This document shows, in pieces, positions 1 through 64,000 of a DNA stretch of 64,000 nucleotides. Below the pieces are notes generated by a model that had not been told where the DNA came from, searched no databases, and saw only the letters and a program-made list of their open reading frames with translations. Numbering within the stretch: position 1 is the first letter of the stretch; each line of letters starts with the position of its first letter. Position numbers and translations under genes: made by a program. Source of the DNA: Metabacillus dongyingensis (lineage in GTDB: Bacteria; Bacillota; Bacilli; Bacillales; Bacillaceae); NCBI RefSeq assembly GCF_019933155.2, contig NZ_CP082944.1:684001-748000 (forward strand), in the 5' to 3' direction.

Positions 1-778
1 TGACACCAAGCATATCCTGTGCACCTCCGTACATAAAGCGGAAAGCTGTGATGACTTCATCATAGATGACAAGTGCTCCGGCATCATGAGTAAGCTCGTT
101 AATTGCTTCTAAAAAACCTGGGTAAGGTTCGACAATCCCGAAGTTTCCTACGATTGGCTCAACCAGAACAGCTGCAACCTCGTCTCCCCATTTCTCAAGT
201 GCTTCTTTAAAAGGTTCAATATCATTAAAAGGAACCGTGATCACTTCATTTGCAATGCTTTTTGGAACCCCTGCAGAGTCGGGTGTGCCGAGAGTCGAAG
301 GTCCGGAGCCCGCCGCAACAAGCACAAGATCTGAGTGGCCATGGTAGCATCCTGCAAATTTAATGATTTTATCCCGGCCTGTATACGCCCTTGCAACCCG
401 GATTGTTGTCATAACGGCCTCTGTTCCGGAGTTGACAAAACGTACCTTGTCCATTGCCGGCATTGCCTCTTTCAGCATTTTAGCGAACTTCACCTCATGG
501 GGAGTCGGAGTTCCGTAAAGCACGCCATCTTCTGCTGCTTTTTGAATGGCCTTCGTAATGTGGGGGTGAGCATGTCCGGTAATAATTGGGCCGTATGCTG
601 CCAGGTAGTCTATGTACTTATTGCCGTCAACATCCCAGAAATAAGCTCCTTTTGCTCTTTCCATCACGACTGGAGATCCGCCGCCTACCGCTTTATAAGA
701 ACGGGAAGGACTATTAACCCCGCCTACAATATGCTGCAACGCTTCTTCGTGAAGCTCTTCAGATTTAGTGAATTTCAT
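1..778 (-). CDS. gsaB: Glutamate-1-semialdehyde 2,1-aminomutase, N-terminal part
   Basis: The reverse strand encodes about 259 residues of a PLP-dependent class III aminotransferase; the C-terminal part, with the PLP lysine, lies outside the window. It starts [14 protein letters not shown] and carries [10 protein letters not shown], the G(C)YHGHSD segment and VLVEPIVGN, all typical of HemL/GsaB. The enzyme turns glutamate-1-semialdehyde into 5-aminolevulinate for haem synthesis. The ATG at 778 follows a strong AGGAGG. Many Bacillus carry two copies (hemL in the hem operon, gsaB here). I call gsaB because perR, ygzB, ygxA and an rrn operon follow as in B. subtilis. It is divergent from modA. 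Confidence 0.93.
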
Positions 779-907
779 GTCTTCCTCCTGAAAAAAATTT
801 CTAAAGTCTATTCTAGCATGTTTAAAAAGGATGAAAAACTTTTGCGCATCTTTTAGTATAATAGAAAGAAAAAGATGATTCAGTAAGTAAAGGGTGGACG
901 CGGACAA

Positions 908-1696
908 GTGCTGAAAAAATACCTGACTTTTCTTATTAGTATAGTTTTCTTAACATCATGCGCCTCTCAGCAGAGCGGACCTGAAAAGAAAACCGTTTTG
1001 CTTGTTTCGGCTGCAGTAAGTTTAAAAGATTCATTGAATGAGATAAAAGAACAATTTGAGGAAGAGAATCCTTCTATTGAAGTTCGCTATAATTTCAGTT
1101 CGACCGGCGCTCTAAAGCGTCAAATAGAACAAGGGGCTCCGGTAGATGTCTTTTTTTCTGCTTCAAAAGATCTTTTTGAACAGCTGGGTAAAAAGGGTTT
1201 ACTAAATGAATCCCTTCAAATGGATTGTTTGGGAAACAGCTTAGTGCTTATTACAAGTAAAGAGAATGAAACATTAAAAATGCAGGATCTCGCATCAGGT
1301 GATATTGGCAAGATAGCAATAGGCACACCGGAAACGGTTCCTGCCGGCAAGTATGCGAAAGAAGCTCTTGTGCATGATGATTTGTGGGAAAGAAATAAAG
1401 ATCGAATAGTATATGCCAAAGATGTGCGACAGGTCCTGTCCTATGTTGAAACAGGCAATGTTCATGCGGGAATTGTATACAAAACAGATGCCGCGACTTC
1501 AGAAAAAGTGAATCAGACCCCGATAGAACCGGCCTCTTATGAGAGTATTATCTATCCGGCCGGTGTGCTGGAGGAAACTGAACACGAAAGAGAAGCCGAA
1601 GTTTTTTTTCGTTTTCTGCAGAAAGAACAATCGATAAAAGTATTTGAGCAGCAGGGATTTAAGGTGCTTCATAAAGGTGATCGCGATGTGGAGTGA
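908..1696 (+). CDS. modA: Molybdate ABC transporter substrate-binding lipoprotein ModA
   Basis: A 262-residue periplasmic-type binding protein of the molybdate/tungstate family. Residues 1-18 form a lipoprotein signal ending in the lipobox LTSC, so the mature protein is anchored outside the membrane. The mature part begins with [14 protein letters not shown] and holds [20 protein letters not shown] and the [12 protein letters not shown] segment, all characteristic of ModA oxyanion sites. The start is GTG at 908, after AGGGTGG. It overlaps modB by 11 bp, so the two are translationally coupled. Sulfate-binding relatives are longer, so molybdate (or tungstate) is the better reading. Confidence 0.93.
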
Positions 1697-2342
1697 ATTC
1701 AGTCAGCCTATTGCGCTGTCGCTTCAGGTTGCAGTGGTATCTAGTGTAATAGTCGTATTAAGCGGAACTTTTATTGGCAGGATCATGGCAAGAACCTCGT
1801 TTAAAGGGAAGACAGTGATTGAGACATTCCTCATGCTGCCGCTTGTTCTCCCGCCTACGGTTGTTGGATTTCTCCTGATTGTCATTTTCGGAATGAATAG
1901 CCCGGCTGGTCAACTTATTGAACGCATTGCAGGATTTCCAGTTATTTTCACCTGGTGGGCAGCCGTTATTGCGGCATGCGTAGTTTCTTTTCCGCTTATG
2001 TATCAGGCTTCTAAGCTTGGCTTTCAAATAATTGATCGTGAAATCGAAGATGCTTCGAGGGTAGATGGAGCGGATGAACGCCAGGTTTTCAGGCATGTTT
2101 CGATCCCGCTCGCGATTCCGTCACTCGTCACGGGGGCGGTTCTTGCGTTTACAAGAGCTCTCGGTGAGTTCGGGGCAAGCCTGATGTTTGCAGGGAATAT
2201 TCCGGGGCAGACACAGACGGCTGCAACTGCTATATATGTTGCAATCGATTCAGGGGATATGACGATCGCGTGGCTTTGGGCTGGAGCGCTTGTCTTGCTT
2301 TCGTTCAGTCTTTTGTTCGCTGTCCAGCTTATAAGAAAATAG
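1686..2342 (+). CDS. modB: Molybdate ABC transporter permease ModB
   Basis: A 218-residue integral-membrane permease with about five helices. The EAA loop reads EDASRVDGADERQVFRHV, followed by SIPLAIPSLVTGAVLAFTRALGEFG, the hallmark of ModB. The ATG at 1686 has AAAGGTGA just upstream inside modA, which favours it over the in-frame TTG at 1644. No modC ATPase follows: the next gene encodes a K+ channel. The permease must therefore use an ATPase encoded elsewhere, or the operon has lost modC. Confidence 0.93.
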   Translation: MWSEFSQPIALSLQVAVVSSVIVVLSGTFIGRIMARTSFKGKTVIETFLMLPLVLPPTVVGFLLIVIFGMNSPAGQLIERIAGFPVIFTWWAAVIAACVVSFPLMYQASKLGFQIIDREIEDASRVDGADERQVFRHVSIPLAIPSLVTGAVLAFTRALGEFGASLMFAGNIPGQTQTAATAIYVAIDSGDMTIAWLWAGALVLLSFSLLFAVQLIRK

Positions 2343-2431
2343 ATGCGAAATTTAAAGACAGGCCGAATATTAAGGACCTTCTTGTATATATTGTAACATT
2401 ACGTGTTTTGAACATGAGGTGCTGCATATAT

Positions 2432-2836
2432 ATGGGAGGGTTATTTGCTATAGCTGTATCGCTGTGTTTGCTGATGAGCTTTACCATCTTCATCCGCACT
2501 TTTAAGGAACGAAATTTTCTATCTATAGATACACTGTTAATTGTCATCTTCTTATATCTTTCAATTTTGATTGGCTTTAGTATGATTTTCTTAATTTTGG
2601 ACTCCAGCGGGTTTGAGGTGCTTGTTGATAATGGGGTTATTATGGAAGGAACCTATCTTGACCGTTTGCATACTTGCCTGTATTTCAGCGCTGTTACTCT
2701 TTTTTCATTAGGATACGGAGATGTCATTCCGATCGGGTTTGGCAGACTGCTTGCTGTTCTCGAAGCGCTTATAGGCTATGTTCTGCCTGCTGTTTTTGTT
2801 GCAAGAACGGTATGGGGACTGGAAAAAGGGTCATAA
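2432..2836 (+). CDS. Small two-pore-helix type K+ channel protein
   Basis: A 134-residue membrane protein with hydrophobic segments at about residues 2-20, 32-54 and 108-125. Between the last two lies a pore loop with TLFSLGYGDVIP, a K+ selectivity filter of the GYGD type. It has no RCK/TrkA-N domain, so it is a bare ion-channel module (Ion_trans_2 family). The frame is open from 2270, inside modB, but the ATG at 2432 has GAGGTG ten bases upstream, whereas the ATG at 2414 has none. It lies 90 bp after modB with no terminator between, so co-transcription with modAB is likely. Physiological role unknown. Confidence 0.8.
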   Translation: MGGLFAIAVSLCLLMSFTIFIRTFKERNFLSIDTLLIVIFLYLSILIGFSMIFLILDSSGFEVLVDNGVIMEGTYLDRLHTCLYFSAVTLFSLGYGDVIPIGFGRLLAVLEALIGYVLPAVFVARTVWGLEKGS

Positions 2837-2899
2837 GTTGAATCATTCTGTGGAATTGGGTAGTCTTATACTAAACCAATTTTGCGGAGGCTGATATTT

Positions 2900-3370
2900 T
2901 TGACAACTCAAATCGGACAAACTGCACCAGATTTTGAACTGACAGCTGATAACGGGGAAAAAGTGAAGCTTTCAGATTTTAAAGGAAAGCATGTCATACT
3001 TTATTTTTACCCAAAAGATATGACCCCGAGCTGCACAACTCAGGCATGTGACTTCAGAGATCAGCACAAAAGCTTTGAGGAGCTTGATGCTGTTATTCTT
3101 GGAGTCAGTACAGATGCACAGAGCAAGCATGAAAAATTCAAAGCCAAGTACGATCTTCCATTTCTTTTATTGGTGGATGAAAATCACGAAGCTGCTGAAA
3201 AATACGGAGTATGGAAGCTGAAGAAAAACTTTGGAAAAGAATATATGGGAATTGAACGTTCAACTTTCCTTATCAATAAGGACGGCGAGCTTGTCAAAGA
3301 GTGGCGGAAAGTAAAAGTGAAGGGTCATGTGGAAGAAGCCCTTCAATATATGAAAGAAAATTTGTCATAA
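2900..3370 (+). CDS. bcp: Thiol peroxidase, BCP/PrxQ family (YgaF)
   Basis: A 156-residue thioredoxin-dependent peroxiredoxin. Residues 4-60 carry APDFELTADNGE and YFYPKDMTPSCTTQAC; the first Cys of that motif is the peroxidatic one and the second, five residues later, is the resolving Cys. The C-terminus has IERSTFLINKDG. It reduces H2O2 and organic peroxides in the cytosol. The start is TTG at 2900, with GCGGAGG nine bases upstream; the in-frame codon at 2882 overlaps that site. The length matches B. subtilis YgaF. The peroxide repressor perR lies two genes downstream. Confidence 0.94.
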   Translation: MTTQIGQTAPDFELTADNGEKVKLSDFKGKHVILYFYPKDMTPSCTTQACDFRDQHKSFEELDAVILGVSTDAQSKHEKFKAKYDLPFLLLVDENHEAAEKYGVWKLKKNFGKEYMGIERSTFLINKDGELVKEWRKVKVKGHVEEALQYMKENLS

Positions 3371-3472
3371 CAAGCCTTTTTTTTAGGAACTGAGTCAAAC
3401 GTCCAGACAAAAAATAAGAACCCGGAGTATGTTGTAAAGAAGGCATAACCTCCTCATTCGTTAGCGCAATTA

Positions 3473-3506
3473 AGTGCAGGAACTTTGGTTCCTGCACTCT
3501 TTTTAT
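3473..3506 (+). terminator. Rho-independent terminator after bcp
   Basis: A perfect 11-bp stem (AGTGCAGGAAC / GTTCCTGCACT) with a TTTG loop is followed by a T-rich run. The 100 bp before it have no gene; a short non-coding transcript ending here is possible but not shown. Confidence 0.85.
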
Positions 3507-3542
3507 TTTTGGTAAAATAAAAGGAAAAAGGAGAAATTGGTT

Positions 3543-4496
3543 TTGAAGATTTTATCAACGGTAAAGCTGCCTGTTTATTTAAAGGAAGAATTAGTAAATG
3601 AATTTCCTGATTTGGATTTTAATTTTGACAACAGGATAAATGATGTCCTTAATGAGGTAAAAGAAGCTGAAGTGATTTTGACATACGGGGAAGATCTGAC
3701 AGCTGACATTATTGGGCAGGCAAAAGAACTGAAATGGCTGATGGTTTCGTCTGCAGGGATGGACAAGCTCCCTTTTGATGCTTTAATACATCAAAAAATA
3801 CTGGTAACCAACTCTAAAGGCGTGCATAAGATTCCAATGGCTGAGTATACAATCTCAATGATGCTGCAAATTTCAAGAGAGTCACAGCAGCTGCGCGAGA
3901 ATCAGCAGGAGAGAAAATGGGACCGCAGAGTCAAAATGCATGAACTCCATGGGAAAAAGATCTTTATATTAGGAGCAGGTGCAATCGGAACTGAAATTGC
4001 AAGGCTCGCAAAAGCTTTCGGGATGAAAACGGAAGGGATGAACAGATCCGGGAGAATCGTTGAATATTTTGATAAAATTCATACATACAATGGTTTAGAA
4101 GAAGGAATGAGAAAAGCAGACTTTGTTGTTTCTGTTCTCCCTAGTACAAAAGAAACAAAAGAGTTGTTGAATTATAAAGCATTCAGCTGGATGAAACCAG
4201 CAGGCATATTTATTAATATCGGACGCGGAGATGCTGTATGCGAAGCGGATTTAGTAAAAGCATTAAACGAGGGAAAGCTTAAGCATGCAGTGCTTGATGT
4301 GTTCGAAGAGGAGCCATTGAGAGAAAATCATCCATTCTGGAGAATGAAGAATGTCACAGTAACACCGCATTTGTCGGGCATAACTGAGAACTATCTACCA
4401 AGAGCGATGGATATCTTTAAGAGAAATTTGGCGTTATATATAGATGGAGATTATTCATCCATGGAAAATGCAATCGATCTAAAACAAGGATACTGA
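3543..4496 (+). CDS. D-isomer-specific 2-hydroxyacid dehydrogenase
   Basis: A 317-residue NAD(P)-dependent oxidoreductase. The Rossmann motif GAGAIGTEIARLAKAFG starts near residue 142. The catalytic set is visible: Arg in NIGRGDAV, Glu in DVFEEEPL and His in TPHLSG. It is shorter than serine-pathway SerA and lacks an ACT domain, so it is a phosphoglycerate-dehydrogenase-like or glyoxylate/hydroxypyruvate-reductase-like enzyme of unknown substrate. TTG at 3543 (giving MKILSTVKL) is nine bases from AAAGGAG and is preferred over TTG at 3537, which is only three bases away. It is preceded by a terminator and followed by perR. Confidence 0.88.
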   Translation: MKILSTVKLPVYLKEELVNEFPDLDFNFDNRINDVLNEVKEAEVILTYGEDLTADIIGQAKELKWLMVSSAGMDKLPFDALIHQKILVTNSKGVHKIPMAEYTISMMLQISRESQQLRENQQERKWDRRVKMHELHGKKIFILGAGAIGTEIARLAKAFGMKTEGMNRSGRIVEYFDKIHTYNGLEEGMRKADFVVSVLPSTKETKELLNYKAFSWMKPAGIFINIGRGDAVCEADLVKALNEGKLKHAVLDVFEEEPLRENHPFWRMKNVTVTPHLSGITENYLPRAMDIFKRNLALYIDGDYSSMENAIDLKQGY

Positions 4497-4530
4497 GGCC
4501 TAAAATAAAAAGAAGGCTGTCTAACCGCAA

Positions 4531-4560
4531 TTGACAAAAGTCCCAGTCACAATGTACACT
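4531..4560 (+). promoter_or_regulatory. perR promoter (sigma-A type)
   Basis: TTGACA at 4531-4536 and TACACT at 4555-4560 are separated by 18 bp. The Per box starts three bases downstream, over the expected start of transcription. Confidence 0.65.
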
Positions 4561-4562
4561 AT

Positions 4563-4577
4563 TTATAAATATTATAA
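4563..4577 (+). promoter_or_regulatory. PerR operator (Per box)
   Basis: The 15-bp sequence TTATAAATATTATAA matches the Per box consensus TTATAAT-N-ATTATAA at all but one base. It lies between the perR promoter and its ribosome site, which fits the known autorepression of perR in Bacillus. Confidence 0.88.
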
Positions 4578-4613
4578 AGTAAGAATGTTTTTCAGGAAAG
4601 AGGTGCATAGCAG

Positions 4614-5051
4614 ATGTCTGAACATCAGTTAAAAGAAGCACTTGACACGCTGAAGCAGACTGGAGTGCGCATTACTCCCCAGCGTCATGCCATTTTAGAA
4701 TACCTTATTCAATCTATGACTCACCCTACAGCTGATGATATTTATAAATCCTTGGAAAGCAAATTTCCAAATATGAGCGTTGCAACGGTCTATAACAATT
4801 TGCGTGTATTTCGCGAGGTAGGCCTTGTCAAAGAATTAACATACGGGGATGCTTCGAGCAGATTTGATTTTGTCACAACGGAGCATTACCATGTTATTTG
4901 TGAAAAATGCGGAAAGATTGTAGATTTTCATTATCCGGGACTAGATGAGGTAGAACATCTTGCTTCACACGTGACAGGTTTTAAAGTAAGTCACCATCGC
5001 ATGGAGATCTACGGAGTGTGCGGAAGCTGCGAAAAGAAAGAAGCGCATTAA
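4614..5051 (+). CDS. perR: Peroxide-responsive Fur-family repressor PerR
   Basis: A 145-residue Fur-family metalloregulator that represses peroxide-defence genes and is inactivated by Fe-catalysed histidine oxidation. All regulatory-site ligands known from B. subtilis PerR fall at the same numbers: His37, Asp85, His91, His93 and Asp104. The structural zinc site is formed by CEKC (96-99) and CGSC near the C-terminus. The winged helix includes [12 protein letters not shown]. The ATG at 4614 follows GAAAGAGGTG. A Per box precedes the gene and a terminator follows. The identical residue numbering makes a Fur or Zur assignment unlikely. Confidence 0.97.
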
Positions 5052-5054
5052 ACG

Positions 5055-5089
5055 GACTGAATGTCTTTATAAGCATTCAGTCTTTTTTT
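5055..5089 (+). terminator. perR terminator
   Basis: A GACTGAATG / CATTCAGTC stem with a 10-nt loop is followed by seven T residues, just after the perR stop. Confidence 0.88.
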
Positions 5090-5099
5090 CTAAAATATA

Positions 5100-5133
5100 A
5101 GCGGGGTGCATATACTGCACTCCGCTTTTTTTA
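5100..5133 (+). terminator. Second hairpin between convergent perR and ygzB
   Basis: An 11-bp stem (AGCGGGGTGCA / TGCACTCCGCT, one G-T pair) is followed by a T run on the plus strand. The run reaches the ygzB stop codon. On the minus strand the hairpin also sits right after ygzB but has a poor U tract. Confidence 0.7.
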
Positions 5134-5484
5134 TTCGACCGTTTTGCGATTGTATTTTTCATCAAAGTCTTTGCCTTCCAGATTCGGATCCAGCGTCAGC
5201 GGTTCGTTGCAATACATGCACATATCAACCCTGCCGAGAATCTTCGTTGTTTTGCCGCATGAAGGGCATGTTACTTGAACAGCTTTAGTCGAGAGCATGC
5301 CGATCCAGAAGTAAACAACCGTGCTTCCTACTATAGATAATAACCCGAGCATCATGAATATGGTCATGACAATCGGAGAAGTTCTGAAGAAGATGCCAAT
5401 ATACATAATAAAAAATCCAATAAAGACTAAACTCAATGCAAACGTGCGGATTTTATTAATCTTGCTAGAATATTTCGCTGCCAT
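5131..5484 (-). CDS. ygzB: YgzB family membrane zinc-ribbon protein
   Basis: A 117-residue protein, the same length as B. subtilis YgzB (DUF2614). Two hydrophobic helices (about residues 16-37 and 44-64) precede a cytosolic zinc ribbon with CPSCGK and CMYCNEP, so four cysteines can bind zinc. The ATG at 5484 has GGGAGGT upstream; the longer in-frame start at 5517 has no ribosome site. It is convergent with perR, as in B. subtilis. Function unknown. Confidence 0.9.
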
Positions 5485-5698
5485 TATTCCGACCTCCCAA
5501 ATACCAATATAGCACAAATGTAAGGGATTTCGCAGAAAATATCCAATGGTGCCTTAAATAAAAAAGACAGGAAATCTCAGAAAATAATAGATTCTCTATC
5601 AGCATTCACTTATAATTTTGAAGTGCTGTATTTGAAAGGGATTTTATCTCCTATGTAGAATTCTGATATATAGTCATAAATTAAATGGGGGAATCACA

Positions 5699-6571
5699 AT
5701 GGAAAATCTTCTCCGTCCTATTTATCAAGAGAGAGCAAGTCATCCAGACACATTAGCAATCGTCATGATTGAAAAGAGAAACCAAACATCACCGCTTACA
5801 GATAATTTGGATGTCGCGCTGCTTGTTATTGTAAAAGAAGCGAAGCAGCCTGTTTATATTAAGCATTATGAATTTGATAATCAAAAGGCTTCACTTAATA
5901 TTGTGACTGATGAACAGATTCAGCAGTGGATCCTGCTTGGAACAAACCGGCGCATTGTAGAATGGATTTTAAACGGGAAAGTTCTCTTTGACAGAAATGA
6001 ATACCTTGGCAAGCTTTTGGATCGTCTAAAAATGTTTCCTTTCTCAGAACGCAGATTAAAAATCGGCCTCGAGTATGGCAAGCTTATTAGAAGATACTTG
6101 GAAGGCAAGGTGTTTTTTGAATCAAAGCAGTTCCTTGATGCGTACAATCATATCGTTCACGCCCTTCATCATCTGGCCAGACTTGAAGTGATTGATCATG
6201 GATTTTATCCTGAGGTTACGGTCTGGAATCAAGTGAGGCAGATGGAACCGCAGGTTTATAAGCTGTATAAAGAGCTGGTTGAAAGTGAAGAGTCATTAGA
6301 AAAAAGACTTGAACTCCTCTTTTTGGCGAGTGATTTCCTGATTCACTCCAAATCAGAAATTGGTGCAGGACATCTGTTAAGCATCCTTTCTGAAAAAGAA
6401 GTGTGGCACTATGCAGAGCTTCTCGAGCATCCGGAAGCTAAATATTATTCGGTAGACTTAAGTGTGTTATTAGAGTTTCTTGTAGATAAAAATTTCGTTG
6501 AAGTTGTTCAGATTGAAACGAAAGGACAAAGGATTTTCCATCGCGGATATTCTGTTACAAAAAAGTATTGA
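5699..6571 (+). CDS. ygxA: YgxA family nucleotidyltransferase-like protein
   Basis: A 290-residue cytosolic protein with no signal or membrane segment. The N-terminal 120 residues resemble the nucleotidyltransferase-like fold (DNLDVALLVIV holds acidic residues in the expected strand). The rest is helical, with LIRRYLEGKVFF and YNHIVHALHHLARLEVI, then a winged-helix-like C-terminus. GGGGG precedes the ATG. The gene always sits between ygzB and an rrn operon in B. subtilis and relatives, as here. Its activity is not established. The first rrn promoter overlaps its stop codon. Confidence 0.88.
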   Translation: MENLLRPIYQERASHPDTLAIVMIEKRNQTSPLTDNLDVALLVIVKEAKQPVYIKHYEFDNQKASLNIVTDEQIQQWILLGTNRRIVEWILNGKVLFDRNEYLGKLLDRLKMFPFSERRLKIGLEYGKLIRRYLEGKVFFESKQFLDAYNHIVHALHHLARLEVIDHGFYPEVTVWNQVRQMEPQVYKLYKELVESEESLEKRLELLFLASDFLIHSKSEIGAGHLLSILSEKEVWHYAELLEHPEAKYYSVDLSVLLEFLVDKNFVEVVQIETKGQRIFHRGYSVTKKY

Positions 6572-6596
6572 CTTTAGTTTTTTACGATGATATATT
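6568..6596 (+). promoter_or_regulatory. rrn promoter P1
   Basis: TTGACT (6568-6573), a 17-bp spacer, then TATATT (6591-6596). The -35 box overlaps the ygxA stop codon. Tandem promoters upstream of 16S are usual in Bacillus rrn operons. Confidence 0.85.
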
Positions 6597-6677
6597 AATA
6601 AGCGTCGCTGCTGAAGCAAGTTCAAACATGACGGCGCAGACAGCGACTTTCAATTAAAAAAACTTCTTAAAAAAATG

Positions 6678-6706
6678 TTGACACTGAGTTAACGAAATGT
6701 TATATT
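6678..6706 (+). promoter_or_regulatory. rrn promoter P2
   Basis: TTGACA (6678-6683), a 17-bp spacer, then TATATT (6701-6706). It lies 110 bp after P1 and about 108 bp before the mature 16S end. Confidence 0.9.
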
Positions 6707-6813
6707 AAGAAGGTCGCTTCAAGAGCGAAAATGATCTTTGAAAACTAAACAAAACCAAAAGCGTACCAAACGTTTTAAATTTTTAAGTCAGCAACAAATT
6801 GAGTCACAAATTT

Positions 6814-8357
<1,544 letters not shown>

Positions 8358-8585
8358 AAGATATGAGGACGCTTTTGGTTTTTGTTTAGTTTTGAGAGAT
8401 CATTCTCTCTATGATAGAAGACAAATCATCCGGTTTGTCGGTTGTTCTTTGAAAACTAGATAACGTAATTGATAACAAGTAATTCACTGAGATTTACGCT
8501 TACCATAATTAGTGATTTTCTAGACATTTATGTCTAAACAAACAACGAAATGCGAAACGCATCTTGTGATGCGATTGACCATTTA

Positions 8586-11515
<2,930 letters not shown>

Positions 11516-11600
11516 AGTCTAATAAAGTGTAAAACCTGAGTGAAACTTGTTATCAAACGTTATTTAGTTTTGAAAGAATAACTTCTTTCAAAAAAAAAGC

Positions 11601-11628
11601 TTGAAATCTTCGGATTTCATAGTATAAT
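11601..11628 (+). promoter_or_regulatory. UUCG hairpin and promoter-like motif between 23S and 5S
   Basis: TTGAAA (11601-11606), 16 bp, then TATAAT (11623-11628) looks like a sigma-A promoter. The spacer also forms a GAAATC-TTCG-GATTTC hairpin (11603-11618) with a stable UUCG tetraloop. It could be an rRNA processing signal, an internal promoter for 5S and the tRNAs, or both. Confidence 0.45.
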
Positions 11629-11643
11629 AATTTTTGTCACTAT

Positions 11644-11760
<117 letters not shown>

Positions 11761-11775
11761 TAGTGAAAATATTAT

Positions 11776-11850
11776 TCCGCAGTAGCTCAGTGGTAGAGCT
11801 ATCGGCTGTTAACCGATCGGTCGTAGGTTCGAGTCCTACCTGCGGAGCCA
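11776..11850 (+). tRNA. tRNA-Asn (GTT)
   Basis: Acceptor TCCGCAG/CTGCGGA, anticodon loop CTGTTAA, CCA encoded. First of 16 tRNAs in the B. subtilis trnD order. Confidence 0.97.
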
Positions 11851-11854
11851 TTTT

Positions 11855-11944
11855 GGAGAGCTGTCCGAGTGGCCGAAGGAGCACGATTGGAAATCGTGTA
11901 GGCGGTAACCCGTCTCAAGGGTTCGAATCCCTTGCTCTCCGCCA
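11855..11944 (+). tRNA. tRNA-Ser (GGA)
   Basis: 90-nt class II tRNA with a long variable arm; acceptor GGAGAGC/GCTCTCC, anticodon GGA, CCA encoded. Confidence 0.97.
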
Positions 11945-11958
11945 CTACTTATATAAAT

Positions 11959-12033
11959 GGCCCGTTGGTCAAGCGGTTAAGACACCGCCCTTTCACGGCG
12001 GTAACACGGGTTCGAATCCCGTACGGGTCACCA
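11959..12033 (+). tRNA. tRNA-Glu (TTC)
   Basis: Acceptor GGCCCGT/ACGGGTC, anticodon TTC, CCA encoded. Confidence 0.97.
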
Positions 12034-12049
12034 ATATCATTTTCACTGC

Positions 12050-12125
12050 GGAGGATTAGCTCAGCTGGGAGAGCATCTGCCTTACAAGCAGAGGGTCGGC
12101 GGTTCGAGCCCGTCATCCTCCACCA
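12050..12125 (+). tRNA. tRNA-Val (TAC)
   Basis: Acceptor GGAGGAT/ATCCTCC, anticodon TAC, CCA encoded. Confidence 0.97.
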
Positions 12126-12169
12126 TCTTTACTGAAATAAAGCAGCAAAAAAACTTCATTTATTATTGT

Positions 12170-12246
<77 letters not shown>

Positions 12247-12249
12247 AAT

Positions 12250-12325
12250 GGTCCCGTGGTGTAGCGGTTAACATGCCTGCCTGTCACGCAGGAGATCGCC
12301 GGTTCGATCCCGGTCGGGACCGCCA
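12250..12325 (+). tRNA. tRNA-Asp (GTC)
   Basis: Acceptor GGTCCCG/CGGGACC, anticodon GTC, CCA encoded. It starts four bases after the fMet tRNA. Confidence 0.97.
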
Positions 12326-12351
12326 TTCTCTTAATTAAAAAAGAATAAAAT

Positions 12352-12427
12352 GGCTTGGTAGCTCAGTCGGTAGAGCAAAGGACTGAAAATCCTTGTGTCG
12401 GCGGTTCGATTCCGTCCCAAGCCACCA
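12352..12427 (+). tRNA. tRNA-Phe (GAA)
   Basis: Acceptor GGCTTGG/CCAAGCC, anticodon GAA, CCA encoded. Confidence 0.97.
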
Positions 12428-12440
12428 TTTACACTTAAAT

Positions 12441-12516
<76 letters not shown>

Positions 12517-12526
12517 CTTACAGTGT

Positions 12527-12611
12527 GGAGGGGTAGCGAAGTGGCTAAACGCGGCGGACTGTAAATCCGCTCCCTCCGGGTTCGGCGGTTCGAATCCGTC
12601 CCCCTCCACCA
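12527..12611 (+). tRNA. tRNA-Tyr (GTA)
   Basis: 85-nt class II tRNA; acceptor GGAGGGG/CCCCTCC, anticodon GTA, CCA encoded. Confidence 0.97.
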
Positions 12612-12628
12612 TTTTATTAAAAGAATAT

Positions 12629-12702
12629 AGGGGTATAGTTTAAAGGTAGAACAGAGGTCTCCAAAACCTCCGGTGTGGGTTCGAGTCCTACTACCCCTGC
12701 CA
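12629..12702 (+). tRNA. tRNA-Trp (CCA)
   Basis: Acceptor AGGGGTA/TACCCCT, anticodon CCA in loop CTCCAAA, 3' CCA encoded. Confidence 0.97.
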
Positions 12703-12728
12703 ATTTAATTAATCTTATATAGTATAAT

Positions 12729-12805
12729 GGCGGTTGTGGCGAAGTGGTTAACGCACCAGATTGTGGCTCTGGCATTCGTGGGTTCGATTCCCATCAGTCG
12801 CCCCA
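12729..12805 (+). tRNA. tRNA-His (GTG)
   Basis: The extra G(-1) pairs with discriminator C73, the tRNA-His identity mark. Anticodon GTG, CCA encoded. Confidence 0.96.
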
Positions 12806-12837
12806 TTTTTTACTTAATAGGGTTTTTATTTCTGTTT

Positions 12838-12912
12838 TGGGCTATAGCCAAGCGGTAAGGCAACGGACTTTGACTCCGTCATGCGCTGGTTCGAATCCAG
12901 CTAGCCCAGCCA
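12838..12912 (+). tRNA. tRNA-Gln (TTG)
   Basis: Acceptor TGGGCTA/TAGCCCA, anticodon TTG, CCA encoded. Confidence 0.97.
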
Positions 12913-12971
12913 TTTTCAATCTAAAGTCATCTTTGTGCAGCTCCTGCATAAAATACATTACAATGCGATTT

Positions 12972-13046
12972 GCGGAAGTAGTTCAGTGGTAGAACACCAC
13001 CTTGCCAAGGTGGGGGTCGCGGGTTCGAATCCCGTCTTCCGCTCCA
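12972..13046 (+). tRNA. tRNA-Gly (GCC)
   Basis: Acceptor GCGGAAG/CTTCCGC, anticodon GCC, CCA encoded. Confidence 0.97.
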
Positions 13047-13054
13047 ATAGTTGA

Positions 13055-13128
<74 letters not shown>

Positions 13129-13147
13129 ATTTTTATTTATCACCCTT

Positions 13148-13236
13148 GCCGGGGTGGCGGAACTGGCAGACGCACAGGACTTAAAATCCTGCGGTAGGTG
13201 ACTACCGTACCGGTTCGATTCCGGTCCTCGGCACCA
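13148..13236 (+). tRNA. tRNA-Leu (TAA)
   Basis: 89-nt class II tRNA with a long variable arm, anticodon TAA, CCA encoded. Confidence 0.97.
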
Positions 13237-13256
13237 TCTTCATCACAATTTCATTT

Positions 13257-13337
13257 GCCGGTGTGGCGGAATTGGCAGACGCGCACGACTCAAAATCGTG
13301 TTCCTCTGGAGTGCCGGTTCGACCCCGGCCACCGGTA
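13257..13337 (+). tRNA. tRNA-Leu (CAA), CCA not encoded
   Basis: Class II tRNA, anticodon CAA, last of the trnD-like cluster. The acceptor reads GCCGGTG with CACCGGT (a terminal G-T pair) and discriminator A at 13337, but the next bases are TCG, not CCA. All 15 tRNAs before it encode CCA, and as I recall the B. subtilis counterpart does too. An integrase remnant lies 170 bp downstream, which suggests that an integrated element replaced the 3' end. Confidence 0.93.
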
Positions 13338-13390
13338 TCGAAATTTTATTACTTTCAATTACAAGTGAATTAAGTAATATCAACGTTTAA

Positions 13391-13427
13391 AAACGTCTCT
13401 ACAGTTATTGTAGAGGCGTTTTTTTGT
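13391..13427 (+). terminator. Terminator of the rrn-tRNA operon
   Basis: A stem AACGTCTCTACA / TGTAGAGGCGTT (one mismatch) is followed by seven T residues, 55 bp after the last tRNA. Confidence 0.9.
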
Positions 13428-13510
13428 TGTCTTTTTATCTTTTTTTTACATGACATCCTCAAATGAAATCGTGTTCCTTAATCGTGTGCACCGTTGAAGG
13501 AGGAATTATT

Positions 13511-13812
13511 ATGACAAGGCGTAAGAATGTTTTAAATGATGATGAACTGGCTGTTATTCAAAGTAAGTAAAAGCTTATGTAGAGACATTTAAAGATGCTA
13601 TTCAATTGTTCATTAAGGATTGCGAATTTCGAAATTTAAGACCTCATACAATTCAATATTACTTGAATGGAATACAAGCATTTTTAAATCAACTTAAAGA
13701 TCAGGGTATTGATATTACTTTATTGAAACCATCTAACCTAACTGAAGAACATATTAAAAACAATGTGATTCTCTATATGCGTAATTTTAAGGGTAGCAGA
13801 GTAGTTATTTAG
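13511..13812 (+). pseudogene. Tyrosine recombinase (integrase), broken N-terminal remnant
   Basis: After AAGGAGGAATTATT an ATG at 13511 opens MTRRKNVLNDDELAVIQSK and stops. The adjacent frame continues as VKAYVETFKDAIQLFIKDCEF, then LRPHTIQYYLNGIQAFLNQL, which is the SAM-like N-terminal arm of a phage or ICE integrase. This frame stops at 13812. The catalytic domain (Arg, His-X-X-Arg, Tyr) is absent. The gene thus carries one frameshift and a 3' truncation. Its position just after a tRNA-Leu without CCA fits a decayed element that once integrated at that tRNA. Confidence 0.82.
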
Positions 13813-14109
13813 AACAAAAAGAAAGCCACGAGTTTTGGAACAAATATTGGGTTTAAGAAATATTGACAGGTTGCTTTTTTTATTTTGTTCCGCAATCGGA
13901 CACATTTATTGAAGACCAACTAATAAAACAATCCCTACCCTATCTTATTTTTTGCAAAATATATATATTATTTCGTTACTATCGGCAGTTACTGGAACTT
14001 CTTTTCCTAAGCCGGAGTTGATTTCAGAATGGTTAGCACTTATATTTAATATTAAAATTAAATTATTTAATATTTAAGTTCGATTTTATAAATTATTTTA
14101 AGTTGATAT
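13813..14109. other. AT-rich intergenic stretch after integrase remnant
   Basis: About 300 bp of AT-rich DNA. I see no convincing gene or hairpin. It probably belongs to the decayed element. Confidence 0.5.
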
Positions 14110-14137
14110 TTGATATTATTAAAAAACGTAGTATAAT
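14110..14137 (+). promoter_or_regulatory. Promoter of the DUF2089 operon
   Basis: TTGATA (14110-14115), a 16-bp spacer and TATAAT (14132-14137), 27 bp before the start codon at 14165. Confidence 0.7.
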
Positions 14138-14164
14138 ATGGTTAATAAAAGAAAGGAGCAAAAC

Positions 14165-14539
14165 ATGGCATATCCTTTACTCACAAATTGTCCGGTTTGC
14201 AGCGAATCATTAAAAATTACAAAGCTACAATGCGGACATTGTCAGACAACAATAGAAAATGAATTTGAAGCTTCAAAACTGTCTGCTTTAGGTCAGGAAC
14301 AACTGCATTTTATTGAAACTTTCCTTAAATGCCGCGGGAATATAAAAGAAGTGGAGAAGGAATTAGGCATTTCCTATCCAACGGTCAGGGGTAAATTAGA
14401 TGATATCATTTCCATCCTAGGATATAACGCACAAAAGAAACCGGGAGTCGATAAGAAAAAGATTGTTGGCCTTTTAGAAAAGGGAGAAATTACAGCGGAA
14501 GAAGCAATCCGTTTATTAAAAGAGGGGGAAGCAGAATGA
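14165..14539 (+). CDS. DUF2089 family zinc-ribbon/HTH protein
   Basis: A 124-residue protein. Residues 9-28 hold a zinc ribbon (CPVC, then CGHC). Residues 48-85 form a helix-turn-helix (HFIETFLKCRGNIKEVEKEL, then GISYPTVRGKLD) similar to sigma region 4 or LuxR-type HTHs. The C-terminus (LLEKGEITAEEAIRLLKEG) matches the SHOCT-like tail seen again in the next protein. The ATG at 14165 has AAAGGAG upstream; the in-frame codon at 14138 has no ribosome site. It overlaps the next gene by 4 bp (ATGA). The family is thought to be regulatory; no target is known. It is intact although the neighbours are decayed. Confidence 0.85.
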   Translation: MAYPLLTNCPVCSESLKITKLQCGHCQTTIENEFEASKLSALGQEQLHFIETFLKCRGNIKEVEKELGISYPTVRGKLDDIISILGYNAQKKPGVDKKKIVGLLEKGEITAEEAIRLLKEGEAE

Positions 14540-14925
14540 AGGACGAAATTTCAAGGGTATTAACGATGATGGAAGAAGGAAAGATTGATAAAGAAAAAGC
14601 GAGTGAATTAATTAATATCCTCCGAGAAAAAGACCAGCCAGAACTTTTTTCATTAAAGAAAGAAGTACCATATGGCAATAAAATATTAAAGATTCGTGTT
14701 ACCTCTGAAGAAGGTGATAATGTAAATGTGAATTTACCAATTAATCTGGTAAAAGCTGTTTTGAAAGTAGGTACAAATATTGCGGAAAAAATCCCCGAGG
14801 CAGAAAAATATGTAAAAGATATTAATGTTGACCTGCTCATCGAGGCAATCGAAAACGAATTGGACGGACAGATTGTTGATATCACCTCGGCTAACGGTGA
14901 TAAAGTTTTCGTGGTGATTGAGTAG
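14536..14925 (+). CDS. SHOCT-like/DUF domain protein, second gene of DUF2089 operon
   Basis: A 129-residue acidic cytosolic protein without signal or membrane segment. Residues 1-30 (VLTMMEEGKIDKEKASELIN) are a SHOCT-like helical motif, matching the C-terminus of the upstream protein. Residues 47-129 form a small alpha/beta domain (LKIRVTSEEGDNVNVNLPIN, then LLIEAIENELDGQIVDI and GDKVFVVIE) resembling part of YvlB-type proteins. It starts at an ATGA overlap and ends 3 bp before the third gene, so the three are one operon. Function unknown; a co-regulator or ligand of the DUF2089 protein is a guess. Confidence 0.75.
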   Translation: MKDEISRVLTMMEEGKIDKEKASELINILREKDQPELFSLKKEVPYGNKILKIRVTSEEGDNVNVNLPINLVKAVLKVGTNIAEKIPEAEKYVKDINVDLLIEAIENELDGQIVDITSANGDKVFVVIE

Positions 14926-14928
14926 TTT

Positions 14929-15198
14929 ATGTTAAAAGTTAAGGTGAAAGTAAAGGATAAGCGGTTCTCCATTCCCGTTCCTTATGCGGTTTTAAATATG
15001 GTTAGTTTGATTATTACTTCAAAGAGAGTTAACCGCATAATTAATAAGGCAATTGAAAAGGATGGCAGTAAATTCAGTTTTCCGGAAATTGAAAGAAAAG
15101 ATTTAAAACCATTGTTGCAAGGACTTTCTATGCACAAAGGCCTAGTGCTTGTGGAAACCAAATTAAAAGACGGTACCGAAGTAAAAGTGAAGTTGTGA
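14929..15198 (+). CDS. Small protein related to its upstream neighbour
   Basis: An 89-residue basic protein. LKVKVKVKDKRFSIPVPYAV followed by DLKPLLQGL and a final DGTEVKVKL can be aligned by eye with the C-terminal domain of the preceding protein, so the two probably arose by duplication. The ATG at 14929 lies 3 bp after the previous stop, with no clear ribosome site, which suggests coupled translation. A terminator follows at once. Function unknown. Confidence 0.7.
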   Translation: MLKVKVKVKDKRFSIPVPYAVLNMVSLIITSKRVNRIINKAIEKDGSKFSFPEIERKDLKPLLQGLSMHKGLVLVETKLKDGTEVKVKL

Positions 15199-15229
15199 AG
15201 CATTATTCAAATAGGGATAATGCTTTTTT
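15198..15229 (+). terminator. Terminator of the DUF2089 operon
   Basis: A 9-bp stem (AAGCATTAT / ATAATGCTT) and six T residues, overlapping the last base of the stop codon. Confidence 0.85.
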
Positions 15230-15282
15230 AATAGGGGTAGCGTCATGGAGTTGATTTACAACTTTAAGGAAATTACAATATA

Positions 15283-15328
15283 AAAAAGCCCAATTTTAAG
15301 CACTGAAATTTTGAAATTGGGCTTTTTT
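15283..15328. terminator. Bidirectional terminator hairpin
   Basis: GCCCAATTT / AAATTGGGC flanked by AAAAAA and TTTTTT, so it can end transcription in both directions. Confidence 0.75.
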
Positions 15329-15345
15329 ATATTTACTTATAGTGA

Positions 15346-15456
15346 AAAATAGCACTTAAAATAGCCCCTAAAGGGACAGTTCAAGCAGCAAGTTATGAAG
15401 AAGCAGAAATACTAGAAAATGAAATAATCAAGCAACTAGAAGAACTTCAAAAGTAA
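15346..15456 (+). pseudogene. Orphan C-terminal coding fragment
   Basis: An open frame without a start codon ends ALKIAPKGTVQAASYEEAEI then a charged helix closing LEELQK and TAA. Its composition is protein-like, but I do not recognise the family. It follows a terminator directly and so is probably the tail of a deleted gene. Confidence 0.35.
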
Positions 15457-15461
15457 AGTTC

Positions 15462-15914
15462 ATGACGATTTCAACTGGTGCTGGACCGCTGTTGACAGCT
15501 CTTAAACGATACGTTTCATCCCACCGAGCGGTTATTCTCCATTGCTGGTTGCCGCAGTCCAGGTACTCCCAAACTTGCACATCGTCTCCGGCAGAGATTC
15601 CGGAAGCATCCAGTACGAACTTGCTTCACCCACGTGTACTTTATATGCTCCATGGGAAACTCCATCTATCTTCCACCTTTGATCGTTCTAAATCAGGAGA
15701 CATCAGTTTTTCTGATAAGTTTTCCGCCTATCATGAAACAAGAGTTACGCCAAAGAAAAAACGAGTGAAACAGAGTATTTTCGTAGACGAATTTTCCATT
15801 GAGGTATTCGGAAACGACAGCCTTTCCGTATTCCAAAATGTTGTGTTTCCGGACGGAGCAAGTGATGGCCAGAGCTTTTACAGCAAGGGCGTTCCGTTCA
15901 AGATCAGACTATAA
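15462..15914 (+). pseudogene. GH32 (levanase/fructan hydrolase) C-terminal remnant
   Basis: The second half of this frame reads DRSKSGDISFSDKFSAYHE, then IFVDEFSIEVFGNDSLSVFQ and VVFPDGASDGQSFYSKG, the beta-sandwich end of glycoside hydrolase family 32 (SacC/LevB-like). The first 75 residues do not fit the family and look frameshifted. The catalytic five-bladed propeller is absent. No ribosome site precedes it. It is the decayed tail of a fructan- or sucrose-hydrolysing enzyme. Confidence 0.78.
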
Positions 15915-16015
15915 CGTCGTGGTATACATTTACTGCAGGAAATTTACAGTTATGAAATATCATCTTTGTCAATAAAATGAAAGAGTTATTTATTTTACAT
16001 AAGGAGGTTTGTATA

Positions 16016-17002
16016 TTGGGAGAAAAACTTAAGATTCTTGTGATTATGAAACACTTTCAAAAACAGTTTCCGACTTATCAATCTCTTTATGAAACGATAA
16101 CTGAGCTGGAAAAACAGGCTGAGATTAAATACTGGGATAAAGATGGCGATATTCATGATATCCTGAAAACATTGAATTTTTTACCGGATTTTATTCTTCA
16201 ATATGACGTAGCCTGGAATCACGCTTTCTCACCAAAGGTAAACGGACTTGGTGAAGTCGACATACCAAAAGGCTGCATTGTCATAGATATCCATTATTCC
16301 CCTCAAATAAGGAATCAATATTTTAATGATACGAAAATAGATCTTATCTTTTCACTGACTAAATCAGCTTTTTTAAACAGGTTCGAACAGTATAGAAATA
16401 AATTTAAATGGTTTCCCTTTGCCGTCAACCCTATGATCTACAAAGATTGGAAAATGGATAAAAAAATAAACTTCTTATTGATGGGGCAAGTGCATGACCG
16501 TGAAGGAAGAGCAATTGATGTTCCAAAAACTCCCCGCGGAAAATACCCATTCAGAGAAGAAGTGCTGATAAAAATGAGGGATGTTGAAGGCTTTGTTTTC
16601 AATCCTCACCCCGGGCAAGCGACAAGGTCAAAAAATGCCATCATCAACGAGAAATATGCACAAGAAATCAATAAATCTAAAATTTTTTTTACTTGCGGGT
16701 CCATCTATAACTATCCCGTACAAAAATTTTTTGAAGCTCCTGCCTGCAGGTCCTTAATGCTGGCAGAGCCTGCAGATGACATTTCAGAGTTGGGGTTTAA
16801 GGACGGACATAACTTTGTTTCATGCAACAAGGATAATTTTTATGAGAAAGCAATGTATTACTTGAAAAACGAAGAGAAAAGGCAGGAGATAACGGATAAT
16901 GGGTATACGTTTATTCATCAGCATCATACAAACAAAGAAAGAATAAAAAGATTACTGCAGGACATTCAACAATTCATTGAAAGCAAAAAAAATACTTCTT
17001 AG
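16016..17002 (+). CDS. CgeB-like glycosyltransferase family 1 protein
   Basis: A 328-residue cytosolic protein. The N-terminal half (LKILVIMKHFQKQFPTYQSL onward) is Rossmann-like. The C-terminal part holds FFTCGSIYNYPVQKFFEAPA, then the LMLAEPADDISELGFKDGHN segment and a helical end with HHTNKERIKRLL. This is the pattern of spore-maturation CgeB-type GT-B transferases, where Glu of FFEAPA contacts the nucleotide sugar. TTG at 16016 has a perfect AAGGAGG eight bases upstream; the in-frame codon at 15977 has none. It stands alone between remnants and a strong terminator. Substrate unknown. Confidence 0.75.
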   Translation: MGEKLKILVIMKHFQKQFPTYQSLYETITELEKQAEIKYWDKDGDIHDILKTLNFLPDFILQYDVAWNHAFSPKVNGLGEVDIPKGCIVIDIHYSPQIRNQYFNDTKIDLIFSLTKSAFLNRFEQYRNKFKWFPFAVNPMIYKDWKMDKKINFLLMGQVHDREGRAIDVPKTPRGKYPFREEVLIKMRDVEGFVFNPHPGQATRSKNAIINEKYAQEINKSKIFFTCGSIYNYPVQKFFEAPACRSLMLAEPADDISELGFKDGHNFVSCNKDNFYEKAMYYLKNEEKRQEITDNGYTFIHQHHTNKERIKRLLQDIQQFIESKKNTS

Positions 17003-17014
17003 GAAGAGTTTCAG

Positions 17015-17062
17015 ACTGTCGACAAATCCCCCTTTTTTGGGGGAATTGTCGACAGTTTTTTT
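17015..17062 (+). terminator. Long terminator hairpin
   Basis: CTGTCGACAA and TCCCCC pair with GGGGGA and TTGTCGACAG around a T6 loop, with single-base bulges. Eight T residues follow. Confidence 0.92.
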
Positions 17063-17095
17063 TAATTAAAGTAGAACAATTCAGAGGTGATTTGG

Positions 17096-17366
17096 ATGTT
17101 GTCTAAAACTTGAGAAGGTTACACTTGAACAGTTGGTGCCGAAAAATCACTTAGTCCGTTAAATTGAACAGGCTCTCGATTTTTCTTTCAGCAATCCTTT
17201 AGGAGAGAAAGTCTACTCCGCAGATCGAGGCCGTACAAGTAATTGACCCAGTTATTTTGATTAAAATGGCCTTCATCCAATACCTTTTCGGTATTCAATC
17301 AATGAGAAGAACCATAGAAGAGATTGAAAGGAACTTTGCCTACCGGTGATTTTTAGGATTTGCCTT
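17096..17366 (+). pseudogene. IS1182-family transposase remnant
   Basis: Fragments in two frames read LEQLVPKNHLVR, IEQALDFSFSNPLGEKVYSA, DRGRT, DPVILIKMAFIQYLFGIQSM and RRTIEEIERNFAYR, the N-terminal DUF772 region of IS1182-type transposases. There are several in-frame stops (including TGA for the expected Trp after AYR) and a frameshift near 17236. The catalytic part is missing, and I see no inverted repeats. A dead insertion sequence. Confidence 0.88.
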
Positions 17367-17431
17367 ATCCAAATGAATAAAAATATAGTCAAAATATTGC
17401 ACCTTCTTCGTCAATTTAGTCTCCCTATATA

Positions 17432-17469
17432 AGTAAGCGCTACCATTATAATAAAAGAAAGCGATTACA
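17432..17469 (+). promoter_or_regulatory. Two cre-like (CcpA/LacI-family) sites and -10 box before the ABC operon
   Basis: AGAAAGCGATTACA (17456-17469) fits the cre consensus TGWAANCGNTNWCA at all but the first base. AGTAAGCGCTACCA (17432-17445) differs from it at two positions. A TATAAT (17447-17452) lies between them. The sites flank the likely transcription start, which suggests carbon catabolite repression. Confidence 0.6.
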
Positions 17470-17490
17470 ATAAAAGGGGTGGTGATACGG

Positions 17491-18432
17491 TTGGAAACGA
17501 AAATTCAAACGGATCCGGTAAGCACGAAATCTCATATGGAGGCAGTACCTAAAAAGAAATTTAAGTATAAGAGTTTACTAACATACGCTGCCTTTGTTGG
17601 ACCGGCACTTTTATTTTTCTTAGTTATTCAAATTCTTCCGTTCTTAATGGGTCTTTATTATTCATTTACTTCATGGAATGGAGTCAGCTCGGCTGTTGAG
17701 TGGGTAGGAATTGAGAATTATAAGAAGATCTTTACGAACGATCCGGCCTTTTTTAATTCTTTTATGTTTACGACGAAATTTATGTTTGCGGCTGTTATTA
17801 TTAGTAACTTAATAGGTTTTGCGTTTGCGCTGATTTTAAATGCTGCGCTAAAAACCAAGAACATATTGCGGACCGTGTTTTTCATTCCTAACGTGATCGG
17901 CGGGTTATTGCTCGGATTTATCTGGCAGTTTATTTTTGTAAAAGGATTTGCTTCGATCGGGAACATGACGGGCATCGAATTTTTCAAAATGCCGTGGCTT
18001 GGGGATGAAACGACAGCGTTCTGGGGAATTGTCATCGTATTTGCATGGCAGACCAGCGGTTATATGATGGTCATCTATATTGCAGCGCTTCAAGGTGTGG
18101 ATAATTCACTGCTGGAGGCTGCGAAAATGGATGGTGCATCAAGCTTCACACTTTTAACAAAAATCATTATTCCTTTGATATTACCGGCATTTACGATTTG
18201 TCTGTTCTTAACGATTTCGATGGCATTCAAGATCTTTGACCTGAATATTTCCCTGACAGGCGGGGGGCCATTCAATTCAACTCAGTCTGTAGCGATTAAC
18301 ATTTATCAGGAAGCCTTCCAGAACAACCGTTATGGATTAGGTACAGCGAAGTCCATTCTGTTCTTTGTAGTAGTTGCAATCTTTACTACAGTTCAGGTAA
18401 TGATGACGAAGAAGAGGGAGGTTGAGGCTTAA
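17491..18432 (+). CDS. CUT1 sugar ABC transporter permease (MalF type)
   Basis: A 313-residue inner-membrane permease with six predicted helices after a short polar N-terminus. The EAA loop (EAAKMDGASSFTLLTKIIIP) that docks the ATPase is near residue 209. LNISLTGGGPFNSTQS is typical of MalF/UgpA-type subunits. TTG at 17491 has GGTGATA nine bases upstream; GTG at 17479 would overlap the ribosome site. Its TAA overlaps the next ATG (TAATG). The sugar is unknown; the neighbouring YesMN-type regulators often control pectin- or plant-oligosaccharide uptake. Confidence 0.88.
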   Translation: METKIQTDPVSTKSHMEAVPKKKFKYKSLLTYAAFVGPALLFFLVIQILPFLMGLYYSFTSWNGVSSAVEWVGIENYKKIFTNDPAFFNSFMFTTKFMFAAVIISNLIGFAFALILNAALKTKNILRTVFFIPNVIGGLLLGFIWQFIFVKGFASIGNMTGIEFFKMPWLGDETTAFWGIVIVFAWQTSGYMMVIYIAALQGVDNSLLEAAKMDGASSFTLLTKIIIPLILPAFTICLFLTISMAFKIFDLNISLTGGGPFNSTQSVAINIYQEAFQNNRYGLGTAKSILFFVVVAIFTTVQVMMTKKREVEA

Positions 18433-19259
18433 TGGGTAACCGGTATACAAGCAGGACGTTTATATTAGAGATAATAGCCATTGCCGTCGCGCTCATTTTC
18501 CTTGTTCCTTTTTACTTCGTGCTGATCAACTCTGTCAAGCCGTTTGCGGCAATCCTCATTGATGCTGCAGCATGGCCGAAGGAATTCATGTTTTCTAACT
18601 ATGCCAAGGTGTGGGAGATCATCAACTTCCCTCGTGCATTCTGGAACTCCCTTGTGATTACAGTTTTCAGTAACATTGGTTTAGTTATCATTAGTTCGAT
18701 GGCTGCATGGAAAATGGTCCGCACGCCAGGAAAGTTCAGCAAGATTTTATTCATTCTCTTCGTAGCTGCCATGGTCATCCCGTTTCAGACGGTCATGATC
18801 CCGCTTATGAAGCTTGGCGGTACGCTCGGGATAACAAATAGTATTCCAGGCTTAATCATGATGTATTTTGGATTTGGTGTTCCGCTGTCGCTGTTCTTAT
18901 ATCATGGATTCGTAAAAACAGTTCCTGTGGAAATTGAAGAATCAGCGAAAATAGACGGATGCAGCGAGTTCGGAGTATTTTGGAGAATTGTTTTCCCTCT
19001 CCTAAAACCGATTACTGTCACGGTCGTTATTTTGAATACACTATGGATCTGGAATGATTATCTGCTTCCATTGCTGGTTCTTCAGGATGCAGAGCTGCGG
19101 ACGATTCCGCTTGCAGCAAGCTCATTCTTTGCTCAATATACGAAGCAGTGGGATATGGGTCTTGCCGCGTTAGTGCTTGGTATTACACCAGTGGTCATCT
19201 TCTTCTTATTCTTACAGAAGCACATAATCAAGGGAATTGCTTCTGGCTCGATCAAGTAG
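18432..19259 (+). CDS. CUT1 sugar ABC transporter permease (MalG type)
   Basis: A 275-residue permease with six helices and the EAA loop ESAKIDGCSEFGVFWRIVFP near residue 167. The C-terminus IIKGIASGSIK is typical of MalG-type subunits. It starts at the TAATG overlap with the upstream permease, so the pair is translationally coupled. No ATPase is encoded in this operon; a shared MsmX-type ATPase is known in Bacillus and is assumed here. Confidence 0.9.
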   Translation: MGNRYTSRTFILEIIAIAVALIFLVPFYFVLINSVKPFAAILIDAAAWPKEFMFSNYAKVWEIINFPRAFWNSLVITVFSNIGLVIISSMAAWKMVRTPGKFSKILFILFVAAMVIPFQTVMIPLMKLGGTLGITNSIPGLIMMYFGFGVPLSLFLYHGFVKTVPVEIEESAKIDGCSEFGVFWRIVFPLLKPITVTVVILNTLWIWNDYLLPLLVLQDAELRTIPLAASSFFAQYTKQWDMGLAALVLGITPVVIFFLFLQKHIIKGIASGSIK

Positions 19260-19341
19260 ATATAAAGTTTCTGCATTCATTGGATGTAATGGGTGCAGAA
19301 AATTATATAATATAATAGTTATCAAGGAGGTCAATCCATTC

Positions 19342-20625
19342 ATGAAACGCTTTCTGTTATTATGTATGTCTTTAGTATTCGTATTTGGTATTATGGCTGG
19401 CTGTTCTTCTAAGGAAACGGCTAAAGATGGGGAGTCAGGCGGAGATTCTAAGTCTGGTGATGAAGTAGTAACGCTTAATTTCTTCCAGTTCAAGGTTGAA
19501 ATTGCTGATCAGCTTCAAGAGATGATTAAAGAATTCGAAGCTGAGCATCCAAACATTAAAGTAAAGCTTGAAACAGTTGGCGGAGGTGCCGATTACGGTG
19601 CAGCGCTTAAAGCAAAATTCGCTTCAGGTGAAGAGCCGGATATTTTCAACAACGGCGGATTTAAAGAATTAGAGCTTTGGAAAGAAAAGTTAGCTGATCT
19701 ATCAGGTGAGCCATGGGTTGAGCATGTTCTTCCAATCGGAAAAGTGCCAATGACAGATGCAGACGGCAAGCTTTATGGTATGCCTGTAAACCTTGAGGGA
19801 TATGGATTTGTTTACAACAAAGATTTATTTGAAAAAGCGGGTATTACAGAGCCGCCTAAAACGATTGATGAATTAAAAGACGCTGCAAAAAAGCTTGAAG
19901 CTAAAAAGATCACTCCATTCTCTGCCGGTTATGGCGAGTGGTGGGTAATTGGACAGCATTTACTTAACATTCCATTTGCTCAGCAAGAAGATCCAGAAGC
20001 ATTTATCGCAGGATTATATGATGGTTCTGAGAAAATCACAGGCAACAAGCAGTTTAAAGAATTTAAAGAAGTATTAGACACAGAGCTTAAATATGCAAAC
20101 GATAATCCATTAACAACAGATTACAATACTCAAGTTACACTTTTTGCTTCTGGTGAAACAGCAATGCTTCAACAAGGAAACTGGACTGAGAACATGATCA
20201 CTGAAATCAATCCTGAAATCAATATGGGCTTCCTTCCAATTCCAATCAGCAATGATGAAAGTGCAGGAAACCTTCCTGTAGGCGTTCCAAATAACTGGGT
20301 ATTGAATAAAAACTCAGAGCACCTTGAAGAAGCTAAAACATTCTTAAACTGGATGGTTTCTTCTGAAACTGGCAAACGCTTCATCACAGAAGAATTTGCA
20401 TTCATTCCAGCATTTGATAACATTGAGCCAGCAGGTTTAGGCGATCTTGGAACATCAATCCTTGATTACTCTAAGGAAGAAAAAACAATTCCTTGGACTT
20501 GGTTCAAATGGCCGGATGGAGCGAATAAAGAATTCGCAGCAGCTATTCAGGAATACGCTGCAGGCAAAATCGATTATGATACACTGCTTGAGAGATTCCA
20601 GACATCTTGGGATAACTTGAAATAA
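19342..20625 (+). CDS. Sugar-binding lipoprotein (family 1 solute-binding protein)
   Basis: A 427-residue extracellular binding protein. Its signal peptide ends in lipobox IMAGC, giving a lipid anchor, followed by an acidic Ser/Gly-rich linker. The body has family 1 features: IKEFEAEHPNIKVKLETVGG, KAKFASGEEPDIF and YGMPVNLEGYGFVYNKDLFE. The ATG at 19342 follows AAGGAGG; upstream in-frame codons from 19237 lie in the preceding permease gene and lack a site. It is the last gene of the operon, in the less usual order permease-permease-binding protein. Confidence 0.93.
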   Translation: MKRFLLLCMSLVFVFGIMAGCSSKETAKDGESGGDSKSGDEVVTLNFFQFKVEIADQLQEMIKEFEAEHPNIKVKLETVGGGADYGAALKAKFASGEEPDIFNNGGFKELELWKEKLADLSGEPWVEHVLPIGKVPMTDADGKLYGMPVNLEGYGFVYNKDLFEKAGITEPPKTIDELKDAAKKLEAKKITPFSAGYGEWWVIGQHLLNIPFAQQEDPEAFIAGLYDGSEKITGNKQFKEFKEVLDTELKYANDNPLTTDYNTQVTLFASGETAMLQQGNWTENMITEINPEINMGFLPIPISNDESAGNLPVGVPNNWVLNKNSEHLEEAKTFLNWMVSSETGKRFITEEFAFIPAFDNIEPAGLGDLGTSILDYSKEEKTIPWTWFKWPDGANKEFAAAIQEYAAGKIDYDTLLERFQTSWDNLK

Positions 20626-20637
20626 TAATAGCAGCAG

Positions 20638-20665
20638 AAAGCATGCCTTATGGGCATGCTTTTTT
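20638..20665 (+). terminator. Terminator of the first ABC operon
   Basis: AAGCATGCC pairs with GGCATGCTT around a short loop, followed by T5. Confidence 0.88.
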
Positions 20666-20700
20666 GCCGGTTCATAAATTCTCATAATAGAGGCTTTAAG

Positions 20701-20860
20701 CTATAAAAAGGTGATTTCAGATAATAGTAAAAAAATCAGCTTAAAAAACAGAAAACCGATTAAATAAAAGGTTCGAAATCTATAAAAATTGTTAAAATGG
20801 CTAATAAAAATTGAATTCCCTCTAAAAAGATGGTGATTTTGGCTAAAAACCAGGTTCATC
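20701..20860. repeat. Degenerate array of about 20-21 bp units
   Basis: The head CTAWAAAAA recurs at about 20701, 20720, 20740, 20760, 20780, 20801, 20822 and 20843, so the period is 20-21 bp (the last four starts are exactly 21 apart). The tails differ between units. No gene overlaps it. It lies between a terminator and the sensor kinase gene. Confidence 0.6.
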
Positions 20861-21032
20861 AGCTTCTATTGTTTACGCTATTCAATGACTTCAGCTCAGT
20901 CTCCCTGACCCTCTGTAAATACAGGCGCCTCCGCTCTTCGAGGTATTTGCAGGAAGATTCGAAAAAGTCCTTTTAAGAGTAAGAACCTCACTATATACTA
21001 AAGGTTAAGTAAGACCTGGGAGGTCCGTCCCC

Positions 21033-22844
21033 ATGCTGAAAAAAAGCATCCGGAATAAACTAATTGTTTTATTAATGATTACTACAATTGTGCCTTTTGG
21101 CAGTTCGATCATTATTACCTATTTATATACGAAAGGCTCCATGGAGGACCAAGTCGTTCAGGAAAGCAGCAATCTGCTGTATCAGGGCAAGGTTAATCTG
21201 GAGAGCTACCTTAATGAGCTGAATGGTTTAACTCTTTCTCTCTACAATAATCCTGATTTCATTAACTATATGAGATCTCCGGATACTGAGAATAATTATT
21301 TAACCATTGGAATTGTTAAAAATGTAATGCAGACCATTCTTTATACAGCGGATACCATTAATGAAGTGAAAATTTCATTTGCAAAGGATGACCGGGTTAT
21401 TTCTGCGACGAAACGTTCTACAGTTGTTTTTTCCACAAGCATAGAAGGTTCCAGGAATGAAGCGTTTAACAGTGCAGAACGCAGTCCTTATAACATGTAT
21501 ATTGAACCAATCTTTGCAAGCCACGAGAACAACACAAGAGGAGCAAGAGACATCATTAAAATCCACAGGGCATTGACGAATGTTCCCGGCAATGAGGTCC
21601 TTGGTTATATTACACTTGGGATTTCACCTGATAAGATTATCGATTTAAGCAGAAATTTATATAATCGTGATACAGAAGAATTCTATCTATTATCATCAGA
21701 AGGAGAACTAATTTACAGCTCAGATACAGATATCCCCGACAATCAAAATCATCAAAAATGGATTGACCGCGTTCTTGAAGCAGAGAAATCTTCAGGAACA
21801 ATGGAGTGGAAAGAAGACTCTTTTAATGGGGTGATGATGTACGATCAGCTTTCGGCTTCATCTGGAGGCTGGATTTTAGTGAAAAGGGTTCCATATCACA
21901 TCTTATATGAAAGTGCTTATAGTGTAGCCAAAATTAATATTCTATTTGGGGTTATTGGATTATCATTGGTTGTATTAGCTACCCTGTTTGTTTCATTTAA
22001 AATCACATCGCCTATCCGAATTTTGCTTCAAAATATTGAACAAGTGGAAAAAGGAAATATGAAGGTTCCGGTTCAGTCCTTTGGTTCAGATGAAATCGGC
22101 ATTCTCGGATACAGGTTTCAGCAAATGATTGAACGGATCAATCACTTGATCACCCGTGAGTATAAGCTTGAACTGGAAAACAAGACAAATCAGCTAAAAG
22201 TGCTGCAATCACAGATCAACCCGCACTTTTTATACAATGCGCTGCAATCAATCGGTACAGTTGCTTTAAAAAATAAAGTTCCGCAAATTTATTCCTTAAT
22301 TACGCACTTATCTAAAATCATGAGATATGGAATGAACATGGAGGAAGATTTAGTTCCTTTGAGTAAAGAAATAAATTATACGAAAGCGTTTCTTCTTTTG
22401 CAAAAGGAACGCTTTGGCGAAAATCTTGATTACACCATAGATGTCGATGAAAACGTCCAAGAGGTTCAGGTTCCCAAAATGATTTTGCAGCCGATTATTG
22501 AAAATTATTTTAAACATGGGTTTGATAGTCGTGAAGGTGTTGGGAGCATCCGGCTAAAGTGCTACAGGGAGAGCGATGAGCTTGTCATGAAAATAAGCGA
22601 CAATGGAATCGGAGTGACGGAAAACAGGTTAAATGAGATATATGAGCATTTTAAAGCTGAAGCATTGAATAAAAAAGGAAAAGAAACAAATATAGGGCTG
22701 AAAAATGTATATGTCCGGCTAAAGCTCTATTATAATCTGCAGGCTGATTTAAAGCTTGAAAATCAAGAAGAAGGAGGCTTTATGGTAACCATGAGGCTGC
22801 CTATATGGATGGAAGGTGAAGGAAATGAAAGCAATCATCATTGA
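21033..22844 (+). CDS. Sensor histidine kinase, YesM/LytS type
   Basis: A 603-residue membrane kinase. Helices at about residues 12-32 and 302-324 enclose an extracellular Cache-like sensor domain. A HAMP linker follows (SPIRILLQNIEQVEKGNMKV). The His_kinase domain has the phospho-acceptor in LQSQINPHFLYNALQSIG, then the ATP site PKMILQPIIENYFKHGF and DNGIGV. The ATG at 21033 follows GGGAGGT by nine bases. It overlaps the response regulator gene by 20 bp. The adjacent ABC operon is its likely target, as for B. subtilis yesMN and related pairs. Confidence 0.92.
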   Translation: MLKKSIRNKLIVLLMITTIVPFGSSIIITYLYTKGSMEDQVVQESSNLLYQGKVNLESYLNELNGLTLSLYNNPDFINYMRSPDTENNYLTIGIVKNVMQTILYTADTINEVKISFAKDDRVISATKRSTVVFSTSIEGSRNEAFNSAERSPYNMYIEPIFASHENNTRGARDIIKIHRALTNVPGNEVLGYITLGISPDKIIDLSRNLYNRDTEEFYLLSSEGELIYSSDTDIPDNQNHQKWIDRVLEAEKSSGTMEWKEDSFNGVMMYDQLSASSGGWILVKRVPYHILYESAYSVAKINILFGVIGLSLVVLATLFVSFKITSPIRILLQNIEQVEKGNMKVPVQSFGSDEIGILGYRFQQMIERINHLITREYKLELENKTNQLKVLQSQINPHFLYNALQSIGTVALKNKVPQIYSLITHLSKIMRYGMNMEEDLVPLSKEINYTKAFLLLQKERFGENLDYTIDVDENVQEVQVPKMILQPIIENYFKHGFDSREGVGSIRLKCYRESDELVMKISDNGIGVTENRLNEIYEHFKAEALNKKGKETNIGLKNVYVRLKLYYNLQADLKLENQEEGGFMVTMRLPIWMEGEGNESNHH

Positions 22845-24402
22845 TGATGAAAAGCATGTTCGTGAAGGTCTGCTTTTATTGGCGGATTGGGATAGGCACG
22901 GAATTCACACCATTCTTGAGGCTGAGGATGGCGAGGAAGCGGTAAAGCTGATCACAGAGCACAGGCCGGAAATCATTTTTACGGATATGAGTATGCCAAG
23001 AAGAGATGGTATAAGTCTGTTAAAATGGCTATATTCCGCTGATTTAGGCAGCAAAACGATTGTCGTAAGCGGATATGATGACTTTGATTATATGCGAAAT
23101 GCCATTGCTTACAAGAGCTTTGATTATATTTTAAAGCCCATTGAGCCGGATGTCTTAAATGAAACATTGGAACGGGCTGTGACAGAATGGAAAGAGCAGG
23201 CGCGTTCCCGAAACTCTCAGGCTGAGGAAAGCCGGGTTATGAATGAAGTGAAGCCGCTCTATTGGGACCAGCTGTTCTCGGGCATCTGTACAAAAAAGGA
23301 AATACCGCAATCAGCAGAAGAGAAAATTGAAAAAGAATTTGGCATTTCAATGACGCTCGCTGAAAAAACAGCTGCCATCCTTCCAATAAAAGCAATTGTC
23401 ATGAAATCATTCCAGGGTGATTATGAGCTTGCCTATTCTGCCCTTTCAAACATGTTCAGCGGAATATTAAGAAAACAGAATGACGGTGTTTGTTTCAGGA
23501 ACATTAATAAGGAAGCAGAGCTTGTTATCCTCTTTTGGAAGAATAAGAATGTGACCTATCTTTCAGAAGAAATCAGCGCTTTAATTTATCATTCTTATAA
23601 AATCAATTGTATTCTTGCTTTGGGAAAAAGATCGATTGATTTAAGCGAAGCCTATGATTCTTCTGAACAAGTATATATAAAACATAATTTATTGAGTAAG
23701 CAAAAGATTGTGACAAGTAATGAGGTTGATTTAAAGCCGCTTCTTCATCTGTTTGATTTTTCAAATGAACTGAAATGGGCGCTTAAATCGGGCAGTGCTG
23801 CCCAGGCGGAAATACAGCTGGATCAAATTTTCACCAAGCTGATCAATGATCATACACTGTCGCTGGAGCAGATTAAACTATGGGAAAATCAATTTGACTT
23901 ATTGAGAAGCAATTGGATCAAAGAATATGAGGTCCATCATCATCCGGCTTTTTATTCTGGTACGGATTATTGGAAGGAAGACGGTTCTTTTTCTTTTGAA
24001 AAGTTCAAAGAAGAAAAGAAAAAAGAATTCGGTCAGCTAATCAAATTTCTCTCTAATGTGAAGTATCAGAAAGAAAAAAACAACATGCAGCAAATTGAAG
24101 AATACCTGCAGCAGCATTATCAGGAGGATATCAATCTCCAGGATATTGCCGATCGGTTTTTCTTAAGCCGTGAATACATTTCAAGGAAATTCAAACAGGA
24201 TTATCATGCAACACTAACAGATTATCTGACAAATATCCGCATGGAAAAAGCAAAAAAGCTGCTTGAGAATCCTTATTTAAAAATATATGAAGTGGCATAT
24301 GGTGTAGGTTATCAAAATGAAAAGTACTTCAGTAAGGTGTTTAAGAAACAAGTTGGGGTTACACCAAATGAATACCGGCATTCCCTGACTTCTAAACCGT
24401 AA
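22825..24402 (+). CDS. AraC-type response regulator, YesN type
   Basis: A 525-residue cytosolic regulator. The receiver domain (1-120) holds the acidic pocket IIDDE, phospho-acceptor Asp in IIFTDMSMPRRDG, and Lys in ILKPIEP. A middle region of about 280 residues follows. The C-terminal 100 residues are an AraC DNA-binding domain: INLQDIADRFFLSREYISRK and YEVAYGVGYQNEKYFSKVFK, ending GVTPNEYR. ATG at 22825 has GGAAGG eight bases upstream and is preferred over GTG at 22816. Likely activator of the upstream sugar ABC operon. Confidence 0.92.
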   Translation: MKAIIIDDEKHVREGLLLLADWDRHGIHTILEAEDGEEAVKLITEHRPEIIFTDMSMPRRDGISLLKWLYSADLGSKTIVVSGYDDFDYMRNAIAYKSFDYILKPIEPDVLNETLERAVTEWKEQARSRNSQAEESRVMNEVKPLYWDQLFSGICTKKEIPQSAEEKIEKEFGISMTLAEKTAAILPIKAIVMKSFQGDYELAYSALSNMFSGILRKQNDGVCFRNINKEAELVILFWKNKNVTYLSEEISALIYHSYKINCILALGKRSIDLSEAYDSSEQVYIKHNLLSKQKIVTSNEVDLKPLLHLFDFSNELKWALKSGSAAQAEIQLDQIFTKLINDHTLSLEQIKLWENQFDLLRSNWIKEYEVHHHPAFYSGTDYWKEDGSFSFEKFKEEKKKEFGQLIKFLSNVKYQKEKNNMQQIEEYLQQHYQEDINLQDIADRFFLSREYISRKFKQDYHATLTDYLTNIRMEKAKKLLENPYLKIYEVAYGVGYQNEKYFSKVFKKQVGVTPNEYRHSLTSKP

Positions 24403-24407
24403 TTGAG

Positions 24408-24445
24408 GATAGAGAAAAAGCAGAAATTCCTGTTTTTTCTTTATC
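24408..24445 (+). terminator. Hairpin after the YesN-type regulator
   Basis: GATAGAGAAAAAGCAG can pair with CTGTTTTTTCTTTATC (two wobble or mismatch positions). It is probably the operon's terminator, although no separate T run follows. Confidence 0.5.
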
Positions 24446-24474
24446 GTAATTTCGACAAAATGTGATTTTTTATG

Positions 24475-24503
24475 TTGAAGAAGGGTACATTTTTTGCTAT
24501 AAT
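24475..24503 (+). promoter_or_regulatory. Promoter of tRNA-Gly
   Basis: TTGAAG (24475-24480), a 17-bp spacer and TATAAT (24498-24503), 16 bp before the tRNA. Confidence 0.85.
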
Positions 24504-24519
24504 ATCTTTATTACCTTTT

Positions 24520-24593
24520 GCGGGTGTAGTTTAATGGTAAAACTCTAGCCTTCCAAGCTAATGTCGTGGGTTCGATTCCCATCACCCGCTCCA
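24520..24593 (+). tRNA. tRNA-Gly (TCC)
   Basis: 74-nt tRNA; acceptor GCGGGTG/CACCCGC, anticodon loop CTTCCAA, CCA encoded. A single-gene transcription unit with its own promoter and terminator. Confidence 0.97.
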
Positions 24594-24602
24594 TACATAT
24601 AC

Positions 24603-24647
24603 AACGCAGTGTTTCGTTTTTTGACAAACGGGGCATTGCGTTTTTTA
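24603..24647 (+). terminator. Terminator of tRNA-Gly
   Basis: AACGCAGTG and TTCGT pair with ACGGGG and CATTGCGTT with a few mismatches, followed by T6. Confidence 0.75.
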
Positions 24648-24709
24648 TATTTTTGTTAAAAACGAAACCCCTCCCTGCAAATCAGGGAGGGAATGCTATG
24701 TACGCTGCT

Positions 24710-25375
24710 TTATTTAACTAAGCTGTATTTTCCTTCTCCTCCATGAATCTGAATGAACATTTTCGTTAATGATGATAACATTTCATCCGCATTTTCATCA
24801 TTCATGCTTGGCTGGAGATAGATTAAGTGAAGTGCGTTTACCGTTTTTTCAGTGACAGCTGTCCGCTTTGAGTCCACATAAGGGCTTCCAAAGGCACCTT
24901 TCTCATCTGCTGAAAGCAGTTTTCCGTTCATGGAGACATCCCGTCCATTGATGGCCATATAAACATCAGATTCCTTGCCAACTCTGATTTCAATATTCCC
25001 GGACAGCTTATCGATATCGTAAATGCCGAATGGGATTTGATGCTGCAGAGAGAAGAAGTTATTTAAATCGACGGCTGAATGGATAGGTTCAAGATACTGC
25101 TGCTTTTGAATTCTGCGGTACAGCGCTTCGCTTGAAGGACGATACCGGCCTGGATCTGCGCCAAGCTTTTTAAAAATGCTTCGCCATTCCTGAATCGGTT
25201 TTAGATCCTGTACTTTTTTGTCTTCCATTTCAAAGAAGATTGATTCCTGGAAGAGCCTCATTCTTCCTTTAAGCATTTGCGGGGATTCTGATACACTTAT
25301 GGCTGTATACTCAATAACGCCCAGCTTAAACTCAGGAAAATGCTGTTTGATTTGAGGGCTTATAGAAATTTCCAT
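24710..25375 (-). CDS. B3/B4 tRNA-editing-like domain protein
   Basis: A 221-residue cytosolic protein made of one B3/B4 domain, the fold used by the phenylalanyl-tRNA synthetase beta subunit for editing. Key stretches are WRSIFKKLGADPGRYRPSSE, then LYRRIQKQ, the DLNNFFSLQHQIPFGIYDID segment and GSPYVDSKRTAVTE. Stand-alone members may edit mischarged tRNA, but this is not proven. Two adjacent ATGs (25378, 25375) follow GGAGG; the second has the better spacing. It is divergent from queG, with 86 bp between the starts. Confidence 0.82.
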   Translation of the reverse strand: MEISISPQIKQHFPEFKLGVIEYTAISVSESPQMLKGRMRLFQESIFFEMEDKKVQDLKPIQEWRSIFKKLGADPGRYRPSSEALYRRIQKQQYLEPIHSAVDLNNFFSLQHQIPFGIYDIDKLSGNIEIRVGKESDVYMAINGRDVSMNGKLLSADEKGAFGSPYVDSKRTAVTEKTVNALHLIYLQPSMNDENADEMLSSLTKMFIQIHGGEGKYSLVK

Positions 25376-25461
25376 CATTTTATCCTCCACTTTTTAATGT
25401 ACTTATTTTACCATATAAGATAATGTCTTTCGAAAATATAAACCGAAGGGAGGTGCAGGAC

Positions 25462-26595
25462 ATGAATTATGAAGAGCTTAAACAGGATATTCTTTCATTC
25501 AGCAAGAGCATTGGCATTGATAAAATCGGGTTTGCGCAGGCGTCTGTTTTTGATGAACTGAAGCAGCGGCTGATTGTTCACGAACAAAAAGGATATCATT
25601 CCGGTTTTGAAGAGCCTGATCTTGAAAAGCGGACAAATCCCGATCTTCTTCTGCCAGGGGCGAAATCGATTATTTCCATTGCGCTTGCTTATCCATCCAA
25701 GCTGAAGAATGCACCAAAAAGCACGAAGGAAGATAGAAGAGGTATCTTCTGCAGAGCATCCTGGGGACAGGACTATCACCATGTGTTAAGGGATCGTCTG
25801 AATAAGCTCGAGGCATATATGCGGGAGCGGGTTCCTAACGCAGAGCTTAAGTCAATGGTTGATACAGGGGAACTGTCAGACCGGGCTGTGGCAGAGAGAG
25901 CGGGCATTGGCTGGAGCGGAAAAAACTGCGCGATCATCACTCCGGAATTTGGTTCGTATGTATACTTGGGCGAAATTGTCACAAATATCCCATTTTCGCC
26001 GGATACACCAATGGAAGACCGCTGCGGCAGCTGCAATATCTGTGTGGATGCTTGTCCGACAGGTGCGCTTGTTCAGGGCGGCCAGCTTGATTCTGCTAAA
26101 TGCATCGCCTTTTTAACGCAGACGAAGGGCTTTTTAGCAGATAAATACCGGAAGAAGCTGGGAAACCGTTTATATGGCTGTGATACTTGCCAAACAGTAT
26201 GTCCAGAGAACAAAGGCAAGGATTTTCATCTTCATGCAGAAATGGAGCCTGACCCTGAGATTGCAAAGCCGAAGCTTAAACCCCTTCTTACCATGAGCAA
26301 CCGGGAATTTAAAGAGAAGTTTGGACATGTATCGGGGTCATGGAGAGGGAAAAAACCGATTCAGAGAAATGCGATTATTGCACTCGCGCACTTTAAGGAC
26401 CAAACCGCTATCCCAGAATTAATACAGCTGATGCACAAAGATGTGCGTCCGGTCATTCGCGGAACGGCTGCATGGGCAATCGGATCAATTGGTGAAAAAG
26501 AAAGTCTGATCGACCTGCAAAAAGCCCTTCAGCTTGAAGAAGACGAAGAAGTACGGAAAGAAATCAAAAAAGGAATATCGCTTATAGATGCGTAA
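25462..26595 (+). CDS. queG: Epoxyqueuosine reductase QueG
   Basis: A 377-residue cobalamin- and Fe-S-dependent enzyme that reduces epoxyqueuosine to queuosine in the wobble base of tRNA, the last step of queuosine synthesis. Two [4Fe-4S] clusters are visible: CGSCNICVDACPTGAL and CDTCQTVCPENKG. VDTGELSDRAVAERAGIGW lies in the cobalamin-binding part, and the C-terminus has HEAT-like repeats (IPELIQLMHKDVRPVIRGTA). The ATG at 25462 follows GGGAGGTG; the open frame extends upstream to 25423 without a ribosome site. It corresponds to B. subtilis yhbA, followed by yhbB and cspR as here. Confidence 0.95.
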   Translation: MNYEELKQDILSFSKSIGIDKIGFAQASVFDELKQRLIVHEQKGYHSGFEEPDLEKRTNPDLLLPGAKSIISIALAYPSKLKNAPKSTKEDRRGIFCRASWGQDYHHVLRDRLNKLEAYMRERVPNAELKSMVDTGELSDRAVAERAGIGWSGKNCAIITPEFGSYVYLGEIVTNIPFSPDTPMEDRCGSCNICVDACPTGALVQGGQLDSAKCIAFLTQTKGFLADKYRKKLGNRLYGCDTCQTVCPENKGKDFHLHAEMEPDPEIAKPKLKPLLTMSNREFKEKFGHVSGSWRGKKPIQRNAIIALAHFKDQTAIPELIQLMHKDVRPVIRGTAAWAIGSIGEKESLIDLQKALQLEEDEEVRKEIKKGISLIDA

Positions 26596-26660
26596 GCTTC
26601 ATACTTGCCAATCTCCTTTCATATGGTCTTACTAAAGACAAATATGGCGGTGAGGCATGG

Positions 26661-27551
26661 ATGAAAAATAATCTTTCAGCTGCAGTAAAAGCTAAGTTAG
26701 AGCTGCTGATCAACAATCGGCGTGCTAAAGAGCTTGATATAATAGAAGACAGCAAAGTGCTGCTGCGGAAAAAAAAGATTCTCGAAAACAGGAATGTCGA
26801 GATGGTAAAAGGAAATGCTTCCGTTCAATTGCAGAATATTGAAAAGGTATCTAAACGGGAGCAGCGTGTTTCCTACCAGTGTCATTATAAGTATTTTCAT
26901 AAAGATCAGGAATCCTTTTATCTTGAAGAAAAAACGGAAGACCGTATCGCTGTATTTCAAAATGGAACAATCATCAGGGATTATAAGGTAGAGCATCAAT
27001 ATGATGAAACTTTTGCAGAAAGCGATGATTCTTCTAATGAAAGAGTATCTTTCTTGTACGACAGACTTGCTGCCGTTCAATATGCCGAGAGATGGTGGAA
27101 CACCCACAATCCAAAGTTTAAAAATTTCGATGTAAACTGCACGAATTATGTTTCCCAGTGTCTTCATGCGGGCGGAGCTCCAATGAGAGGGTACCCGGGG
27201 CGATCAGCCGGGTGGTGGATGCAGAATAATATCTGGAGCTACAGCTGGACGGTTGCCCATTCTCTCACCCTGCATCTCGGGAATTCTAAATCAGGCTTAA
27301 GAGCGAAAGCAGTGGGAGCACCAGAAGCGTTAATGCCGGGGGATGTCATCTGCTATGATTTTCAAGGCGATGGCAGGTTTGATCATACAACCATTGTTGT
27401 TGCGAAGGATCAGGCAAACATGCCTCTTGTGAATGCAAATACGTACAACAGCAGAATGCGTTATTGGGATTATGAAGACTCAACAGCTTACACACCGAAC
27501 ATTAAGTATAAATTTTTTCATATCGAGGATGATTCGGGTTCTAAAAAATAA
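26661..27551 (+). CDS. yhbB: YhbB-like protein with amidase (CHAP-like) domain
   Basis: A 296-residue protein. The N-terminal 130 residues are polar, without a signal peptide. The C-terminal part is the amidase_6 domain: YDRLAAVQYAERWWNTHNP, NCTNYVSQCLHAGG with the likely catalytic Cys, then RFDHTTIVVA with the likely His. Such domains cleave peptide or amide bonds, for example in spore cortex or cell wall. ATG at 26661 is five bases after GGTGAGG. It lies between queG and trmL, as in B. subtilis. The substrate is not known. Confidence 0.85.
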   Translation: MKNNLSAAVKAKLELLINNRRAKELDIIEDSKVLLRKKKILENRNVEMVKGNASVQLQNIEKVSKREQRVSYQCHYKYFHKDQESFYLEEKTEDRIAVFQNGTIIRDYKVEHQYDETFAESDDSSNERVSFLYDRLAAVQYAERWWNTHNPKFKNFDVNCTNYVSQCLHAGGAPMRGYPGRSAGWWMQNNIWSYSWTVAHSLTLHLGNSKSGLRAKAVGAPEALMPGDVICYDFQGDGRFDHTTIVVAKDQANMPLVNANTYNSRMRYWDYEDSTAYTPNIKYKFFHIEDDSGSKK

Positions 27552-27595
27552 ACAGTGGTATAATACGGGTAACAGATTTTGATGAGGTGAAGAAA

Positions 27596-28081
27596 GTGGC
27601 ATTACATGTCGTACTCTATCAGCCGGAAATTCCGGCAAACACAGGAAATATTGCACGTACTTGCGCTGCAACCAATACAACGCTGCACTTAATCCGACCT
27701 CTTGGATTTTCAACGGATGACAAAATGCTGAAGCGTGCAGGACTTGATTATTGGGAGTATGTGAATGTGGTTTATCATGATTCCTTAGATGAGCTGTTTG
27801 AAGCATATCCGGAGGGCGAATTCTACTATATAACGAAATTCGGAGAAAAACCGCATACAACATTTGATTACAGCAATCATGAGGAAGATACCTTCTTTGT
27901 TTTCGGGAAAGAAACGACAGGACTTCCGAAAGACTTAATCGCAGAAAACCTGGAAAGATGTCTGCGTTTGCCGATGACAGGAAATGTAAGATCCCTGAAC
28001 TTATCGAACACCGCTGCGATTTTAATCTACGAAGCATTAAGGCAGCAGAACTATCCTGGATTACTCAAAAAAACGACCTGA
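27596..28081 (+). CDS. trmL: tRNA (cytidine(34)-2'-O)-methyltransferase TrmL
   Basis: A 161-residue SPOUT-class methyltransferase (formerly CspR) that methylates the 2'-O of the wobble base of tRNA-Leu species using S-adenosylmethionine. Conserved pieces are LYQPEIPANTGNIARTC near the start, FGKETTGLPKDL, and the knot LPMTGNVRSLNLSNTAAI. The start GTG at 27596 lies seven bases after GAGGTG; GTG at 27587 overlaps the ribosome site. A TATAAT at 27559 suggests its own promoter. The terminator overlaps its stop codon. Confidence 0.95.
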   Translation: MALHVVLYQPEIPANTGNIARTCAATNTTLHLIRPLGFSTDDKMLKRAGLDYWEYVNVVYHDSLDELFEAYPEGEFYYITKFGEKPHTTFDYSNHEEDTFFVFGKETTGLPKDLIAENLERCLRLPMTGNVRSLNLSNTAAILIYEALRQQNYPGLLKKTT

Positions 28082-28106
28082 GAAGCGATTCTCAGGTCGT
28101 TTTTTA
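28072..28106 (+). terminator. trmL terminator
   Basis: A perfect stem AACGACCTGAGAA / TTCTCAGGTCGTT with a GCGA loop and T5; the trmL stop codon lies in the left arm. Confidence 0.93.
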
Positions 28107-28111
28107 TATGT

Positions 28112-28204
28112 TTATTTTTTCAAGCCTGGCTTATCATTGTATCCAGCAGTGAATATAGAAACTAAGAAAGTGATGCATACCCCTAAGATTAATGCCGTTT
28201 TCAT
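28112..28204 (-). CDS. Small membrane peptide (30 aa)
   Basis: A short frame encoding MKTALILGVCITFLVSIFTA followed by GYNDKPGLKK. It is one hydrophobic helix with a charged tail, so a single-pass membrane peptide. Support comes from GGGAGG ten bases upstream of the ATG and a good promoter on the same strand (TTCACA, 17 bp, TATAAT). The trmL terminator hairpin lies just beyond its stop, but its minus-strand U tract is poor. No family recognised. Confidence 0.6.
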   Translation of the reverse strand: MKTALILGVCITFLVSIFTAGYNDKPGLKK

Positions 28205-28256
28205 CGTGCTGATTCCTCCCTTATATGTAAATGATGACCCTTACATAGCTAGTCCT

Positions 28257-28285
28257 ATTATATCCTATCCCAAATATCATGTGAA
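28257..28285 (-). promoter_or_regulatory. Promoter of the 30-aa peptide
   Basis: On the minus strand TTCACA (28285-28280), 17 bp, TATAAT (28262-28257), about 50 bp upstream of the start codon. Confidence 0.6.
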
Positions 28286-28349
28286 TAAAAATGGGAAGAT
28301 TTCCTGAATTATCTTTTTTTAGGAAGAGGCAGAAAGTATTTAGACGGAA

Positions 28350-28475
28350 ACTGATAAATGTTTGATTTAGACTGATAAAAATGCAGTATAGACCGATAAA
28401 ACGCCGTTTTAGACTGATATTTCTTTAAATTACAACGATAAGTTTTGTGGTTAGACTGATAAAACTAAGTTGGAT
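28350..28475. repeat. Array of six exact 21-bp units
   Basis: Six consecutive 21-bp units begin at 28350, 28371, 28392, 28413, 28434 and 28455. The head ACTGATAAA (variants ACCGATAAA, ACTGATATT, AACGATAAG) is conserved; about ten middle bases vary; four units end TTAG or ATAG. No gene overlaps. It lies between the 30-aa peptide and prkA. Confidence 0.75.
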
Positions 28476-28693
28476 CATTTTATGAGGCAGACTTCGATGA
28501 AATCAGCTGGAAAAGGATGATTTCCTCAGTTTCGATTAAGTTCAAATAGGAGCTTTTCTATTAGAATCTTTTCTGTCTGCCGGAGCTAAACAGTCGGTTC
28601 CGCTTTTCTATACAAAAAGAGAATGTTAAAGGACATCCTTGCATAAAGTGTATTAATCGCGCTCAAGTATCACCAATGATGGAGGAGGTCCTT

Positions 28694-30589
28694 ATGGATA
28701 TCTTAAAAAAAATTGAAAAGTACAGAGAAGATGAACAGCGACTGAAGTGGGAAGGAACCTTCGTTGAGTATTTAGAGATGTTAAAAGAGAAACCATGGGT
28801 TGCACAATCGGCTCACTCACGAGTTTACAATATGATCAAAGATGCCGGTATAGAGGAAGAAAACGGATCAAGACGCTACAAGTTCTTTGATCATAAGCTG
28901 TTTGGACTTGAAGAGTCGCTTGAGAAACTTGTAGAGGAGTACTTCCACCCGGCAGCTAAGCGATTGGATGTCCGGAAACGGATTTTGCTGCTTATGGGTC
29001 CTGTCAGCGGAGGTAAATCAACGCTCGTGACCATGCTGAAAAGAGGTCTTGAGACGTATTCTCTGACAGATCGCGGAGCTGTATTTGCGATTAAAGGCTG
29101 CCCAATGCATGAGGATCCTTTGCATTTAATTCCCCACCATCTAAGAGAAGATTTCTTTCAGGAATACGGTATTCGCATTGAGGGGAATCTGTCGCCTCTA
29201 AACCTGATGAGACTTGAGCAGGAGTACGGAGGCCGCATTGAAGATGTGCTGATTGAGCGGATCTTTTTCTCCGAGGATAAGCGGACAGGAATCGGAACGT
29301 TCAGCCCGTCTGATCCGAAATCACAGGATATTGCAGACTTGACTGGAAGCATTGATTTTTCAACCATTGCGGAGTTTGGTTCAGAGTCTGACCCTAGGGC
29401 CTATCGTTTTGACGGCGAGCTGAATAAGGCAAACCGCGGGATGATGGAGTTTCAGGAGATGCTGAAATGTGATGAGAAATTCTTGTGGCACTTGCTGTCT
29501 CTTACGCAGGAAGGCAATTTTAAAGCAGGGCGATTTGCCTTAATTTCCGCGGATGAGCTCATAGTAGCGCACACCAATGAAACTGAGTACCGCTCCTTTA
29601 TTTCCAACAAGAAAAACGAGGCACTCCATTCAAGGATTATCGTGATGCCTGTTCCTTATAACTTAAGAGCTTCTGAAGAAGAAAGAATTTATGAAAAGAT
29701 GATTATGGAAAGTGATGTATCAAATGTTCATATTGCACCTCACACGATGCGTGTTGCAGCTATGTTTACCATTTTAACGAGATTGAAAGATCCTAAGCGC
29801 GGCGACATTGATCTCGTCAAAAAGATGCGCTTGTATGATGGCGAGAATGTAGAAGGCTACAATAACGTCGATGTAGAGGAGCTGCAAAAGGAACATGTAG
29901 ATGAAGGAATGAGCGGTATTGACCCGCGGTATGTCATCAACCGAATTTCTTCGACCATCATCAGAAAAGAAATACCTTCTATTAATGCACTCGATGTCCT
30001 CAGATCTTTAAAAGAAGGATTGGATCAGCACGCATCCATCTCAAATGAAGACCGCGAACGCTACTTGAACTTTATCTCCGTTGCAAGAAAAGAATACGAT
30101 GATCTTGCGAAGAAAGAAGTGCAGAAAGCATTCGTTTATTCTTACGAGGAGTCTGCTAAAACGCTTATGGATAACTACCTGGATAATGTGGAGGCTTATT
30201 GCAATAAAAATAAGATCCGCGATCCGCTGACTGGGGAAGAGATGAATCCGGACGACAAACTGATGCGCTCAATTGAAGAGCAAATCGGAATCTCTGAAAA
30301 TGCGAAAAAAGCATTCAGGGAAGAAATATTAATCCGAATTTCTGCTTATGCCCGGAAAGGAAAACGATTTGATTACAACTCTCATGAGCGTCTTCGCGAA
30401 GCGATTCAGAAAAAACTATTTGCTGATCTGAAGGATGTAGTGAAAATTACAACGTCCTCGAAAACACCGGATGAGCAGCAGCTGAAAAAGATCAATGAAG
30501 TTGTGAAAAGACTCATTGATGAGCACGGCTATAACTCAACATCTGCAAATGACCTGCTGCGCTATGTAGGCAGCCTGTTAAATCGGTAA
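28694..30589 (+). CDS. prkA: PrkA serine protein kinase / AAA+ protein
   Basis: A 631-residue cytosolic protein, the same length as B. subtilis PrkA. An AAA+ domain has Walker A GPVSGGKST at about residue 105. The C-terminal kinase-like domain carries FSTIAEFGSESDPRAYRFDG, NRGMMEFQEMLKC and a charged helical end. In B. subtilis PrkA is needed for efficient sporulation and acts through sigma-K control; recent work on homologues also points to AAA+ protease-like activity. The ATG at 28694 lies six bases after GGAGGAGG; the open frame from 28676 would include the ribosome site. yhbH follows in the same orientation. Confidence 0.95.
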   Translation: MDILKKIEKYREDEQRLKWEGTFVEYLEMLKEKPWVAQSAHSRVYNMIKDAGIEEENGSRRYKFFDHKLFGLEESLEKLVEEYFHPAAKRLDVRKRILLLMGPVSGGKSTLVTMLKRGLETYSLTDRGAVFAIKGCPMHEDPLHLIPHHLREDFFQEYGIRIEGNLSPLNLMRLEQEYGGRIEDVLIERIFFSEDKRTGIGTFSPSDPKSQDIADLTGSIDFSTIAEFGSESDPRAYRFDGELNKANRGMMEFQEMLKCDEKFLWHLLSLTQEGNFKAGRFALISADELIVAHTNETEYRSFISNKKNEALHSRIIVMPVPYNLRASEEERIYEKMIMESDVSNVHIAPHTMRVAAMFTILTRLKDPKRGDIDLVKKMRLYDGENVEGYNNVDVEELQKEHVDEGMSGIDPRYVINRISSTIIRKEIPSINALDVLRSLKEGLDQHASISNEDRERYLNFISVARKEYDDLAKKEVQKAFVYSYEESAKTLMDNYLDNVEAYCNKNKIRDPLTGEEMNPDDKLMRSIEEQIGISENAKKAFREEILIRISAYARKGKRFDYNSHERLREAIQKKLFADLKDVVKITTSSKTPDEQQLKKINEVVKRLIDEHGYNSTSANDLLRYVGSLLNR

Positions 30590-30592
30590 AGG

Positions 30593-30620
30593 TAAGCCGG
30601 GCTAAAGTGCCCGGCTTTTA
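30593..30620 (+). terminator. prkA terminator
   Basis: AAGCCGGGC pairs with GCCCGGCTT around TAAAGT, then a short T run. Confidence 0.85.
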
Positions 30621-30891
30621 TCACGTGTAAAGGGGTTGGCTGATAGGAACTGAAATCCGGCGGTTATAATCAAAAAAAGGGATGAAAGATTTCCATTTTC
30701 GGCTACAAACTGTCCAATTTCAGTAATATCCCCGATTTTGGCGGAAGAAACATAATTTAGGCAGGCGGATCCAAGGTTTGTCTATTATTCCTCATCCTTA
30801 CCAAAGAATCTTAGTCCAGTTCGCATATCACATTTAGGTTTCAATTTGGATAATATCGGGAAAAGGAAAAATAATACTGGAGGTGCTTACC
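30621..30891. other. Intergenic stretch with weak periodic repeats
   Basis: About 270 bp without a gene. Phrases resembling ATTTCSG recur around 30690-30745 at roughly 20-bp spacing, similar in style to the 21-bp arrays but too degenerate to call. The last 40 bp hold the ribosome site of the next small gene. Confidence 0.4.
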
Positions 30892-31056
30892 ATGACGAAA
30901 AAAAATGAAACAGAAACAGAGAATGGCTCAATGGTGCGCAATATGAAGGATTTAGTAGAGCATTCGAAGATCATGGAGCATATGAAAACAAATCAGGAAG
31001 TGAAAAAAAGCGGCAAAAACCCTGATCCTGCTCAGCATGAAGATCATAATAAATAA
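30892..31056 (+). CDS. Small hydrophilic protein (54 aa)
   Basis: MTKKNETETENGSMVRNMKD followed by LVEHSKIMEHMKTNQEVKK and a tail rich in Asn, Asp and His. It is very hydrophilic, with one predicted amphipathic helix and no cysteines. The ATG has GGAGGTG seven bases upstream, and a strong terminator follows directly, so it is a real transcription unit. Its place between the sporulation genes prkA and yhbH hints at a sporulation role, but this is only context. No family recognised. Confidence 0.65.
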   Translation: MTKKNETETENGSMVRNMKDLVEHSKIMEHMKTNQEVKKSGKNPDPAQHEDHNK

Positions 31057-31090
31057 AAACTCTCTGATGTGAATGTCAGAGAGTTTTTTT
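31057..31090 (+). terminator. Terminator of the 54-aa gene
   Basis: AACTCTCTGA pairs with TCAGAGAGTT, followed by seven T residues. Confidence 0.9.
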
Positions 31091-31410
31091 CTGTCCTGCT
31101 TTACACGATCACATTGCTTGGTTATAAAAAGATGCATATGTATAAAATCAGGCTTCAAATGATAAGGGATATTGATCCGCTTTTTTTGAATAAACCCAAA
31201 CATGGCTTTAATAAATATACAGAATGAAACTTGTCTATTTTTTAAAGGGACAAGTCTAATTTTCTAAATTATTTGTCAATTATCTCTTTTTTCAGCATAG
31301 GATAGAGTAATCTAAACAATACCGAAATCTAGACCCAAAGCTATTTTATGTAAATAGGTGCAGTTTGGTGAATCAATTCCAAAATTTTTTTTGGAGGGGG
31401 AGAAAATAAG
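31091..31410. other. Intergenic region upstream of yhbH
   Basis: About 320 bp without a convincing gene. It should hold the yhbH promoter; in B. subtilis this is of a sporulation sigma type, but I cannot place the boxes with confidence. Confidence 0.4.
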
Positions 31411-32583
31411 ATGATAGAAGGAAATGGGCGCAACTTTGTCATTTCGAATGAAGATTGGTCCCTCCATCGCAAAGGCCACGATGATCAGAAACGTCACCAG
31501 GAGAAGGTTCAGGAAGCTATCCGCAGCAATTTGCCAGATCTTATTACAGAAGAAAATATTGTGATGTCAAACGGTAAAGATGTCGTTAAGATTCCGATCA
31601 GGTCACTGGATGAATATAAAATCAGATACAATTATGATAAAAACAAACATGTTGGTCAAGGAGATGGAGACAGTAAAGTCGGCGATGTTGTAGCAAGAGA
31701 TGGTTCTCAGCAGAATGCAAATGGTCCCGGAAAAGGGCAGGGAGCAGGCGATCAGGCAGGCGAGGATTATTATGAAGCAGAGGTTTCGCTGATGGAACTT
31801 GAGGAGGCGCTGTTCAAAGAGCTTGAGCTGCCGAACCTTAAGAGAAAAGAGTTAGATCAGATTGTTGTAGAAAATATTGAATTTAATGATATTAGGAAAA
31901 CAGGATTGATGGGAAATATTGATAAAAAACGAACAATGCTTTCTGCCTATAAGCGCAACGCGATATCAGGAGCACCAAAGTTTCATCCGATTTATCCTGA
32001 GGATTTAAAATTTAAAACGTGGAATGAAGTTGTGAAGCCTGAATCACGCGCTGTTGTTTTAGCGATGATGGATACAAGCGGATCAATGGGCATTTGGGAA
32101 AAATATATGGCAAGAAGCTTTTTCTTTTGGATGACAAGATTTTTACGCTCCAAGTATGAAAAAGTGGAAATTGAGTTTATTGCCCATCATACAGAAGCAA
32201 AGGTTGTCTCGGAGGAAGATTTCTTTTCAAAAGGGGAAAGCGGCGGAACGATCTGTTCATCTGCCTACCGGAAAGCACTTGAAATTATTGAAGAAAAGTA
32301 CCAGCCGAGCCGCTATAATATTTATCCTTTCCATTTTTCAGATGGAGATAATTTAACATCTGACAACGCCCGCTGCGTCAAGCTGGTGGGAGAACTGATG
32401 AAGGTTTCGAATATGTTTGGATACGGTGAAGTTAATCAGTACAATCGCCATTCTACTTTAATGTCCGCTTATAAGAATATCTCTGATGAAAGATTCCGCC
32501 ACTATATCCTCAAGCAAAAAGTCGATGTGTTCCACGCGATGAAAGGTTTTTTCCGGAAAGATGAAGAGCAGATGTATGCTTAG
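31411..32583 (+). CDS. yhbH: YhbH/YeaH family VWA-like protein (DUF444)
   Basis: A 390-residue cytosolic protein. A basic N-terminus and a Gly/Gln-rich linker (about residues 80-120) precede a von Willebrand A-like domain with the MIDAS motif [13 protein letters not shown] at about residue 226. [17 protein letters not shown] and [12 protein letters not shown] supply further metal-site residues. It works with PrkA (and usually SpoVR) in sporulation and stress responses of Bacillus and enterobacteria. The ATG follows GGAGGGGG. SpoVR is not in this window. Confidence 0.93.
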
Positions 32584-32615
32584 AAAAAGAGGACGAAACA
32601 TCGTCCTCTTTTTCT
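32583..32615 (+). terminator. yhbH terminator
   Basis: AAAGAGGACGA pairs with TCGTCCTCTTT (loop AACA), then T residues. Confidence 0.9.
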
Positions 32616-32712
32616 GCTTTTCTATAAAAAATGACCTTTCATTCAAGCTTAAAAATAGGTAAAATAGGATAGTTCATATCGCATACAGAAATTACATAAT
32701 CCGGAGGTTCGA

Positions 32713-34098
32713 ATGTCAGAGCATATACACAGAAAAGAACATATTTATTTTATTATCCTGCTATTAATCAGTATCCCGGTGTATTTAATACTTATCTTTA
32801 CGGGAGTCGGACTTTTAATTTTACTTCCTTTTATACTGATCCCGCTCATTGCTCATTTGCTTTCTATCGGAATGATCCGCGGCAATGGAGTGAAGGTTAC
32901 CCCTTATCAGTTTCCTGAGATTTATGCAAAGGTGAATGATCTTGCGGTCAAAATGGAAATAAAGAAGCTGCCCGATATTTTTATCGTTGAATCGGAGGGC
33001 ATGCTGAATGCGTTTGCGACAAGATTTTTGGGCAGAAACATGGTTGTACTTTATTCCGGATTAGCTGAACTGCATGTAAAGGGAGGAAAAGAAGAACTTG
33101 ATTTTGTCATTGCACACGAGCTTGCGCATATTAAAAGAAATCATCTATTAAAAAATCTCTTCGTTCTATTTGGAAACTGGGTGCCGTTCCTCGGCAGCGC
33201 CTATTCAAGAGCCTGCGAGTATACAAGTGACGCCATCGCTCATTATTATACGGAAAACCTGGATGCATCAAAACGCGCATTGACTGTCCTTGCAATTGGT
33301 CCAGTGCTATATAAACATGTTAACGAGACTGATTATCTGCAAGAAAGCAGCCGCGAAAAAAACCTGTTTGTCTGGTTTAGTGAAAAATTATCTACACACC
33401 CTGTTCTTCCAAAGCGAATTCATCAATTAAATGTAAAATTTGGAGAGCCTGATCCATCCATCACATTTAAGACATCTGCTTTGTTTAAAGCTGGACTAGC
33501 AGGAGTATTTGCCTTTCTTTTGCTTCTCGGAGCAGGATGCGTCTATTTGGTTCCAATGCTGGCTAAAACAAGTCTTTACAGTGATTTTGTGCTGGACAGC
33601 GAGGAAACAACCCAGCTTATGGTTGCAGCTTCAGAGAATGACTTAGAGCGTGCAGAAGAGCTAATAGAAGATGGTGAAGATGTCAACGCTCAGGATGCAT
33701 TTGGCATGACGCCCCTTATGTATGCAAGTTATCCACCCGCAGATGAGTATGAAGAAGAGCTGATCATCAACACTGAAATGGTTGAGCTGCTCCTTAAACA
33801 TGGGGCAGATCCAAACATTATTTCAGATAATGGAGATTTGGCTACTGTAGATATCATCTACTCAGGCAATCTTGATTTGGCTGAACTGCTTATTGAGAAA
33901 AATGCCGATATCAATTTAGAAGACGGCTACGGGCAAACAGCGCTTACTGCTGCTGTATATGAAGAAGATGTGAAAATGGTTGAACTTCTGCTGAATGCCG
34001 GGGCTGATCCTGATTATGTCACAAGCGAAGAGGAAACAGCCCGCTCAATAGCAGAGGAAGTGAAGGTGCCAGAAATTACTGCCATGTTAAAGAAGTAG
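32713..34098 (+). CDS. M48 metalloprotease fused to ankyrin repeats
   Basis: A 461-residue membrane protein. Two N-terminal helices (about 11-55) precede an M48 zinc protease domain with VIAHELAHIKRNH (HEXXH, near residue 137) and the third ligand Glu in ACEYTSDAIAHYY. A third helix (about 258-282) follows. The last 165 residues are ankyrin repeats: TTQLMVAASENDLERAEELI, then DVNAQDAFGMTPLMYAS, ELLLKHGADPNI, the ADINLEDGYGQTALTAAV segment and LLLNAGADPDYV. Only the protease half resembles HtpX-type proteins; the ankyrin tail is likely on the other side of the helix and could bind substrates. The ATG follows CGGAGG. No obvious operon partner. Confidence 0.85.
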   Translation: MSEHIHRKEHIYFIILLLISIPVYLILIFTGVGLLILLPFILIPLIAHLLSIGMIRGNGVKVTPYQFPEIYAKVNDLAVKMEIKKLPDIFIVESEGMLNAFATRFLGRNMVVLYSGLAELHVKGGKEELDFVIAHELAHIKRNHLLKNLFVLFGNWVPFLGSAYSRACEYTSDAIAHYYTENLDASKRALTVLAIGPVLYKHVNETDYLQESSREKNLFVWFSEKLSTHPVLPKRIHQLNVKFGEPDPSITFKTSALFKAGLAGVFAFLLLLGAGCVYLVPMLAKTSLYSDFVLDSEETTQLMVAASENDLERAEELIEDGEDVNAQDAFGMTPLMYASYPPADEYEEELIINTEMVELLLKHGADPNIISDNGDLATVDIIYSGNLDLAELLIEKNADINLEDGYGQTALTAAVYEEDVKMVELLLNAGADPDYVTSEEETARSIAEEVKVPEITAMLKK

Positions 34099-34315
34099 CT
34101 TGCTAATCTTATAGAACAGGTAATTTACAACATTACACTTACAATTATTGTTCTCGTGAATATGTATGTTCTCAGTATTTTAACCTTAGAGGTAAAAAAT
34201 CCGCCGCGTGTGCAAGCTGCTTCCGGTAATATGGCTGTTATTCAGTCTTATCAGGAATTGCGGCCAAGATAAAAAATGTACTCTCGGCTTATAGATGAGT
34301 GAAAATGATAGGTAT

Positions 34316-34352
34316 TAAAAGTCCAAATCCCATTTGATTTGGACTTTTTTTC
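34316..34352 (+). terminator. Terminator-like hairpin without an obvious gene
   Basis: AAAAGTCCAAATC pairs with GATTTGGACTTTT around CCATTT, then more T residues. It lies 220 bp after the protease gene, so either that transcript is long or a small RNA ends here. Confidence 0.75.
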
Positions 34353-34448
34353 TGCTAAGATTCCGAGTTATTAAGTCTTTACTTAAGAAAATATAAGATG
34401 CGGAATTTATATCAATCGGAAATTTTAGATGTGTTCAACTAGCGGAAA

Positions 34449-34494
34449 CTAAAGCCGAATTTCTCACATGAAACACAGAGAAATTAGGCTTTAG
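34449..34494. repeat. Inverted repeat, 17-bp arms
   Basis: The arms CTAAAGCCGAATTTCTC and GAGAAATTAGGCTTTAG differ at one position and enclose 12 bp. No T run follows. It could be a small mobile-element relic or a structured RNA. Confidence 0.6.
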
Positions 34495-34584
34495 TATTTG
34501 TATACCCTTAACTCCTTCATTTCCAATGAATCTATGCCTCCTGAAATTCCCCGGGTATTCTCCGATACTAATAGAAAATGAAAT

Positions 34585-34660
34585 GACACACTAAGCAAAA
34601 AGGAAGGAACACACTGACACTTTCAATACCAACACACTATTTAATGAATAAAACACAATG
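34585..34660 (+). promoter_or_regulatory. Candidate upstream activating sequences for a sigma-54 activator
   Basis: RACACACT occurs at 34585, 34608 and 34631, exactly 23 bp apart, with a weaker AACACAAT at 34652. They lie about 60-110 bp upstream of the sigma-54 promoter, the usual range for enhancer sites of LevR/CelR-type activators. Confidence 0.55.
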
Positions 34661-34696
34661 ATCCCTCTGGCTTGATAACTCAGAAGATAAAAGAGT

Positions 34697-34713
34697 TGGC
34701 ACAGGACTTGCAT
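34697..34713 (+). promoter_or_regulatory. Sigma-54 promoter of licBCA
   Basis: TGGCACAGGACTTGCAT matches the -24/-12 consensus TGGCAC-N5-TTGCW perfectly. It lies 41 bp before the licB start codon. The cognate activator is probably the PRD protein encoded at 47.6-50.3 kb. Confidence 0.92.
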
Positions 34714-34753
34714 TATAAATAAGTGATAGAGAAAAACAAATGGAGGGGAAACG

Positions 34754-35059
34754 ATGAATATTTTACTTGTATGTTCAGCAGGAATGTCGACCAGCATGCT
34801 GGTGACAAGAATGGAAAAAGCAGCGGCGGAACTAGGGGTTGAAGCAAAGATTTGGGCAGTTTCCGGTGACGCGGCAAAAGAAGAAATGAAACAGGCGGAT
34901 GTTGTTTTGCTCGGTCCTCAAGTAAGATTTTTGCTGAAAAATATGAAAGCGATTGCTGATCCGCAAGGTATACCGGTCGAAGTCATCAATTCCATTCAGT
35001 ACGGAATGATGGACGGCAAGGCTGTCCTTGAGACTGCTGTAGGCTTAGCGAAAAGATAG
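34754..35059 (+). CDS. licB: PTS lactose/cellobiose-family IIB component
   Basis: A 101-residue cytosolic phosphocarrier. The phospho-acceptor Cys is in the P-loop LLVCSAGMSTSML at residues 4-16. It passes phosphate from IIA to the incoming beta-glucoside. The ATG follows TGGAGGGG. First gene of a IIB-IIC-IIA operon, the order of B. subtilis licBCA. Cellobiose or lichenan oligosaccharides are the likely substrates, supported by the 6-phospho-beta-glucosidase gene downstream. Confidence 0.92.
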   Translation: MNILLVCSAGMSTSMLVTRMEKAAAELGVEAKIWAVSGDAAKEEMKQADVVLLGPQVRFLLKNMKAIADPQGIPVEVINSIQYGMMDGKAVLETAVGLAKR

Positions 35060-35090
35060 ATTCTATATACTTTGAGATTGAGGGTGAAAG

Positions 35091-36443
35091 ATGATGATGG
35101 AGTTTATTGAAAAGTATATTCTTCCCGGTGCTGTTAAATTTGGAAATAACCGTCATTTATTAGCGATTCGCGATGCACTTATTGGTATGATTTCTATAAC
35201 GATGATCGGATCGTTTGCCGTCCTGTTTAATAATTTAGGCGCAGCCATTCCGCCTTATCAAAAAATGATGGTATGGATTTTCGGGGATACGTGGACAACT
35301 CTTGGCGGAGATATATGGTGGGGCACCTTTGCATTCATGACAGTCTTTGCTGTCGTTGGAATTGCCTATAAACTTGCAAGGTCCTATGATGACGATGGAT
35401 TTGAGGCAATGCTTGTTGCACTGGCATCATTTTTCGTCCTTGTTCCGCAAGTTGCAAAAGTAACACTGACGATTGCAGATAAACCTGAAACAGGGGACGC
35501 ATGGGGCTTTATCAGCAATACGTATTTAAACTCTACTGCTTTGTTTACAGGAATCGCAGTTTCTCTTCTTGCAACAGAAGTTTTTGTCAGATTGGCCAGA
35601 GTGAGGTTTTTAATCATCAAACTTCCAGATGGTGTACCGCCTGCAGTTGCAAGAGCCTTTGCAAAGCTCGTTCCTGGAATGATTACCATTTTTGTGTTCG
35701 GTCTTGCCGGTTTGCTATTCAGAAAGGCAACAAATGGCATGTATTTAAATGACTGGCTGAACCAAGTACTTGTTGCACCGCTTACAAATGCAGCCGATTC
35801 TCTGCCGTTTGCCATTTTACTTGCGTTTTTTATTCATGCTTTTTGGGCAATTGGTTTACATGGCCCGAATATTCTTGGAGGAATTACAACGCCTTTATTT
35901 ACACAGCTTGGAAACAAGAATATTGACCTGGCTGCTGCCGGGGTTGATGATCTCAGCAAATATGCTGTTATGGCAGGTCCATATTTCGATGCCTTTGTTT
36001 TCTTGGGCGGATCAGGAGCAACTCTTGGACTATTAATTGCCTTGCTTGTTGCATCAAAAAAGCGCAAGCAAATCGTAGCCCTCGGCATGCCGCCGGGAAT
36101 CTTCCAGATTAACGAACCCGTCTTATTCGGATTGCCGATTGTGCTGAATCCAATCTGGCTCATTCCATTTATCTCAACACCAATTGTCCTGACGATTACA
36201 TCTTATTTAGCCATAGACATTGGTCTTGTCCATCCTGTTGTTACGAACATTCCTTGGGTTACACCTCCGATTATCGGCGGCTACCTTGCAACAGGCGCCC
36301 ATTTATCAGGAGCCGTTATGGCAGGAATCAATCTCGTTATCTCAATTGCTATCTATCTGCCATTTGTCATCATGCAGGAGCGGATTGATACGAAAAAAAT
36401 AAAAGAACAAACAGCAGCGGACAATAACAATTTATCTGTTTAA
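35091..36443 (+). CDS. licC: PTS lactose/cellobiose-family IIC permease
   Basis: A 450-residue membrane permease with about ten helices. Typical segments are FIEKYILPGAVKFGNNRHLL, then AFFIHAFWAIGLHGPNILGG around the sugar site and PPGIFQINEPVLFGLPIVLN, which carries the conserved NEP motif. Three ATGs in a row (35091, 35094, 35097) follow GAGGGTGA, so the exact start is open. It lies 31 bp after licB. Confidence 0.93.
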   Translation: MMMEFIEKYILPGAVKFGNNRHLLAIRDALIGMISITMIGSFAVLFNNLGAAIPPYQKMMVWIFGDTWTTLGGDIWWGTFAFMTVFAVVGIAYKLARSYDDDGFEAMLVALASFFVLVPQVAKVTLTIADKPETGDAWGFISNTYLNSTALFTGIAVSLLATEVFVRLARVRFLIIKLPDGVPPAVARAFAKLVPGMITIFVFGLAGLLFRKATNGMYLNDWLNQVLVAPLTNAADSLPFAILLAFFIHAFWAIGLHGPNILGGITTPLFTQLGNKNIDLAAAGVDDLSKYAVMAGPYFDAFVFLGGSGATLGLLIALLVASKKRKQIVALGMPPGIFQINEPVLFGLPIVLNPIWLIPFISTPIVLTITSYLAIDIGLVHPVVTNIPWVTPPIIGGYLATGAHLSGAVMAGINLVISIAIYLPFVIMQERIDTKKIKEQTAADNNNLSV

Positions 36444-36464
36444 TGAAAGGGAGGAAGCACGACC

Positions 36465-36791
36465 ATGACAGCAAGCATTTCAATTGAACAAACGGCCTTC
36501 CAAATCATTCTTCACAGCGGCAATGCACGCAGTTCACTAATAGAAGCGATGCAATATGCAAGAGAAGGAAAATTTGAAGAAGCGGAAGCATGTTTTGAAT
36601 TGGCAAAAAAAGAGCTGACAGAGGCTCATCATTCTCAAACGGGACTTATTCAAGAGGAAGCGCGCGGTCAGAAAGCAGAAGTGTCCATCCTTTTAGTGCA
36701 TGCCCAGGATCATTTGATGAATACAATCACGGTCCGCGAGCTGACACAGGAGATTATCTATTTGCACAAAAAGATTGAAGAAAAAAACTGA
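36465..36791 (+). CDS. licA: PTS lactose/cellobiose-family IIA component
   Basis: A 108-residue cytosolic helical phosphocarrier. The active His lies in LTEAHHSQTGLIQEE at about residue 52-53, with the C-terminal HAQDHLMNTITVRELTQEI helix. The ATG at 36465 follows AAGGGAGG. In B. subtilis licH follows directly in the operon; here a 1.2-kb repeat array separates it from licH. Confidence 0.93.
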   Translation: MTASISIEQTAFQIILHSGNARSSLIEAMQYAREGKFEEAEACFELAKKELTEAHHSQTGLIQEEARGQKAEVSILLVHAQDHLMNTITVRELTQEIIYLHKKIEEKN

Positions 36792-36821
36792 AAAAAGAGT
36801 GAAGGAGAACGAACTGTTAAC

Positions 36822-38070
36822 GCGCGGATGATTCCTCTTTTTTAGCCCAATCCTGGATTTGGGTACTCATAGGGTGCGTATGATGCCTCTTTTTTGGCTC
36901 TATCCAGGATTTGGATACTCATAGAGTGCGAATGCTGCCTCATTTTTGGCCCCATCCTGGATTTGGGTACTCATAGGCTGCGGATGATTCCTTTTTTTTG
37001 GCTCCATCCTGGATTTGGGTACTCAAAGGGTGGGAAAGCTGCCTCTTTTTTGGCTCTATCCTGGAATTAGGTACTCAAAGGGTGCGAATGCTGCCTCTTT
37101 TTTGGCTCAACCTGGATTTGGATACTCATAGAGTGCGGATGATTCCTCTTTTTTGGCAGAATCCTGGATTTGGGTACTCAAAGGGTGCGGATGCTGGCTT
37201 TTTTTTGGCTCCATCCTGGATTTGGGTACTCATAGAGTCCATATGATTCCACTTTCTTGGCTCAACACTGAATTTGGGTACTCAAAGGGTTGGAATGATT
37301 CCTCTTTTTTGGCTCAACACTGAATTTGGGTACTCAAAGGGTTGGAATGATTCCTCTTTTTTGGCTCAACACTGAATTTGGGTACTCAAAGGGTTGGAAT
37401 GATTCTTCTTTTTTGGCTCCATCCTGGATTTGGTTACTCATAGGGTGCGGATGATTTCTTTTTTCTGACTCAATCTTGGATTTGGTTACTCATAGGGTGG
37501 GTATGATTCCTCTTTTCAGGCTCTATCTTGGATTTGGGTACTCAAAGGGTTGGAATGATTCCTCTTTTTTGGCACAATCCTGGATTTGGTTACTCATAGG
37601 GTGCGGATGCTGGCTTTTTTTTGGCTCCATCCTGGATTTGGGTACTCATAGGGTGCGGATGATTCCTTTTTTTTTGACTCAATCTTGGATTTGGGTACTC
37701 ATAGGGTGCGGATGATTCCTTTTTTTTGACTCAATCTTGGATTTGGTTACTCATAGGATGGGTATGATTCCTCTTTTCAGGCTCAATCTTGGATTTGGGT
37801 ACTCAAAGGGTGGGAATGATTCCTCTTTTTTGGCACAATCCTGGATTTGGTTACTCATAGAGTCCATATGATTCCACTTTATTGGCTCAACACTGAATTT
37901 GGATACTCATAGAGTGCGAATGATTCCCCTTTTTTGGCACAATCCTGGATTTGGGTACTCAAAGGGTGGGAATGCTGCCTCTTTTCAGGCTCCATCCTGG
38001 ATTTGGTTACTCATAGAGTCAATATGATTCCTCTTTTTTGGCTCAACACTAAATTAGGATACTCATTGCG
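36822..38070. repeat. 52-bp tandem array A (24 units)
   Basis: The core GGGTACTCAWAGGGT (variants GGATACTC, GGTTACTC) starts at 36861 and recurs 24 times up to 38057; all but two intervals are exactly 52 bp. Between cores each unit carries GGATGATTCCTCTTTTTTGG and a stretch ending CAATCCTGGATTT. Open frames across it shift every unit (52 is not a multiple of 3) and lack ribosome sites, so it is not coding. It lies between licA and licH. Confidence 0.95.
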
Positions 38071-38124
38071 GGCGTCCCCGTTCTTTTTTAAAGGAATAGG
38101 GAAATAAAAGTTTTTATGTATTGA

Positions 38125-38195
38125 TGTCTAGTTTGCCCAGCTCCTTTGCCAGAACTCTGTCATGTCAAAGCTAAACGGGCACTTGCGCTTTTCTA
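38125..38195. repeat. Dispersed Bacillus-type intergenic element
   Basis: TGTCTAGTTTGCCCAGCTCC, a variable middle, then CGGGCACTTGCGCTTTTCTA. From memory, elements beginning TGTC(T/C)AGCTCC and ending GCGCTTTTCT are scattered between genes in many Bacillus and Geobacillus genomes. This looks like a short or degenerate copy. Confidence 0.5.
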
Positions 38196-38219
38196 ATTAA
38201 TTTTAATGAGGTGAATGGG

Positions 38220-39539
38220 ATGAAAATTGTAACGATTGGCGGCGGTTCAAGCTATACACCGGAATTAATTGAAGGATTTATCAAACGCTGGAGCGAGCTT
38301 CCTGTGTCGGAAATCTGGCTCGTTGACATCGAAGCCGGCAAGGAAAAACTGGAGATTGTCGGACAATTGGCCAAGAGAATGATTGAAAAAGCAGGACTTC
38401 CAATAAAGGTTTCATTAACAACAGATCGGAGACTTGCACTGAAAGGAGCGGATTTTGTAACCACCCAAATGCGTATCGGCTCCATAGATGCCCGAATATT
38501 GGATGAGAAAATTCCGCTTAAATATGATGTGATCGGTCAAGAGACAAATGGACCGGGCGGGTTATTTAAAGGGCTGCGAACCATCCCGGTGATTCTTGAT
38601 ATTTGCCGCGATATGGAGGAGCTCTGCCCTGATGCCTGGCTGATCAATTTTACAAATCCTGCAGGAATGGTGACAGAAGCTGTATTAAGATACAGCAAGA
38701 TTACGAAAGTTGTAGGGTTGTGCAATGTACCGATTGGCATGAAAATGCACATAGCTAAAACCCTGAATGTTGAAAGCGGGAGAATCCATATTGATTTTGC
38801 AGGATTGAATCATATGGTATTCGGATTGCGTGTATATTTAGATGGGAAGGACAAAACAGCTGAAGTCATTGATAAGCTGATTGCTGGGGAGAAGCAAATG
38901 TCGATGCAGAACATTGCTTCCCTTGAATGGGAACCGCAATTTTTGAAAGCACTGCAGGCCATTCCATGCCCATATCACCGCTATTATTATAAAACAAGAG
39001 AAATGCTGCAGCAGGAAAAAGAAGAAGCTGCCGTAAGAGGATGCAGGGGAGAAGTTGTGAAACAGCTTGAGAACGATTTGTTCGAACTTTATAAGGATCC
39101 AAACTTATCGATTAAACCTCCGCAGCTGGAAAAGCGGGGAGGAGCTTATTACAGTGATGCAGCCTGCAGCCTGATCAATTCAATCTATAACAACAAAGGG
39201 GACATTCAGACTGTAAATGTCCAAAACAAAGGAGCCATTACGGGTCTTTCATATGAATCTGCTGTAGAAGTGGACTGTATCATTACAAAAGAAGGTCCGA
39301 AGCCGATTGCAATGGGAGAGCTCCCAGTTGCTGTAAACGGACTTGTTCAGCAAATCAAATCGTTTGAGCGGACGGCGGCAGAGGCAGCAGTTACAGGCAG
39401 CTATGAAACGGCTTTGCTCGCCATGACTATTAATCCCCTTGTTCCTTCTGATCGTGTGGCCAAGCAACTCCTTGATGAAATGCTGGAAGCGCATAAAGAA
39501 CACCTTCCGCAGTTTTTCAAAGAAGCATCTTATCGTTAA
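38220..39539 (+). CDS. licH: 6-phospho-beta-glucosidase, GH4 family
   Basis: A 439-residue cytosolic NAD+- and Mn2+-dependent glycosidase. The dinucleotide motif VTIGGGSSYTPELIEGF is at the N-terminus. QETNGPGGLFKGLRTIPVIL, LINFTNPAGMVTEAV and VGLCNVPIGM contain the metal-binding Asn, Cys and adjacent residues. It hydrolyses phosphorylated cellobiose or lichenan products delivered by licBCA. ATG at 38220 lies six bases after GAGGTG; GTG at 38211 is within the ribosome site. Whether it is read from the lic sigma-54 promoter across the array is open. Confidence 0.94.
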   Translation: MKIVTIGGGSSYTPELIEGFIKRWSELPVSEIWLVDIEAGKEKLEIVGQLAKRMIEKAGLPIKVSLTTDRRLALKGADFVTTQMRIGSIDARILDEKIPLKYDVIGQETNGPGGLFKGLRTIPVILDICRDMEELCPDAWLINFTNPAGMVTEAVLRYSKITKVVGLCNVPIGMKMHIAKTLNVESGRIHIDFAGLNHMVFGLRVYLDGKDKTAEVIDKLIAGEKQMSMQNIASLEWEPQFLKALQAIPCPYHRYYYKTREMLQQEKEEAAVRGCRGEVVKQLENDLFELYKDPNLSIKPPQLEKRGGAYYSDAACSLINSIYNNKGDIQTVNVQNKGAITGLSYESAVEVDCIITKEGPKPIAMGELPVAVNGLVQQIKSFERTAAEAAVTGSYETALLAMTINPLVPSDRVAKQLLDEMLEAHKEHLPQFFKEASYR

Positions 39540-39640
39540 TGGTATTTTTAGAGTTTGGTATTGGCGAAGAAAATGGGGTCTGTCATTTTTTAAAAATAAC
39601 GATGTGAAAACAGGTTTTATTAGAAGACAGGAGGAGTCTT

Positions 39641-40330
39641 ATGCCTCATTTTATTATCAATGCAGATGATTTTGGCTATTCACGGGGTGTAAATTACGGA
39701 ATCATTGATGCACATACTGACGGCATTGTAAATTCTGCGACAATGATGGTGAATATGCCTGGTGCACAGCACGCCGTTTCGCTTGCTAAGGAGCATCCCG
39801 AGCTGCAGGTTGGCATTCACTTAACACTCACTTGCGGGAGGGCTGCAAGCGATCAAGTACCTTCTTTAATAGATGATAACGGCTACTTTAAGATTAAGAA
39901 TGATTCTAACCAGAATCAGAATATAAATGCTGCCGAAGTTGAGATTGAATGGGAGACGCAAATTCAGCGGTTTTTGTCATTTGGCCTTGCTCCTTCTCAT
40001 CTTGACAGTCATCATCATGTTCATTCATGGCCAGTACTAGAACAGGTTATAATGAATCTGGCAAATAAGTATGATTTGCCGGTAAGGCGTTTTTGGGAAG
40101 GGGAAAAGGAAGGACTGCAAGCATTCTCTGATGTATTTGTGCATACTTTTTACGGGGATGATTTAAGTCCGGATTATTTTACGGAGTTGAAAAAATCATA
40201 TCAAGGGGATATTCGTGTTGAAATCATGTGTCATCCTGCGTATATTGATGAAGCTCTATTAAAGGGTTCTTCCTACTGCTTGCAGAGAAGCAATGAACTG
40301 TCTATATTAATGGCAGCTCGACGTATATAG
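39641..40330 (+). CDS. ChbG/YdjC-family carbohydrate deacetylase
   Basis: A 229-residue metal-dependent deacetylase. FIINADDFGYSRGVNYGI has the conserved Asp pair. VGIHLTLTCGR and HLDSHHHVHSWP supply metal-binding His residues, and VEIMCHPAY a further His. ChbG removes an acetyl group from chitobiose or chitobiose-6-phosphate. AGGAGG precedes the ATG. The protein ends at MAARRI, about 15-20 residues earlier than I expect from the family, so it may lack the last helix. It follows licH, consistent with use of acetylated disaccharides through the PTS. Confidence 0.85.
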   Translation: MPHFIINADDFGYSRGVNYGIIDAHTDGIVNSATMMVNMPGAQHAVSLAKEHPELQVGIHLTLTCGRAASDQVPSLIDDNGYFKIKNDSNQNQNINAAEVEIEWETQIQRFLSFGLAPSHLDSHHHVHSWPVLEQVIMNLANKYDLPVRRFWEGEKEGLQAFSDVFVHTFYGDDLSPDYFTELKKSYQGDIRVEIMCHPAYIDEALLKGSSYCLQRSNELSILMAARRI

Positions 40331-40768
40331 CTTGCAGATCAAGAGCAAAGTGCCCAAAGGAAACTAATGAATGTGATATGTGCCGAAAAGTGTATTAAGA
40401 AGTGAGTGATTTTGAGAAAGAAGAAACTTCAAAAGATACAAAGAAAAGCTGAAGAATCACTTCAGCTTTTTTGTAGTCTAAAAATCAAATGAGGTAATCT
40501 TACAGCGGGATTCTGCATATAGCTTCCGTGCGAACGGCGTCAGAGGAAAATGTGAATCGTGTGTGAGGAAACGTCAAATAGTGATAGCTGTAATTTATTA
40601 CAAAAAAAGTAGAGTTTAAATTGACATAAAAATCAAATAAAACATCGTTGACAAATACAATAGACTTTACACATACTAACCATATTAGTTGAGGGAAATA
40701 AGAATGATTATCTCTAATGTTATAAAAGGAATCCAAGATTATCTATTAAATTTCTAAGGAGTTAGAAA
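40331..40768. other. Intergenic region with terminator and regulator promoter
   Basis: It holds a terminator (40444-40473) and TTGACA at 40648, 18 bp before CATACT (40672), a likely promoter for the RpiR gene. No gene seen. Confidence 0.5.
40444..40473 (+). terminator. Terminator of the licH-deacetylase unit
   Basis: AAAAGCTGAAG pairs with CTTCAGCTTTT around AATCA, followed by T residues. Confidence 0.88.
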
Positions 40769-41551
40769 ATGGAAAAACCACTGTTTGATATTCCGTCAAG
40801 TACCTATTCAATGTTAAGTGAGACCGAACGTTATCTTCTTGAATATATTCACAAAAATTTAAATGATATTGCAACTATGTCGATTGTCACACTAAGTGAG
40901 CGTGCAGCTGTTTCTACGGCAACTATCGTAAGGTTAATGAAGAAAATAGGTTACAATGGCTACACTTCTTTTAAGTATAGATTAAAACAGGATAAGAAAA
41001 TGGTTGATTACGATGATCAGCTTGGTGATATTGATGTTTCAATTAAGCAAGCGATAAAGAAAAATGAGGAAGAAGTTCTTAGAACGATTCAGCTTCAAAG
41101 CATCGGACAAATTGAGGATGCTGTACAGAAGATATACAATGCGGAAAAGATTTATATCTTTGGCCGCGGCTTCTCGGAAATGCTGGCCAAAGAAATGACG
41201 GTCAAGCTTCAGGTATTGGAAAAAACGTGTGAGAACCACGATGACCCGAACATTATAAGAATCAAATCTCGTAAAATGGAGAAAAATGAACTGGCTATTT
41301 TCATTTCGTTAAATGGTGAAACTCCAGAGCTCGTTGAAGCTTGTCAAAATCTAAGCATGAAACAAGTTACTACAATCACTCTAACCACCCGGATCGATTC
41401 AACTTTAAGCAAGCTATCTGATATGACATTACTAGGGTATAAGAGCGACCAATCTCTATTTCCAGAATATGAAGTTCGCTCACGTCTCTCACTCAATGTC
41501 ATTGCTCGGATTCTTCTTGATGCCTATGTGATTCGTACTAGGAATAAATAA
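40769..41551 (+). CDS. RpiR/MurR-family transcriptional regulator
   Basis: A 260-residue regulator. Residues 1-80 form the RpiR helix-turn-helix: LSETERYLLEYIHKNL, then SERAAVSTATIVRLMKKIGY. Residues 110-250 are a SIS sugar-phosphate-binding domain with KIYIFGRGFSEMLAKEMTVK. It probably senses a sugar phosphate and controls the kinase-PTS-aldolase operon that follows. AAGGAG precedes the ATG. In B. licheniformis an RpiR gene accompanies the tagatose pathway, which supports the assignment. Confidence 0.9.
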   Translation: MEKPLFDIPSSTYSMLSETERYLLEYIHKNLNDIATMSIVTLSERAAVSTATIVRLMKKIGYNGYTSFKYRLKQDKKMVDYDDQLGDIDVSIKQAIKKNEEEVLRTIQLQSIGQIEDAVQKIYNAEKIYIFGRGFSEMLAKEMTVKLQVLEKTCENHDDPNIIRIKSRKMEKNELAIFISLNGETPELVEACQNLSMKQVTTITLTTRIDSTLSKLSDMTLLGYKSDQSLFPEYEVRSRLSLNVIARILLDAYVIRTRNK

Positions 41552-41555
41552 TTTC

Positions 41556-41590
41556 AAGCCCTTCAAATTACAAGATTTGAGGGCTTTTTT
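41556..41590 (+). terminator. Terminator of the RpiR gene
   Basis: AAGCCCTTCAAAT pairs with ATTTGAGGGCTT (one bulge) and T6 follows. Confidence 0.88.
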
Positions 41591-41720
41591 ATGTGGTGAG
41601 CTAAATCAGAGTTCATATTCCCAAATCGCGGATGTTCAATAATCCGGTTGGGGTTATCCTAAATGATGATACTTAAGGAAATTCAGATAGTGAAATACGA
41701 GTAAGAAAGGCTTTACATAA

Positions 41721-41738
41721 TCTGAAAACATTTTCAGA
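41721..41738 (+). promoter_or_regulatory. Palindromic operator before the tagatose-type operon
   Basis: TCTGAAAA-CA-TTTTCAGA is an 8+8 bp palindrome. It fits the cre consensus except for one central base, so CcpA or the RpiR regulator may bind. A possible -10 CATAAT lies directly upstream (41715-41720). Confidence 0.6.
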
Positions 41739-41790
41739 AATAAACATGAGATACTTTCCTTATCAACAAATGAAGGAAGGTGAAGCAACC

Positions 41791-42714
41791 GTGCTTTATA
41801 CATGCACCATGAACACTGCCATTGATTTGTACGTAGCGGTTGATGAATTAAAACCAGATACAGTAAACCGCACGCACGATGAGGATTACCAGCCGAATGG
41901 TAAAGGGGTCAACGTATCAATCATGCTAAAGCGCTTAGGTATTGAAAGTGTTGCTTTAGGGTTTATCGCTGGGTTTTCTGGTAGATATATAGAAGAATCA
42001 TTACTGGAAATGGGCATTAAGACTGATTTTGTCAAAGTCGATGGCATTACACGCATTAACGTTTTTATAAATTCAGAGAATGAATACAAACTCGTTAATC
42101 AAGGACCGATGATTGAGCAAAAAGAGCAAGAGATCCTTCTGAAGAAAGTGAAGGAGATCCCTGCTGGCAGCATGCTCATTGTCTCGGGGAGTCTTCCAAA
42201 AGGTGTGTCTGATTCCATTCTCGTTGACATCGCCAAAATTTGCAGCAAACATGACGTGAAGCTCGTTCTTGATTCAAGTGTGTGCACAGTAATCGAAACG
42301 CTTGAGTATAAGCCATATTTGCTGAAACCAAATGAGGAAGAAGTAGCCAATCTATTTAATAAGGCTCATCCACTTTCAGAGACAGAGCTTATTGAATGCG
42401 GGAAAGAGCTTCTTAAACAAGGAGCTCAGAATGTAATTATCTCAAGAGGAAAGGATGGAGCCCTTTATTTTTCACAAGAAGATTTGTTAAAAGCCACGTC
42501 ACCACAAGGACAAGTTGTCAATACTGCTTGCTCGGGTGATGCAATGCTTGCCGCCTTTATCGGTAAGCGTATGCAGGAAAATTCTTTGGAAGACGCACTC
42601 GCTCATGCCGTTGCAACAGGTGCCTCTACTGCTTTTTCAAAAGGGCTAAGTGATTTAGCCGATATACCATCTCTTCTTAATCAAGTAACCATTTCAGCTT
42701 ATAAGGGGGCATAA
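41791..42714 (+). CDS. PfkB-family sugar-1-phosphate kinase (tagatose-1-phosphate kinase type)
   Basis: A 307-residue kinase of the 1-phosphofructokinase group. It begins with YTCTMNTAIDLYV. NGKGVNVSIMLKRLG is the substrate-side PfkB motif, and QVVNTACSGDAMLAAFIG the C-terminal ATP/anion-hole motif in which Asp is the base. GTG at 41791 is seven bases after GGAAGGTGA; upstream in-frame codons from 41746 have no site. With PTS IIBC, IIA and a class II tagatose-type aldolase following, it likely turns tagatose-1-phosphate into tagatose-1,6-bisphosphate (TagK); fructose-1-phosphate is the alternative. Confidence 0.85.
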   Translation: MLYTCTMNTAIDLYVAVDELKPDTVNRTHDEDYQPNGKGVNVSIMLKRLGIESVALGFIAGFSGRYIEESLLEMGIKTDFVKVDGITRINVFINSENEYKLVNQGPMIEQKEQEILLKKVKEIPAGSMLIVSGSLPKGVSDSILVDIAKICSKHDVKLVLDSSVCTVIETLEYKPYLLKPNEEEVANLFNKAHPLSETELIECGKELLKQGAQNVIISRGKDGALYFSQEDLLKATSPQGQVVNTACSGDAMLAAFIGKRMQENSLEDALAHAVATGASTAFSKGLSDLADIPSLLNQVTISAYKGA

Positions 42715-42716
42715 CC

Positions 42717-44159
42717 ATGGGACGCAAAAAAATAATAGCCGCAACTGGCTGTCCGACCGGAATTGCACATACATTCATGGCTGCTGAAGCGTTAAAAAAA
42801 GCAGCTGCTAATCTAGATGTTGATATTAAAGTCGAAACACATGGTCAAGTTGGAATTGAAAATGGTTTAACAGAACAGGATATTCGCGAAGCAGATGGAG
42901 TTATTGTCGCTGCAGATAAGGATGTTAATACGGACCGTTTCCATGGCAAACGTCTAGTAGAAGTACCGGTTGCACGAGGCATTCGTGCACCAAAAGACTT
43001 AATCAGCCAAATCTTAAATGAAGAAGCGTCTGTTCACTATGTTAGCGGTTACACAAAAGATAACCAGAAAGAATCGCCGAATTCAGCTGGAAAGGAAACA
43101 TCATCAACTAATTCAGGCAGCAATAAAAAATGGCTGCATACCATCTATAAAGATCTTATGAACGGTGTCTCTCACATGCTCCCATTCGTTGTCGGAGGGG
43201 GAGTGCTCATTGCACTTTCGTTCTTGTTTGGAATTTATTCATCTGATCCCAATCATGAACAGTACAACCAGTTTGCCGCCTTATTAAATAAAATCGGCGG
43301 ATTAAGTTTTAGCTTAATGGTTCCAATTCTTGCGGCTTTTATCGCTGAATCCATTTCAAAGCGTCCAGGTATGGTTGTTGGTTTTATCGGAGGTCTTCTT
43401 GCTAACCAAGGAGGAGCTGGCTTTCTGGGTGGGATAATTGCCGGTTTTCTAGCCGGTTACCTTATTATTTTGTTACAAAAGCTGTTGAAAAACATGCCAA
43501 AATCTTTAGATGGATTGAAATCAATTTTCTTGTATCCAGTCTTAGGTATTTTCCTGATTGGTGCGATTATGACACCGATTCTTGTCCCTGTTACAGGTTT
43601 AAATGAAGGAATGATGGCCTTCTTAGCCTCTGTACAATCATCTAATCCGCTTCTTCTTGGGATTATTGTTGGAATGATGTCTGGCTTCGACATGGGCGGT
43701 CCCTTTAACAAGGCGGCTTACGTAACTGGAACCGCGTTATTATCTGAAGGCAATCTTTACTTTATGGCTGGTGTATCTGCGGCTTGTATTGCACCGCCGC
43801 TTATTATTGCCTTTGCTACAGTGTTTTTCCGTAAGTATTTTACGAAAGATGAAAGAAATGCAGGAATGATTAACTTTATTTTAGGATCTACGCACATCAC
43901 AGAAGGAGCGATTCCATTTGCGGCAAAGAATCCAGTTGTCGTCATTCCGATTATCATGCTAGGGTCTTCAATTGCTGCCATTATGACATATATGTTTGGC
44001 GTACAGGTCCCAGCTCCACACGGAGGGTTTTTAGTTCTTCCAGTAGTGACAGGCGCCATCCAATGGGTGTTTTCCATTCTGGCAGGTTCCATTATCGCAG
44101 CCGTAATTTATGGCTTGTATCGTAAAAAAATAGCCAAAAATATCCCAGTAGAGGAGTAA
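42717..44159 (+). CDS. PTS fructose-family IIBC component
   Basis: A 480-residue protein. Residues 1-100 are the IIB domain with phospho-acceptor Cys in AATGCPTGIAHTFMAAEAL. A polar linker (about 110-140) leads to the membrane IIC domain with roughly nine helices, including MLPFVVGGGVLIALSFLFG, then SGFDMGGPFNKAAYVTG, typical of the fructose family, and STHITEGAIPFAA. It imports and phosphorylates a ketohexose at C1. It starts 2 bp after the kinase stop. IIA is a separate protein here. Confidence 0.93.
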   Translation: MGRKKIIAATGCPTGIAHTFMAAEALKKAAANLDVDIKVETHGQVGIENGLTEQDIREADGVIVAADKDVNTDRFHGKRLVEVPVARGIRAPKDLISQILNEEASVHYVSGYTKDNQKESPNSAGKETSSTNSGSNKKWLHTIYKDLMNGVSHMLPFVVGGGVLIALSFLFGIYSSDPNHEQYNQFAALLNKIGGLSFSLMVPILAAFIAESISKRPGMVVGFIGGLLANQGGAGFLGGIIAGFLAGYLIILLQKLLKNMPKSLDGLKSIFLYPVLGIFLIGAIMTPILVPVTGLNEGMMAFLASVQSSNPLLLGIIVGMMSGFDMGGPFNKAAYVTGTALLSEGNLYFMAGVSAACIAPPLIIAFATVFFRKYFTKDERNAGMINFILGSTHITEGAIPFAAKNPVVVIPIIMLGSSIAAIMTYMFGVQVPAPHGGFLVLPVVTGAIQWVFSILAGSIIAAVIYGLYRKKIAKNIPVEE

Positions 44160-44165
44160 TTAATC

Positions 44166-44627
44166 ATGACAAATTTGATCCAGCCAAATTTTATTCAATT
44201 ACAGGCTACAGCTTCATCGCAAACAGGTGTCTTTCAATGCATAGCGGACATCGCTGTTCAAAATGGCATTGCCACATCAGCAGATGAGGTTATTAAAGGC
44301 TTACAAACTCGTGAAGCTCAAAGCACAACTGGCTTCCAGGATGGCTTTGCTATCCCGCACACACAAACAGCAGCTGTAGTAAAGCCTGCCATAGTAATTG
44401 TTCGTACCGAAACGGGTATTGATTGGGAATCATTTGACGACCAGCCAGCTTTTTTCTTTCTTTCTCTTCTGATTCCGAAATCAGAAGCTGGCACAACACA
44501 TCTACAAGCATTGTCATCTCTATCACGGGTTCTCATGGACGAAGACAAACGACAAGAACTGCTGGATGCGAAAACCAATGAAGCACTGGCTGCATTCATA
44601 GAAAAAGCAATCAGGGAGGAAAACTAA
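44166..44627 (+). CDS. PTS fructose-family IIA component
   Basis: A 153-residue cytosolic phosphocarrier of the fructose/mannitol IIA type. The active His is in TREAQSTTGFQDGFAIPHTQ near residue 65. LSLLIPKSEAGTTHLQALSS contains the second conserved His. It lies 6 bp after the IIBC gene and 1 bp before the aldolase gene. It receives phosphate from HPr for the IIBC permease. Confidence 0.92.
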   Translation: MTNLIQPNFIQLQATASSQTGVFQCIADIAVQNGIATSADEVIKGLQTREAQSTTGFQDGFAIPHTQTAAVVKPAIVIVRTETGIDWESFDDQPAFFFLSLLIPKSEAGTTHLQALSSLSRVLMDEDKRQELLDAKTNEALAAFIEKAIREEN

Positions 44628-44628
44628 A

Positions 44629-45498
44629 ATGGCTCTTTTATCAACAACATCTATGCTAGAGAAAGCAAAGCAAGATAAACACGGCATTGTCGCATTCAAT
44701 GTTCATTCGTTTGACAGCATCTTTTGGGTACTAGAAGCAGCAGCCGATTTAAAATCACCAGTCATTCTGCAAACAACTGTTGGTACAGTCAAATCACTTG
44801 GTGCCAAAAACATTGTTGAAGTTGCAAAAGCTGCTTCCGAACATTTCAATATTCCAACAGGCTTGCATCTTGACCATTGCACAGACTTTGAAGTAATTAA
44901 AGAAGCCATACGGGCTGGCTATACATCAGTCATGATTGATGCATCGATGCATCCTTTTGAAGAGAACGCAGCCCGGACAAAAGAAGTAATGAATCTCGCT
45001 AAGTCACTGGGTGTTAATGTAGAAGCAGAGCTTGGAAAAGTAGGCGGAGTAGAAGATGATATCGTTGTAGCAGAGGAAGATGCCGAAAAAGCAGTACCAG
45101 GAGAATGTAAGCAGTTTGTAGAACTGACTGGCGTTCCAACACTTGCACCTGCAATCGGTACTGCACATGGCATATACAAGGGGAAGCCGGATCTTGACTT
45201 TGACCGAATTGCAGAGATTGCTAATCTTGTAGATGTTCCCCTCGTTCTCCATGGCGGCTCTGCAATTCCTGATGAAGACGTACGCCGCTGTGTATCTCTG
45301 GGTATGGCAAAAGTCAACGTATCAACAGAACTGAAAAATGCTTATTCAGCAGCTATTCGTAAACATTTTGAACAAGAGCCGGACAGCCTAGACCCGCGTG
45401 CTTACTTGCAAAAGGCTAAAGAGGCAGCAATAGACATGGCAAAATCCAAAATTCAAATGGTGGGAAGCGAAGGCAGAGTAGTTCCATCGTTTGTATAA
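44629..45498 (+). CDS. Class II ketose-bisphosphate aldolase (tagatose type, GatY/KbaY-like)
   Basis: A 289-residue zinc aldolase. GLHLDHCTDFEVIKEAI contains the catalytic Asp and a zinc His; NVEAELGKVGG, IGTAHGIYKG and PLVLHGGSAIP complete the zinc and phosphate sites. It splits a ketose-1,6-bisphosphate into DHAP and glyceraldehyde-3-phosphate. The pairing with a PfkB kinase and a fructose-type PTS matches the D-tagatose pathway described in B. licheniformis. Fructose-bisphosphate cannot be excluded from sequence. It begins 1 bp after the IIA stop. Confidence 0.88.
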   Translation: MALLSTTSMLEKAKQDKHGIVAFNVHSFDSIFWVLEAAADLKSPVILQTTVGTVKSLGAKNIVEVAKAASEHFNIPTGLHLDHCTDFEVIKEAIRAGYTSVMIDASMHPFEENAARTKEVMNLAKSLGVNVEAELGKVGGVEDDIVVAEEDAEKAVPGECKQFVELTGVPTLAPAIGTAHGIYKGKPDLDFDRIAEIANLVDVPLVLHGGSAIPDEDVRRCVSLGMAKVNVSTELKNAYSAAIRKHFEQEPDSLDPRAYLQKAKEAAIDMAKSKIQMVGSEGRVVPSFV

Positions 45499-45551
45499 GA
45501 CAAGATCAATGTATAGATCGGCGTAAATGCGCTATGAAAAGGTATGAGGAA

Positions 45552-45592
45552 AAAAAGCCGATTGTTCGTATGAATAGGACAATCGGTTTTTG
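45552..45592 (+). terminator. Terminator after the aldolase gene
   Basis: CCGATTGT pairs with ACAATCGG, with an A run before and a T run after it. Confidence 0.82.
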
Positions 45593-45628
45593 GTTTTAAC
45601 AAAGACTAACGTAAGGAAGGGTTATCAT

Positions 45629-46483
45629 ATGAAATTAATTGCCGTTGATTTGGATGGAACACTGTTGTCAGAAGATTGTTCAATTAGCCAAGTAAACAGG
45701 GAGGCAATTCATGAGGTTCAGAAGCAAGGGAATATTATTGTCATATCCTCTGGCCGTTCTTTTCATGATACAAAGCAAATTCTTCAAAAAGCTGGTATAG
45801 AGTGTCCAATCATATCGGGGAATGGGGCTATTTCATTCCATACAGAAAAAATTATTCAAAACTTTTCCCTTCCTGTTAATGTCATATCGGAAATGATGGA
45901 AATTTTAGATGAAACCAATTTTTACTACGAGATATATACAAGAAACGGTATTTTATTAAAACAGGATGGAAGAGACCTGTTAAAAAAGGAAATCAAATAT
46001 ATGCAAGAGCAAGAAACCGGTTTTCCTGAGGAATGGGCTTATGGTGAAATTGATATTCAATACAATCAACATGGTTTGCTTCATGTTCCCCACTATCAAG
46101 ATATAGATTTTACCCATTTAGAGGTATACAAATTATTTGTTCTATCCTTCGATAAATGTAAACTCATTAAACTCCTGGAAAGGGTATCGGGAAGAAAAGA
46201 TATATCAATTACGTCTTCAGGAGGTACAAAACTTGAAATTGGCCACTTGGATATAAGCAAGGGGAATGCATTAAAATTCATGGCAGATTATTTGGGGATC
46301 CCTTTAGAAAAAACAGTTGCAATAGGTGATAACTTGAATGACCTTTCTATGTTTGATGTTGCTGGAATGAGTATAGCGATGGGGAATGCTGTAGAAGAGG
46401 TAAAAAAGAACGGTACTTTTATTACGAAAAAACACAATGAAAATGGGGTAGCATTTGCTTTACGAAAATATATTCTTGCATAA
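45629..46483 (+). CDS. Cof-type HAD-superfamily phosphatase
   Basis: A 284-residue cytosolic hydrolase. Motif I is AVDLDGTLLSED at the N-terminus (Asp nucleophile); motif II is VISSGRSF; a C2B cap lies between about residues 85 and 190; motif IV is GDNLNDLSMF near the C-terminus. ATG at 45629 follows AAGGAAGGG; the open frame begins earlier at 45590 inside the terminator region. A sugar phosphatase is likely. It lies behind a terminator, so it may be independent of the tagatose operon. Confidence 0.88.
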   Translation: MKLIAVDLDGTLLSEDCSISQVNREAIHEVQKQGNIIVISSGRSFHDTKQILQKAGIECPIISGNGAISFHTEKIIQNFSLPVNVISEMMEILDETNFYYEIYTRNGILLKQDGRDLLKKEIKYMQEQETGFPEEWAYGEIDIQYNQHGLLHVPHYQDIDFTHLEVYKLFVLSFDKCKLIKLLERVSGRKDISITSSGGTKLEIGHLDISKGNALKFMADYLGIPLEKTVAIGDNLNDLSMFDVAGMSIAMGNAVEEVKKNGTFITKKHNENGVAFALRKYILA

Positions 46484-46490
46484 CAATCTT

Positions 46491-47507
46491 CTACCCCCTA
46501 AATGCCTGTTTTAAATATTGAAGAAAACTATAGGCAACATACGAAATAACAAAAATAAACAGGGTATATAGCTGGGTCCAAACCAAATTCTCTGTAATGT
46601 TTTTCAGTTCTAAAATATTTAACCCCAAATCAATTATTTTTATGAAAAAAACATGAATAATATAAATACCGAGAGCATTGCTGCCAATTTTCGTTAAAAA
46701 CAAACCCTTTCCTAACTGTTTGTTATTCAGTGCAAAGGAAAATAAAAACACGGTTAGAAAAATTGTGGATAAAAAATATTCTCCATGACTGCCTGATAAT
46801 ATCTTTTCTAAAATGTAGCCCTCCATCACTTGCAGAACTGAAAAAACAAAAAATAAGTATAAATAAATATTTTTGTTTATTTTCAGGGGTTTCATAAATT
46901 GTGAATGAAAAGCAAAGCAAAATCCCAAAGTTGTATAAAATAAACCGAAGAAAATGGCATCTCTTGTACTTAGTGGAATTTTGTAAAATATTGAATAGGA
47001 TTGTCCGAAAAGGCCTATTAAGTTCGAAATAAAACAAAGTGTAAACAGCACATTTATTTTTTTTAGTCTGAAAAAAATAAACACAATGATGATACTCCAA
47101 ATTAAGGACGTTAAAAACCACAATTGATATCCGCTAGTCCCTTTGCCATAATACAAAAGATTCAGCATTGTAAATTCATCAAAATACTTCATTAATTTCT
47201 GGTTTACATTAGAATCACTTAGATATATGACGAGAACATCGTATATTGTATAAAAAATGAGCCAGCAAACGTAAATTTTAACTATTTTTATAACATACTT
47301 TTTGAAATATACAACAGACTCACTGGTATTTACTATTTTAATTCCGAACAAATAACCTGAAGCGGCAAAGAAAAAAGGAACAGCGAATCTAGAAAGGTTA
47401 TCAAGAATAAACAATCCAATCTGACTATCTAATGGGAAAGTATGTATCACTACTACAGCAAAGATCGCAAAAAATTTTATAAAGTCTATTGCATAATTTC
47501 TCTCCAT
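46491..47507 (-). CDS. Acyltransferase family 3 membrane protein
   Basis: A 338-residue protein with about ten hydrophobic helices. It begins RNYAIDFIKFFAIFAVVVIH, containing the conserved Asp and His of acyltransferase family 3 (OafA/WecH-like), then SRFAVPFFFAASGYLFG. Such proteins O- or N-acylate cell-surface polysaccharides or peptides at the membrane. AAGGGG precedes the ATG. The codon use is more AT-rich than that of its neighbours, which hints at transfer. Convergent with the HAD gene, with only 7 bp between stops. Confidence 0.85.
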   Translation of the reverse strand: MERNYAIDFIKFFAIFAVVVIHTFPLDSQIGLFILDNLSRFAVPFFFAASGYLFGIKIVNTSESVVYFKKYVIKIVKIYVCWLIFYTIYDVLVIYLSDSNVNQKLMKYFDEFTMLNLLYYGKGTSGYQLWFLTSLIWSIIIVFIFFRLKKINVLFTLCFISNLIGLFGQSYSIFYKIPLSTRDAIFFGLFYTTLGFCFAFHSQFMKPLKINKNIYLYLFFVFSVLQVMEGYILEKILSGSHGEYFLSTIFLTVFLFSFALNNKQLGKGLFLTKIGSNALGIYIIHVFFIKIIDLGLNILELKNITENLVWTQLYTLFIFVISYVAYSFLQYLKQAFRG

Positions 47508-47583
47508 TATTTAACCCCTTCGTTTTAAGCTTTTACCTTGTTTTAGAATTGTCTTATTATTTACTGATATTGCTTTAATAATT

Positions 47584-47617
47584 AAAAAAATGTCCGTCTG
47601 GAATATATCAGACGGAC
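47584..47617 (-). terminator. Terminator of the PRD activator gene
   Basis: On the minus strand GTCCGTCTG pairs with CAGACGGAC, then T7. The stop codon lies within the hairpin. Confidence 0.85.
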
Positions 47618-50295
47618 GTTTTATTAGTTTTAGCACTGCTCTCATTTTTTAATAAGAAATCCATAATGAAACATACTTCATCATTCGGAATGGCAATTTG
47701 ATAAGCTTCTTCGATTTTATTGAGCGCTTTTCTGATTTTTAAATAGAGAAGATAATGTTCATTGATTTTCGCATCTTTATCAGGATATTTGACAAACGGC
47801 TGATTTTTCCGGAGCCTGTCCAGCATGCAGCTGATATGAAGAACAATGCCCATCAGACTTTCATGATTTAAATATGTATTTGTCTGCAGCTGGAGATCAT
47901 TTAAAACGTTCCGCACAATTGTAATGACTTCGCCTGCATCGTCAATTGTGAGAGTCTGCTGCAGGGCATCAGCCATTTTAATATACGTTTCTTCATGAGT
48001 AATCAGCTCTTGAATTGTCTTGATCTCTTTCATGTTCAGGATATCCTGAACATGAATGGTTCTGTATGGCAAGGCAATCTCAAAGTTGCAGACAACACAG
48101 AGAATGCTGCGCTCCTTTGATATATTAGTCAGCATTTTTTGCATTTCTTTTCGGTTGAAAATACTGATCGGCAAAATTTCAATGATTTCTGAATTAAAAT
48201 GCAGATAATTTTCAAGGATATTTTTAAGGGCAATCGCACTGCCTTCCCCGGTTAAGCAGGCGGTCAGGATCACTGATTTCAGCGTCTTGCTGTTTGATTG
48301 CTTCTCTTTTTGAGTCTGCATATAAAACGGTGTTAAATTTTTAACATCCTCGTAAAGCTCATCCAAGTGATAGCCAAGGCTTGCTTTTCGTGATGCTTCG
48401 ATGACATGGGCGGTGCTGACCATAGGTATGACTTTAACGGGAATAGAAAACTCCGTTTCAATCATTTCGCCGATGAAGGCAAGAGACCCCATATCGATTA
48501 ACAGGAGCAGTCCGGTGCAATGGTTCAGAGGCTGCATTTCTCTTTTAACACGCTGCAAAAATTCCTCAGGCGATTCATGGAGCGGCATATCAATGCCGGT
48601 GACGTCTTCATTTCCAAGCAGATGGTTGGTTACAGCTGCCATCTCTCTTGCAATTCCATTTCCATGTGCCAAAACGAAGACTGCGGTTTGAAAGCTTGGC
48701 GTTTCATCAGAATCGACGACGAAAAACATTGTAAGAAACGCAACTTCATCAAATGGTATCGTGATCGAAAACGTATCCTCTACGAGCCTCATACTTTCTA
48801 TGGCCACATTGAACTGATCCCGGTACTGCTCGCGTATCGCCGTTAAATTGGGATGGTAGATTGATTTGTGGGATTCAAGACGCTGCATCAAGGTTTGCAG
48901 ATGAAGGGACAAGCCTACAAATACCTTCTCATCAAATGTGCGATTTAATCTTTTTTCAGCTAAATGAATGATTTTTTCACTGACTTTTACAATCTCGGCT
49001 GACAGAATTTTTTGGAGGTTATCTTTGCTCATCTGCTGAATCGTTTGTTTTAAATATTGTTTGAAAAGAGACTGAATGTTATGGTCCATCAGCATCGCAA
49101 GCTCTGATTGATCAATATCCCGATTTTTCAGTTCCTCATATTTCATATCAATATGCTCATAGATAGAATGGTCAAACGAAGGCTGACTCTGTACCGAATA
49201 AGACTCGGTAGGGCTGAATGTGTACTGTTCATTCATTTGAATAAGCGTGTGCTTCGTTTTCTTTTCAATAAACAAACCTTCTTTGATATACCAGTTCAGG
49301 TCTGAAGACCGGATATGAATACTTTGTTTTTTATCGGTGACATAGTCGGCATAGGCTTTAGCGCATGTCAGCTGAATATCTGCTTTCAGCTGGCCAATGT
49401 TGCTTGAGCAGGGATAAAAGAGCAATGCCCTGATGGTATTCGTTGAGACTGAGATTTCTTTCCCCAGGCGGATGCTTTCATCTGTGAAGAAGCGTTTTAT
49501 TAACAGGAGCCGTTCTTCAGAGGAGCGTTCCCTAAGCGGGGGCAGGGTGATAAACATCGGCATTCTCCGCTTGAATGTCCCGAGCAGGGAAGAAACAGGA
49601 TCTTCCGTTGTAGCAGCCAGAATGAGAACCTGTGCCGTCCGTTCATTCTCTGATTCTCCCAGTCTGCGGTACATGCCACCGTCAATAAATGTAAACAGCA
49701 TCTCCTGTCCTTCTGGTGTAAGACGATGCACTTCATCTAAAAACAAAATGCCGCCGTCTGCTTTTTCAATCAGCCCTTTTTGCTCAACAGCACCTGTATA
49801 GGCCCCTTTTTTTACACCGAACAGCTGACCAAGCAAAAGCTGAGGGTTATTTGCGTAGTCTGCACAATTAAAGACAACAAAAGGAGCCGTTTCATGCAGC
49901 CGGCCTGCTTCAAGCGCAAATTGATGCATGATGGATGCAAACATGGATTTTCCGACGCCTGTTTCACCGAAAATGAGCGTATGCATGCCATGTGGAGGAT
50001 ATAGAATAGCAGATTTAGCCTGATCAATGGCTGTCCGTAAACTGCGGTTTTCCTTTTGGAAAGAGTCTAATAAACTGACTTCGGATTTATCTGCTGCCGG
50101 ATCACGATCGGCATTTAAAAAGAAAACGACAGGCCTTGATGAAGACTTTGAAAGCAGTTCTTCTTTCACGAGTTTATTCAGATCGCTGCTTACATTTGCA
50201 CGGTCAAGCTGAAGCAATTCTGAAATTTCAGCTGCAGAATAGGAGACTCTGCTCTGCTTTTTAAATAAGCTGTAAATCAAATCCTTTCTTTTCAT
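47608..50295 (-). CDS. LevR/CelR-type sigma-54 activator with PTS regulation domains
   Basis: An 895-residue transcription activator. A winged helix (1-70: AAEISELLQLDRANVSSDLN) is followed by an AAA+ sigma-54-interaction domain with Walker A FGETGVGKS, the sigma-54 contact loop KKGAYTGAVEQ (GAYTGA for GAFTGA) and Walker B GGILFLDEVHRL. Then come PRD1, a mannose-type EIIA-like domain (FVLAHGNGIAREMAAVTNHL, with His), an EIIB-like segment (LTACLTGEGSAIALK, Cys) and PRD2. PTS phosphorylation would tune its activity. ATG at 50295 follows AAGGAGG by 12 bases; TTG at 50304 is only three away. The perfect sigma-54 promoter of licBCA, 13 kb away, is its likely target. Confidence 0.92.
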   Translation of the reverse strand: MKRKDLIYSLFKKQSRVSYSAAEISELLQLDRANVSSDLNKLVKEELLSKSSSRPVVFFLNADRDPAADKSEVSLLDSFQKENRSLRTAIDQAKSAILYPPHGMHTLIFGETGVGKSMFASIMHQFALEAGRLHETAPFVVFNCADYANNPQLLLGQLFGVKKGAYTGAVEQKGLIEKADGGILFLDEVHRLTPEGQEMLFTFIDGGMYRRLGESENERTAQVLILAATTEDPVSSLLGTFKRRMPMFITLPPLRERSSEERLLLIKRFFTDESIRLGKEISVSTNTIRALLFYPCSSNIGQLKADIQLTCAKAYADYVTDKKQSIHIRSSDLNWYIKEGLFIEKKTKHTLIQMNEQYTFSPTESYSVQSQPSFDHSIYEHIDMKYEELKNRDIDQSELAMLMDHNIQSLFKQYLKQTIQQMSKDNLQKILSAEIVKVSEKIIHLAEKRLNRTFDEKVFVGLSLHLQTLMQRLESHKSIYHPNLTAIREQYRDQFNVAIESMRLVEDTFSITIPFDEVAFLTMFFVVDSDETPSFQTAVFVLAHGNGIAREMAAVTNHLLGNEDVTGIDMPLHESPEEFLQRVKREMQPLNHCTGLLLLIDMGSLAFIGEMIETEFSIPVKVIPMVSTAHVIEASRKASLGYHLDELYEDVKNLTPFYMQTQKEKQSNSKTLKSVILTACLTGEGSAIALKNILENYLHFNSEIIEILPISIFNRKEMQKMLTNISKERSILCVVCNFEIALPYRTIHVQDILNMKEIKTIQELITHEETYIKMADALQQTLTIDDAGEVITIVRNVLNDLQLQTNTYLNHESLMGIVLHISCMLDRLRKNQPFVKYPDKDAKINEHYLLYLKIRKALNKIEEAYQIAIPNDEVCFIMDFLLKNESSAKTNKTSV

Positions 50296-50446
50296 AAAAT
50301 ACAACAGCCTCCTTGCACAAACTAGTATAAAGCGCTTACAATAAATGGCGGAAATCTCCTGTTTTCAGGGGATAATCTACTATAAAAATAGCATAGAGTC
50401 TATAAAATGAACATCATTTTCAGGGTGTAAAATAGATCCATTGGAA

Positions 50447-50475
50447 CAGGCCCGTTCCTAAATTGGACGGGCCTG
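50447..50475 (-). terminator. Hairpin after the two-component operon
   Basis: CAGGCCCGTTCC pairs with GGACGGGCCTG with one bulge. It lies just past the kinase stop, but the U tract on the minus strand is weak. Confidence 0.6.
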
Positions 50476-50485
50476 GCTAAAAGAT

Positions 50486-52213
50486 TTAAAGCGGGAATTT
50501 AAGCGTAATGACTGTACCTTTGCCAAGCTCGCTCCAGACGGCGATCTCCCCATTATGAGCAAGAATCAGCTGCTTTGCAATGGCAAGTCCGAGTCCGGTC
50601 CCTTTTGTTGATTCTTCTGTATTTGTGCCTCTGAAATAACGATCAAACAGATTATCCTTTGTTGCCTCATCCATCCCATTTCCAGAGTCTTTAATCAGGA
50701 TAGAGAAGTACTCTTCTTCTTTTTTTAGAGAAATCCCAACCTCTGTTGAAGATGGATTATGCTTGAATGCATTAGCAACAAGGTTTTCAATAATGCGTTG
50801 AAACCATCTTTTATCAATAGGATAATAGATTGCATCTTCCGAAGGGTGAAAATCTATTTCCCGTTCTTGATAAAGCGGGTCATTTAAAAAATGCACGATG
50901 GATCTTCTGATTGTTTCATTCATTTCCTCTGATTCAATATGAAGCGGAAGAGCATTATTTTTCAGCCGATAGGTCAGATTGAAGTCTTCAATCAAAGATG
51001 TCATATAGCTTGCTTTATCTTTCATAATTCCTGCGAAATCCTGAACCTCTTCCTTTGTCCAGTCATATTGATCAGACTCCAGCATGTATGCATAGCCGTA
51101 CAGAGAGCTTAAGGGAGTCTTCAAATCATGAGACAGACCTGTAATCCACCCTTCTCTTCTTTTATCCATCATGGCCCTGTCTTTATCCTTTTGAATTAAA
51201 TTAGAGGTAAGGACATTGAGAGAGTAGATAATGTCGTGATAGATTCTAAAAGAGTTTTTTAACTTTCCGTTTTGTCTCGAGCTTGCCCGGACGCCTTTTT
51301 TTGAAAGAGGTTCCTCATATCTTCCAGTGGCGAGATTTTCAAGCCATAGAATCGTATGAAGCAGCGGCTTTCCAAGCTTATTTGAATACCAGATAGAGAT
51401 AATGAAAAATAAGATTCCAGTGAAAAGAACAAAAACGATTATCCATTTGAATAAAGAGATCATGAGACTGTTGTCAAACTGATCGTCGGGGAAGTACTCT
51501 TTATTTGGCGAACCAATGACATATTTATAGCCGGTTGCCGGATCGGCATAAGTGGAAATAGACGTTTTATGATTCCACGGTTCTTTTTTATAAGACATGA
51601 TCTCGAAGTATTTTGGCAGATTTTTATTCTGTTTATTATGAAAGTAAATTAAAGAGTACTCAGAATCATAGACCGCAAGCCAGGCTTTTTGTTTTGAAAA
51701 ATTGGCCTGCATTTCTTTAGAAAGCACTGGCTTCTCATTAAATGAAAGGCCGTTATCTATAAGGTCAGTCATCAGATCGGTATTAGCGGAATGCTTTCCG
51801 TAGAGGACAATATAGGAATCTTCTTCCTGGTGAAGCATCCAATACGTCTGGTCATAGTGAAAGGCTTTTTCCACATCTGCAAAAAAGTGAGGCAGTGAAT
51901 ATTTCTTCGGTATGGAAGAAGGAGTCAAGTATGAAAAGACAACGCTCCCTTCCTCATCAATTACCTGCAGCCAGCCATTTTGTTTTTTAATCGCATCTCT
52001 GGCAGACTTGTCAAGTGAGATGTCATCATCTGAAAACTGAAAGATATCTCCTATGTACAGCGGGTCAATGCGTTTCACTTCTTTTTCAAGCATGTTATTG
52101 AAATCCTGTGTCATCAAGATCGCGAGTGATGCACCCGTGATGGTTAAAAAGAAAATAAACCAGACAATCATATGAAAAATAAAAAAACGAGTGAGCTTTC
52201 TTTTTAAGTTCAT
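50486..52213 (-). CDS. Sensor histidine kinase (two-helix, large extracellular domain)
   Basis: A 575-residue membrane kinase. Helices at about 9-33 and 248-272 enclose an extracellular domain of about 215 residues. HAMP-like linker WLENLATGRYEEPLSK. HisKA box GLSHDLKTPLSSLYGY with the phospho-acceptor His, then N box ENLVANAFKHNP, G1 DSGNGM and G2 GTGLGLAIA. It starts at an ATGA overlap with the response regulator, so the two are coupled. Signal unknown; no transporter lies next to it. Confidence 0.92.
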   Translation of the reverse strand: MNLKRKLTRFFIFHMIVWFIFFLTITGASLAILMTQDFNNMLEKEVKRIDPLYIGDIFQFSDDDISLDKSARDAIKKQNGWLQVIDEEGSVVFSYLTPSSIPKKYSLPHFFADVEKAFHYDQTYWMLHQEEDSYIVLYGKHSANTDLMTDLIDNGLSFNEKPVLSKEMQANFSKQKAWLAVYDSEYSLIYFHNKQNKNLPKYFEIMSYKKEPWNHKTSISTYADPATGYKYVIGSPNKEYFPDDQFDNSLMISLFKWIIVFVLFTGILFFIISIWYSNKLGKPLLHTILWLENLATGRYEEPLSKKGVRASSRQNGKLKNSFRIYHDIIYSLNVLTSNLIQKDKDRAMMDKRREGWITGLSHDLKTPLSSLYGYAYMLESDQYDWTKEEVQDFAGIMKDKASYMTSLIEDFNLTYRLKNNALPLHIESEEMNETIRRSIVHFLNDPLYQEREIDFHPSEDAIYYPIDKRWFQRIIENLVANAFKHNPSSTEVGISLKKEEEYFSILIKDSGNGMDEATKDNLFDRYFRGTNTEESTKGTGLGLAIAKQLILAHNGEIAVWSELGKGTVITLKFPL

Positions 52214-52926
52214 GGTTTGACCCTGTCATCCACAAATTTGTAGCCAAGGCCTCTGATTGTTTTGATGTAGCGCGGCTGACTTGGATTTTCTTCAATTTTC
52301 TCTCGGAGCTTTCTGATGTGGACCATTACCGTATTATCATCGACCATGTAATGCTCATTCCAGACGTTTTCATAAAGCTGATGTTTGGTAAAAACACGAT
52401 TTGGATGTTTGCAGAAGAAAATCAGCAGCTGAAAAAGCTGCGCGGAGCAGTCAACTGTCTGATTCGCTACGGTCAGTTCTGCTGAAGAAACATTTATGCT
52501 AAAGCGCTGATACTCATACTTCTCCTCTGCCGCAGTCTTTTGACTGGATTGAGGCATGGTGCGTTTTAAAAGGGCTTTAGCGCGTGCAGCCACTTCAAGA
52601 GGATTAAAAGGCTTAGTAATATAGTCATCAGCGCCATATGCAAAGCCTGATAATTTGTCGAGATCACTGCTTTTTGCGCTTAAAAAGATAATTGGCGCAT
52701 CTGTTTTTTGTTTAATAAGCGGGCAAAGCTCAAATCCGCTTAAATCAGGCAGCATGATATCAAGCACGATTAAGTCATATTTTCTATTCTCAATTGCCTT
52801 AAGAGCGCTTGCTCCCGTTAAGGCTTCATCTATATGTGAAAAGCCTTCTTTTTGCATAACAGTTCGGACGAGCTTAATAATGGCTTCTTCATCGTCCACT
52901 AATAGTATTTTGCATGTATGAATCAA
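52210..52926 (-). CDS. OmpR-family response regulator
   Basis: A 238-residue regulator. The receiver has KILLVDDEEAI, phospho-acceptor Asp in LIVLDIMLPDLSG, and Lys in DDYITKPFNPLE. The C-terminal winged helix has KHPNRVFTKHQLYENVWNEH and HIRKLREKIEENP with KTIRGLGYKF. TTG at 52926 lies about nine bases after AAGGGG; the in-frame ATG at 52953 has a ribosome site only if spacing is ignored. Partner of the kinase that overlaps it by 4 bp. Confidence 0.92.
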   Translation of the reverse strand: MIHTCKILLVDDEEAIIKLVRTVMQKEGFSHIDEALTGASALKAIENRKYDLIVLDIMLPDLSGFELCPLIKQKTDAPIIFLSAKSSDLDKLSGFAYGADDYITKPFNPLEVAARAKALLKRTMPQSSQKTAAEEKYEYQRFSINVSSAELTVANQTVDCSAQLFQLLIFFCKHPNRVFTKHQLYENVWNEHYMVDDNTVMVHIRKLREKIEENPSQPRYIKTIRGLGYKFVDDRVKP

Positions 52927-53038
52927 GGAAATCTTCCCCTTTCTGTCCTTCATTACCTTAATTCAAATCAGTGCATATGTTAAGAGTTTCCTGCATGTTT
53001 TCATTTCTTTTTTTGTGTCATATGGCAAACAGGCCGCT

Positions 53039-53070
53039 AAAAAACAAAGCACCAAACAACAAGTGGTGCT
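53039..53070 (-). terminator. Minus-strand terminator without an assigned gene
   Basis: On the minus strand AGCACCA pairs with TGGTGCT around a 9-nt loop and is followed by TTGTTTTTT. It implies a short transcript coming from 53.1-53.3 kb. Confidence 0.6.
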
Positions 53071-53084
53071 CCTCTTGCGAATGA

Positions 53085-53153
53085 TCATCCAAAATCTCTT
53101 GAAATCATCAATACACACATGCACCTTTTGCGATGAACCTGAAAATGATTCAT
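53085..53153 (-). CDS. Possible 22-aa peptide before an orphan terminator
   Basis: MNHFQVHRKRCMCVLMISRD and two more residues, then stop. The ribosome site is weak. The only support is the minus-strand terminator that follows by 15 bp. It contains a Cys-Met-Cys triplet. Could be a leader peptide or chance. Confidence 0.2.
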   Translation of the reverse strand: MNHFQVHRKRCMCVLMISRDFG

Positions 53154-53508
53154 TTAGTAAACTCTTATGCTTGCACTCTCACAAGTCTATCAGCTGAAGC
53201 TTTACACATAGTTATCAAAACCTTAAAAGCAGCTTAATTGTTAAAAACAGGAAATGTATATTCAGGGGTGATTTTATCGTTATTTAATGATTGTAACAGG
53301 GGTCTATATCTTTTTTATGGAGCGGCCAGAATGGCAGTAGAATTATCAGGGATACCTATAAAACATATCTAGATTACTTTCCTTATATTGGATGACTATT
53401 TTTCCATGTCTTACTTGCTGAAAGTTCCCATTCACAAATGACCGGCATATTCTCTCTCTTTAAAAATATAATTTTATCAATGATTTTTTATAAAGGGGGG
53501 AAATTTTA
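53154..53508. other. Intergenic region upstream of the ferritin-like gene
   Basis: About 350 bp, AT-rich. I see no gene. The last 15 bp hold AAAGGGGGG, the ribosome site of the next gene. Confidence 0.5.
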
Positions 53509-53928
53509 ATGTATAGCTATTATCGTGCAAATCAGGCTGAAATAGATCAAATTGCAAAAGCACTTGCTGGAGAATATAATGCGATTCAGTGTTATGAACA
53601 TATGGCAAATTTGGCGAAGAATGAAGAAGAAAAAAAGCAAATCATGGAGATTAGAAATGATGAAATAAACCACTACCAGACATTCGCTGCTATTTATCAG
53701 AGTCTGTCCGGGATGCAATACAGTCCTAAACAAACGGAAAAATGCCCTGGGGATTATATTGGAGCGCTGACAGCGGCTTTTAAAGACGAGCAGGAGACTG
53801 TGGATTTTTATCTTGATATTGCAGAAAATGCAAGTAGCCCTTATATTCGAAAACAATTTAAAAGAGCATCAGCAGATGAACAGAATCATGCCGTGTGGTT
53901 CCTGTATTACTTTATGCAGAACAAGTGA
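53509..53928 (+). CDS. Ferritin-like (rubrerythrin-type) diiron protein
   Basis: A 139-residue four-helix-bundle protein. Each helix carries metal-site residues of the ferritin-like type: GEYNAIQCYEHM, EIRNDEINHYQTF, FKDEQETVDFYLD and SADEQNHAVWFLYY. The two E-x-x-H-type pairs fit a diiron centre. It lacks the rubredoxin domain of true rubrerythrins. Likely role in iron or peroxide handling in the cytosol or spore. ATG follows AAAGGGGGG. Convergent with the next gene, 29 bp between stops. Confidence 0.82.
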   Translation: MYSYYRANQAEIDQIAKALAGEYNAIQCYEHMANLAKNEEEKKQIMEIRNDEINHYQTFAAIYQSLSGMQYSPKQTEKCPGDYIGALTAAFKDEQETVDFYLDIAENASSPYIRKQFKRASADEQNHAVWFLYYFMQNK

Positions 53929-53957
53929 GGCATAAATTTCATCGCTGATGCCAGCCG

Positions 53958-54410
53958 TTACTTCAATTGATAATCGACCTTGCTGTACAGCTTCGTTCCG
54001 TTATGAAGACCAAGCTTTTTTTCCTGATTTTCATCAAGACCGTTAATGCTGATGACAATTTCGTCTCCTCGAAGGGAAATCGTTCCTTCAACCGGCTTTT
54101 CAAGTGCAGGATCCTCTATTGTAAAAGGGCCATCGCCATTTCCGCGAATGGTCGTTTTTGTTTTGTTCTCACGCAGAATCTTGTTATCCTTCGATTTCAG
54201 TCCAAGTGTCAGCTCTGCAACCTGCCCATCCTCTGGAAAATTGACGATGGCAAAATTGCCTTCCTCTTTCACTTTTACCCGGTCTACCCAAGTTCCGTTA
54301 TATATACCCTGCATACTGTAATCTTCATTCTTAAGCTGCGGACGGTTGCATCCTGCGAGAATGACTGCAGCAACAGCAACGAACAAAAGACTTATTTTGA
54401 GTTTCTTCAT
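53958..54410 (-). CDS. Putative lipoprotein of unknown function
   Basis: A 150-residue protein. The signal peptide MKKLKISLLFVAVAAVILAGC ends in a lipobox (LAGC), so it is a lipid-anchored surface protein. The mature part is beta-rich: GIYNGTWVDRVKVKEEGNFA, IVNFPEDGQVAELTLGL, then EGTISLRGDEIVISING. ATG at 54410 follows GGAAGGGA; the longer open frame up to 54566 runs into repeat array B and has no site. No family recognised. Confidence 0.75.
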   Translation of the reverse strand: MKKLKISLLFVAVAAVILAGCNRPQLKNEDYSMQGIYNGTWVDRVKVKEEGNFAIVNFPEDGQVAELTLGLKSKDNKILRENKTKTTIRGNGDGPFTIEDPALEKPVEGTISLRGDEIVISINGLDENQEKKLGLHNGTKLYSKVDYQLK

Positions 54411-54528
54411 AGCAGATCCCTTCCTGTTCCAAATCTCTCTCTTATTATCGCCTAAAAAGGGGGAAAGAAGCAAAGGATAGGGAACTTCCGGCCAGATATG
54501 ATTAAGCATTATGCAGAGCGACAGACTC

Positions 54529-55545
54529 GGTACCAGGGAGCCCAACTCGCAAAAATTGCTTGCCAATTAGCGAAAAAGAAACTCCAACTTGCAAGAATCC
54601 CGGTTCAACTTGCAGAAAGGAGCATTCAATTCGCAAGGCACAAATTCAATGAAAAAACCACTTAATAATGCCCATTTCTAGCTGCGGTTGGCCAGTTGAA
54701 AAAAGATTCAGCATAAAAATAAAGAGTTTCAGCTGTGTAGAGCATCAGGGCATGGTACCAGGGAGCCCACCTCGCAAAAATCGCTGGCCAATTAGCAAAA
54801 ATGCAACTCCATTTCCCAGGAATCCCGGCTCAACTTGCAGAAAGGAGCATTCAATTCGCAAGGCACAAATTCAATGAAAAAACCACTTAATAATGCCCAT
54901 TTCTAGCTGCGGTTGGCCAGTTAAAAAAAGATTCAGCATAAAAATAAAGAGTTTCAGCTGTGTAGAGCATCAGGGCATGGTACCAGGGAGCCCACCTCGC
55001 AAAAATCGCTGGCCAATTAGCAAAAATGCAACTCCATTTCCCAGGAATCCCGGCTCAACTTGCAGAAAGGTGCATTCAATTCGCAAGGCACAAATTCCAA
55101 TGAAAAAACCTCATAATAATGCCCATTTCTAGCTGCGGTTGGCCAGTTAAAAAAAGATTCATCATAAAAGTAAATAGTTTCAGCTGTGTATAGAGCATCA
55201 GACACGGTATGGGGGAGCCCAACTCGCAAAAATCGCTGGCCAATTAGCGAAAAAGCAGCTCCAACTCGCAAGCATCCAGGTTCAACTCGCATAAACGGGC
55301 ATTCAATTCGCAAGGTTCAAATTCCAATGAAAAAACCTCATAATAATGCCCATTTCTAGCTGCCGTTGGCCAGCTAAAAAAAGATTCAGCATAAAAATAA
55401 AGAGTTTCAGCTGTGTATAGAGCATCAGACACGGTACAGGGGAGCCCAACTCGCAAAAATCGCTTGCCAATTAGCGAAAAAGCAGCTCCAACTCGCAAGA
55501 ATCCCGGTTCAACTCGCATAAACGGGCATTCAATTCTCAAACAAA
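54529..55545. repeat. Array B: about 226-bp repeats containing 21-bp subunits
   Basis: Four full copies and one partial start at GGTAC(C) 54529, 54754, 54979, 55206 and 55433 (periods 225, 225, 227, 227). Each copy has five consecutive 21-bp subunits headed CAACTCGCAA (variants CAATTAGCGA, CAACTTGCAA, CAATTCGCAA), then a spacer of about 120 bp containing CCATTTCTAGCTGCGGTTGG. Open frames on both strands across it lack ribosome sites. It lies between the lipoprotein and the DUF915 gene. Confidence 0.93.
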
Positions 55546-55681
55546 ATTCAAGTTAGAAATTTCAGCTGAACAGATAAGCAGAGATATCAGTTATCTAAAA
55601 TAAGTCCGTTTAAAGTAAAAAAAAAGGGGTATACATATAGCTTACGACAAGAAAATCGCAGAAGACGAGAGGATTCCATAA

Positions 55682-56515
55682 ATGAAATTAAAAAAGAATA
55701 TCGCACTTATAGCAGCAATTAGTTTAGCAGCAATCGTTTTTATCATTCAGACTATAAAGCCAGAGATTTCAAATGGAGCCAGTGATGGAAAGCACGAAGG
55801 AACGCCGACTGTCTTTGTGCATGGCTATAGAGGCACGCTGAATTCGTTCGAAGGCATGATGGAAAGATTTCAGTCGGATTATGAATGGGGAGAAAAAACT
55901 CTAATTTGCACCTCTGATAAGAGAGTCGCGGAGTGTAAGGCCCTGACAGACGAAAAAGTGAAAAACCCCCTTATCCATGTTTACTTTGAAGACAACGATT
56001 CGAATTTTGAGAAGACAAGCATAGAACTCGGAAATATTCTTAAGCTTTTAAAGGGAAAATACGGACACGATAAGGTCAATATCGTTGCGCATTCTATGGG
56101 AGGTCTTGTTTCCGTCAATTACATTCAGGAAACAAGACAGGAAAAAGAGTTTCCTAAAGTAGAAAAGCTCGTTACAATCGGAACTCCTTTTAAAGGCATT
56201 AAGAGAGAAGTATTTGAAAAAAGATATAAGGAGAAAAAGCATGATTTAATCGCAGATTCACAGGCGATTCAGGAATTATATTCAGAAAAGGATAACTTTG
56301 ATCCAAATACACAAGTATACTCAATTGCAGGTAAAATCGGTAAAAAAGAAGACGGCGACGGTCTTGTCTCAGTCCACAGTGCAACTTCCTTAAAAAATGT
56401 AGTCGCTTCAGATCATTACCGCGAACAAATCATTGTATCGAAGAAAGCAACACATAATGGATTGCATGAGAATAAAGAAGTCGATGAAGAAGTCGGCAGA
56501 TTTTTGTGGAAGTAG
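55682..56515 (+). CDS. DUF915-family alpha/beta hydrolase, secreted or anchored
   Basis: A 277-residue protein with an N-terminal hydrophobic helix (residues 7-25) that acts as signal anchor. The hydrolase domain begins PTVFVHGYRGTLNSFEGM (oxyanion region). The nucleophile Ser is in NIVAHSMGGLVSVNYI, Asp in GDGLVSVHSA, and His in ATHNGLHEN near the end. Family members are lipase- or esterase-like with unknown substrates. GAGAGG precedes the ATG. A separate transcription unit between repeat array B and the LacI gene. Confidence 0.85.
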   Translation: MKLKKNIALIAAISLAAIVFIIQTIKPEISNGASDGKHEGTPTVFVHGYRGTLNSFEGMMERFQSDYEWGEKTLICTSDKRVAECKALTDEKVKNPLIHVYFEDNDSNFEKTSIELGNILKLLKGKYGHDKVNIVAHSMGGLVSVNYIQETRQEKEFPKVEKLVTIGTPFKGIKREVFEKRYKEKKHDLIADSQAIQELYSEKDNFDPNTQVYSIAGKIGKKEDGDGLVSVHSATSLKNVVASDHYREQIIVSKKATHNGLHENKEVDEEVGRFLWK

Positions 56516-56520
56516 AAGAA

Positions 56521-56548
56521 TTGAGAGTCCAGTGCGGGCTCTTTTTTG
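56521..56548 (+). terminator. Short terminator after the DUF915 gene
   Basis: GAGTCC and GGGCTC form a short stem (one G-T pair), followed by T6. Confidence 0.6.
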
Positions 56549-56629
56549 TGGATCAAATGGAAATTGCTTAAGTATAAAAAATTAAATATTTTCCATATTG
56601 TAAATGCTTTCATATGGTGGTACTATAAA

Positions 56630-56651
56630 TTTACGAAAACGTTTACGTAAA
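56630..56651 (+). promoter_or_regulatory. LacI-type operator upstream of the regulator gene
   Basis: A near-perfect 22-bp palindrome built from TTTACG, AAACGTTT and CGTAAA, with one asymmetric base in each half. It shares AAACGTTT with the two operators before the ABC operon, so the LacI protein probably autoregulates. Confidence 0.75.
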
Positions 56652-56670
56652 AGCAGGGAGAAGGTGGGAA

Positions 56671-57681
56671 ATGAATTATACCATCAAAGATGTAGCAAAA
56701 AAAGCGAATGTTTCGATTGCAACTGTTTCAAGAATTCTTAATAATCAGAAGGGTTACTCTGAAAAAACGAAACGGAAGGTACTTGAAGCGATTGAAGAAT
56801 TGGACTACCATCCAAACGCCATTGCAAGAGGACTTATCAATAAGAAAACGTCAACGATTGGTGTATTATTTCCGGCACTTTCAAGTATGTTCGTAACGGA
56901 ACTGTTAGCCGGAATAGAAAAAGCAGCTCATCAGCTTGGATCAAGCGTGATTGTCTGCCATACAGAGTCCAACGGTTCAAAAACAATGAAATACCTGCAA
57001 TTGCTCAATGAAAAGCGTGTTGACGGAATTATTTTCACAAGTGAAATCCTAAAAGAGGAATACTATGAATTTATTCAGAAAATGAGTATTCCCTTAGTTC
57101 TTTTATCGACGGAATCACGTATTTATTCAGTGCCATACGTCAAAGTGGATGACAGGCATGCGGCGTATTCTGCGGCTCAGTACTTAATTAAAAAAGGCCA
57201 CAAGCGCATCGGCATGATCAGCGGAAATCAAAATGATCTTATAGCAGGAAAACCAAGAATTGATGGGTTTAAGGATGCGTTACTAGATTATGGCTTTCCT
57301 GTTCATGACAGTCAGATTGTCTGCAGTGAAGGATTTACCTTTGCAGACGGCAGAGAAGGATTAAAGAAAATGAGACAGCTGGCGCCTGAAGTGACAGCAA
57401 TCTTTGCGGCAAGCGATGAAATTGCTTTTGGAGCGATTTCAGAGGCTTATCAGCAGGGCATAAGAATACCCGAGGAATTATCGATTATCGGCTACGATAA
57501 CTTGAGTATTGCCGAAATGTCGATACCCCCGTTAACTTCACTCGCTCAGCCCTTATATGAAATGGGTGAGAAGGCAGCAAAAATGATATTTGACATGATC
57601 AATGGCGATCAGCTCGTAGAAAGCCGGATTATGCCGCATTCCATTAAGGAAAGAAGCAGTGTAGTAAAAAAAGAGGAATAG
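56671..57681 (+). CDS. LacI-family transcriptional regulator
   Basis: A 336-residue repressor. The N-terminal HTH reads YTIKDVAKKANVSIATVSRI, with hinge helix HPNAIARGL. The periplasmic-binding-like effector domain has TIGVLFPALSSMFVTELLAG and IFAASDEIAFGAI, ending with SIKERSSV. ATG follows GGGAGAAGGTGG. The operators upstream of this gene and before the adjacent ABC operon share AAACGTTT, so it very likely controls that operon in response to its sugar. Confidence 0.93.
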   Translation: MNYTIKDVAKKANVSIATVSRILNNQKGYSEKTKRKVLEAIEELDYHPNAIARGLINKKTSTIGVLFPALSSMFVTELLAGIEKAAHQLGSSVIVCHTESNGSKTMKYLQLLNEKRVDGIIFTSEILKEEYYEFIQKMSIPLVLLSTESRIYSVPYVKVDDRHAAYSAAQYLIKKGHKRIGMISGNQNDLIAGKPRIDGFKDALLDYGFPVHDSQIVCSEGFTFADGREGLKKMRQLAPEVTAIFAASDEIAFGAISEAYQQGIRIPEELSIIGYDNLSIAEMSIPPLTSLAQPLYEMGEKAAKMIFDMINGDQLVESRIMPHSIKERSSVVKKEE

Positions 57682-57702
57682 CTTCTTCTTTTTTGTAAAT
57701 GA

Positions 57703-57764
57703 CGTAAACGTTTACGCAGAATGAGCGGCAATTTTTTTTTTGCAGAAAAGAGTAAACGTTTACT
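57703..57764 (+). promoter_or_regulatory. Pair of LacI operators before the ABC-thuA operon
   Basis: CGTAAACGTTTACG (57703-57716) and AGTAAACGTTTACT (57751-57764) are perfect 14-bp palindromes whose centres are 48 bp apart. Each also fits the cre consensus at 12 of 14 positions, so CcpA could bind too. The spacing would allow a repression loop. Confidence 0.85.
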
Positions 57765-57788
57765 TATTATGAACTGGGAGGCGAAATG

Positions 57789-59021
57789 ATGATCAAGAAA
57801 ATTACTGCACTTTCGGCAGGCATGGTGCTTGGCGCTGCCATATTGGCGGGATGCTCTTCAGGGGAAGAAGCGGACGGGAAGGTCACGCTGAATCTTTTCT
57901 CCAACAAATCTGAAAATATCAATACATATAAAGGTCTGATAGAAGAGTTTGAAGCAGAAAATCCAAATATCAGGATCAAATTTGATTCTCCTCCGGAAGC
58001 AGAAACCGTGCTGCGGACAAAGCTTATTAAGAATGATATTCCTGACGTTATGCTGATTGCAGGTAATGCTACATACGGTGAATTGGGAAGAGCAGGAGTG
58101 CTTGAGGATTTTGCTGATACAGAACTTATCGATTCCATCCAGCCTTCCTATCTCGACATGATTGACCGCTTAGTAGGCCCTGAAAAAGATGGGGTCTACG
58201 GACTGCCATATGCGACAAACGCAAACACGGTTATCTATAACAAACAGAAGTTTGAAGAGCTTGGCCTTGAAGTTCCGAAAACGTGGGATGAATTTATCGC
58301 CATATTGGAAAAAGCTAAAGCTGCTGGTGAAATACCAATCTATTTGACTCTTAAAGATGCATGGACTGGAATGATTTCCTTGAACTCTCTTGGAGGAAAT
58401 CTGGCAGGCGAAGAATTTGCAGAAAAGAAAAGCTCTGGAAAGACGTCATTTGTAAAGAGCTACGATGAAGTCGCAGACAAGATGCTGACCCTTACAGAAT
58501 ACGGACACAAAGACAACTTTGGAATTGCCTACGGCGATGGCAACAATGCGTTCGCAGCAGGCGAGGGTGTCATGTATATTCAGGGGAACTGGGCGATTCC
58601 TGAGATTTTAAAAGCAAATCCTGAAGCAGAGCTTGGCGTTTTTCCGATGCCTGTAACCAACGACCCAGAGCAAAACAAACTTGTTTCAGGTGTTGATGTT
58701 CTGCTGACAATCAGCAAAGACAGTGAGCACAAAAAAGAAGCCGAAAAATTCCTCAAATTTATGCTGAAGAAAGAAACAGCAAAACGGTACATTGATGAGC
58801 AAAAGGCTTTCTCTGCAATAGAGGGAGTTTATCAGGAGGATCCGGTTTTCGAAGGAATAAAAGAAAACTTTGAAAAAGGAAAAATCACCAGTTTCCAAGA
58901 TCACTATTATCCAGCAGGAATGGGAGCAGAAAACATCCTTCAGGAATTTCTGATCGAGAAAAAGAAAAGCGCTTTTTTGAAGAAAATGGATAGAGAGTGG
59001 GAGAAGGTAGAGGATCGCTAA
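57789..59021 (+). CDS. Sugar-binding lipoprotein of the thuA operon
   Basis: A 410-residue family 1 binding protein. The signal peptide ends in LAGCSSG. VTLNLFSNKSENINTYKGLI, VYGLPYATNANTVIYNKQKF and the GEGVMYIQGNWAIPEI segment are typical. ATG at 57789 is seven bases after GGAGG; ATG at 57786 is only four away. First gene of a four-gene operon behind two LacI operators. Confidence 0.92.
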   Translation: MIKKITALSAGMVLGAAILAGCSSGEEADGKVTLNLFSNKSENINTYKGLIEEFEAENPNIRIKFDSPPEAETVLRTKLIKNDIPDVMLIAGNATYGELGRAGVLEDFADTELIDSIQPSYLDMIDRLVGPEKDGVYGLPYATNANTVIYNKQKFEELGLEVPKTWDEFIAILEKAKAAGEIPIYLTLKDAWTGMISLNSLGGNLAGEEFAEKKSSGKTSFVKSYDEVADKMLTLTEYGHKDNFGIAYGDGNNAFAAGEGVMYIQGNWAIPEILKANPEAELGVFPMPVTNDPEQNKLVSGVDVLLTISKDSEHKKEAEKFLKFMLKKETAKRYIDEQKAFSAIEGVYQEDPVFEGIKENFEKGKITSFQDHYYPAGMGAENILQEFLIEKKKSAFLKKMDREWEKVEDR

Positions 59022-59046
59022 TAATTTTTAGAAGGGAGATAAATCA

Positions 59047-59910
59047 ATGAATAATAAAAACAAAGTATTTCTCATCATGACTGTTCCTGCCGTTCTCCTG
59101 TTCTTTATTTTTCATACGTATCCTGCCCTTCAGGGGATATTCTACAGTTTTACGGACTGGAGAGGATACGGGGAGTGGAACTTTGTCGGTCTGAAAAACT
59201 ATCTGAATGTATTTAAAGATGAAAGAGCTCTCAATGCGTACGGCTTCACCTTTAAGTTTGCCATTATTTCAACGATTCTTGTGAATTTTTTCAGCTTGCT
59301 TGTGGCAATGGGGCTTAATGCAAAGATTAAGTTTCAAAAAACACTTCGGGCTGTCTATTTCATGCCTTATATCCTAAGTATTCTGATCGTTGGTTTTATC
59401 TTCAACTTCATTTTCACTCATTATCTGCCTGATATTGCAGGCGGCCTTGGAATTGAGGCATTATCTAAAAATATTCTCGGTGATCCGAACCTTGCCTGGG
59501 TTGGTATCGTTATCGTAGCTGTTTGGCAGGCAATCGCGTTCAATACAATCCTGTACCTTGCAGGTCTTGTAACCATTACGGAGGATTTATATGAAGCCGC
59601 AAGCATTGACGGTGCTGGAATTTGGACAAAGTTCTGGAAAATCACCTTTCCGCTGATTGCACCATTTTTTACTATTAATATGATTTTATCCATGAAAGGT
59701 TTTCTGATGGTTTTTGACCAGATCGTTGCCCTTACAGGCGGAGGACCCGGTCAATCAACAGAATCGATTTCGCTTCTGATCTATAGAGGCGGCTTCCAGG
59801 GCGGAGAATTTGCCTATCAGTCTGCAAATGCGGTCATTTACTTTATTGTTATTGTTATCTTTTCTATCTTTCAGCTTAAGATTCTTGAAAAAAGAGAGGT
59901 GGGCAACTGA
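59047..59910 (+). CDS. CUT1 sugar ABC permease (MalF type), thuA operon
   Basis: A 287-residue permease with six helices. The EAA loop is EAASIDGAGIWTKFWKITFP near residue 181; FDQIVALTGGGPGQSTES follows. AAGGGAGA precedes the ATG. Its TGA overlaps the start of the next permease (TGATG). As in the first ABC operon there is no ATPase gene. Confidence 0.92.
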   Translation: MNNKNKVFLIMTVPAVLLFFIFHTYPALQGIFYSFTDWRGYGEWNFVGLKNYLNVFKDERALNAYGFTFKFAIISTILVNFFSLLVAMGLNAKIKFQKTLRAVYFMPYILSILIVGFIFNFIFTHYLPDIAGGLGIEALSKNILGDPNLAWVGIVIVAVWQAIAFNTILYLAGLVTITEDLYEAASIDGAGIWTKFWKITFPLIAPFFTINMILSMKGFLMVFDQIVALTGGGPGQSTESISLLIYRGGFQGGEFAYQSANAVIYFIVIVIFSIFQLKILEKREVGN

Positions 59911-60731
59911 TGATCAGCAAAAAGACAAACTGGCCTGTCACCATTCTCTTAATTTTAGGGGCAATTTTCATTATCCTGCCGCTGTACTTAACCATTACCA
60001 TTGCATTTAAAACACCGCAGGAGCTTGCGGGAAACCTGCTTGCTCTGCCGCAGTCATGGTCTTTTGACAACTTTGCGAAAGCGATAGAAATGACGAATTT
60101 CTTCAATGCATTAAAAAACAGCGTATTCGTCACTGTATTAGTCGTCATTTTTACTGTCCTGACGAATTCAATGGTCGCTTACGCGATTGCACGCAACATG
60201 CATAAAAAGTTTTATAAATTCACGTTTTACTATTTTGTCAGTGCGATGTTCATCCCTTTCCCGATCATTATGCTTCCGATTGTAAGACAAACAGCATTGT
60301 GGGGCATGGATAATCTGGTGGGATTAGTCATTTTGTACATTGTCTACAATCTATCTTTCAATATCTTTATCTATGTAGGGTATATAAGATCCATTCCGAA
60401 AGAATTGGAAGAAGCTGCAATAGTAGACGGCGCAACAACATGGGGAGTATTCTGGAAGGTTATTTTCCCGCTGCTTGCACCAATGAATGCAACTGTGGCC
60501 ATCCTTACATGTCTTGGGGCGTGGAATGATTTTCTCCTGCCGCTCGTCGTTCTGAGCGACAGCGACATGGCAACATTGCCGCTTGTGCAGTATATTTTCC
60601 AATCACAGTTCAGCACAGACTATAACCTGGCATTTGCCTCTTATCTGCTTGCACTGATTCCGATGATTATTGTCTATGTTTTTGCACAAAAATGGATCAT
60701 CAGCGGAGTAATGAAAGGATCAATTAAATAA
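59910..60731 (+). CDS. CUT1 sugar ABC permease (MalG type), thuA operon
   Basis: A 273-residue permease with six helices and EAA loop EEAAIVDGATTWGVFWKVIF near residue 165. It ends IISGVMKGSIK. It starts at a TGATG overlap with the upstream permease and is followed after 91 bp by thuA. Confidence 0.92.
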   Translation: MISKKTNWPVTILLILGAIFIILPLYLTITIAFKTPQELAGNLLALPQSWSFDNFAKAIEMTNFFNALKNSVFVTVLVVIFTVLTNSMVAYAIARNMHKKFYKFTFYYFVSAMFIPFPIIMLPIVRQTALWGMDNLVGLVILYIVYNLSFNIFIYVGYIRSIPKELEEAAIVDGATTWGVFWKVIFPLLAPMNATVAILTCLGAWNDFLLPLVVLSDSDMATLPLVQYIFQSQFSTDYNLAFASYLLALIPMIIVYVFAQKWIISGVMKGSIK

Positions 60732-60822
60732 TTAGGCTTAATTAATAGGCTGGATTATTGTATATTGAAATAGATAGATTAGCTTAAATATTAAAAATAA
60801 TTCACTATAGGGAGATTTAACA

Positions 60823-61545
60823 ATGAAAATTACAGTTTGGAACGAAAACCGCCATGAACAAAAAAATCCAACAGTAGCAGAAATTTATCCTGAAGGCATT
60901 CACGGCGCCATCGCTAACTTTTTAAAAGAAAACGGCTTTGATGCTGCGACTGCAACATTAGATCAGCCTGAACACGGTTTAACAGAAGAAGTATTAAGCG
61001 AGACAGACGTTCTTTTCTGGTGGGGACACCTTGCACATGATGAGGTAACTGACGAAATCGTTGAACGAGTTCAAAAACGAGTACTTGAAGGAATGGGCTT
61101 AGTTGTTCTTCATTCAGGACATTTCTCAAAAATCTTTAAAAAGCTGATGGGTACATCTTGTGACCTTAAATGGCGCGAAGCCGACGACAAAGAGCGTCTA
61201 TGGGTTGTTGATCCTTCTCATCCAATTACGGAAGGAATCGGCGAGTACATCGAAATTGAAAAAGAAGAAATGTACGGAGAGCATTTTGATATTCCGGCAC
61301 CAGATCAATTAGTATTTGTCAGCTGGTTTGAAGGCGGAGAAGTGTTCCGTTCAGGATGCACATACCAAAGAGGAAACGGAAAGGTTTTCTACTTCCGCCC
61401 TGGCCATGAAACATACCCGACTTACCATAACAAAGAAATTCAAAAAGTATTAGTGAATGCGGCTAAATGGGCAGCACCTACAAAACGCGAGTATCCGGTT
61501 TACGGAAATGCTCAGCCGCTTGAGAAAATTACTGTTAAGTCATAA
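60823..61545 (+). CDS. thuA: ThuA-like trehalose-utilisation family protein
   Basis: A 240-residue cytosolic protein with the ThuA class I glutamine-amidotransferase-like fold. It begins [42 protein letters not shown] and [20 protein letters not shown] are family hallmarks with conserved His residues. In rhizobia ThuA, with ThuB, acts in trehalose or sucrose catabolism through 3-keto sugars; no thuB dehydrogenase is present here. GGGAGA precedes the ATG. It suggests that the ABC system imports trehalose, sucrose or a related disaccharide. Confidence 0.9.
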
Positions 61546-61548
61546 TGA

Positions 61549-61590
61549 AAAAGGGTACGAAATTTCCCAGGAATTTCGTACCCTTTTTTT
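61549..61590 (+). terminator. Terminator of the ABC-thuA operon
   Basis: AAGGGTACGAAATT pairs with AATTTCGTACCCTT around TCCCAGG, then T7. Confidence 0.93.
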
Positions 61591-61639
61591 GTTGTTTTGA
61601 CAGCATGATTTGTGGGGGAGAAGAGGGGAATTTGGGGAT

Positions 61640-62905
61640 GAACCGCTATATATGAGTTCCCAAATACCGGAGAAGAGTCCAGTTTGAGTACTCAAAGGGT
61701 AGTTATAAGTCTCTAAATCGAGAGAAGAGTCCTGTTTGAGTACTCAAAGGGTAGTTATGATTCCTCAAAACGAGAAAGAAATCCTGTTTGGATACTCAAA
61801 GGGTAGTTATGAGTCCCCAAAACGAGGAAGAAATCCTGTTTGAGTACTCAAAGGGTAGTTATGATTCCTCAAAACGAGGGAGAAATCCAGTTTGGGTACT
61901 CAAAGAGTAGCTATGAGTCCCCAAATCAAGAGAAGAGTCCAGTTTGAGTACTCAAAGGGTAGCTATGATTCCCCAAATCGAGAAAAGAGTCCAGTTTGGG
62001 TACTCAAAGAGTAGCTATGAGTACCCAAAACGAGGGAGATATCCTGTTTGGGTACTCAAAGAGTAGCTATGAATCCTCAAATCGAGAGAAGAGTCCAGTT
62101 TGAGTACTCAAAGGGTAGCTATGGTTCCCAAAATCGAGAGAACAGTCAGGTTTGAGTAATTAAAGGGTAGTTATGAGTCCCCAAATCGAGAGAAGAGTCC
62201 AGTTTGAGTACTCAAAGGGTAGTTATGATTCCTGAAAACGAGTGAGAAATCCTGTTTGGGTACTCAAAGAGTAGCTATGATTCCCCAAATCGAGAAAAGA
62301 GTCCAAGTTTGGGTACTCAAAGAGTAGCTATGAGTCCCCAAAACGAGTGAGAAATCCTGTTTGGGTACTCAAAGAGTAGCTATGAGTCCCCAAATCAAGA
62401 GGAGAGTCCAGTTTAAGTACTCAAAGGGTAGCTATGAGTCTCCAAAACGAGGGAGAAATCCTGTTTGGGTACTCAAAGAGTAGCTATGAGTCCCCAAATC
62501 AAGAGGAGAGTCCAGTTTAAGTACTCAAAGGGTAGCTATGAGTCTCCAAAACGAGGGAGAAATCCTGTTTGGGTACTCAAAGGGTAGATATGATTCCTCA
62601 AATCGAGAGAAGAGTCCAGTTTGGGTACTCAAAGAGTAGCTATGATTCCCCAAAACGAGAGAAGAGTCAAGTTTGAGTACTCAAAGGGTAGCTATGAGTC
62701 CCCAATTCGAGAAAAGAGTCCAGTTTGGGTACTCAAAGAGTAGCTATGATTCCCCAAATCGAGAGAAGAGTCCAGTTTGAGTACTCAAAAGGTAGTTATG
62801 ATTCCCCAATCCGCGCTAGAAATCATGTTTGGGTACTCAAAGAGTAGCAATGATTCCACAAATCGAGAAATAAATCATGTTTGAGTACTCAAGGATAACT
62901 ATGAA
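61640..62905. repeat. 52-bp tandem array C (24 units)
   Basis: Cores of the form GRGTACTCAAAGRGT start at 61686 and recur 24 times to 62883; 20 of 23 intervals are exactly 52 bp (others 51 or 53). Between cores lies TAGYTATGATTCCYCAAA, then one of two tails (CGAGAGAAGAGTCCAG or CGAGGGAGAAATCCTG). The unit is clearly related to that of array A (same core, same ATGATTCCYC, same period). It fills the gap between the thuA terminator and the response regulator stop codon. Confidence 0.95.
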
Positions 62906-62912
62906 CTAGTAA

Positions 62913-63605
62913 CTAAGCTCTTCCTGAAATAAGATACTTGTTTACAGGCCTCCCGACACCGCCATATTGAATATCAATCTCTAATTTTCCTTCTCGTTCA
63001 AGGTGTTCAAGATATCGTCTAGCTGTTACTCTGGCAATTCCCACGCTTGAGGCTACATTCTCAGCTGATACAGGATCGCTTTGATCTGTGAGGTAGGTAA
63101 GAATTTTATGGAGAGTCACCTCATGCAATCCTTTTGGCAAGTCCTTTTTCTCTTCAGGCTCTTCTTTTTGAAACCTGATTGAATCAAGTTCTTTTTGTGT
63201 CAGACGGGATTTATCGTTCAGCTTTCTGCGGTAGGCTGAATAGTTTTCAAGTGATTGCTTCAGCCGTTCAAATTTGAATGGTTTCATTAAATAATCAACG
63301 GCTCCGTGAAGCAGAACATTTCGGACTGTTTCCATATCACTTGCGGCCGTTATCGCAATAATATCAGAGGCATGTCCTTCTGCCCGAATGGCTTGAATGG
63401 TCTCAAGTCCATTCATTTTGGGCATATACATATCAATCAAAATCAGATCAGGAGCAAGCATTCGCACAAGCTCCAGGCCTTCAGCACCATTTGATGCGAT
63501 TCCAATAACCTCAAAACCATTCACTCTGTCTAAAAACTCCCGATTCACTTCCTGGACCATTAAATCATCTTCTATCAGAAGTACGGAAACTGGTTTATCC
63601 GGCAT
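62913..63605 (-). CDS. CitT/DctR/MalR-type response regulator
   Basis: A 230-residue regulator of the CitB family. The receiver domain has VLLIEDDLMVQEVNREFL, phospho-acceptor Asp in LILIDMYMPKMNGLETI, and Lys in YLMKPFKFERL. The C-terminal helix-turn-helix reads SAENVASSVGIARVTARRYL, then GRPVNKYLI. ATG at 63605 follows GGAGGAG and overlaps the kinase stop (TGATG). Relatives control uptake of citrate, C4-dicarboxylates or malate; the transporter is not in this window. The array C repeats end within 8 bp of its stop. Confidence 0.9.
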   Translation of the reverse strand: MPDKPVSVLLIEDDLMVQEVNREFLDRVNGFEVIGIASNGAEGLELVRMLAPDLILIDMYMPKMNGLETIQAIRAEGHASDIIAITAASDMETVRNVLLHGAVDYLMKPFKFERLKQSLENYSAYRRKLNDKSRLTQKELDSIRFQKEEPEEKKDLPKGLHEVTLHKILTYLTDQSDPVSAENVASSVGIARVTARRYLEHLEREGKLEIDIQYGGVGRPVNKYLISGRA

Positions 63606-64000
63606 CAAATCTCCTCCATATAAAATGTAACTGTGAAGCTTGTTCCCGCCCCTTCTGCAGACTCCGCCACGATCGTGCCATTTGCCTGCTGAACAAGCTG
63701 ATTGACTAAATAAAGCCCGATACCCCGTTCATGGCCTCCTTTTGTAGAAAAACCCTGTTCAAAAATGCGGGGGTAATCTGCTGCTTTTATTCCGCTTCCA
63801 TTATCTTCGACTAAGAGTGTCAGTATTTCTGCATCCTGCTCGATGCTGATAAAAATATGAGGGAAGGGACCTTGATAATGTTTAAAAGAATCAAATGCAT
63901 TTTCAATCAGGTTGCCAAGGATCAGAACAAAATCATGATGATCAAGCCTATCTGGGAACCTATTAAACTGGCTGTTGCGGTCAATTTCCACGCTGATTCC
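63605..64000 (-). CDS. CitS/DctS/MalK-type sensor kinase, C-terminal part
   Basis: The reverse strand is open from the window edge to 63605, giving the last 131 residues of a kinase. ILGNLIENAFDSF is the N box, VEDNGSGI the G1 box and KGGHERGIGLYLVNQLVQQ the G2 region of the SpoOB/CitS-type ATPase domain. The sensor part and the phospho-acceptor His lie outside the window. It overlaps the response regulator gene by 1 bp. Confidence 0.9.
   Translation of the reverse strand, partial: GISVEIDRNSQFNRFPDRLDHHDFVLILGNLIENAFDSFKHYQGPFPHIFISIEQDAEILTLLVEDNGSGIKAADYPRIFEQGFSTKGGHERGIGLYLVNQLVQQANGTIVAESAEGAGTSFTVTFYMEEI

What the first reader, a model, noticed from the sequence alone, without database searches (positions are those of the whole stretch)
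36822..62905. Two related 24-unit, 52-bp arrays 25 kb apart
Arrays A (36.8-38.1 kb) and C (61.6-62.9 kb) share a core (TTTGRGTACTCAWAGRGT), the downstream ATGATTCCYC, a 52-bp period and the same copy number: 24 cores in each. First to last core spans 1196 bp in A and 1197 bp in C. The tails differ completely (CTTTTTTGGCTC in A, CGAGRGARRAR in C). The period is almost strictly kept (two exceptions in A, three in C, each 1 bp) although bases vary, so spacing seems selected more than sequence. 52 bp is about five helical turns, which would put every core on one DNA face. This is seen in the sequence; a role as a phased binding platform, a nucleoid or segregation site, or a decoy for a regulator is inference.
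Basis: partly seen in the sequence, partly recalled or inferred. Interest (0 to 1): 0.75.

Follow-up and report, generated by a model that had tools for sequence, protein, structure and literature searches.

The report
Nuclease-linked phased DNA repeat arrays
The two repeat arrays are scattered copies from a large, apparently undescribed family in Bacillus-like bacteria, in which a gene for a nuclease-like protein sits beside its own tandem array of evenly spaced sites (every 52 or about 21 bases), so the odd spacing now has a candidate protein to test.

Summary
Arrays A and C are real: 24 cores each, 52-bp period. The equal copy number is coincidence: at A's locus a sister species has about 15 units, at C's none. 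The period is not: of 63 arrays in 25 genomes the modal spacing is 52 in 61 and 53 in 2, with tail identity of 37%. The key find lies outside the window: such arrays sit beside genes for NERD-domain (nuclease-related) proteins. Of 89 copies of one NERD subfamily from 45 genomes, 86 have a 51-53-bp array or its double, 82 starting 4-191 bp past the stop codon; ten random loci have none. A second subfamily carries 20/21-bp arrays (7 of 10 loci, 92; 17 of 30, 100); window array B is of that type. A's unit is 87% identical to the array beside its own genome's NERD gene. The predicted protein has a nuclease fold, four invariant cysteines and a winged-helix-like end. Best reading: NERD dimers bind helically phased sites and the nuclease drives array growth and dispersal. 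Linkage is shown; binding and mobilisation are inferred.

The parts
36824..38046 (+). Array A: 24 cores, 52-bp units (TTTGGGTACTCATAGGGTGCG-AATGATTCCTC...), between PTS IIA and family-4 glycosidase genes that run in the same direction
   Evidence: TRF; core positions; unit 0.87 identical to the 3' array of the genome's own NERD gene P0001; orthologous locus in G005 has 15 phased units (TRF 13.9)
61651..62904 (+). Array C: 24 cores, 52-bp units (TTTGAGTACTCAAAGGGTAGC-TATGAGTCCCCAAA...), between convergent genes
   Evidence: TRF; orthologous site in G005 has no array; unit 0.58 to NERD-linked array L208, near background
54515..55551 (.). Array B: 225-bp higher-order repeat of CAAYTHRC motifs mostly 21 bp apart within each block; dispersed copy of the 21-bp-type array next to a second-subfamily NERD gene (G000:C1 about 4825 kb)
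   Evidence: TRF; motif spacing; blastn 69% over 1008 bp, E 4e-103, to the array beside that NERD gene
36465..36791 (+). PTS lactose/cellobiose IIA gene upstream of array A (flank)
   Evidence: Pfam PF02255
38211..39539 (+). Family 4 glycosyl hydrolase gene downstream of array A (flank)
   Evidence: Pfam PF02056/PF11975
60823..61545 (+). ThuA-domain gene upstream of array C (flank), followed by a terminator-like hairpin at about 61551-61590 (seen in the sequence)
   Evidence: Pfam PF06283; sequence
62913..63608 (-). Response regulator gene convergent on array C (flank)
   Evidence: Pfam PF00072

Best explanation
Arrays A and C are dispersed copies of the array half of a two-part element: a NERD-domain nuclease-like gene plus its cognate tandem array. 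Shown: in Bacilli, one NERD subfamily (about 304 aa) is followed directly downstream by a tandem array of 52-bp units in nearly every copy examined, and another (about 325 aa) is often flanked by 20/21-bp arrays. The 52-bp unit carries a dyad (here GKMNTCAWAG-N6-WATGANNCCC) plus a linker with an A-run opposite the dyad. NERD lineages differ in unit sequence but share the period, the catalytic residues are kept, and arrays of the same type occur in trans, with rapid gain, loss and change of copy number. Inferred: the winged-helix and cysteine-rich end binds each dyad as a dimer; 52 bp (about 5 turns) or 21 bp (2 turns) puts neighbours on one DNA face so that they bind cooperatively. Inferred, weaker: nicking or cutting by the PD-(D/E)XK domain at bound arrays triggers repair that expands, homogenises and copies units into intergenic DNA, a nuclease-driven satellite. 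Rough probabilities: gene-array linkage 0.97, cognate binding 0.75, nuclease-driven mobility 0.45.
Against: No binding or cleavage data. The cysteine-rich loop does not correlate significantly with unit sequence beyond overall relatedness (partial r 0.04, 32 of 300 permutations), and linkage alone could make units follow protein lineages. Only 35 of 54 dispersed arrays are closest to a NERD-linked array of their own genome rather than of another genus (not all NERD copies were fetched); array C itself scores only 0.58. No own-unit site upstream of the NERD gene beyond 1 of 38. I saw no target-site duplication at empty sites, by eye only. 9 of 30 second-subfamily loci show no array by TRF, and two of G000's seven NERD matches have none. 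Half of the consensus units (43 of 86) have no inverted repeat above their shuffles.
Confidence: 0.55

Rival explanations
1. Sequestration or defence: the phased array is a storage site or decoy that holds the nuclease in check beside its gene (and in trans), releasing it against invading or damaged DNA. Arrays grow by ordinary recombination and are kept because losing them frees the nuclease.
For: Nuclease site conserved and the array beside 86 of 89 gene copies; NERD domains occur in defence proteins (weak PglW and MkoA matches; weak MAD6 match below its cut-off); fold neighbours include CRISPR-ancillary and restriction nucleases.
Against: Does not explain dispersal to many loci with gain and loss between sister species, nor several paralogues each with its own array. 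No defence-island context was examined.
Confidence: 0.2
2. Architectural platform: NERD proteins act as sequence-specific nucleoid proteins; phased arrays at gene 3' ends organise or insulate DNA and the nuclease fold is incidental.
For: Strict helical period, A-run opposite the dyad; 34 of 35 arrays outside divergent gene pairs.
Against: Catalytic residues almost invariant; patchy distribution, 144 of 396 genomes; rapid gain, loss and unit divergence at the same loci.
Confidence: 0.12
3. RNA-level system: gene and 3' array are co-transcribed and the repeat RNA is the partner, as in type III toxin-antitoxin loci.
For: Arrays lie 3' of the gene at short distance; dispersed arrays mostly at gene 3' ends. 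Pairing on 53 dimers is slightly above column shuffles (66.7% against 63.7%, 0 of 500), a test that relatedness can inflate.
Against: Core pairs 7-29 and 9-27 are unpaired in 41 and 37 of 53 dimers; pairing at chance across 31 array consensuses except pair 5-31, 28 against 23.8 expected. The unit lies in either orientation relative to the NERD gene (read by eye). In the second subfamily arrays are often 5'. No Rfam match to the arrays in the window.
Confidence: 0.07
4. Ordinary neutral minisatellites whose period is a historical accident; their place beside NERD genes is incidental.
For: Copy number drifts freely; higher-order duplications are typical of slippage and unequal exchange.
Against: 61 of 63 arrays keep 52 bp as modal spacing with 37% tail identity; 86 of 89 NERD loci with arrays against 0 of 10 random loci.
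Confidence: 0.03

Closest known systems
REP/REPIN elements with RAYT transposases (seen: search listing with abstract starts; details recalled)
   Same: Small extragenic palindromic units, arrays and dispersed copies, a linked dedicated enzyme gene
   Different: No Y1/HUH transposase in G000 or G005; the enzyme is a PD-(D/E)XK NERD protein; strictly phased tandem arrays of up to 31 units; A-run linker; a second 20/21-bp class
MIRU and other VNTR minisatellites (recalled; a MIRU paper seen only as a reference entry)
   Same: Dispersed intergenic tandem repeats of about 50 bp with variable copy number, some inside operons
   Different: Unit sequence differs between loci while the period is fixed across genera; linked nuclease gene
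CRISPR arrays
   Same: Tandem repeats with a neighbouring nuclease gene; NERD is listed among 'putative CRISPR auxiliary genes' in a figure legend of PMC10910872 (one passage seen), possibly because such arrays are called as CRISPRs (my inference)
   Different: No unique spacers; unit homogenised within an array; dispersed in trans
Type III toxin-antitoxin (ToxIN) loci (recalled)
   Same: Nuclease gene next to tandem repeats
   Different: Repeats are 3' here (5' or 3' in the second subfamily), longer, dispersed in trans and dyadic at DNA level; the protein is a NERD PD-(D/E)XK fold
Type IIS-like endonucleases (FokI, BspD6I)
   Same: PD-(D/E)XK catalytic fold joined to a separate DNA-binding part; among the structural matches
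   Different: Sites arranged as phased arrays beside the gene; no methyltransferase was looked for

Membership tests
NERD domain family (Pfam PF08378) | Sequence match to the NERD profile | tested here: met
   P0001 E 1.9e-18, 67.5 bits against cut-off 22.1; 7 NERD matches, one of them partial, in the window's genome
PD-(D/E)XK nucleases | Conserved E..D..(E/D)xK catalytic residues on the restriction-like fold | tested here: met
Winged-helix DNA-binding proteins | Winged-helix fold of the C-terminal end | tested here: inconclusive
REP/RAYT systems | Y1 (HUH) transposase gene in the genome | tested here: not met
   PF01797: 0 matches in G000 and G005; present only in G002 and G003 of 7
REP/RAYT systems | GTAG/CGTC tetranucleotide at the foot of the palindrome (recalled) | not tested
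   none
CRISPR arrays | Identical repeats separated by unique spacers | tested here: not met
   The whole 52-bp unit is homogenised within arrays, TRF match 75-95% for period-52 rows
CRISPR arrays | Adjacent cas genes | not tested
   No cas search. In the neighbour clustering NERD recurred 79-110 bp from arrays in 4 genomes of 3 genera; other recurring families were mostly farther away, but response regulators also came within 9 and 138 bp
Type III toxin-antitoxin | Tandem-repeat antitoxin RNA encoded upstream of the toxin gene (recalled) | tested here: not met
   Array begins within 200 bp downstream of the stop codon in 82 of 86
Known Rfam RNA | Match to a curated family | tested here: not met
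   Only rRNA and tRNA in the window at gathering threshold
MIRU/VNTR minisatellites | Dispersed intergenic tandem repeats with variable copy number | tested here: met
   but a fixed period with variable unit and a linked gene go beyond the description
Phage- or plasmid-borne element | Presence in phage or plasmid records | tested here: not met
   No match: two exact unit patterns in viral contigs (45, 46), two arrays and the protein in plasmids, one array and the protein in phages; records very near the window's genome may be left out of those collections

The most novel reading that the evidence does not exclude
NERD genes with their arrays are a class-wide kind of selfish or host-adopted genetic element in Bacilli: a diversified set of sequence-specific nucleases, each of which reads its own dyad, writes and spreads helically phased satellite arrays of that dyad (5-turn or 2-turn spacing), and so makes most of the phased intergenic tandem repeats of these genomes, including all three arrays of this window.
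Probability: 0.42. Interest if true: 0.95.

Novelty: categorically new. Interest (0 to 1): 0.88.

Why it matters
It turns an unexplained class of bacterial satellites into a testable protein-DNA system. If the NERD proteins bind and act on their own arrays, they are a large natural set of dyad-specific nucleases (1-13 matches per genome in the 50 genomes, distant members and fragments included), a new route by which repeats arise and spread in bacterial genomes, and a likely source of false CRISPR calls and of assembly breaks. It would also give a function to a NERD family now named only by its domain.

Tried and rejected
RNA hairpin: pairing of the two half-sites at chance level across 31 array consensuses (one pair slightly above); on 53 dimers slightly above column shuffles (66.7% against 63.7%) but with pairs 7-29 and 9-27 mostly unpaired. 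REP/RAYT: no Y1 transposase in G000 or G005. Copy-number selection: rejected at orthologous loci. Phage or plasmid origin: no matches. Autoregulation of NERD by its own unit upstream: 1 of 38. Specificity mapping to the cysteine-rich loop by partial matrix correlation: not significant; the C-terminal region gave r 0.066, 3 of 300 permutations, too weak to use. Dispersed arrays as leftovers of lost NERD genes: no NERD pieces beside those examined except at L074, L083, L125 and L141, which are intact NERD loci. The one exact dimer match elsewhere, in Marinilactibacillus, was not followed. Literature: ten searches listed nothing that I recognised as 52-bp or NERD-linked arrays in Bacilli; passages only were seen of PMC2267715, PMC2884548, PMC10910872 and PMC12802215. 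Most subscription journals and bioRxiv are not in that library, so 'undescribed' is bounded by those searches. PDB by sequence: nothing significant. Foldseek's top PDB matches (R2 retrotransposon proteins, VC1899) have low TM-scores and are read only as the shared nuclease fold. Rows dropped before the counts: L099 and L107 (weak core); L122, L202 and L204-L206 (repeats of loci already counted); L136 (contig end); arrays with fewer than 3 (one search set) or 4 (one search set) phased units. The context count did keep L099 and L107, counts orthologous loci of two species separately, and rests on a simple ORF caller.
Full report
OBSERVATION. Arrays A and C are as described: TRF gives period 52 with 23.5 and 24.1 copies; core positions span 1196 and 1197 bp with 24 cores each. 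Both are intergenic. A sits between PTS IIA and a family-4 glycosidase gene running in the same direction; C lies between a ThuA gene and a convergent response-regulator gene.

THE FAMILY IN THIS GENOME. The core occurs 206+115 times (up to 2 mismatches) against 5 for the reversed control. TRF on the stretches fetched around listed matches shows 52-bp arrays at nearly all of them, in the window's genome (G000) and in a sister species, G005 (L091 and L093 of G005, fetched for single matches, have none). In 32 arrays the copy number is 3-31 and the spacings are 52 x340, 53 x28, 51 x12, 50 x1, 55 x1. Of 35 arrays 23 lie between tandem, 11 between convergent and 1 between divergent genes (the background count in that call, 94, 36 and 34, includes the arrays' own gaps; genes come from a simple ORF caller).

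ORTHOLOGOUS LOCI. Against G005 (flank DNA mostly 90-97% identical), 16 loci could be compared. Seven hold arrays in both species, with different copy numbers each time: A 25/15, L068-L079 7/6, L069-L095 22/15, L074-L083 19/6 and 11/8 (these two flank a NERD gene), L076-L081 31/4, L071-L103 17/8.9. At L069, L071 and L076 the unit has diverged strongly (L069: 75-77% between arrays, 93% in the flank) although the period is 52. Two G000 arrays face a single relic unit in G005 (L072, L111). Four are absent (C, L070, L073, L078). Three G005 arrays are absent in G000 (L080, L082, L090). L075, L077, L194 and L195 of G000 and L084-L087 and L092 of G005 were not matched. So copy number is free and the period is not.

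WIDER DISTRIBUTION. A single-unit pattern that makes no demand on period hits 43 of 397 genomes of the order, in 24 of 135 genera; 14 of the 43 have one match only, some of them probably chance. TRF on the loci fetched from there gives 52 for nearly all arrays and 53 for L141. A profile of 53 real dimers extends this to two genomes of another order, one of them Ammoniphilus by protein name, but has only one marginal match outside the class (strict filters, few candidates scored per genome). Pooled: 63 arrays in 25 genomes, 572 of 640 spacings are 52, modal 52 in 61 and 53 in 2; half-sites at fixed distance in 570 of 572 units that are followed by a 52-bp step; tail identity 37%. Caution: some arrays were found with a 52-bp dimer pattern or the dimer model; the order-wide set was not.

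THE LINKED GENE. Clustering the proteins near arrays, a NERD-domain protein stood out: 79-110 bp from arrays in four genomes of three genera. I searched it in 50 genomes, chosen partly because they have arrays and partly as array-poor controls: all 50 have a match at E 0.001, 45 of them a close one, five only distant ones (G259, G266, G270, G313, G339). Around 70 and 19 further close copies from those 45 genomes, 86 of 89 have a tandem array: TRF period 52 x69, 51 x10, 53 x5, 104 and 102, 82 of 86 starting 4-191 bp after the stop codon. Sixteen of the 45 genomes had no match to the GTACTC-type pattern; NERD lineages carry different units. Exceptions: L267 none; L229 and L232 end of contig; L299, L309, L314 and L215 gaps of 412-700 bp (L215 and L314 broken genes). 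Some copies also have an array on the 5' side (for instance L208, L209, L299, L303, L309). Ten random 4.6-kb loci from ten of these genomes: no array of 90 bp or more, none of 55 bp or more.

CO-DISTRIBUTION. The gene (E at most 1e-40) is in 144 of 396 genomes of the order. Of 29 genomes with two or more unit matches, 28 have it (G460, missing, counted), against 117 of the other 368; Fisher 2e-12. With one or more matches: 36 of 43. The exception among the 29 is G306, with one match on each strand. Phylum-wide 3 of 299 genomes have a match at E at most 1e-10, the third a distant 27% homologue with a 22-bp array.

A SECOND PERIOD. Ten distant NERD homologues (22-26% identity) have no 52-bp array, but seven have 20/21-bp arrays next to the gene. 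Thirty loci of that subfamily: 17 with 20/21-bp arrays or multiples within 400 bp, 4 with other periods (some multiples of about 20.5), 9 none; at the same thresholds 0 of 86 unselected 800-bp windows have one. G000 has seven NERD matches, one partial, five of them with an array beside. One, at about 4825 kb, has a 5' array of 216-bp blocks made of 21-bp TTTGCGAATTGG-like units, and window array B (54515-55551) matches it at 69% over 1008 bp, E 4e-103. So the window holds dispersed arrays of both types. 52 and 21 bp are close to five and two helical turns.

INTERPRETATION. Shown: a NERD nuclease-like gene and a phased tandem array form a linked pair across Bacilli, with trans copies such as A and B; C belongs to the same array family by core and period but is not close to a sampled NERD-linked unit. 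Inferred: dimers bind the dyads, with neighbour contacts fixing the 52 +/- 1 bp step (53-bp steps are tolerated and accumulate, as in L076, so the constraint is on neighbours, not on the whole array). Inferred and less sure: the nuclease drives expansion, homogenisation and dispersal. The main rival is sequestration of the nuclease by its array. I call this categorically new because the nearest kind, REP/RAYT, fails its defining enzyme test, and my searches found no description; that verdict is bounded by an open-access library without bioRxiv.

Noticed in passing
window 54515-55551: Array B, 225-bp period made of 21-bp CAAYTHRC units; same family as the array beside a second-subfamily NERD gene of this genome.
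   Followed up: yes
L032, L040, L097, L101: Another dispersed repeat family with a 122/123-bp period (GACAGACAGATAAGGATC...CTGGCCGAGGAG) in genomes of the same genus; a similar stretch replaces array C at the G005 locus.
   Followed up: no
L229, L232, L136, L137, L139: Contigs that end or start in or just beside 52-bp arrays or a NERD gene, so these arrays probably break short-read assemblies.
   Followed up: no
PMC10910872 figure legend: NERD is listed among putative CRISPR auxiliary genes; such arrays may be miscalled as CRISPRs (passage seen; inference).
   Followed up: no
L093 (G005) against L111 (G000): At the same terminator-flanked site G000 has an 18-unit array and G005 a single unit that reads on the opposite strand (by eye).
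   Followed up: partly
L192 4500-4760: A further repeat with TTTACTTTCC units replaces array L078 at the orthologous G005 site (by eye).
   Followed up: no
window 6814-13337: rRNA operon followed by a large tRNA cluster.
   Followed up: no
P0004 / G004: A protein labelled Peribacillus frigoritolerans lies on a contig of the same length as G004:C8, although G004 is listed as the same genus as the window's genome.
   Followed up: no
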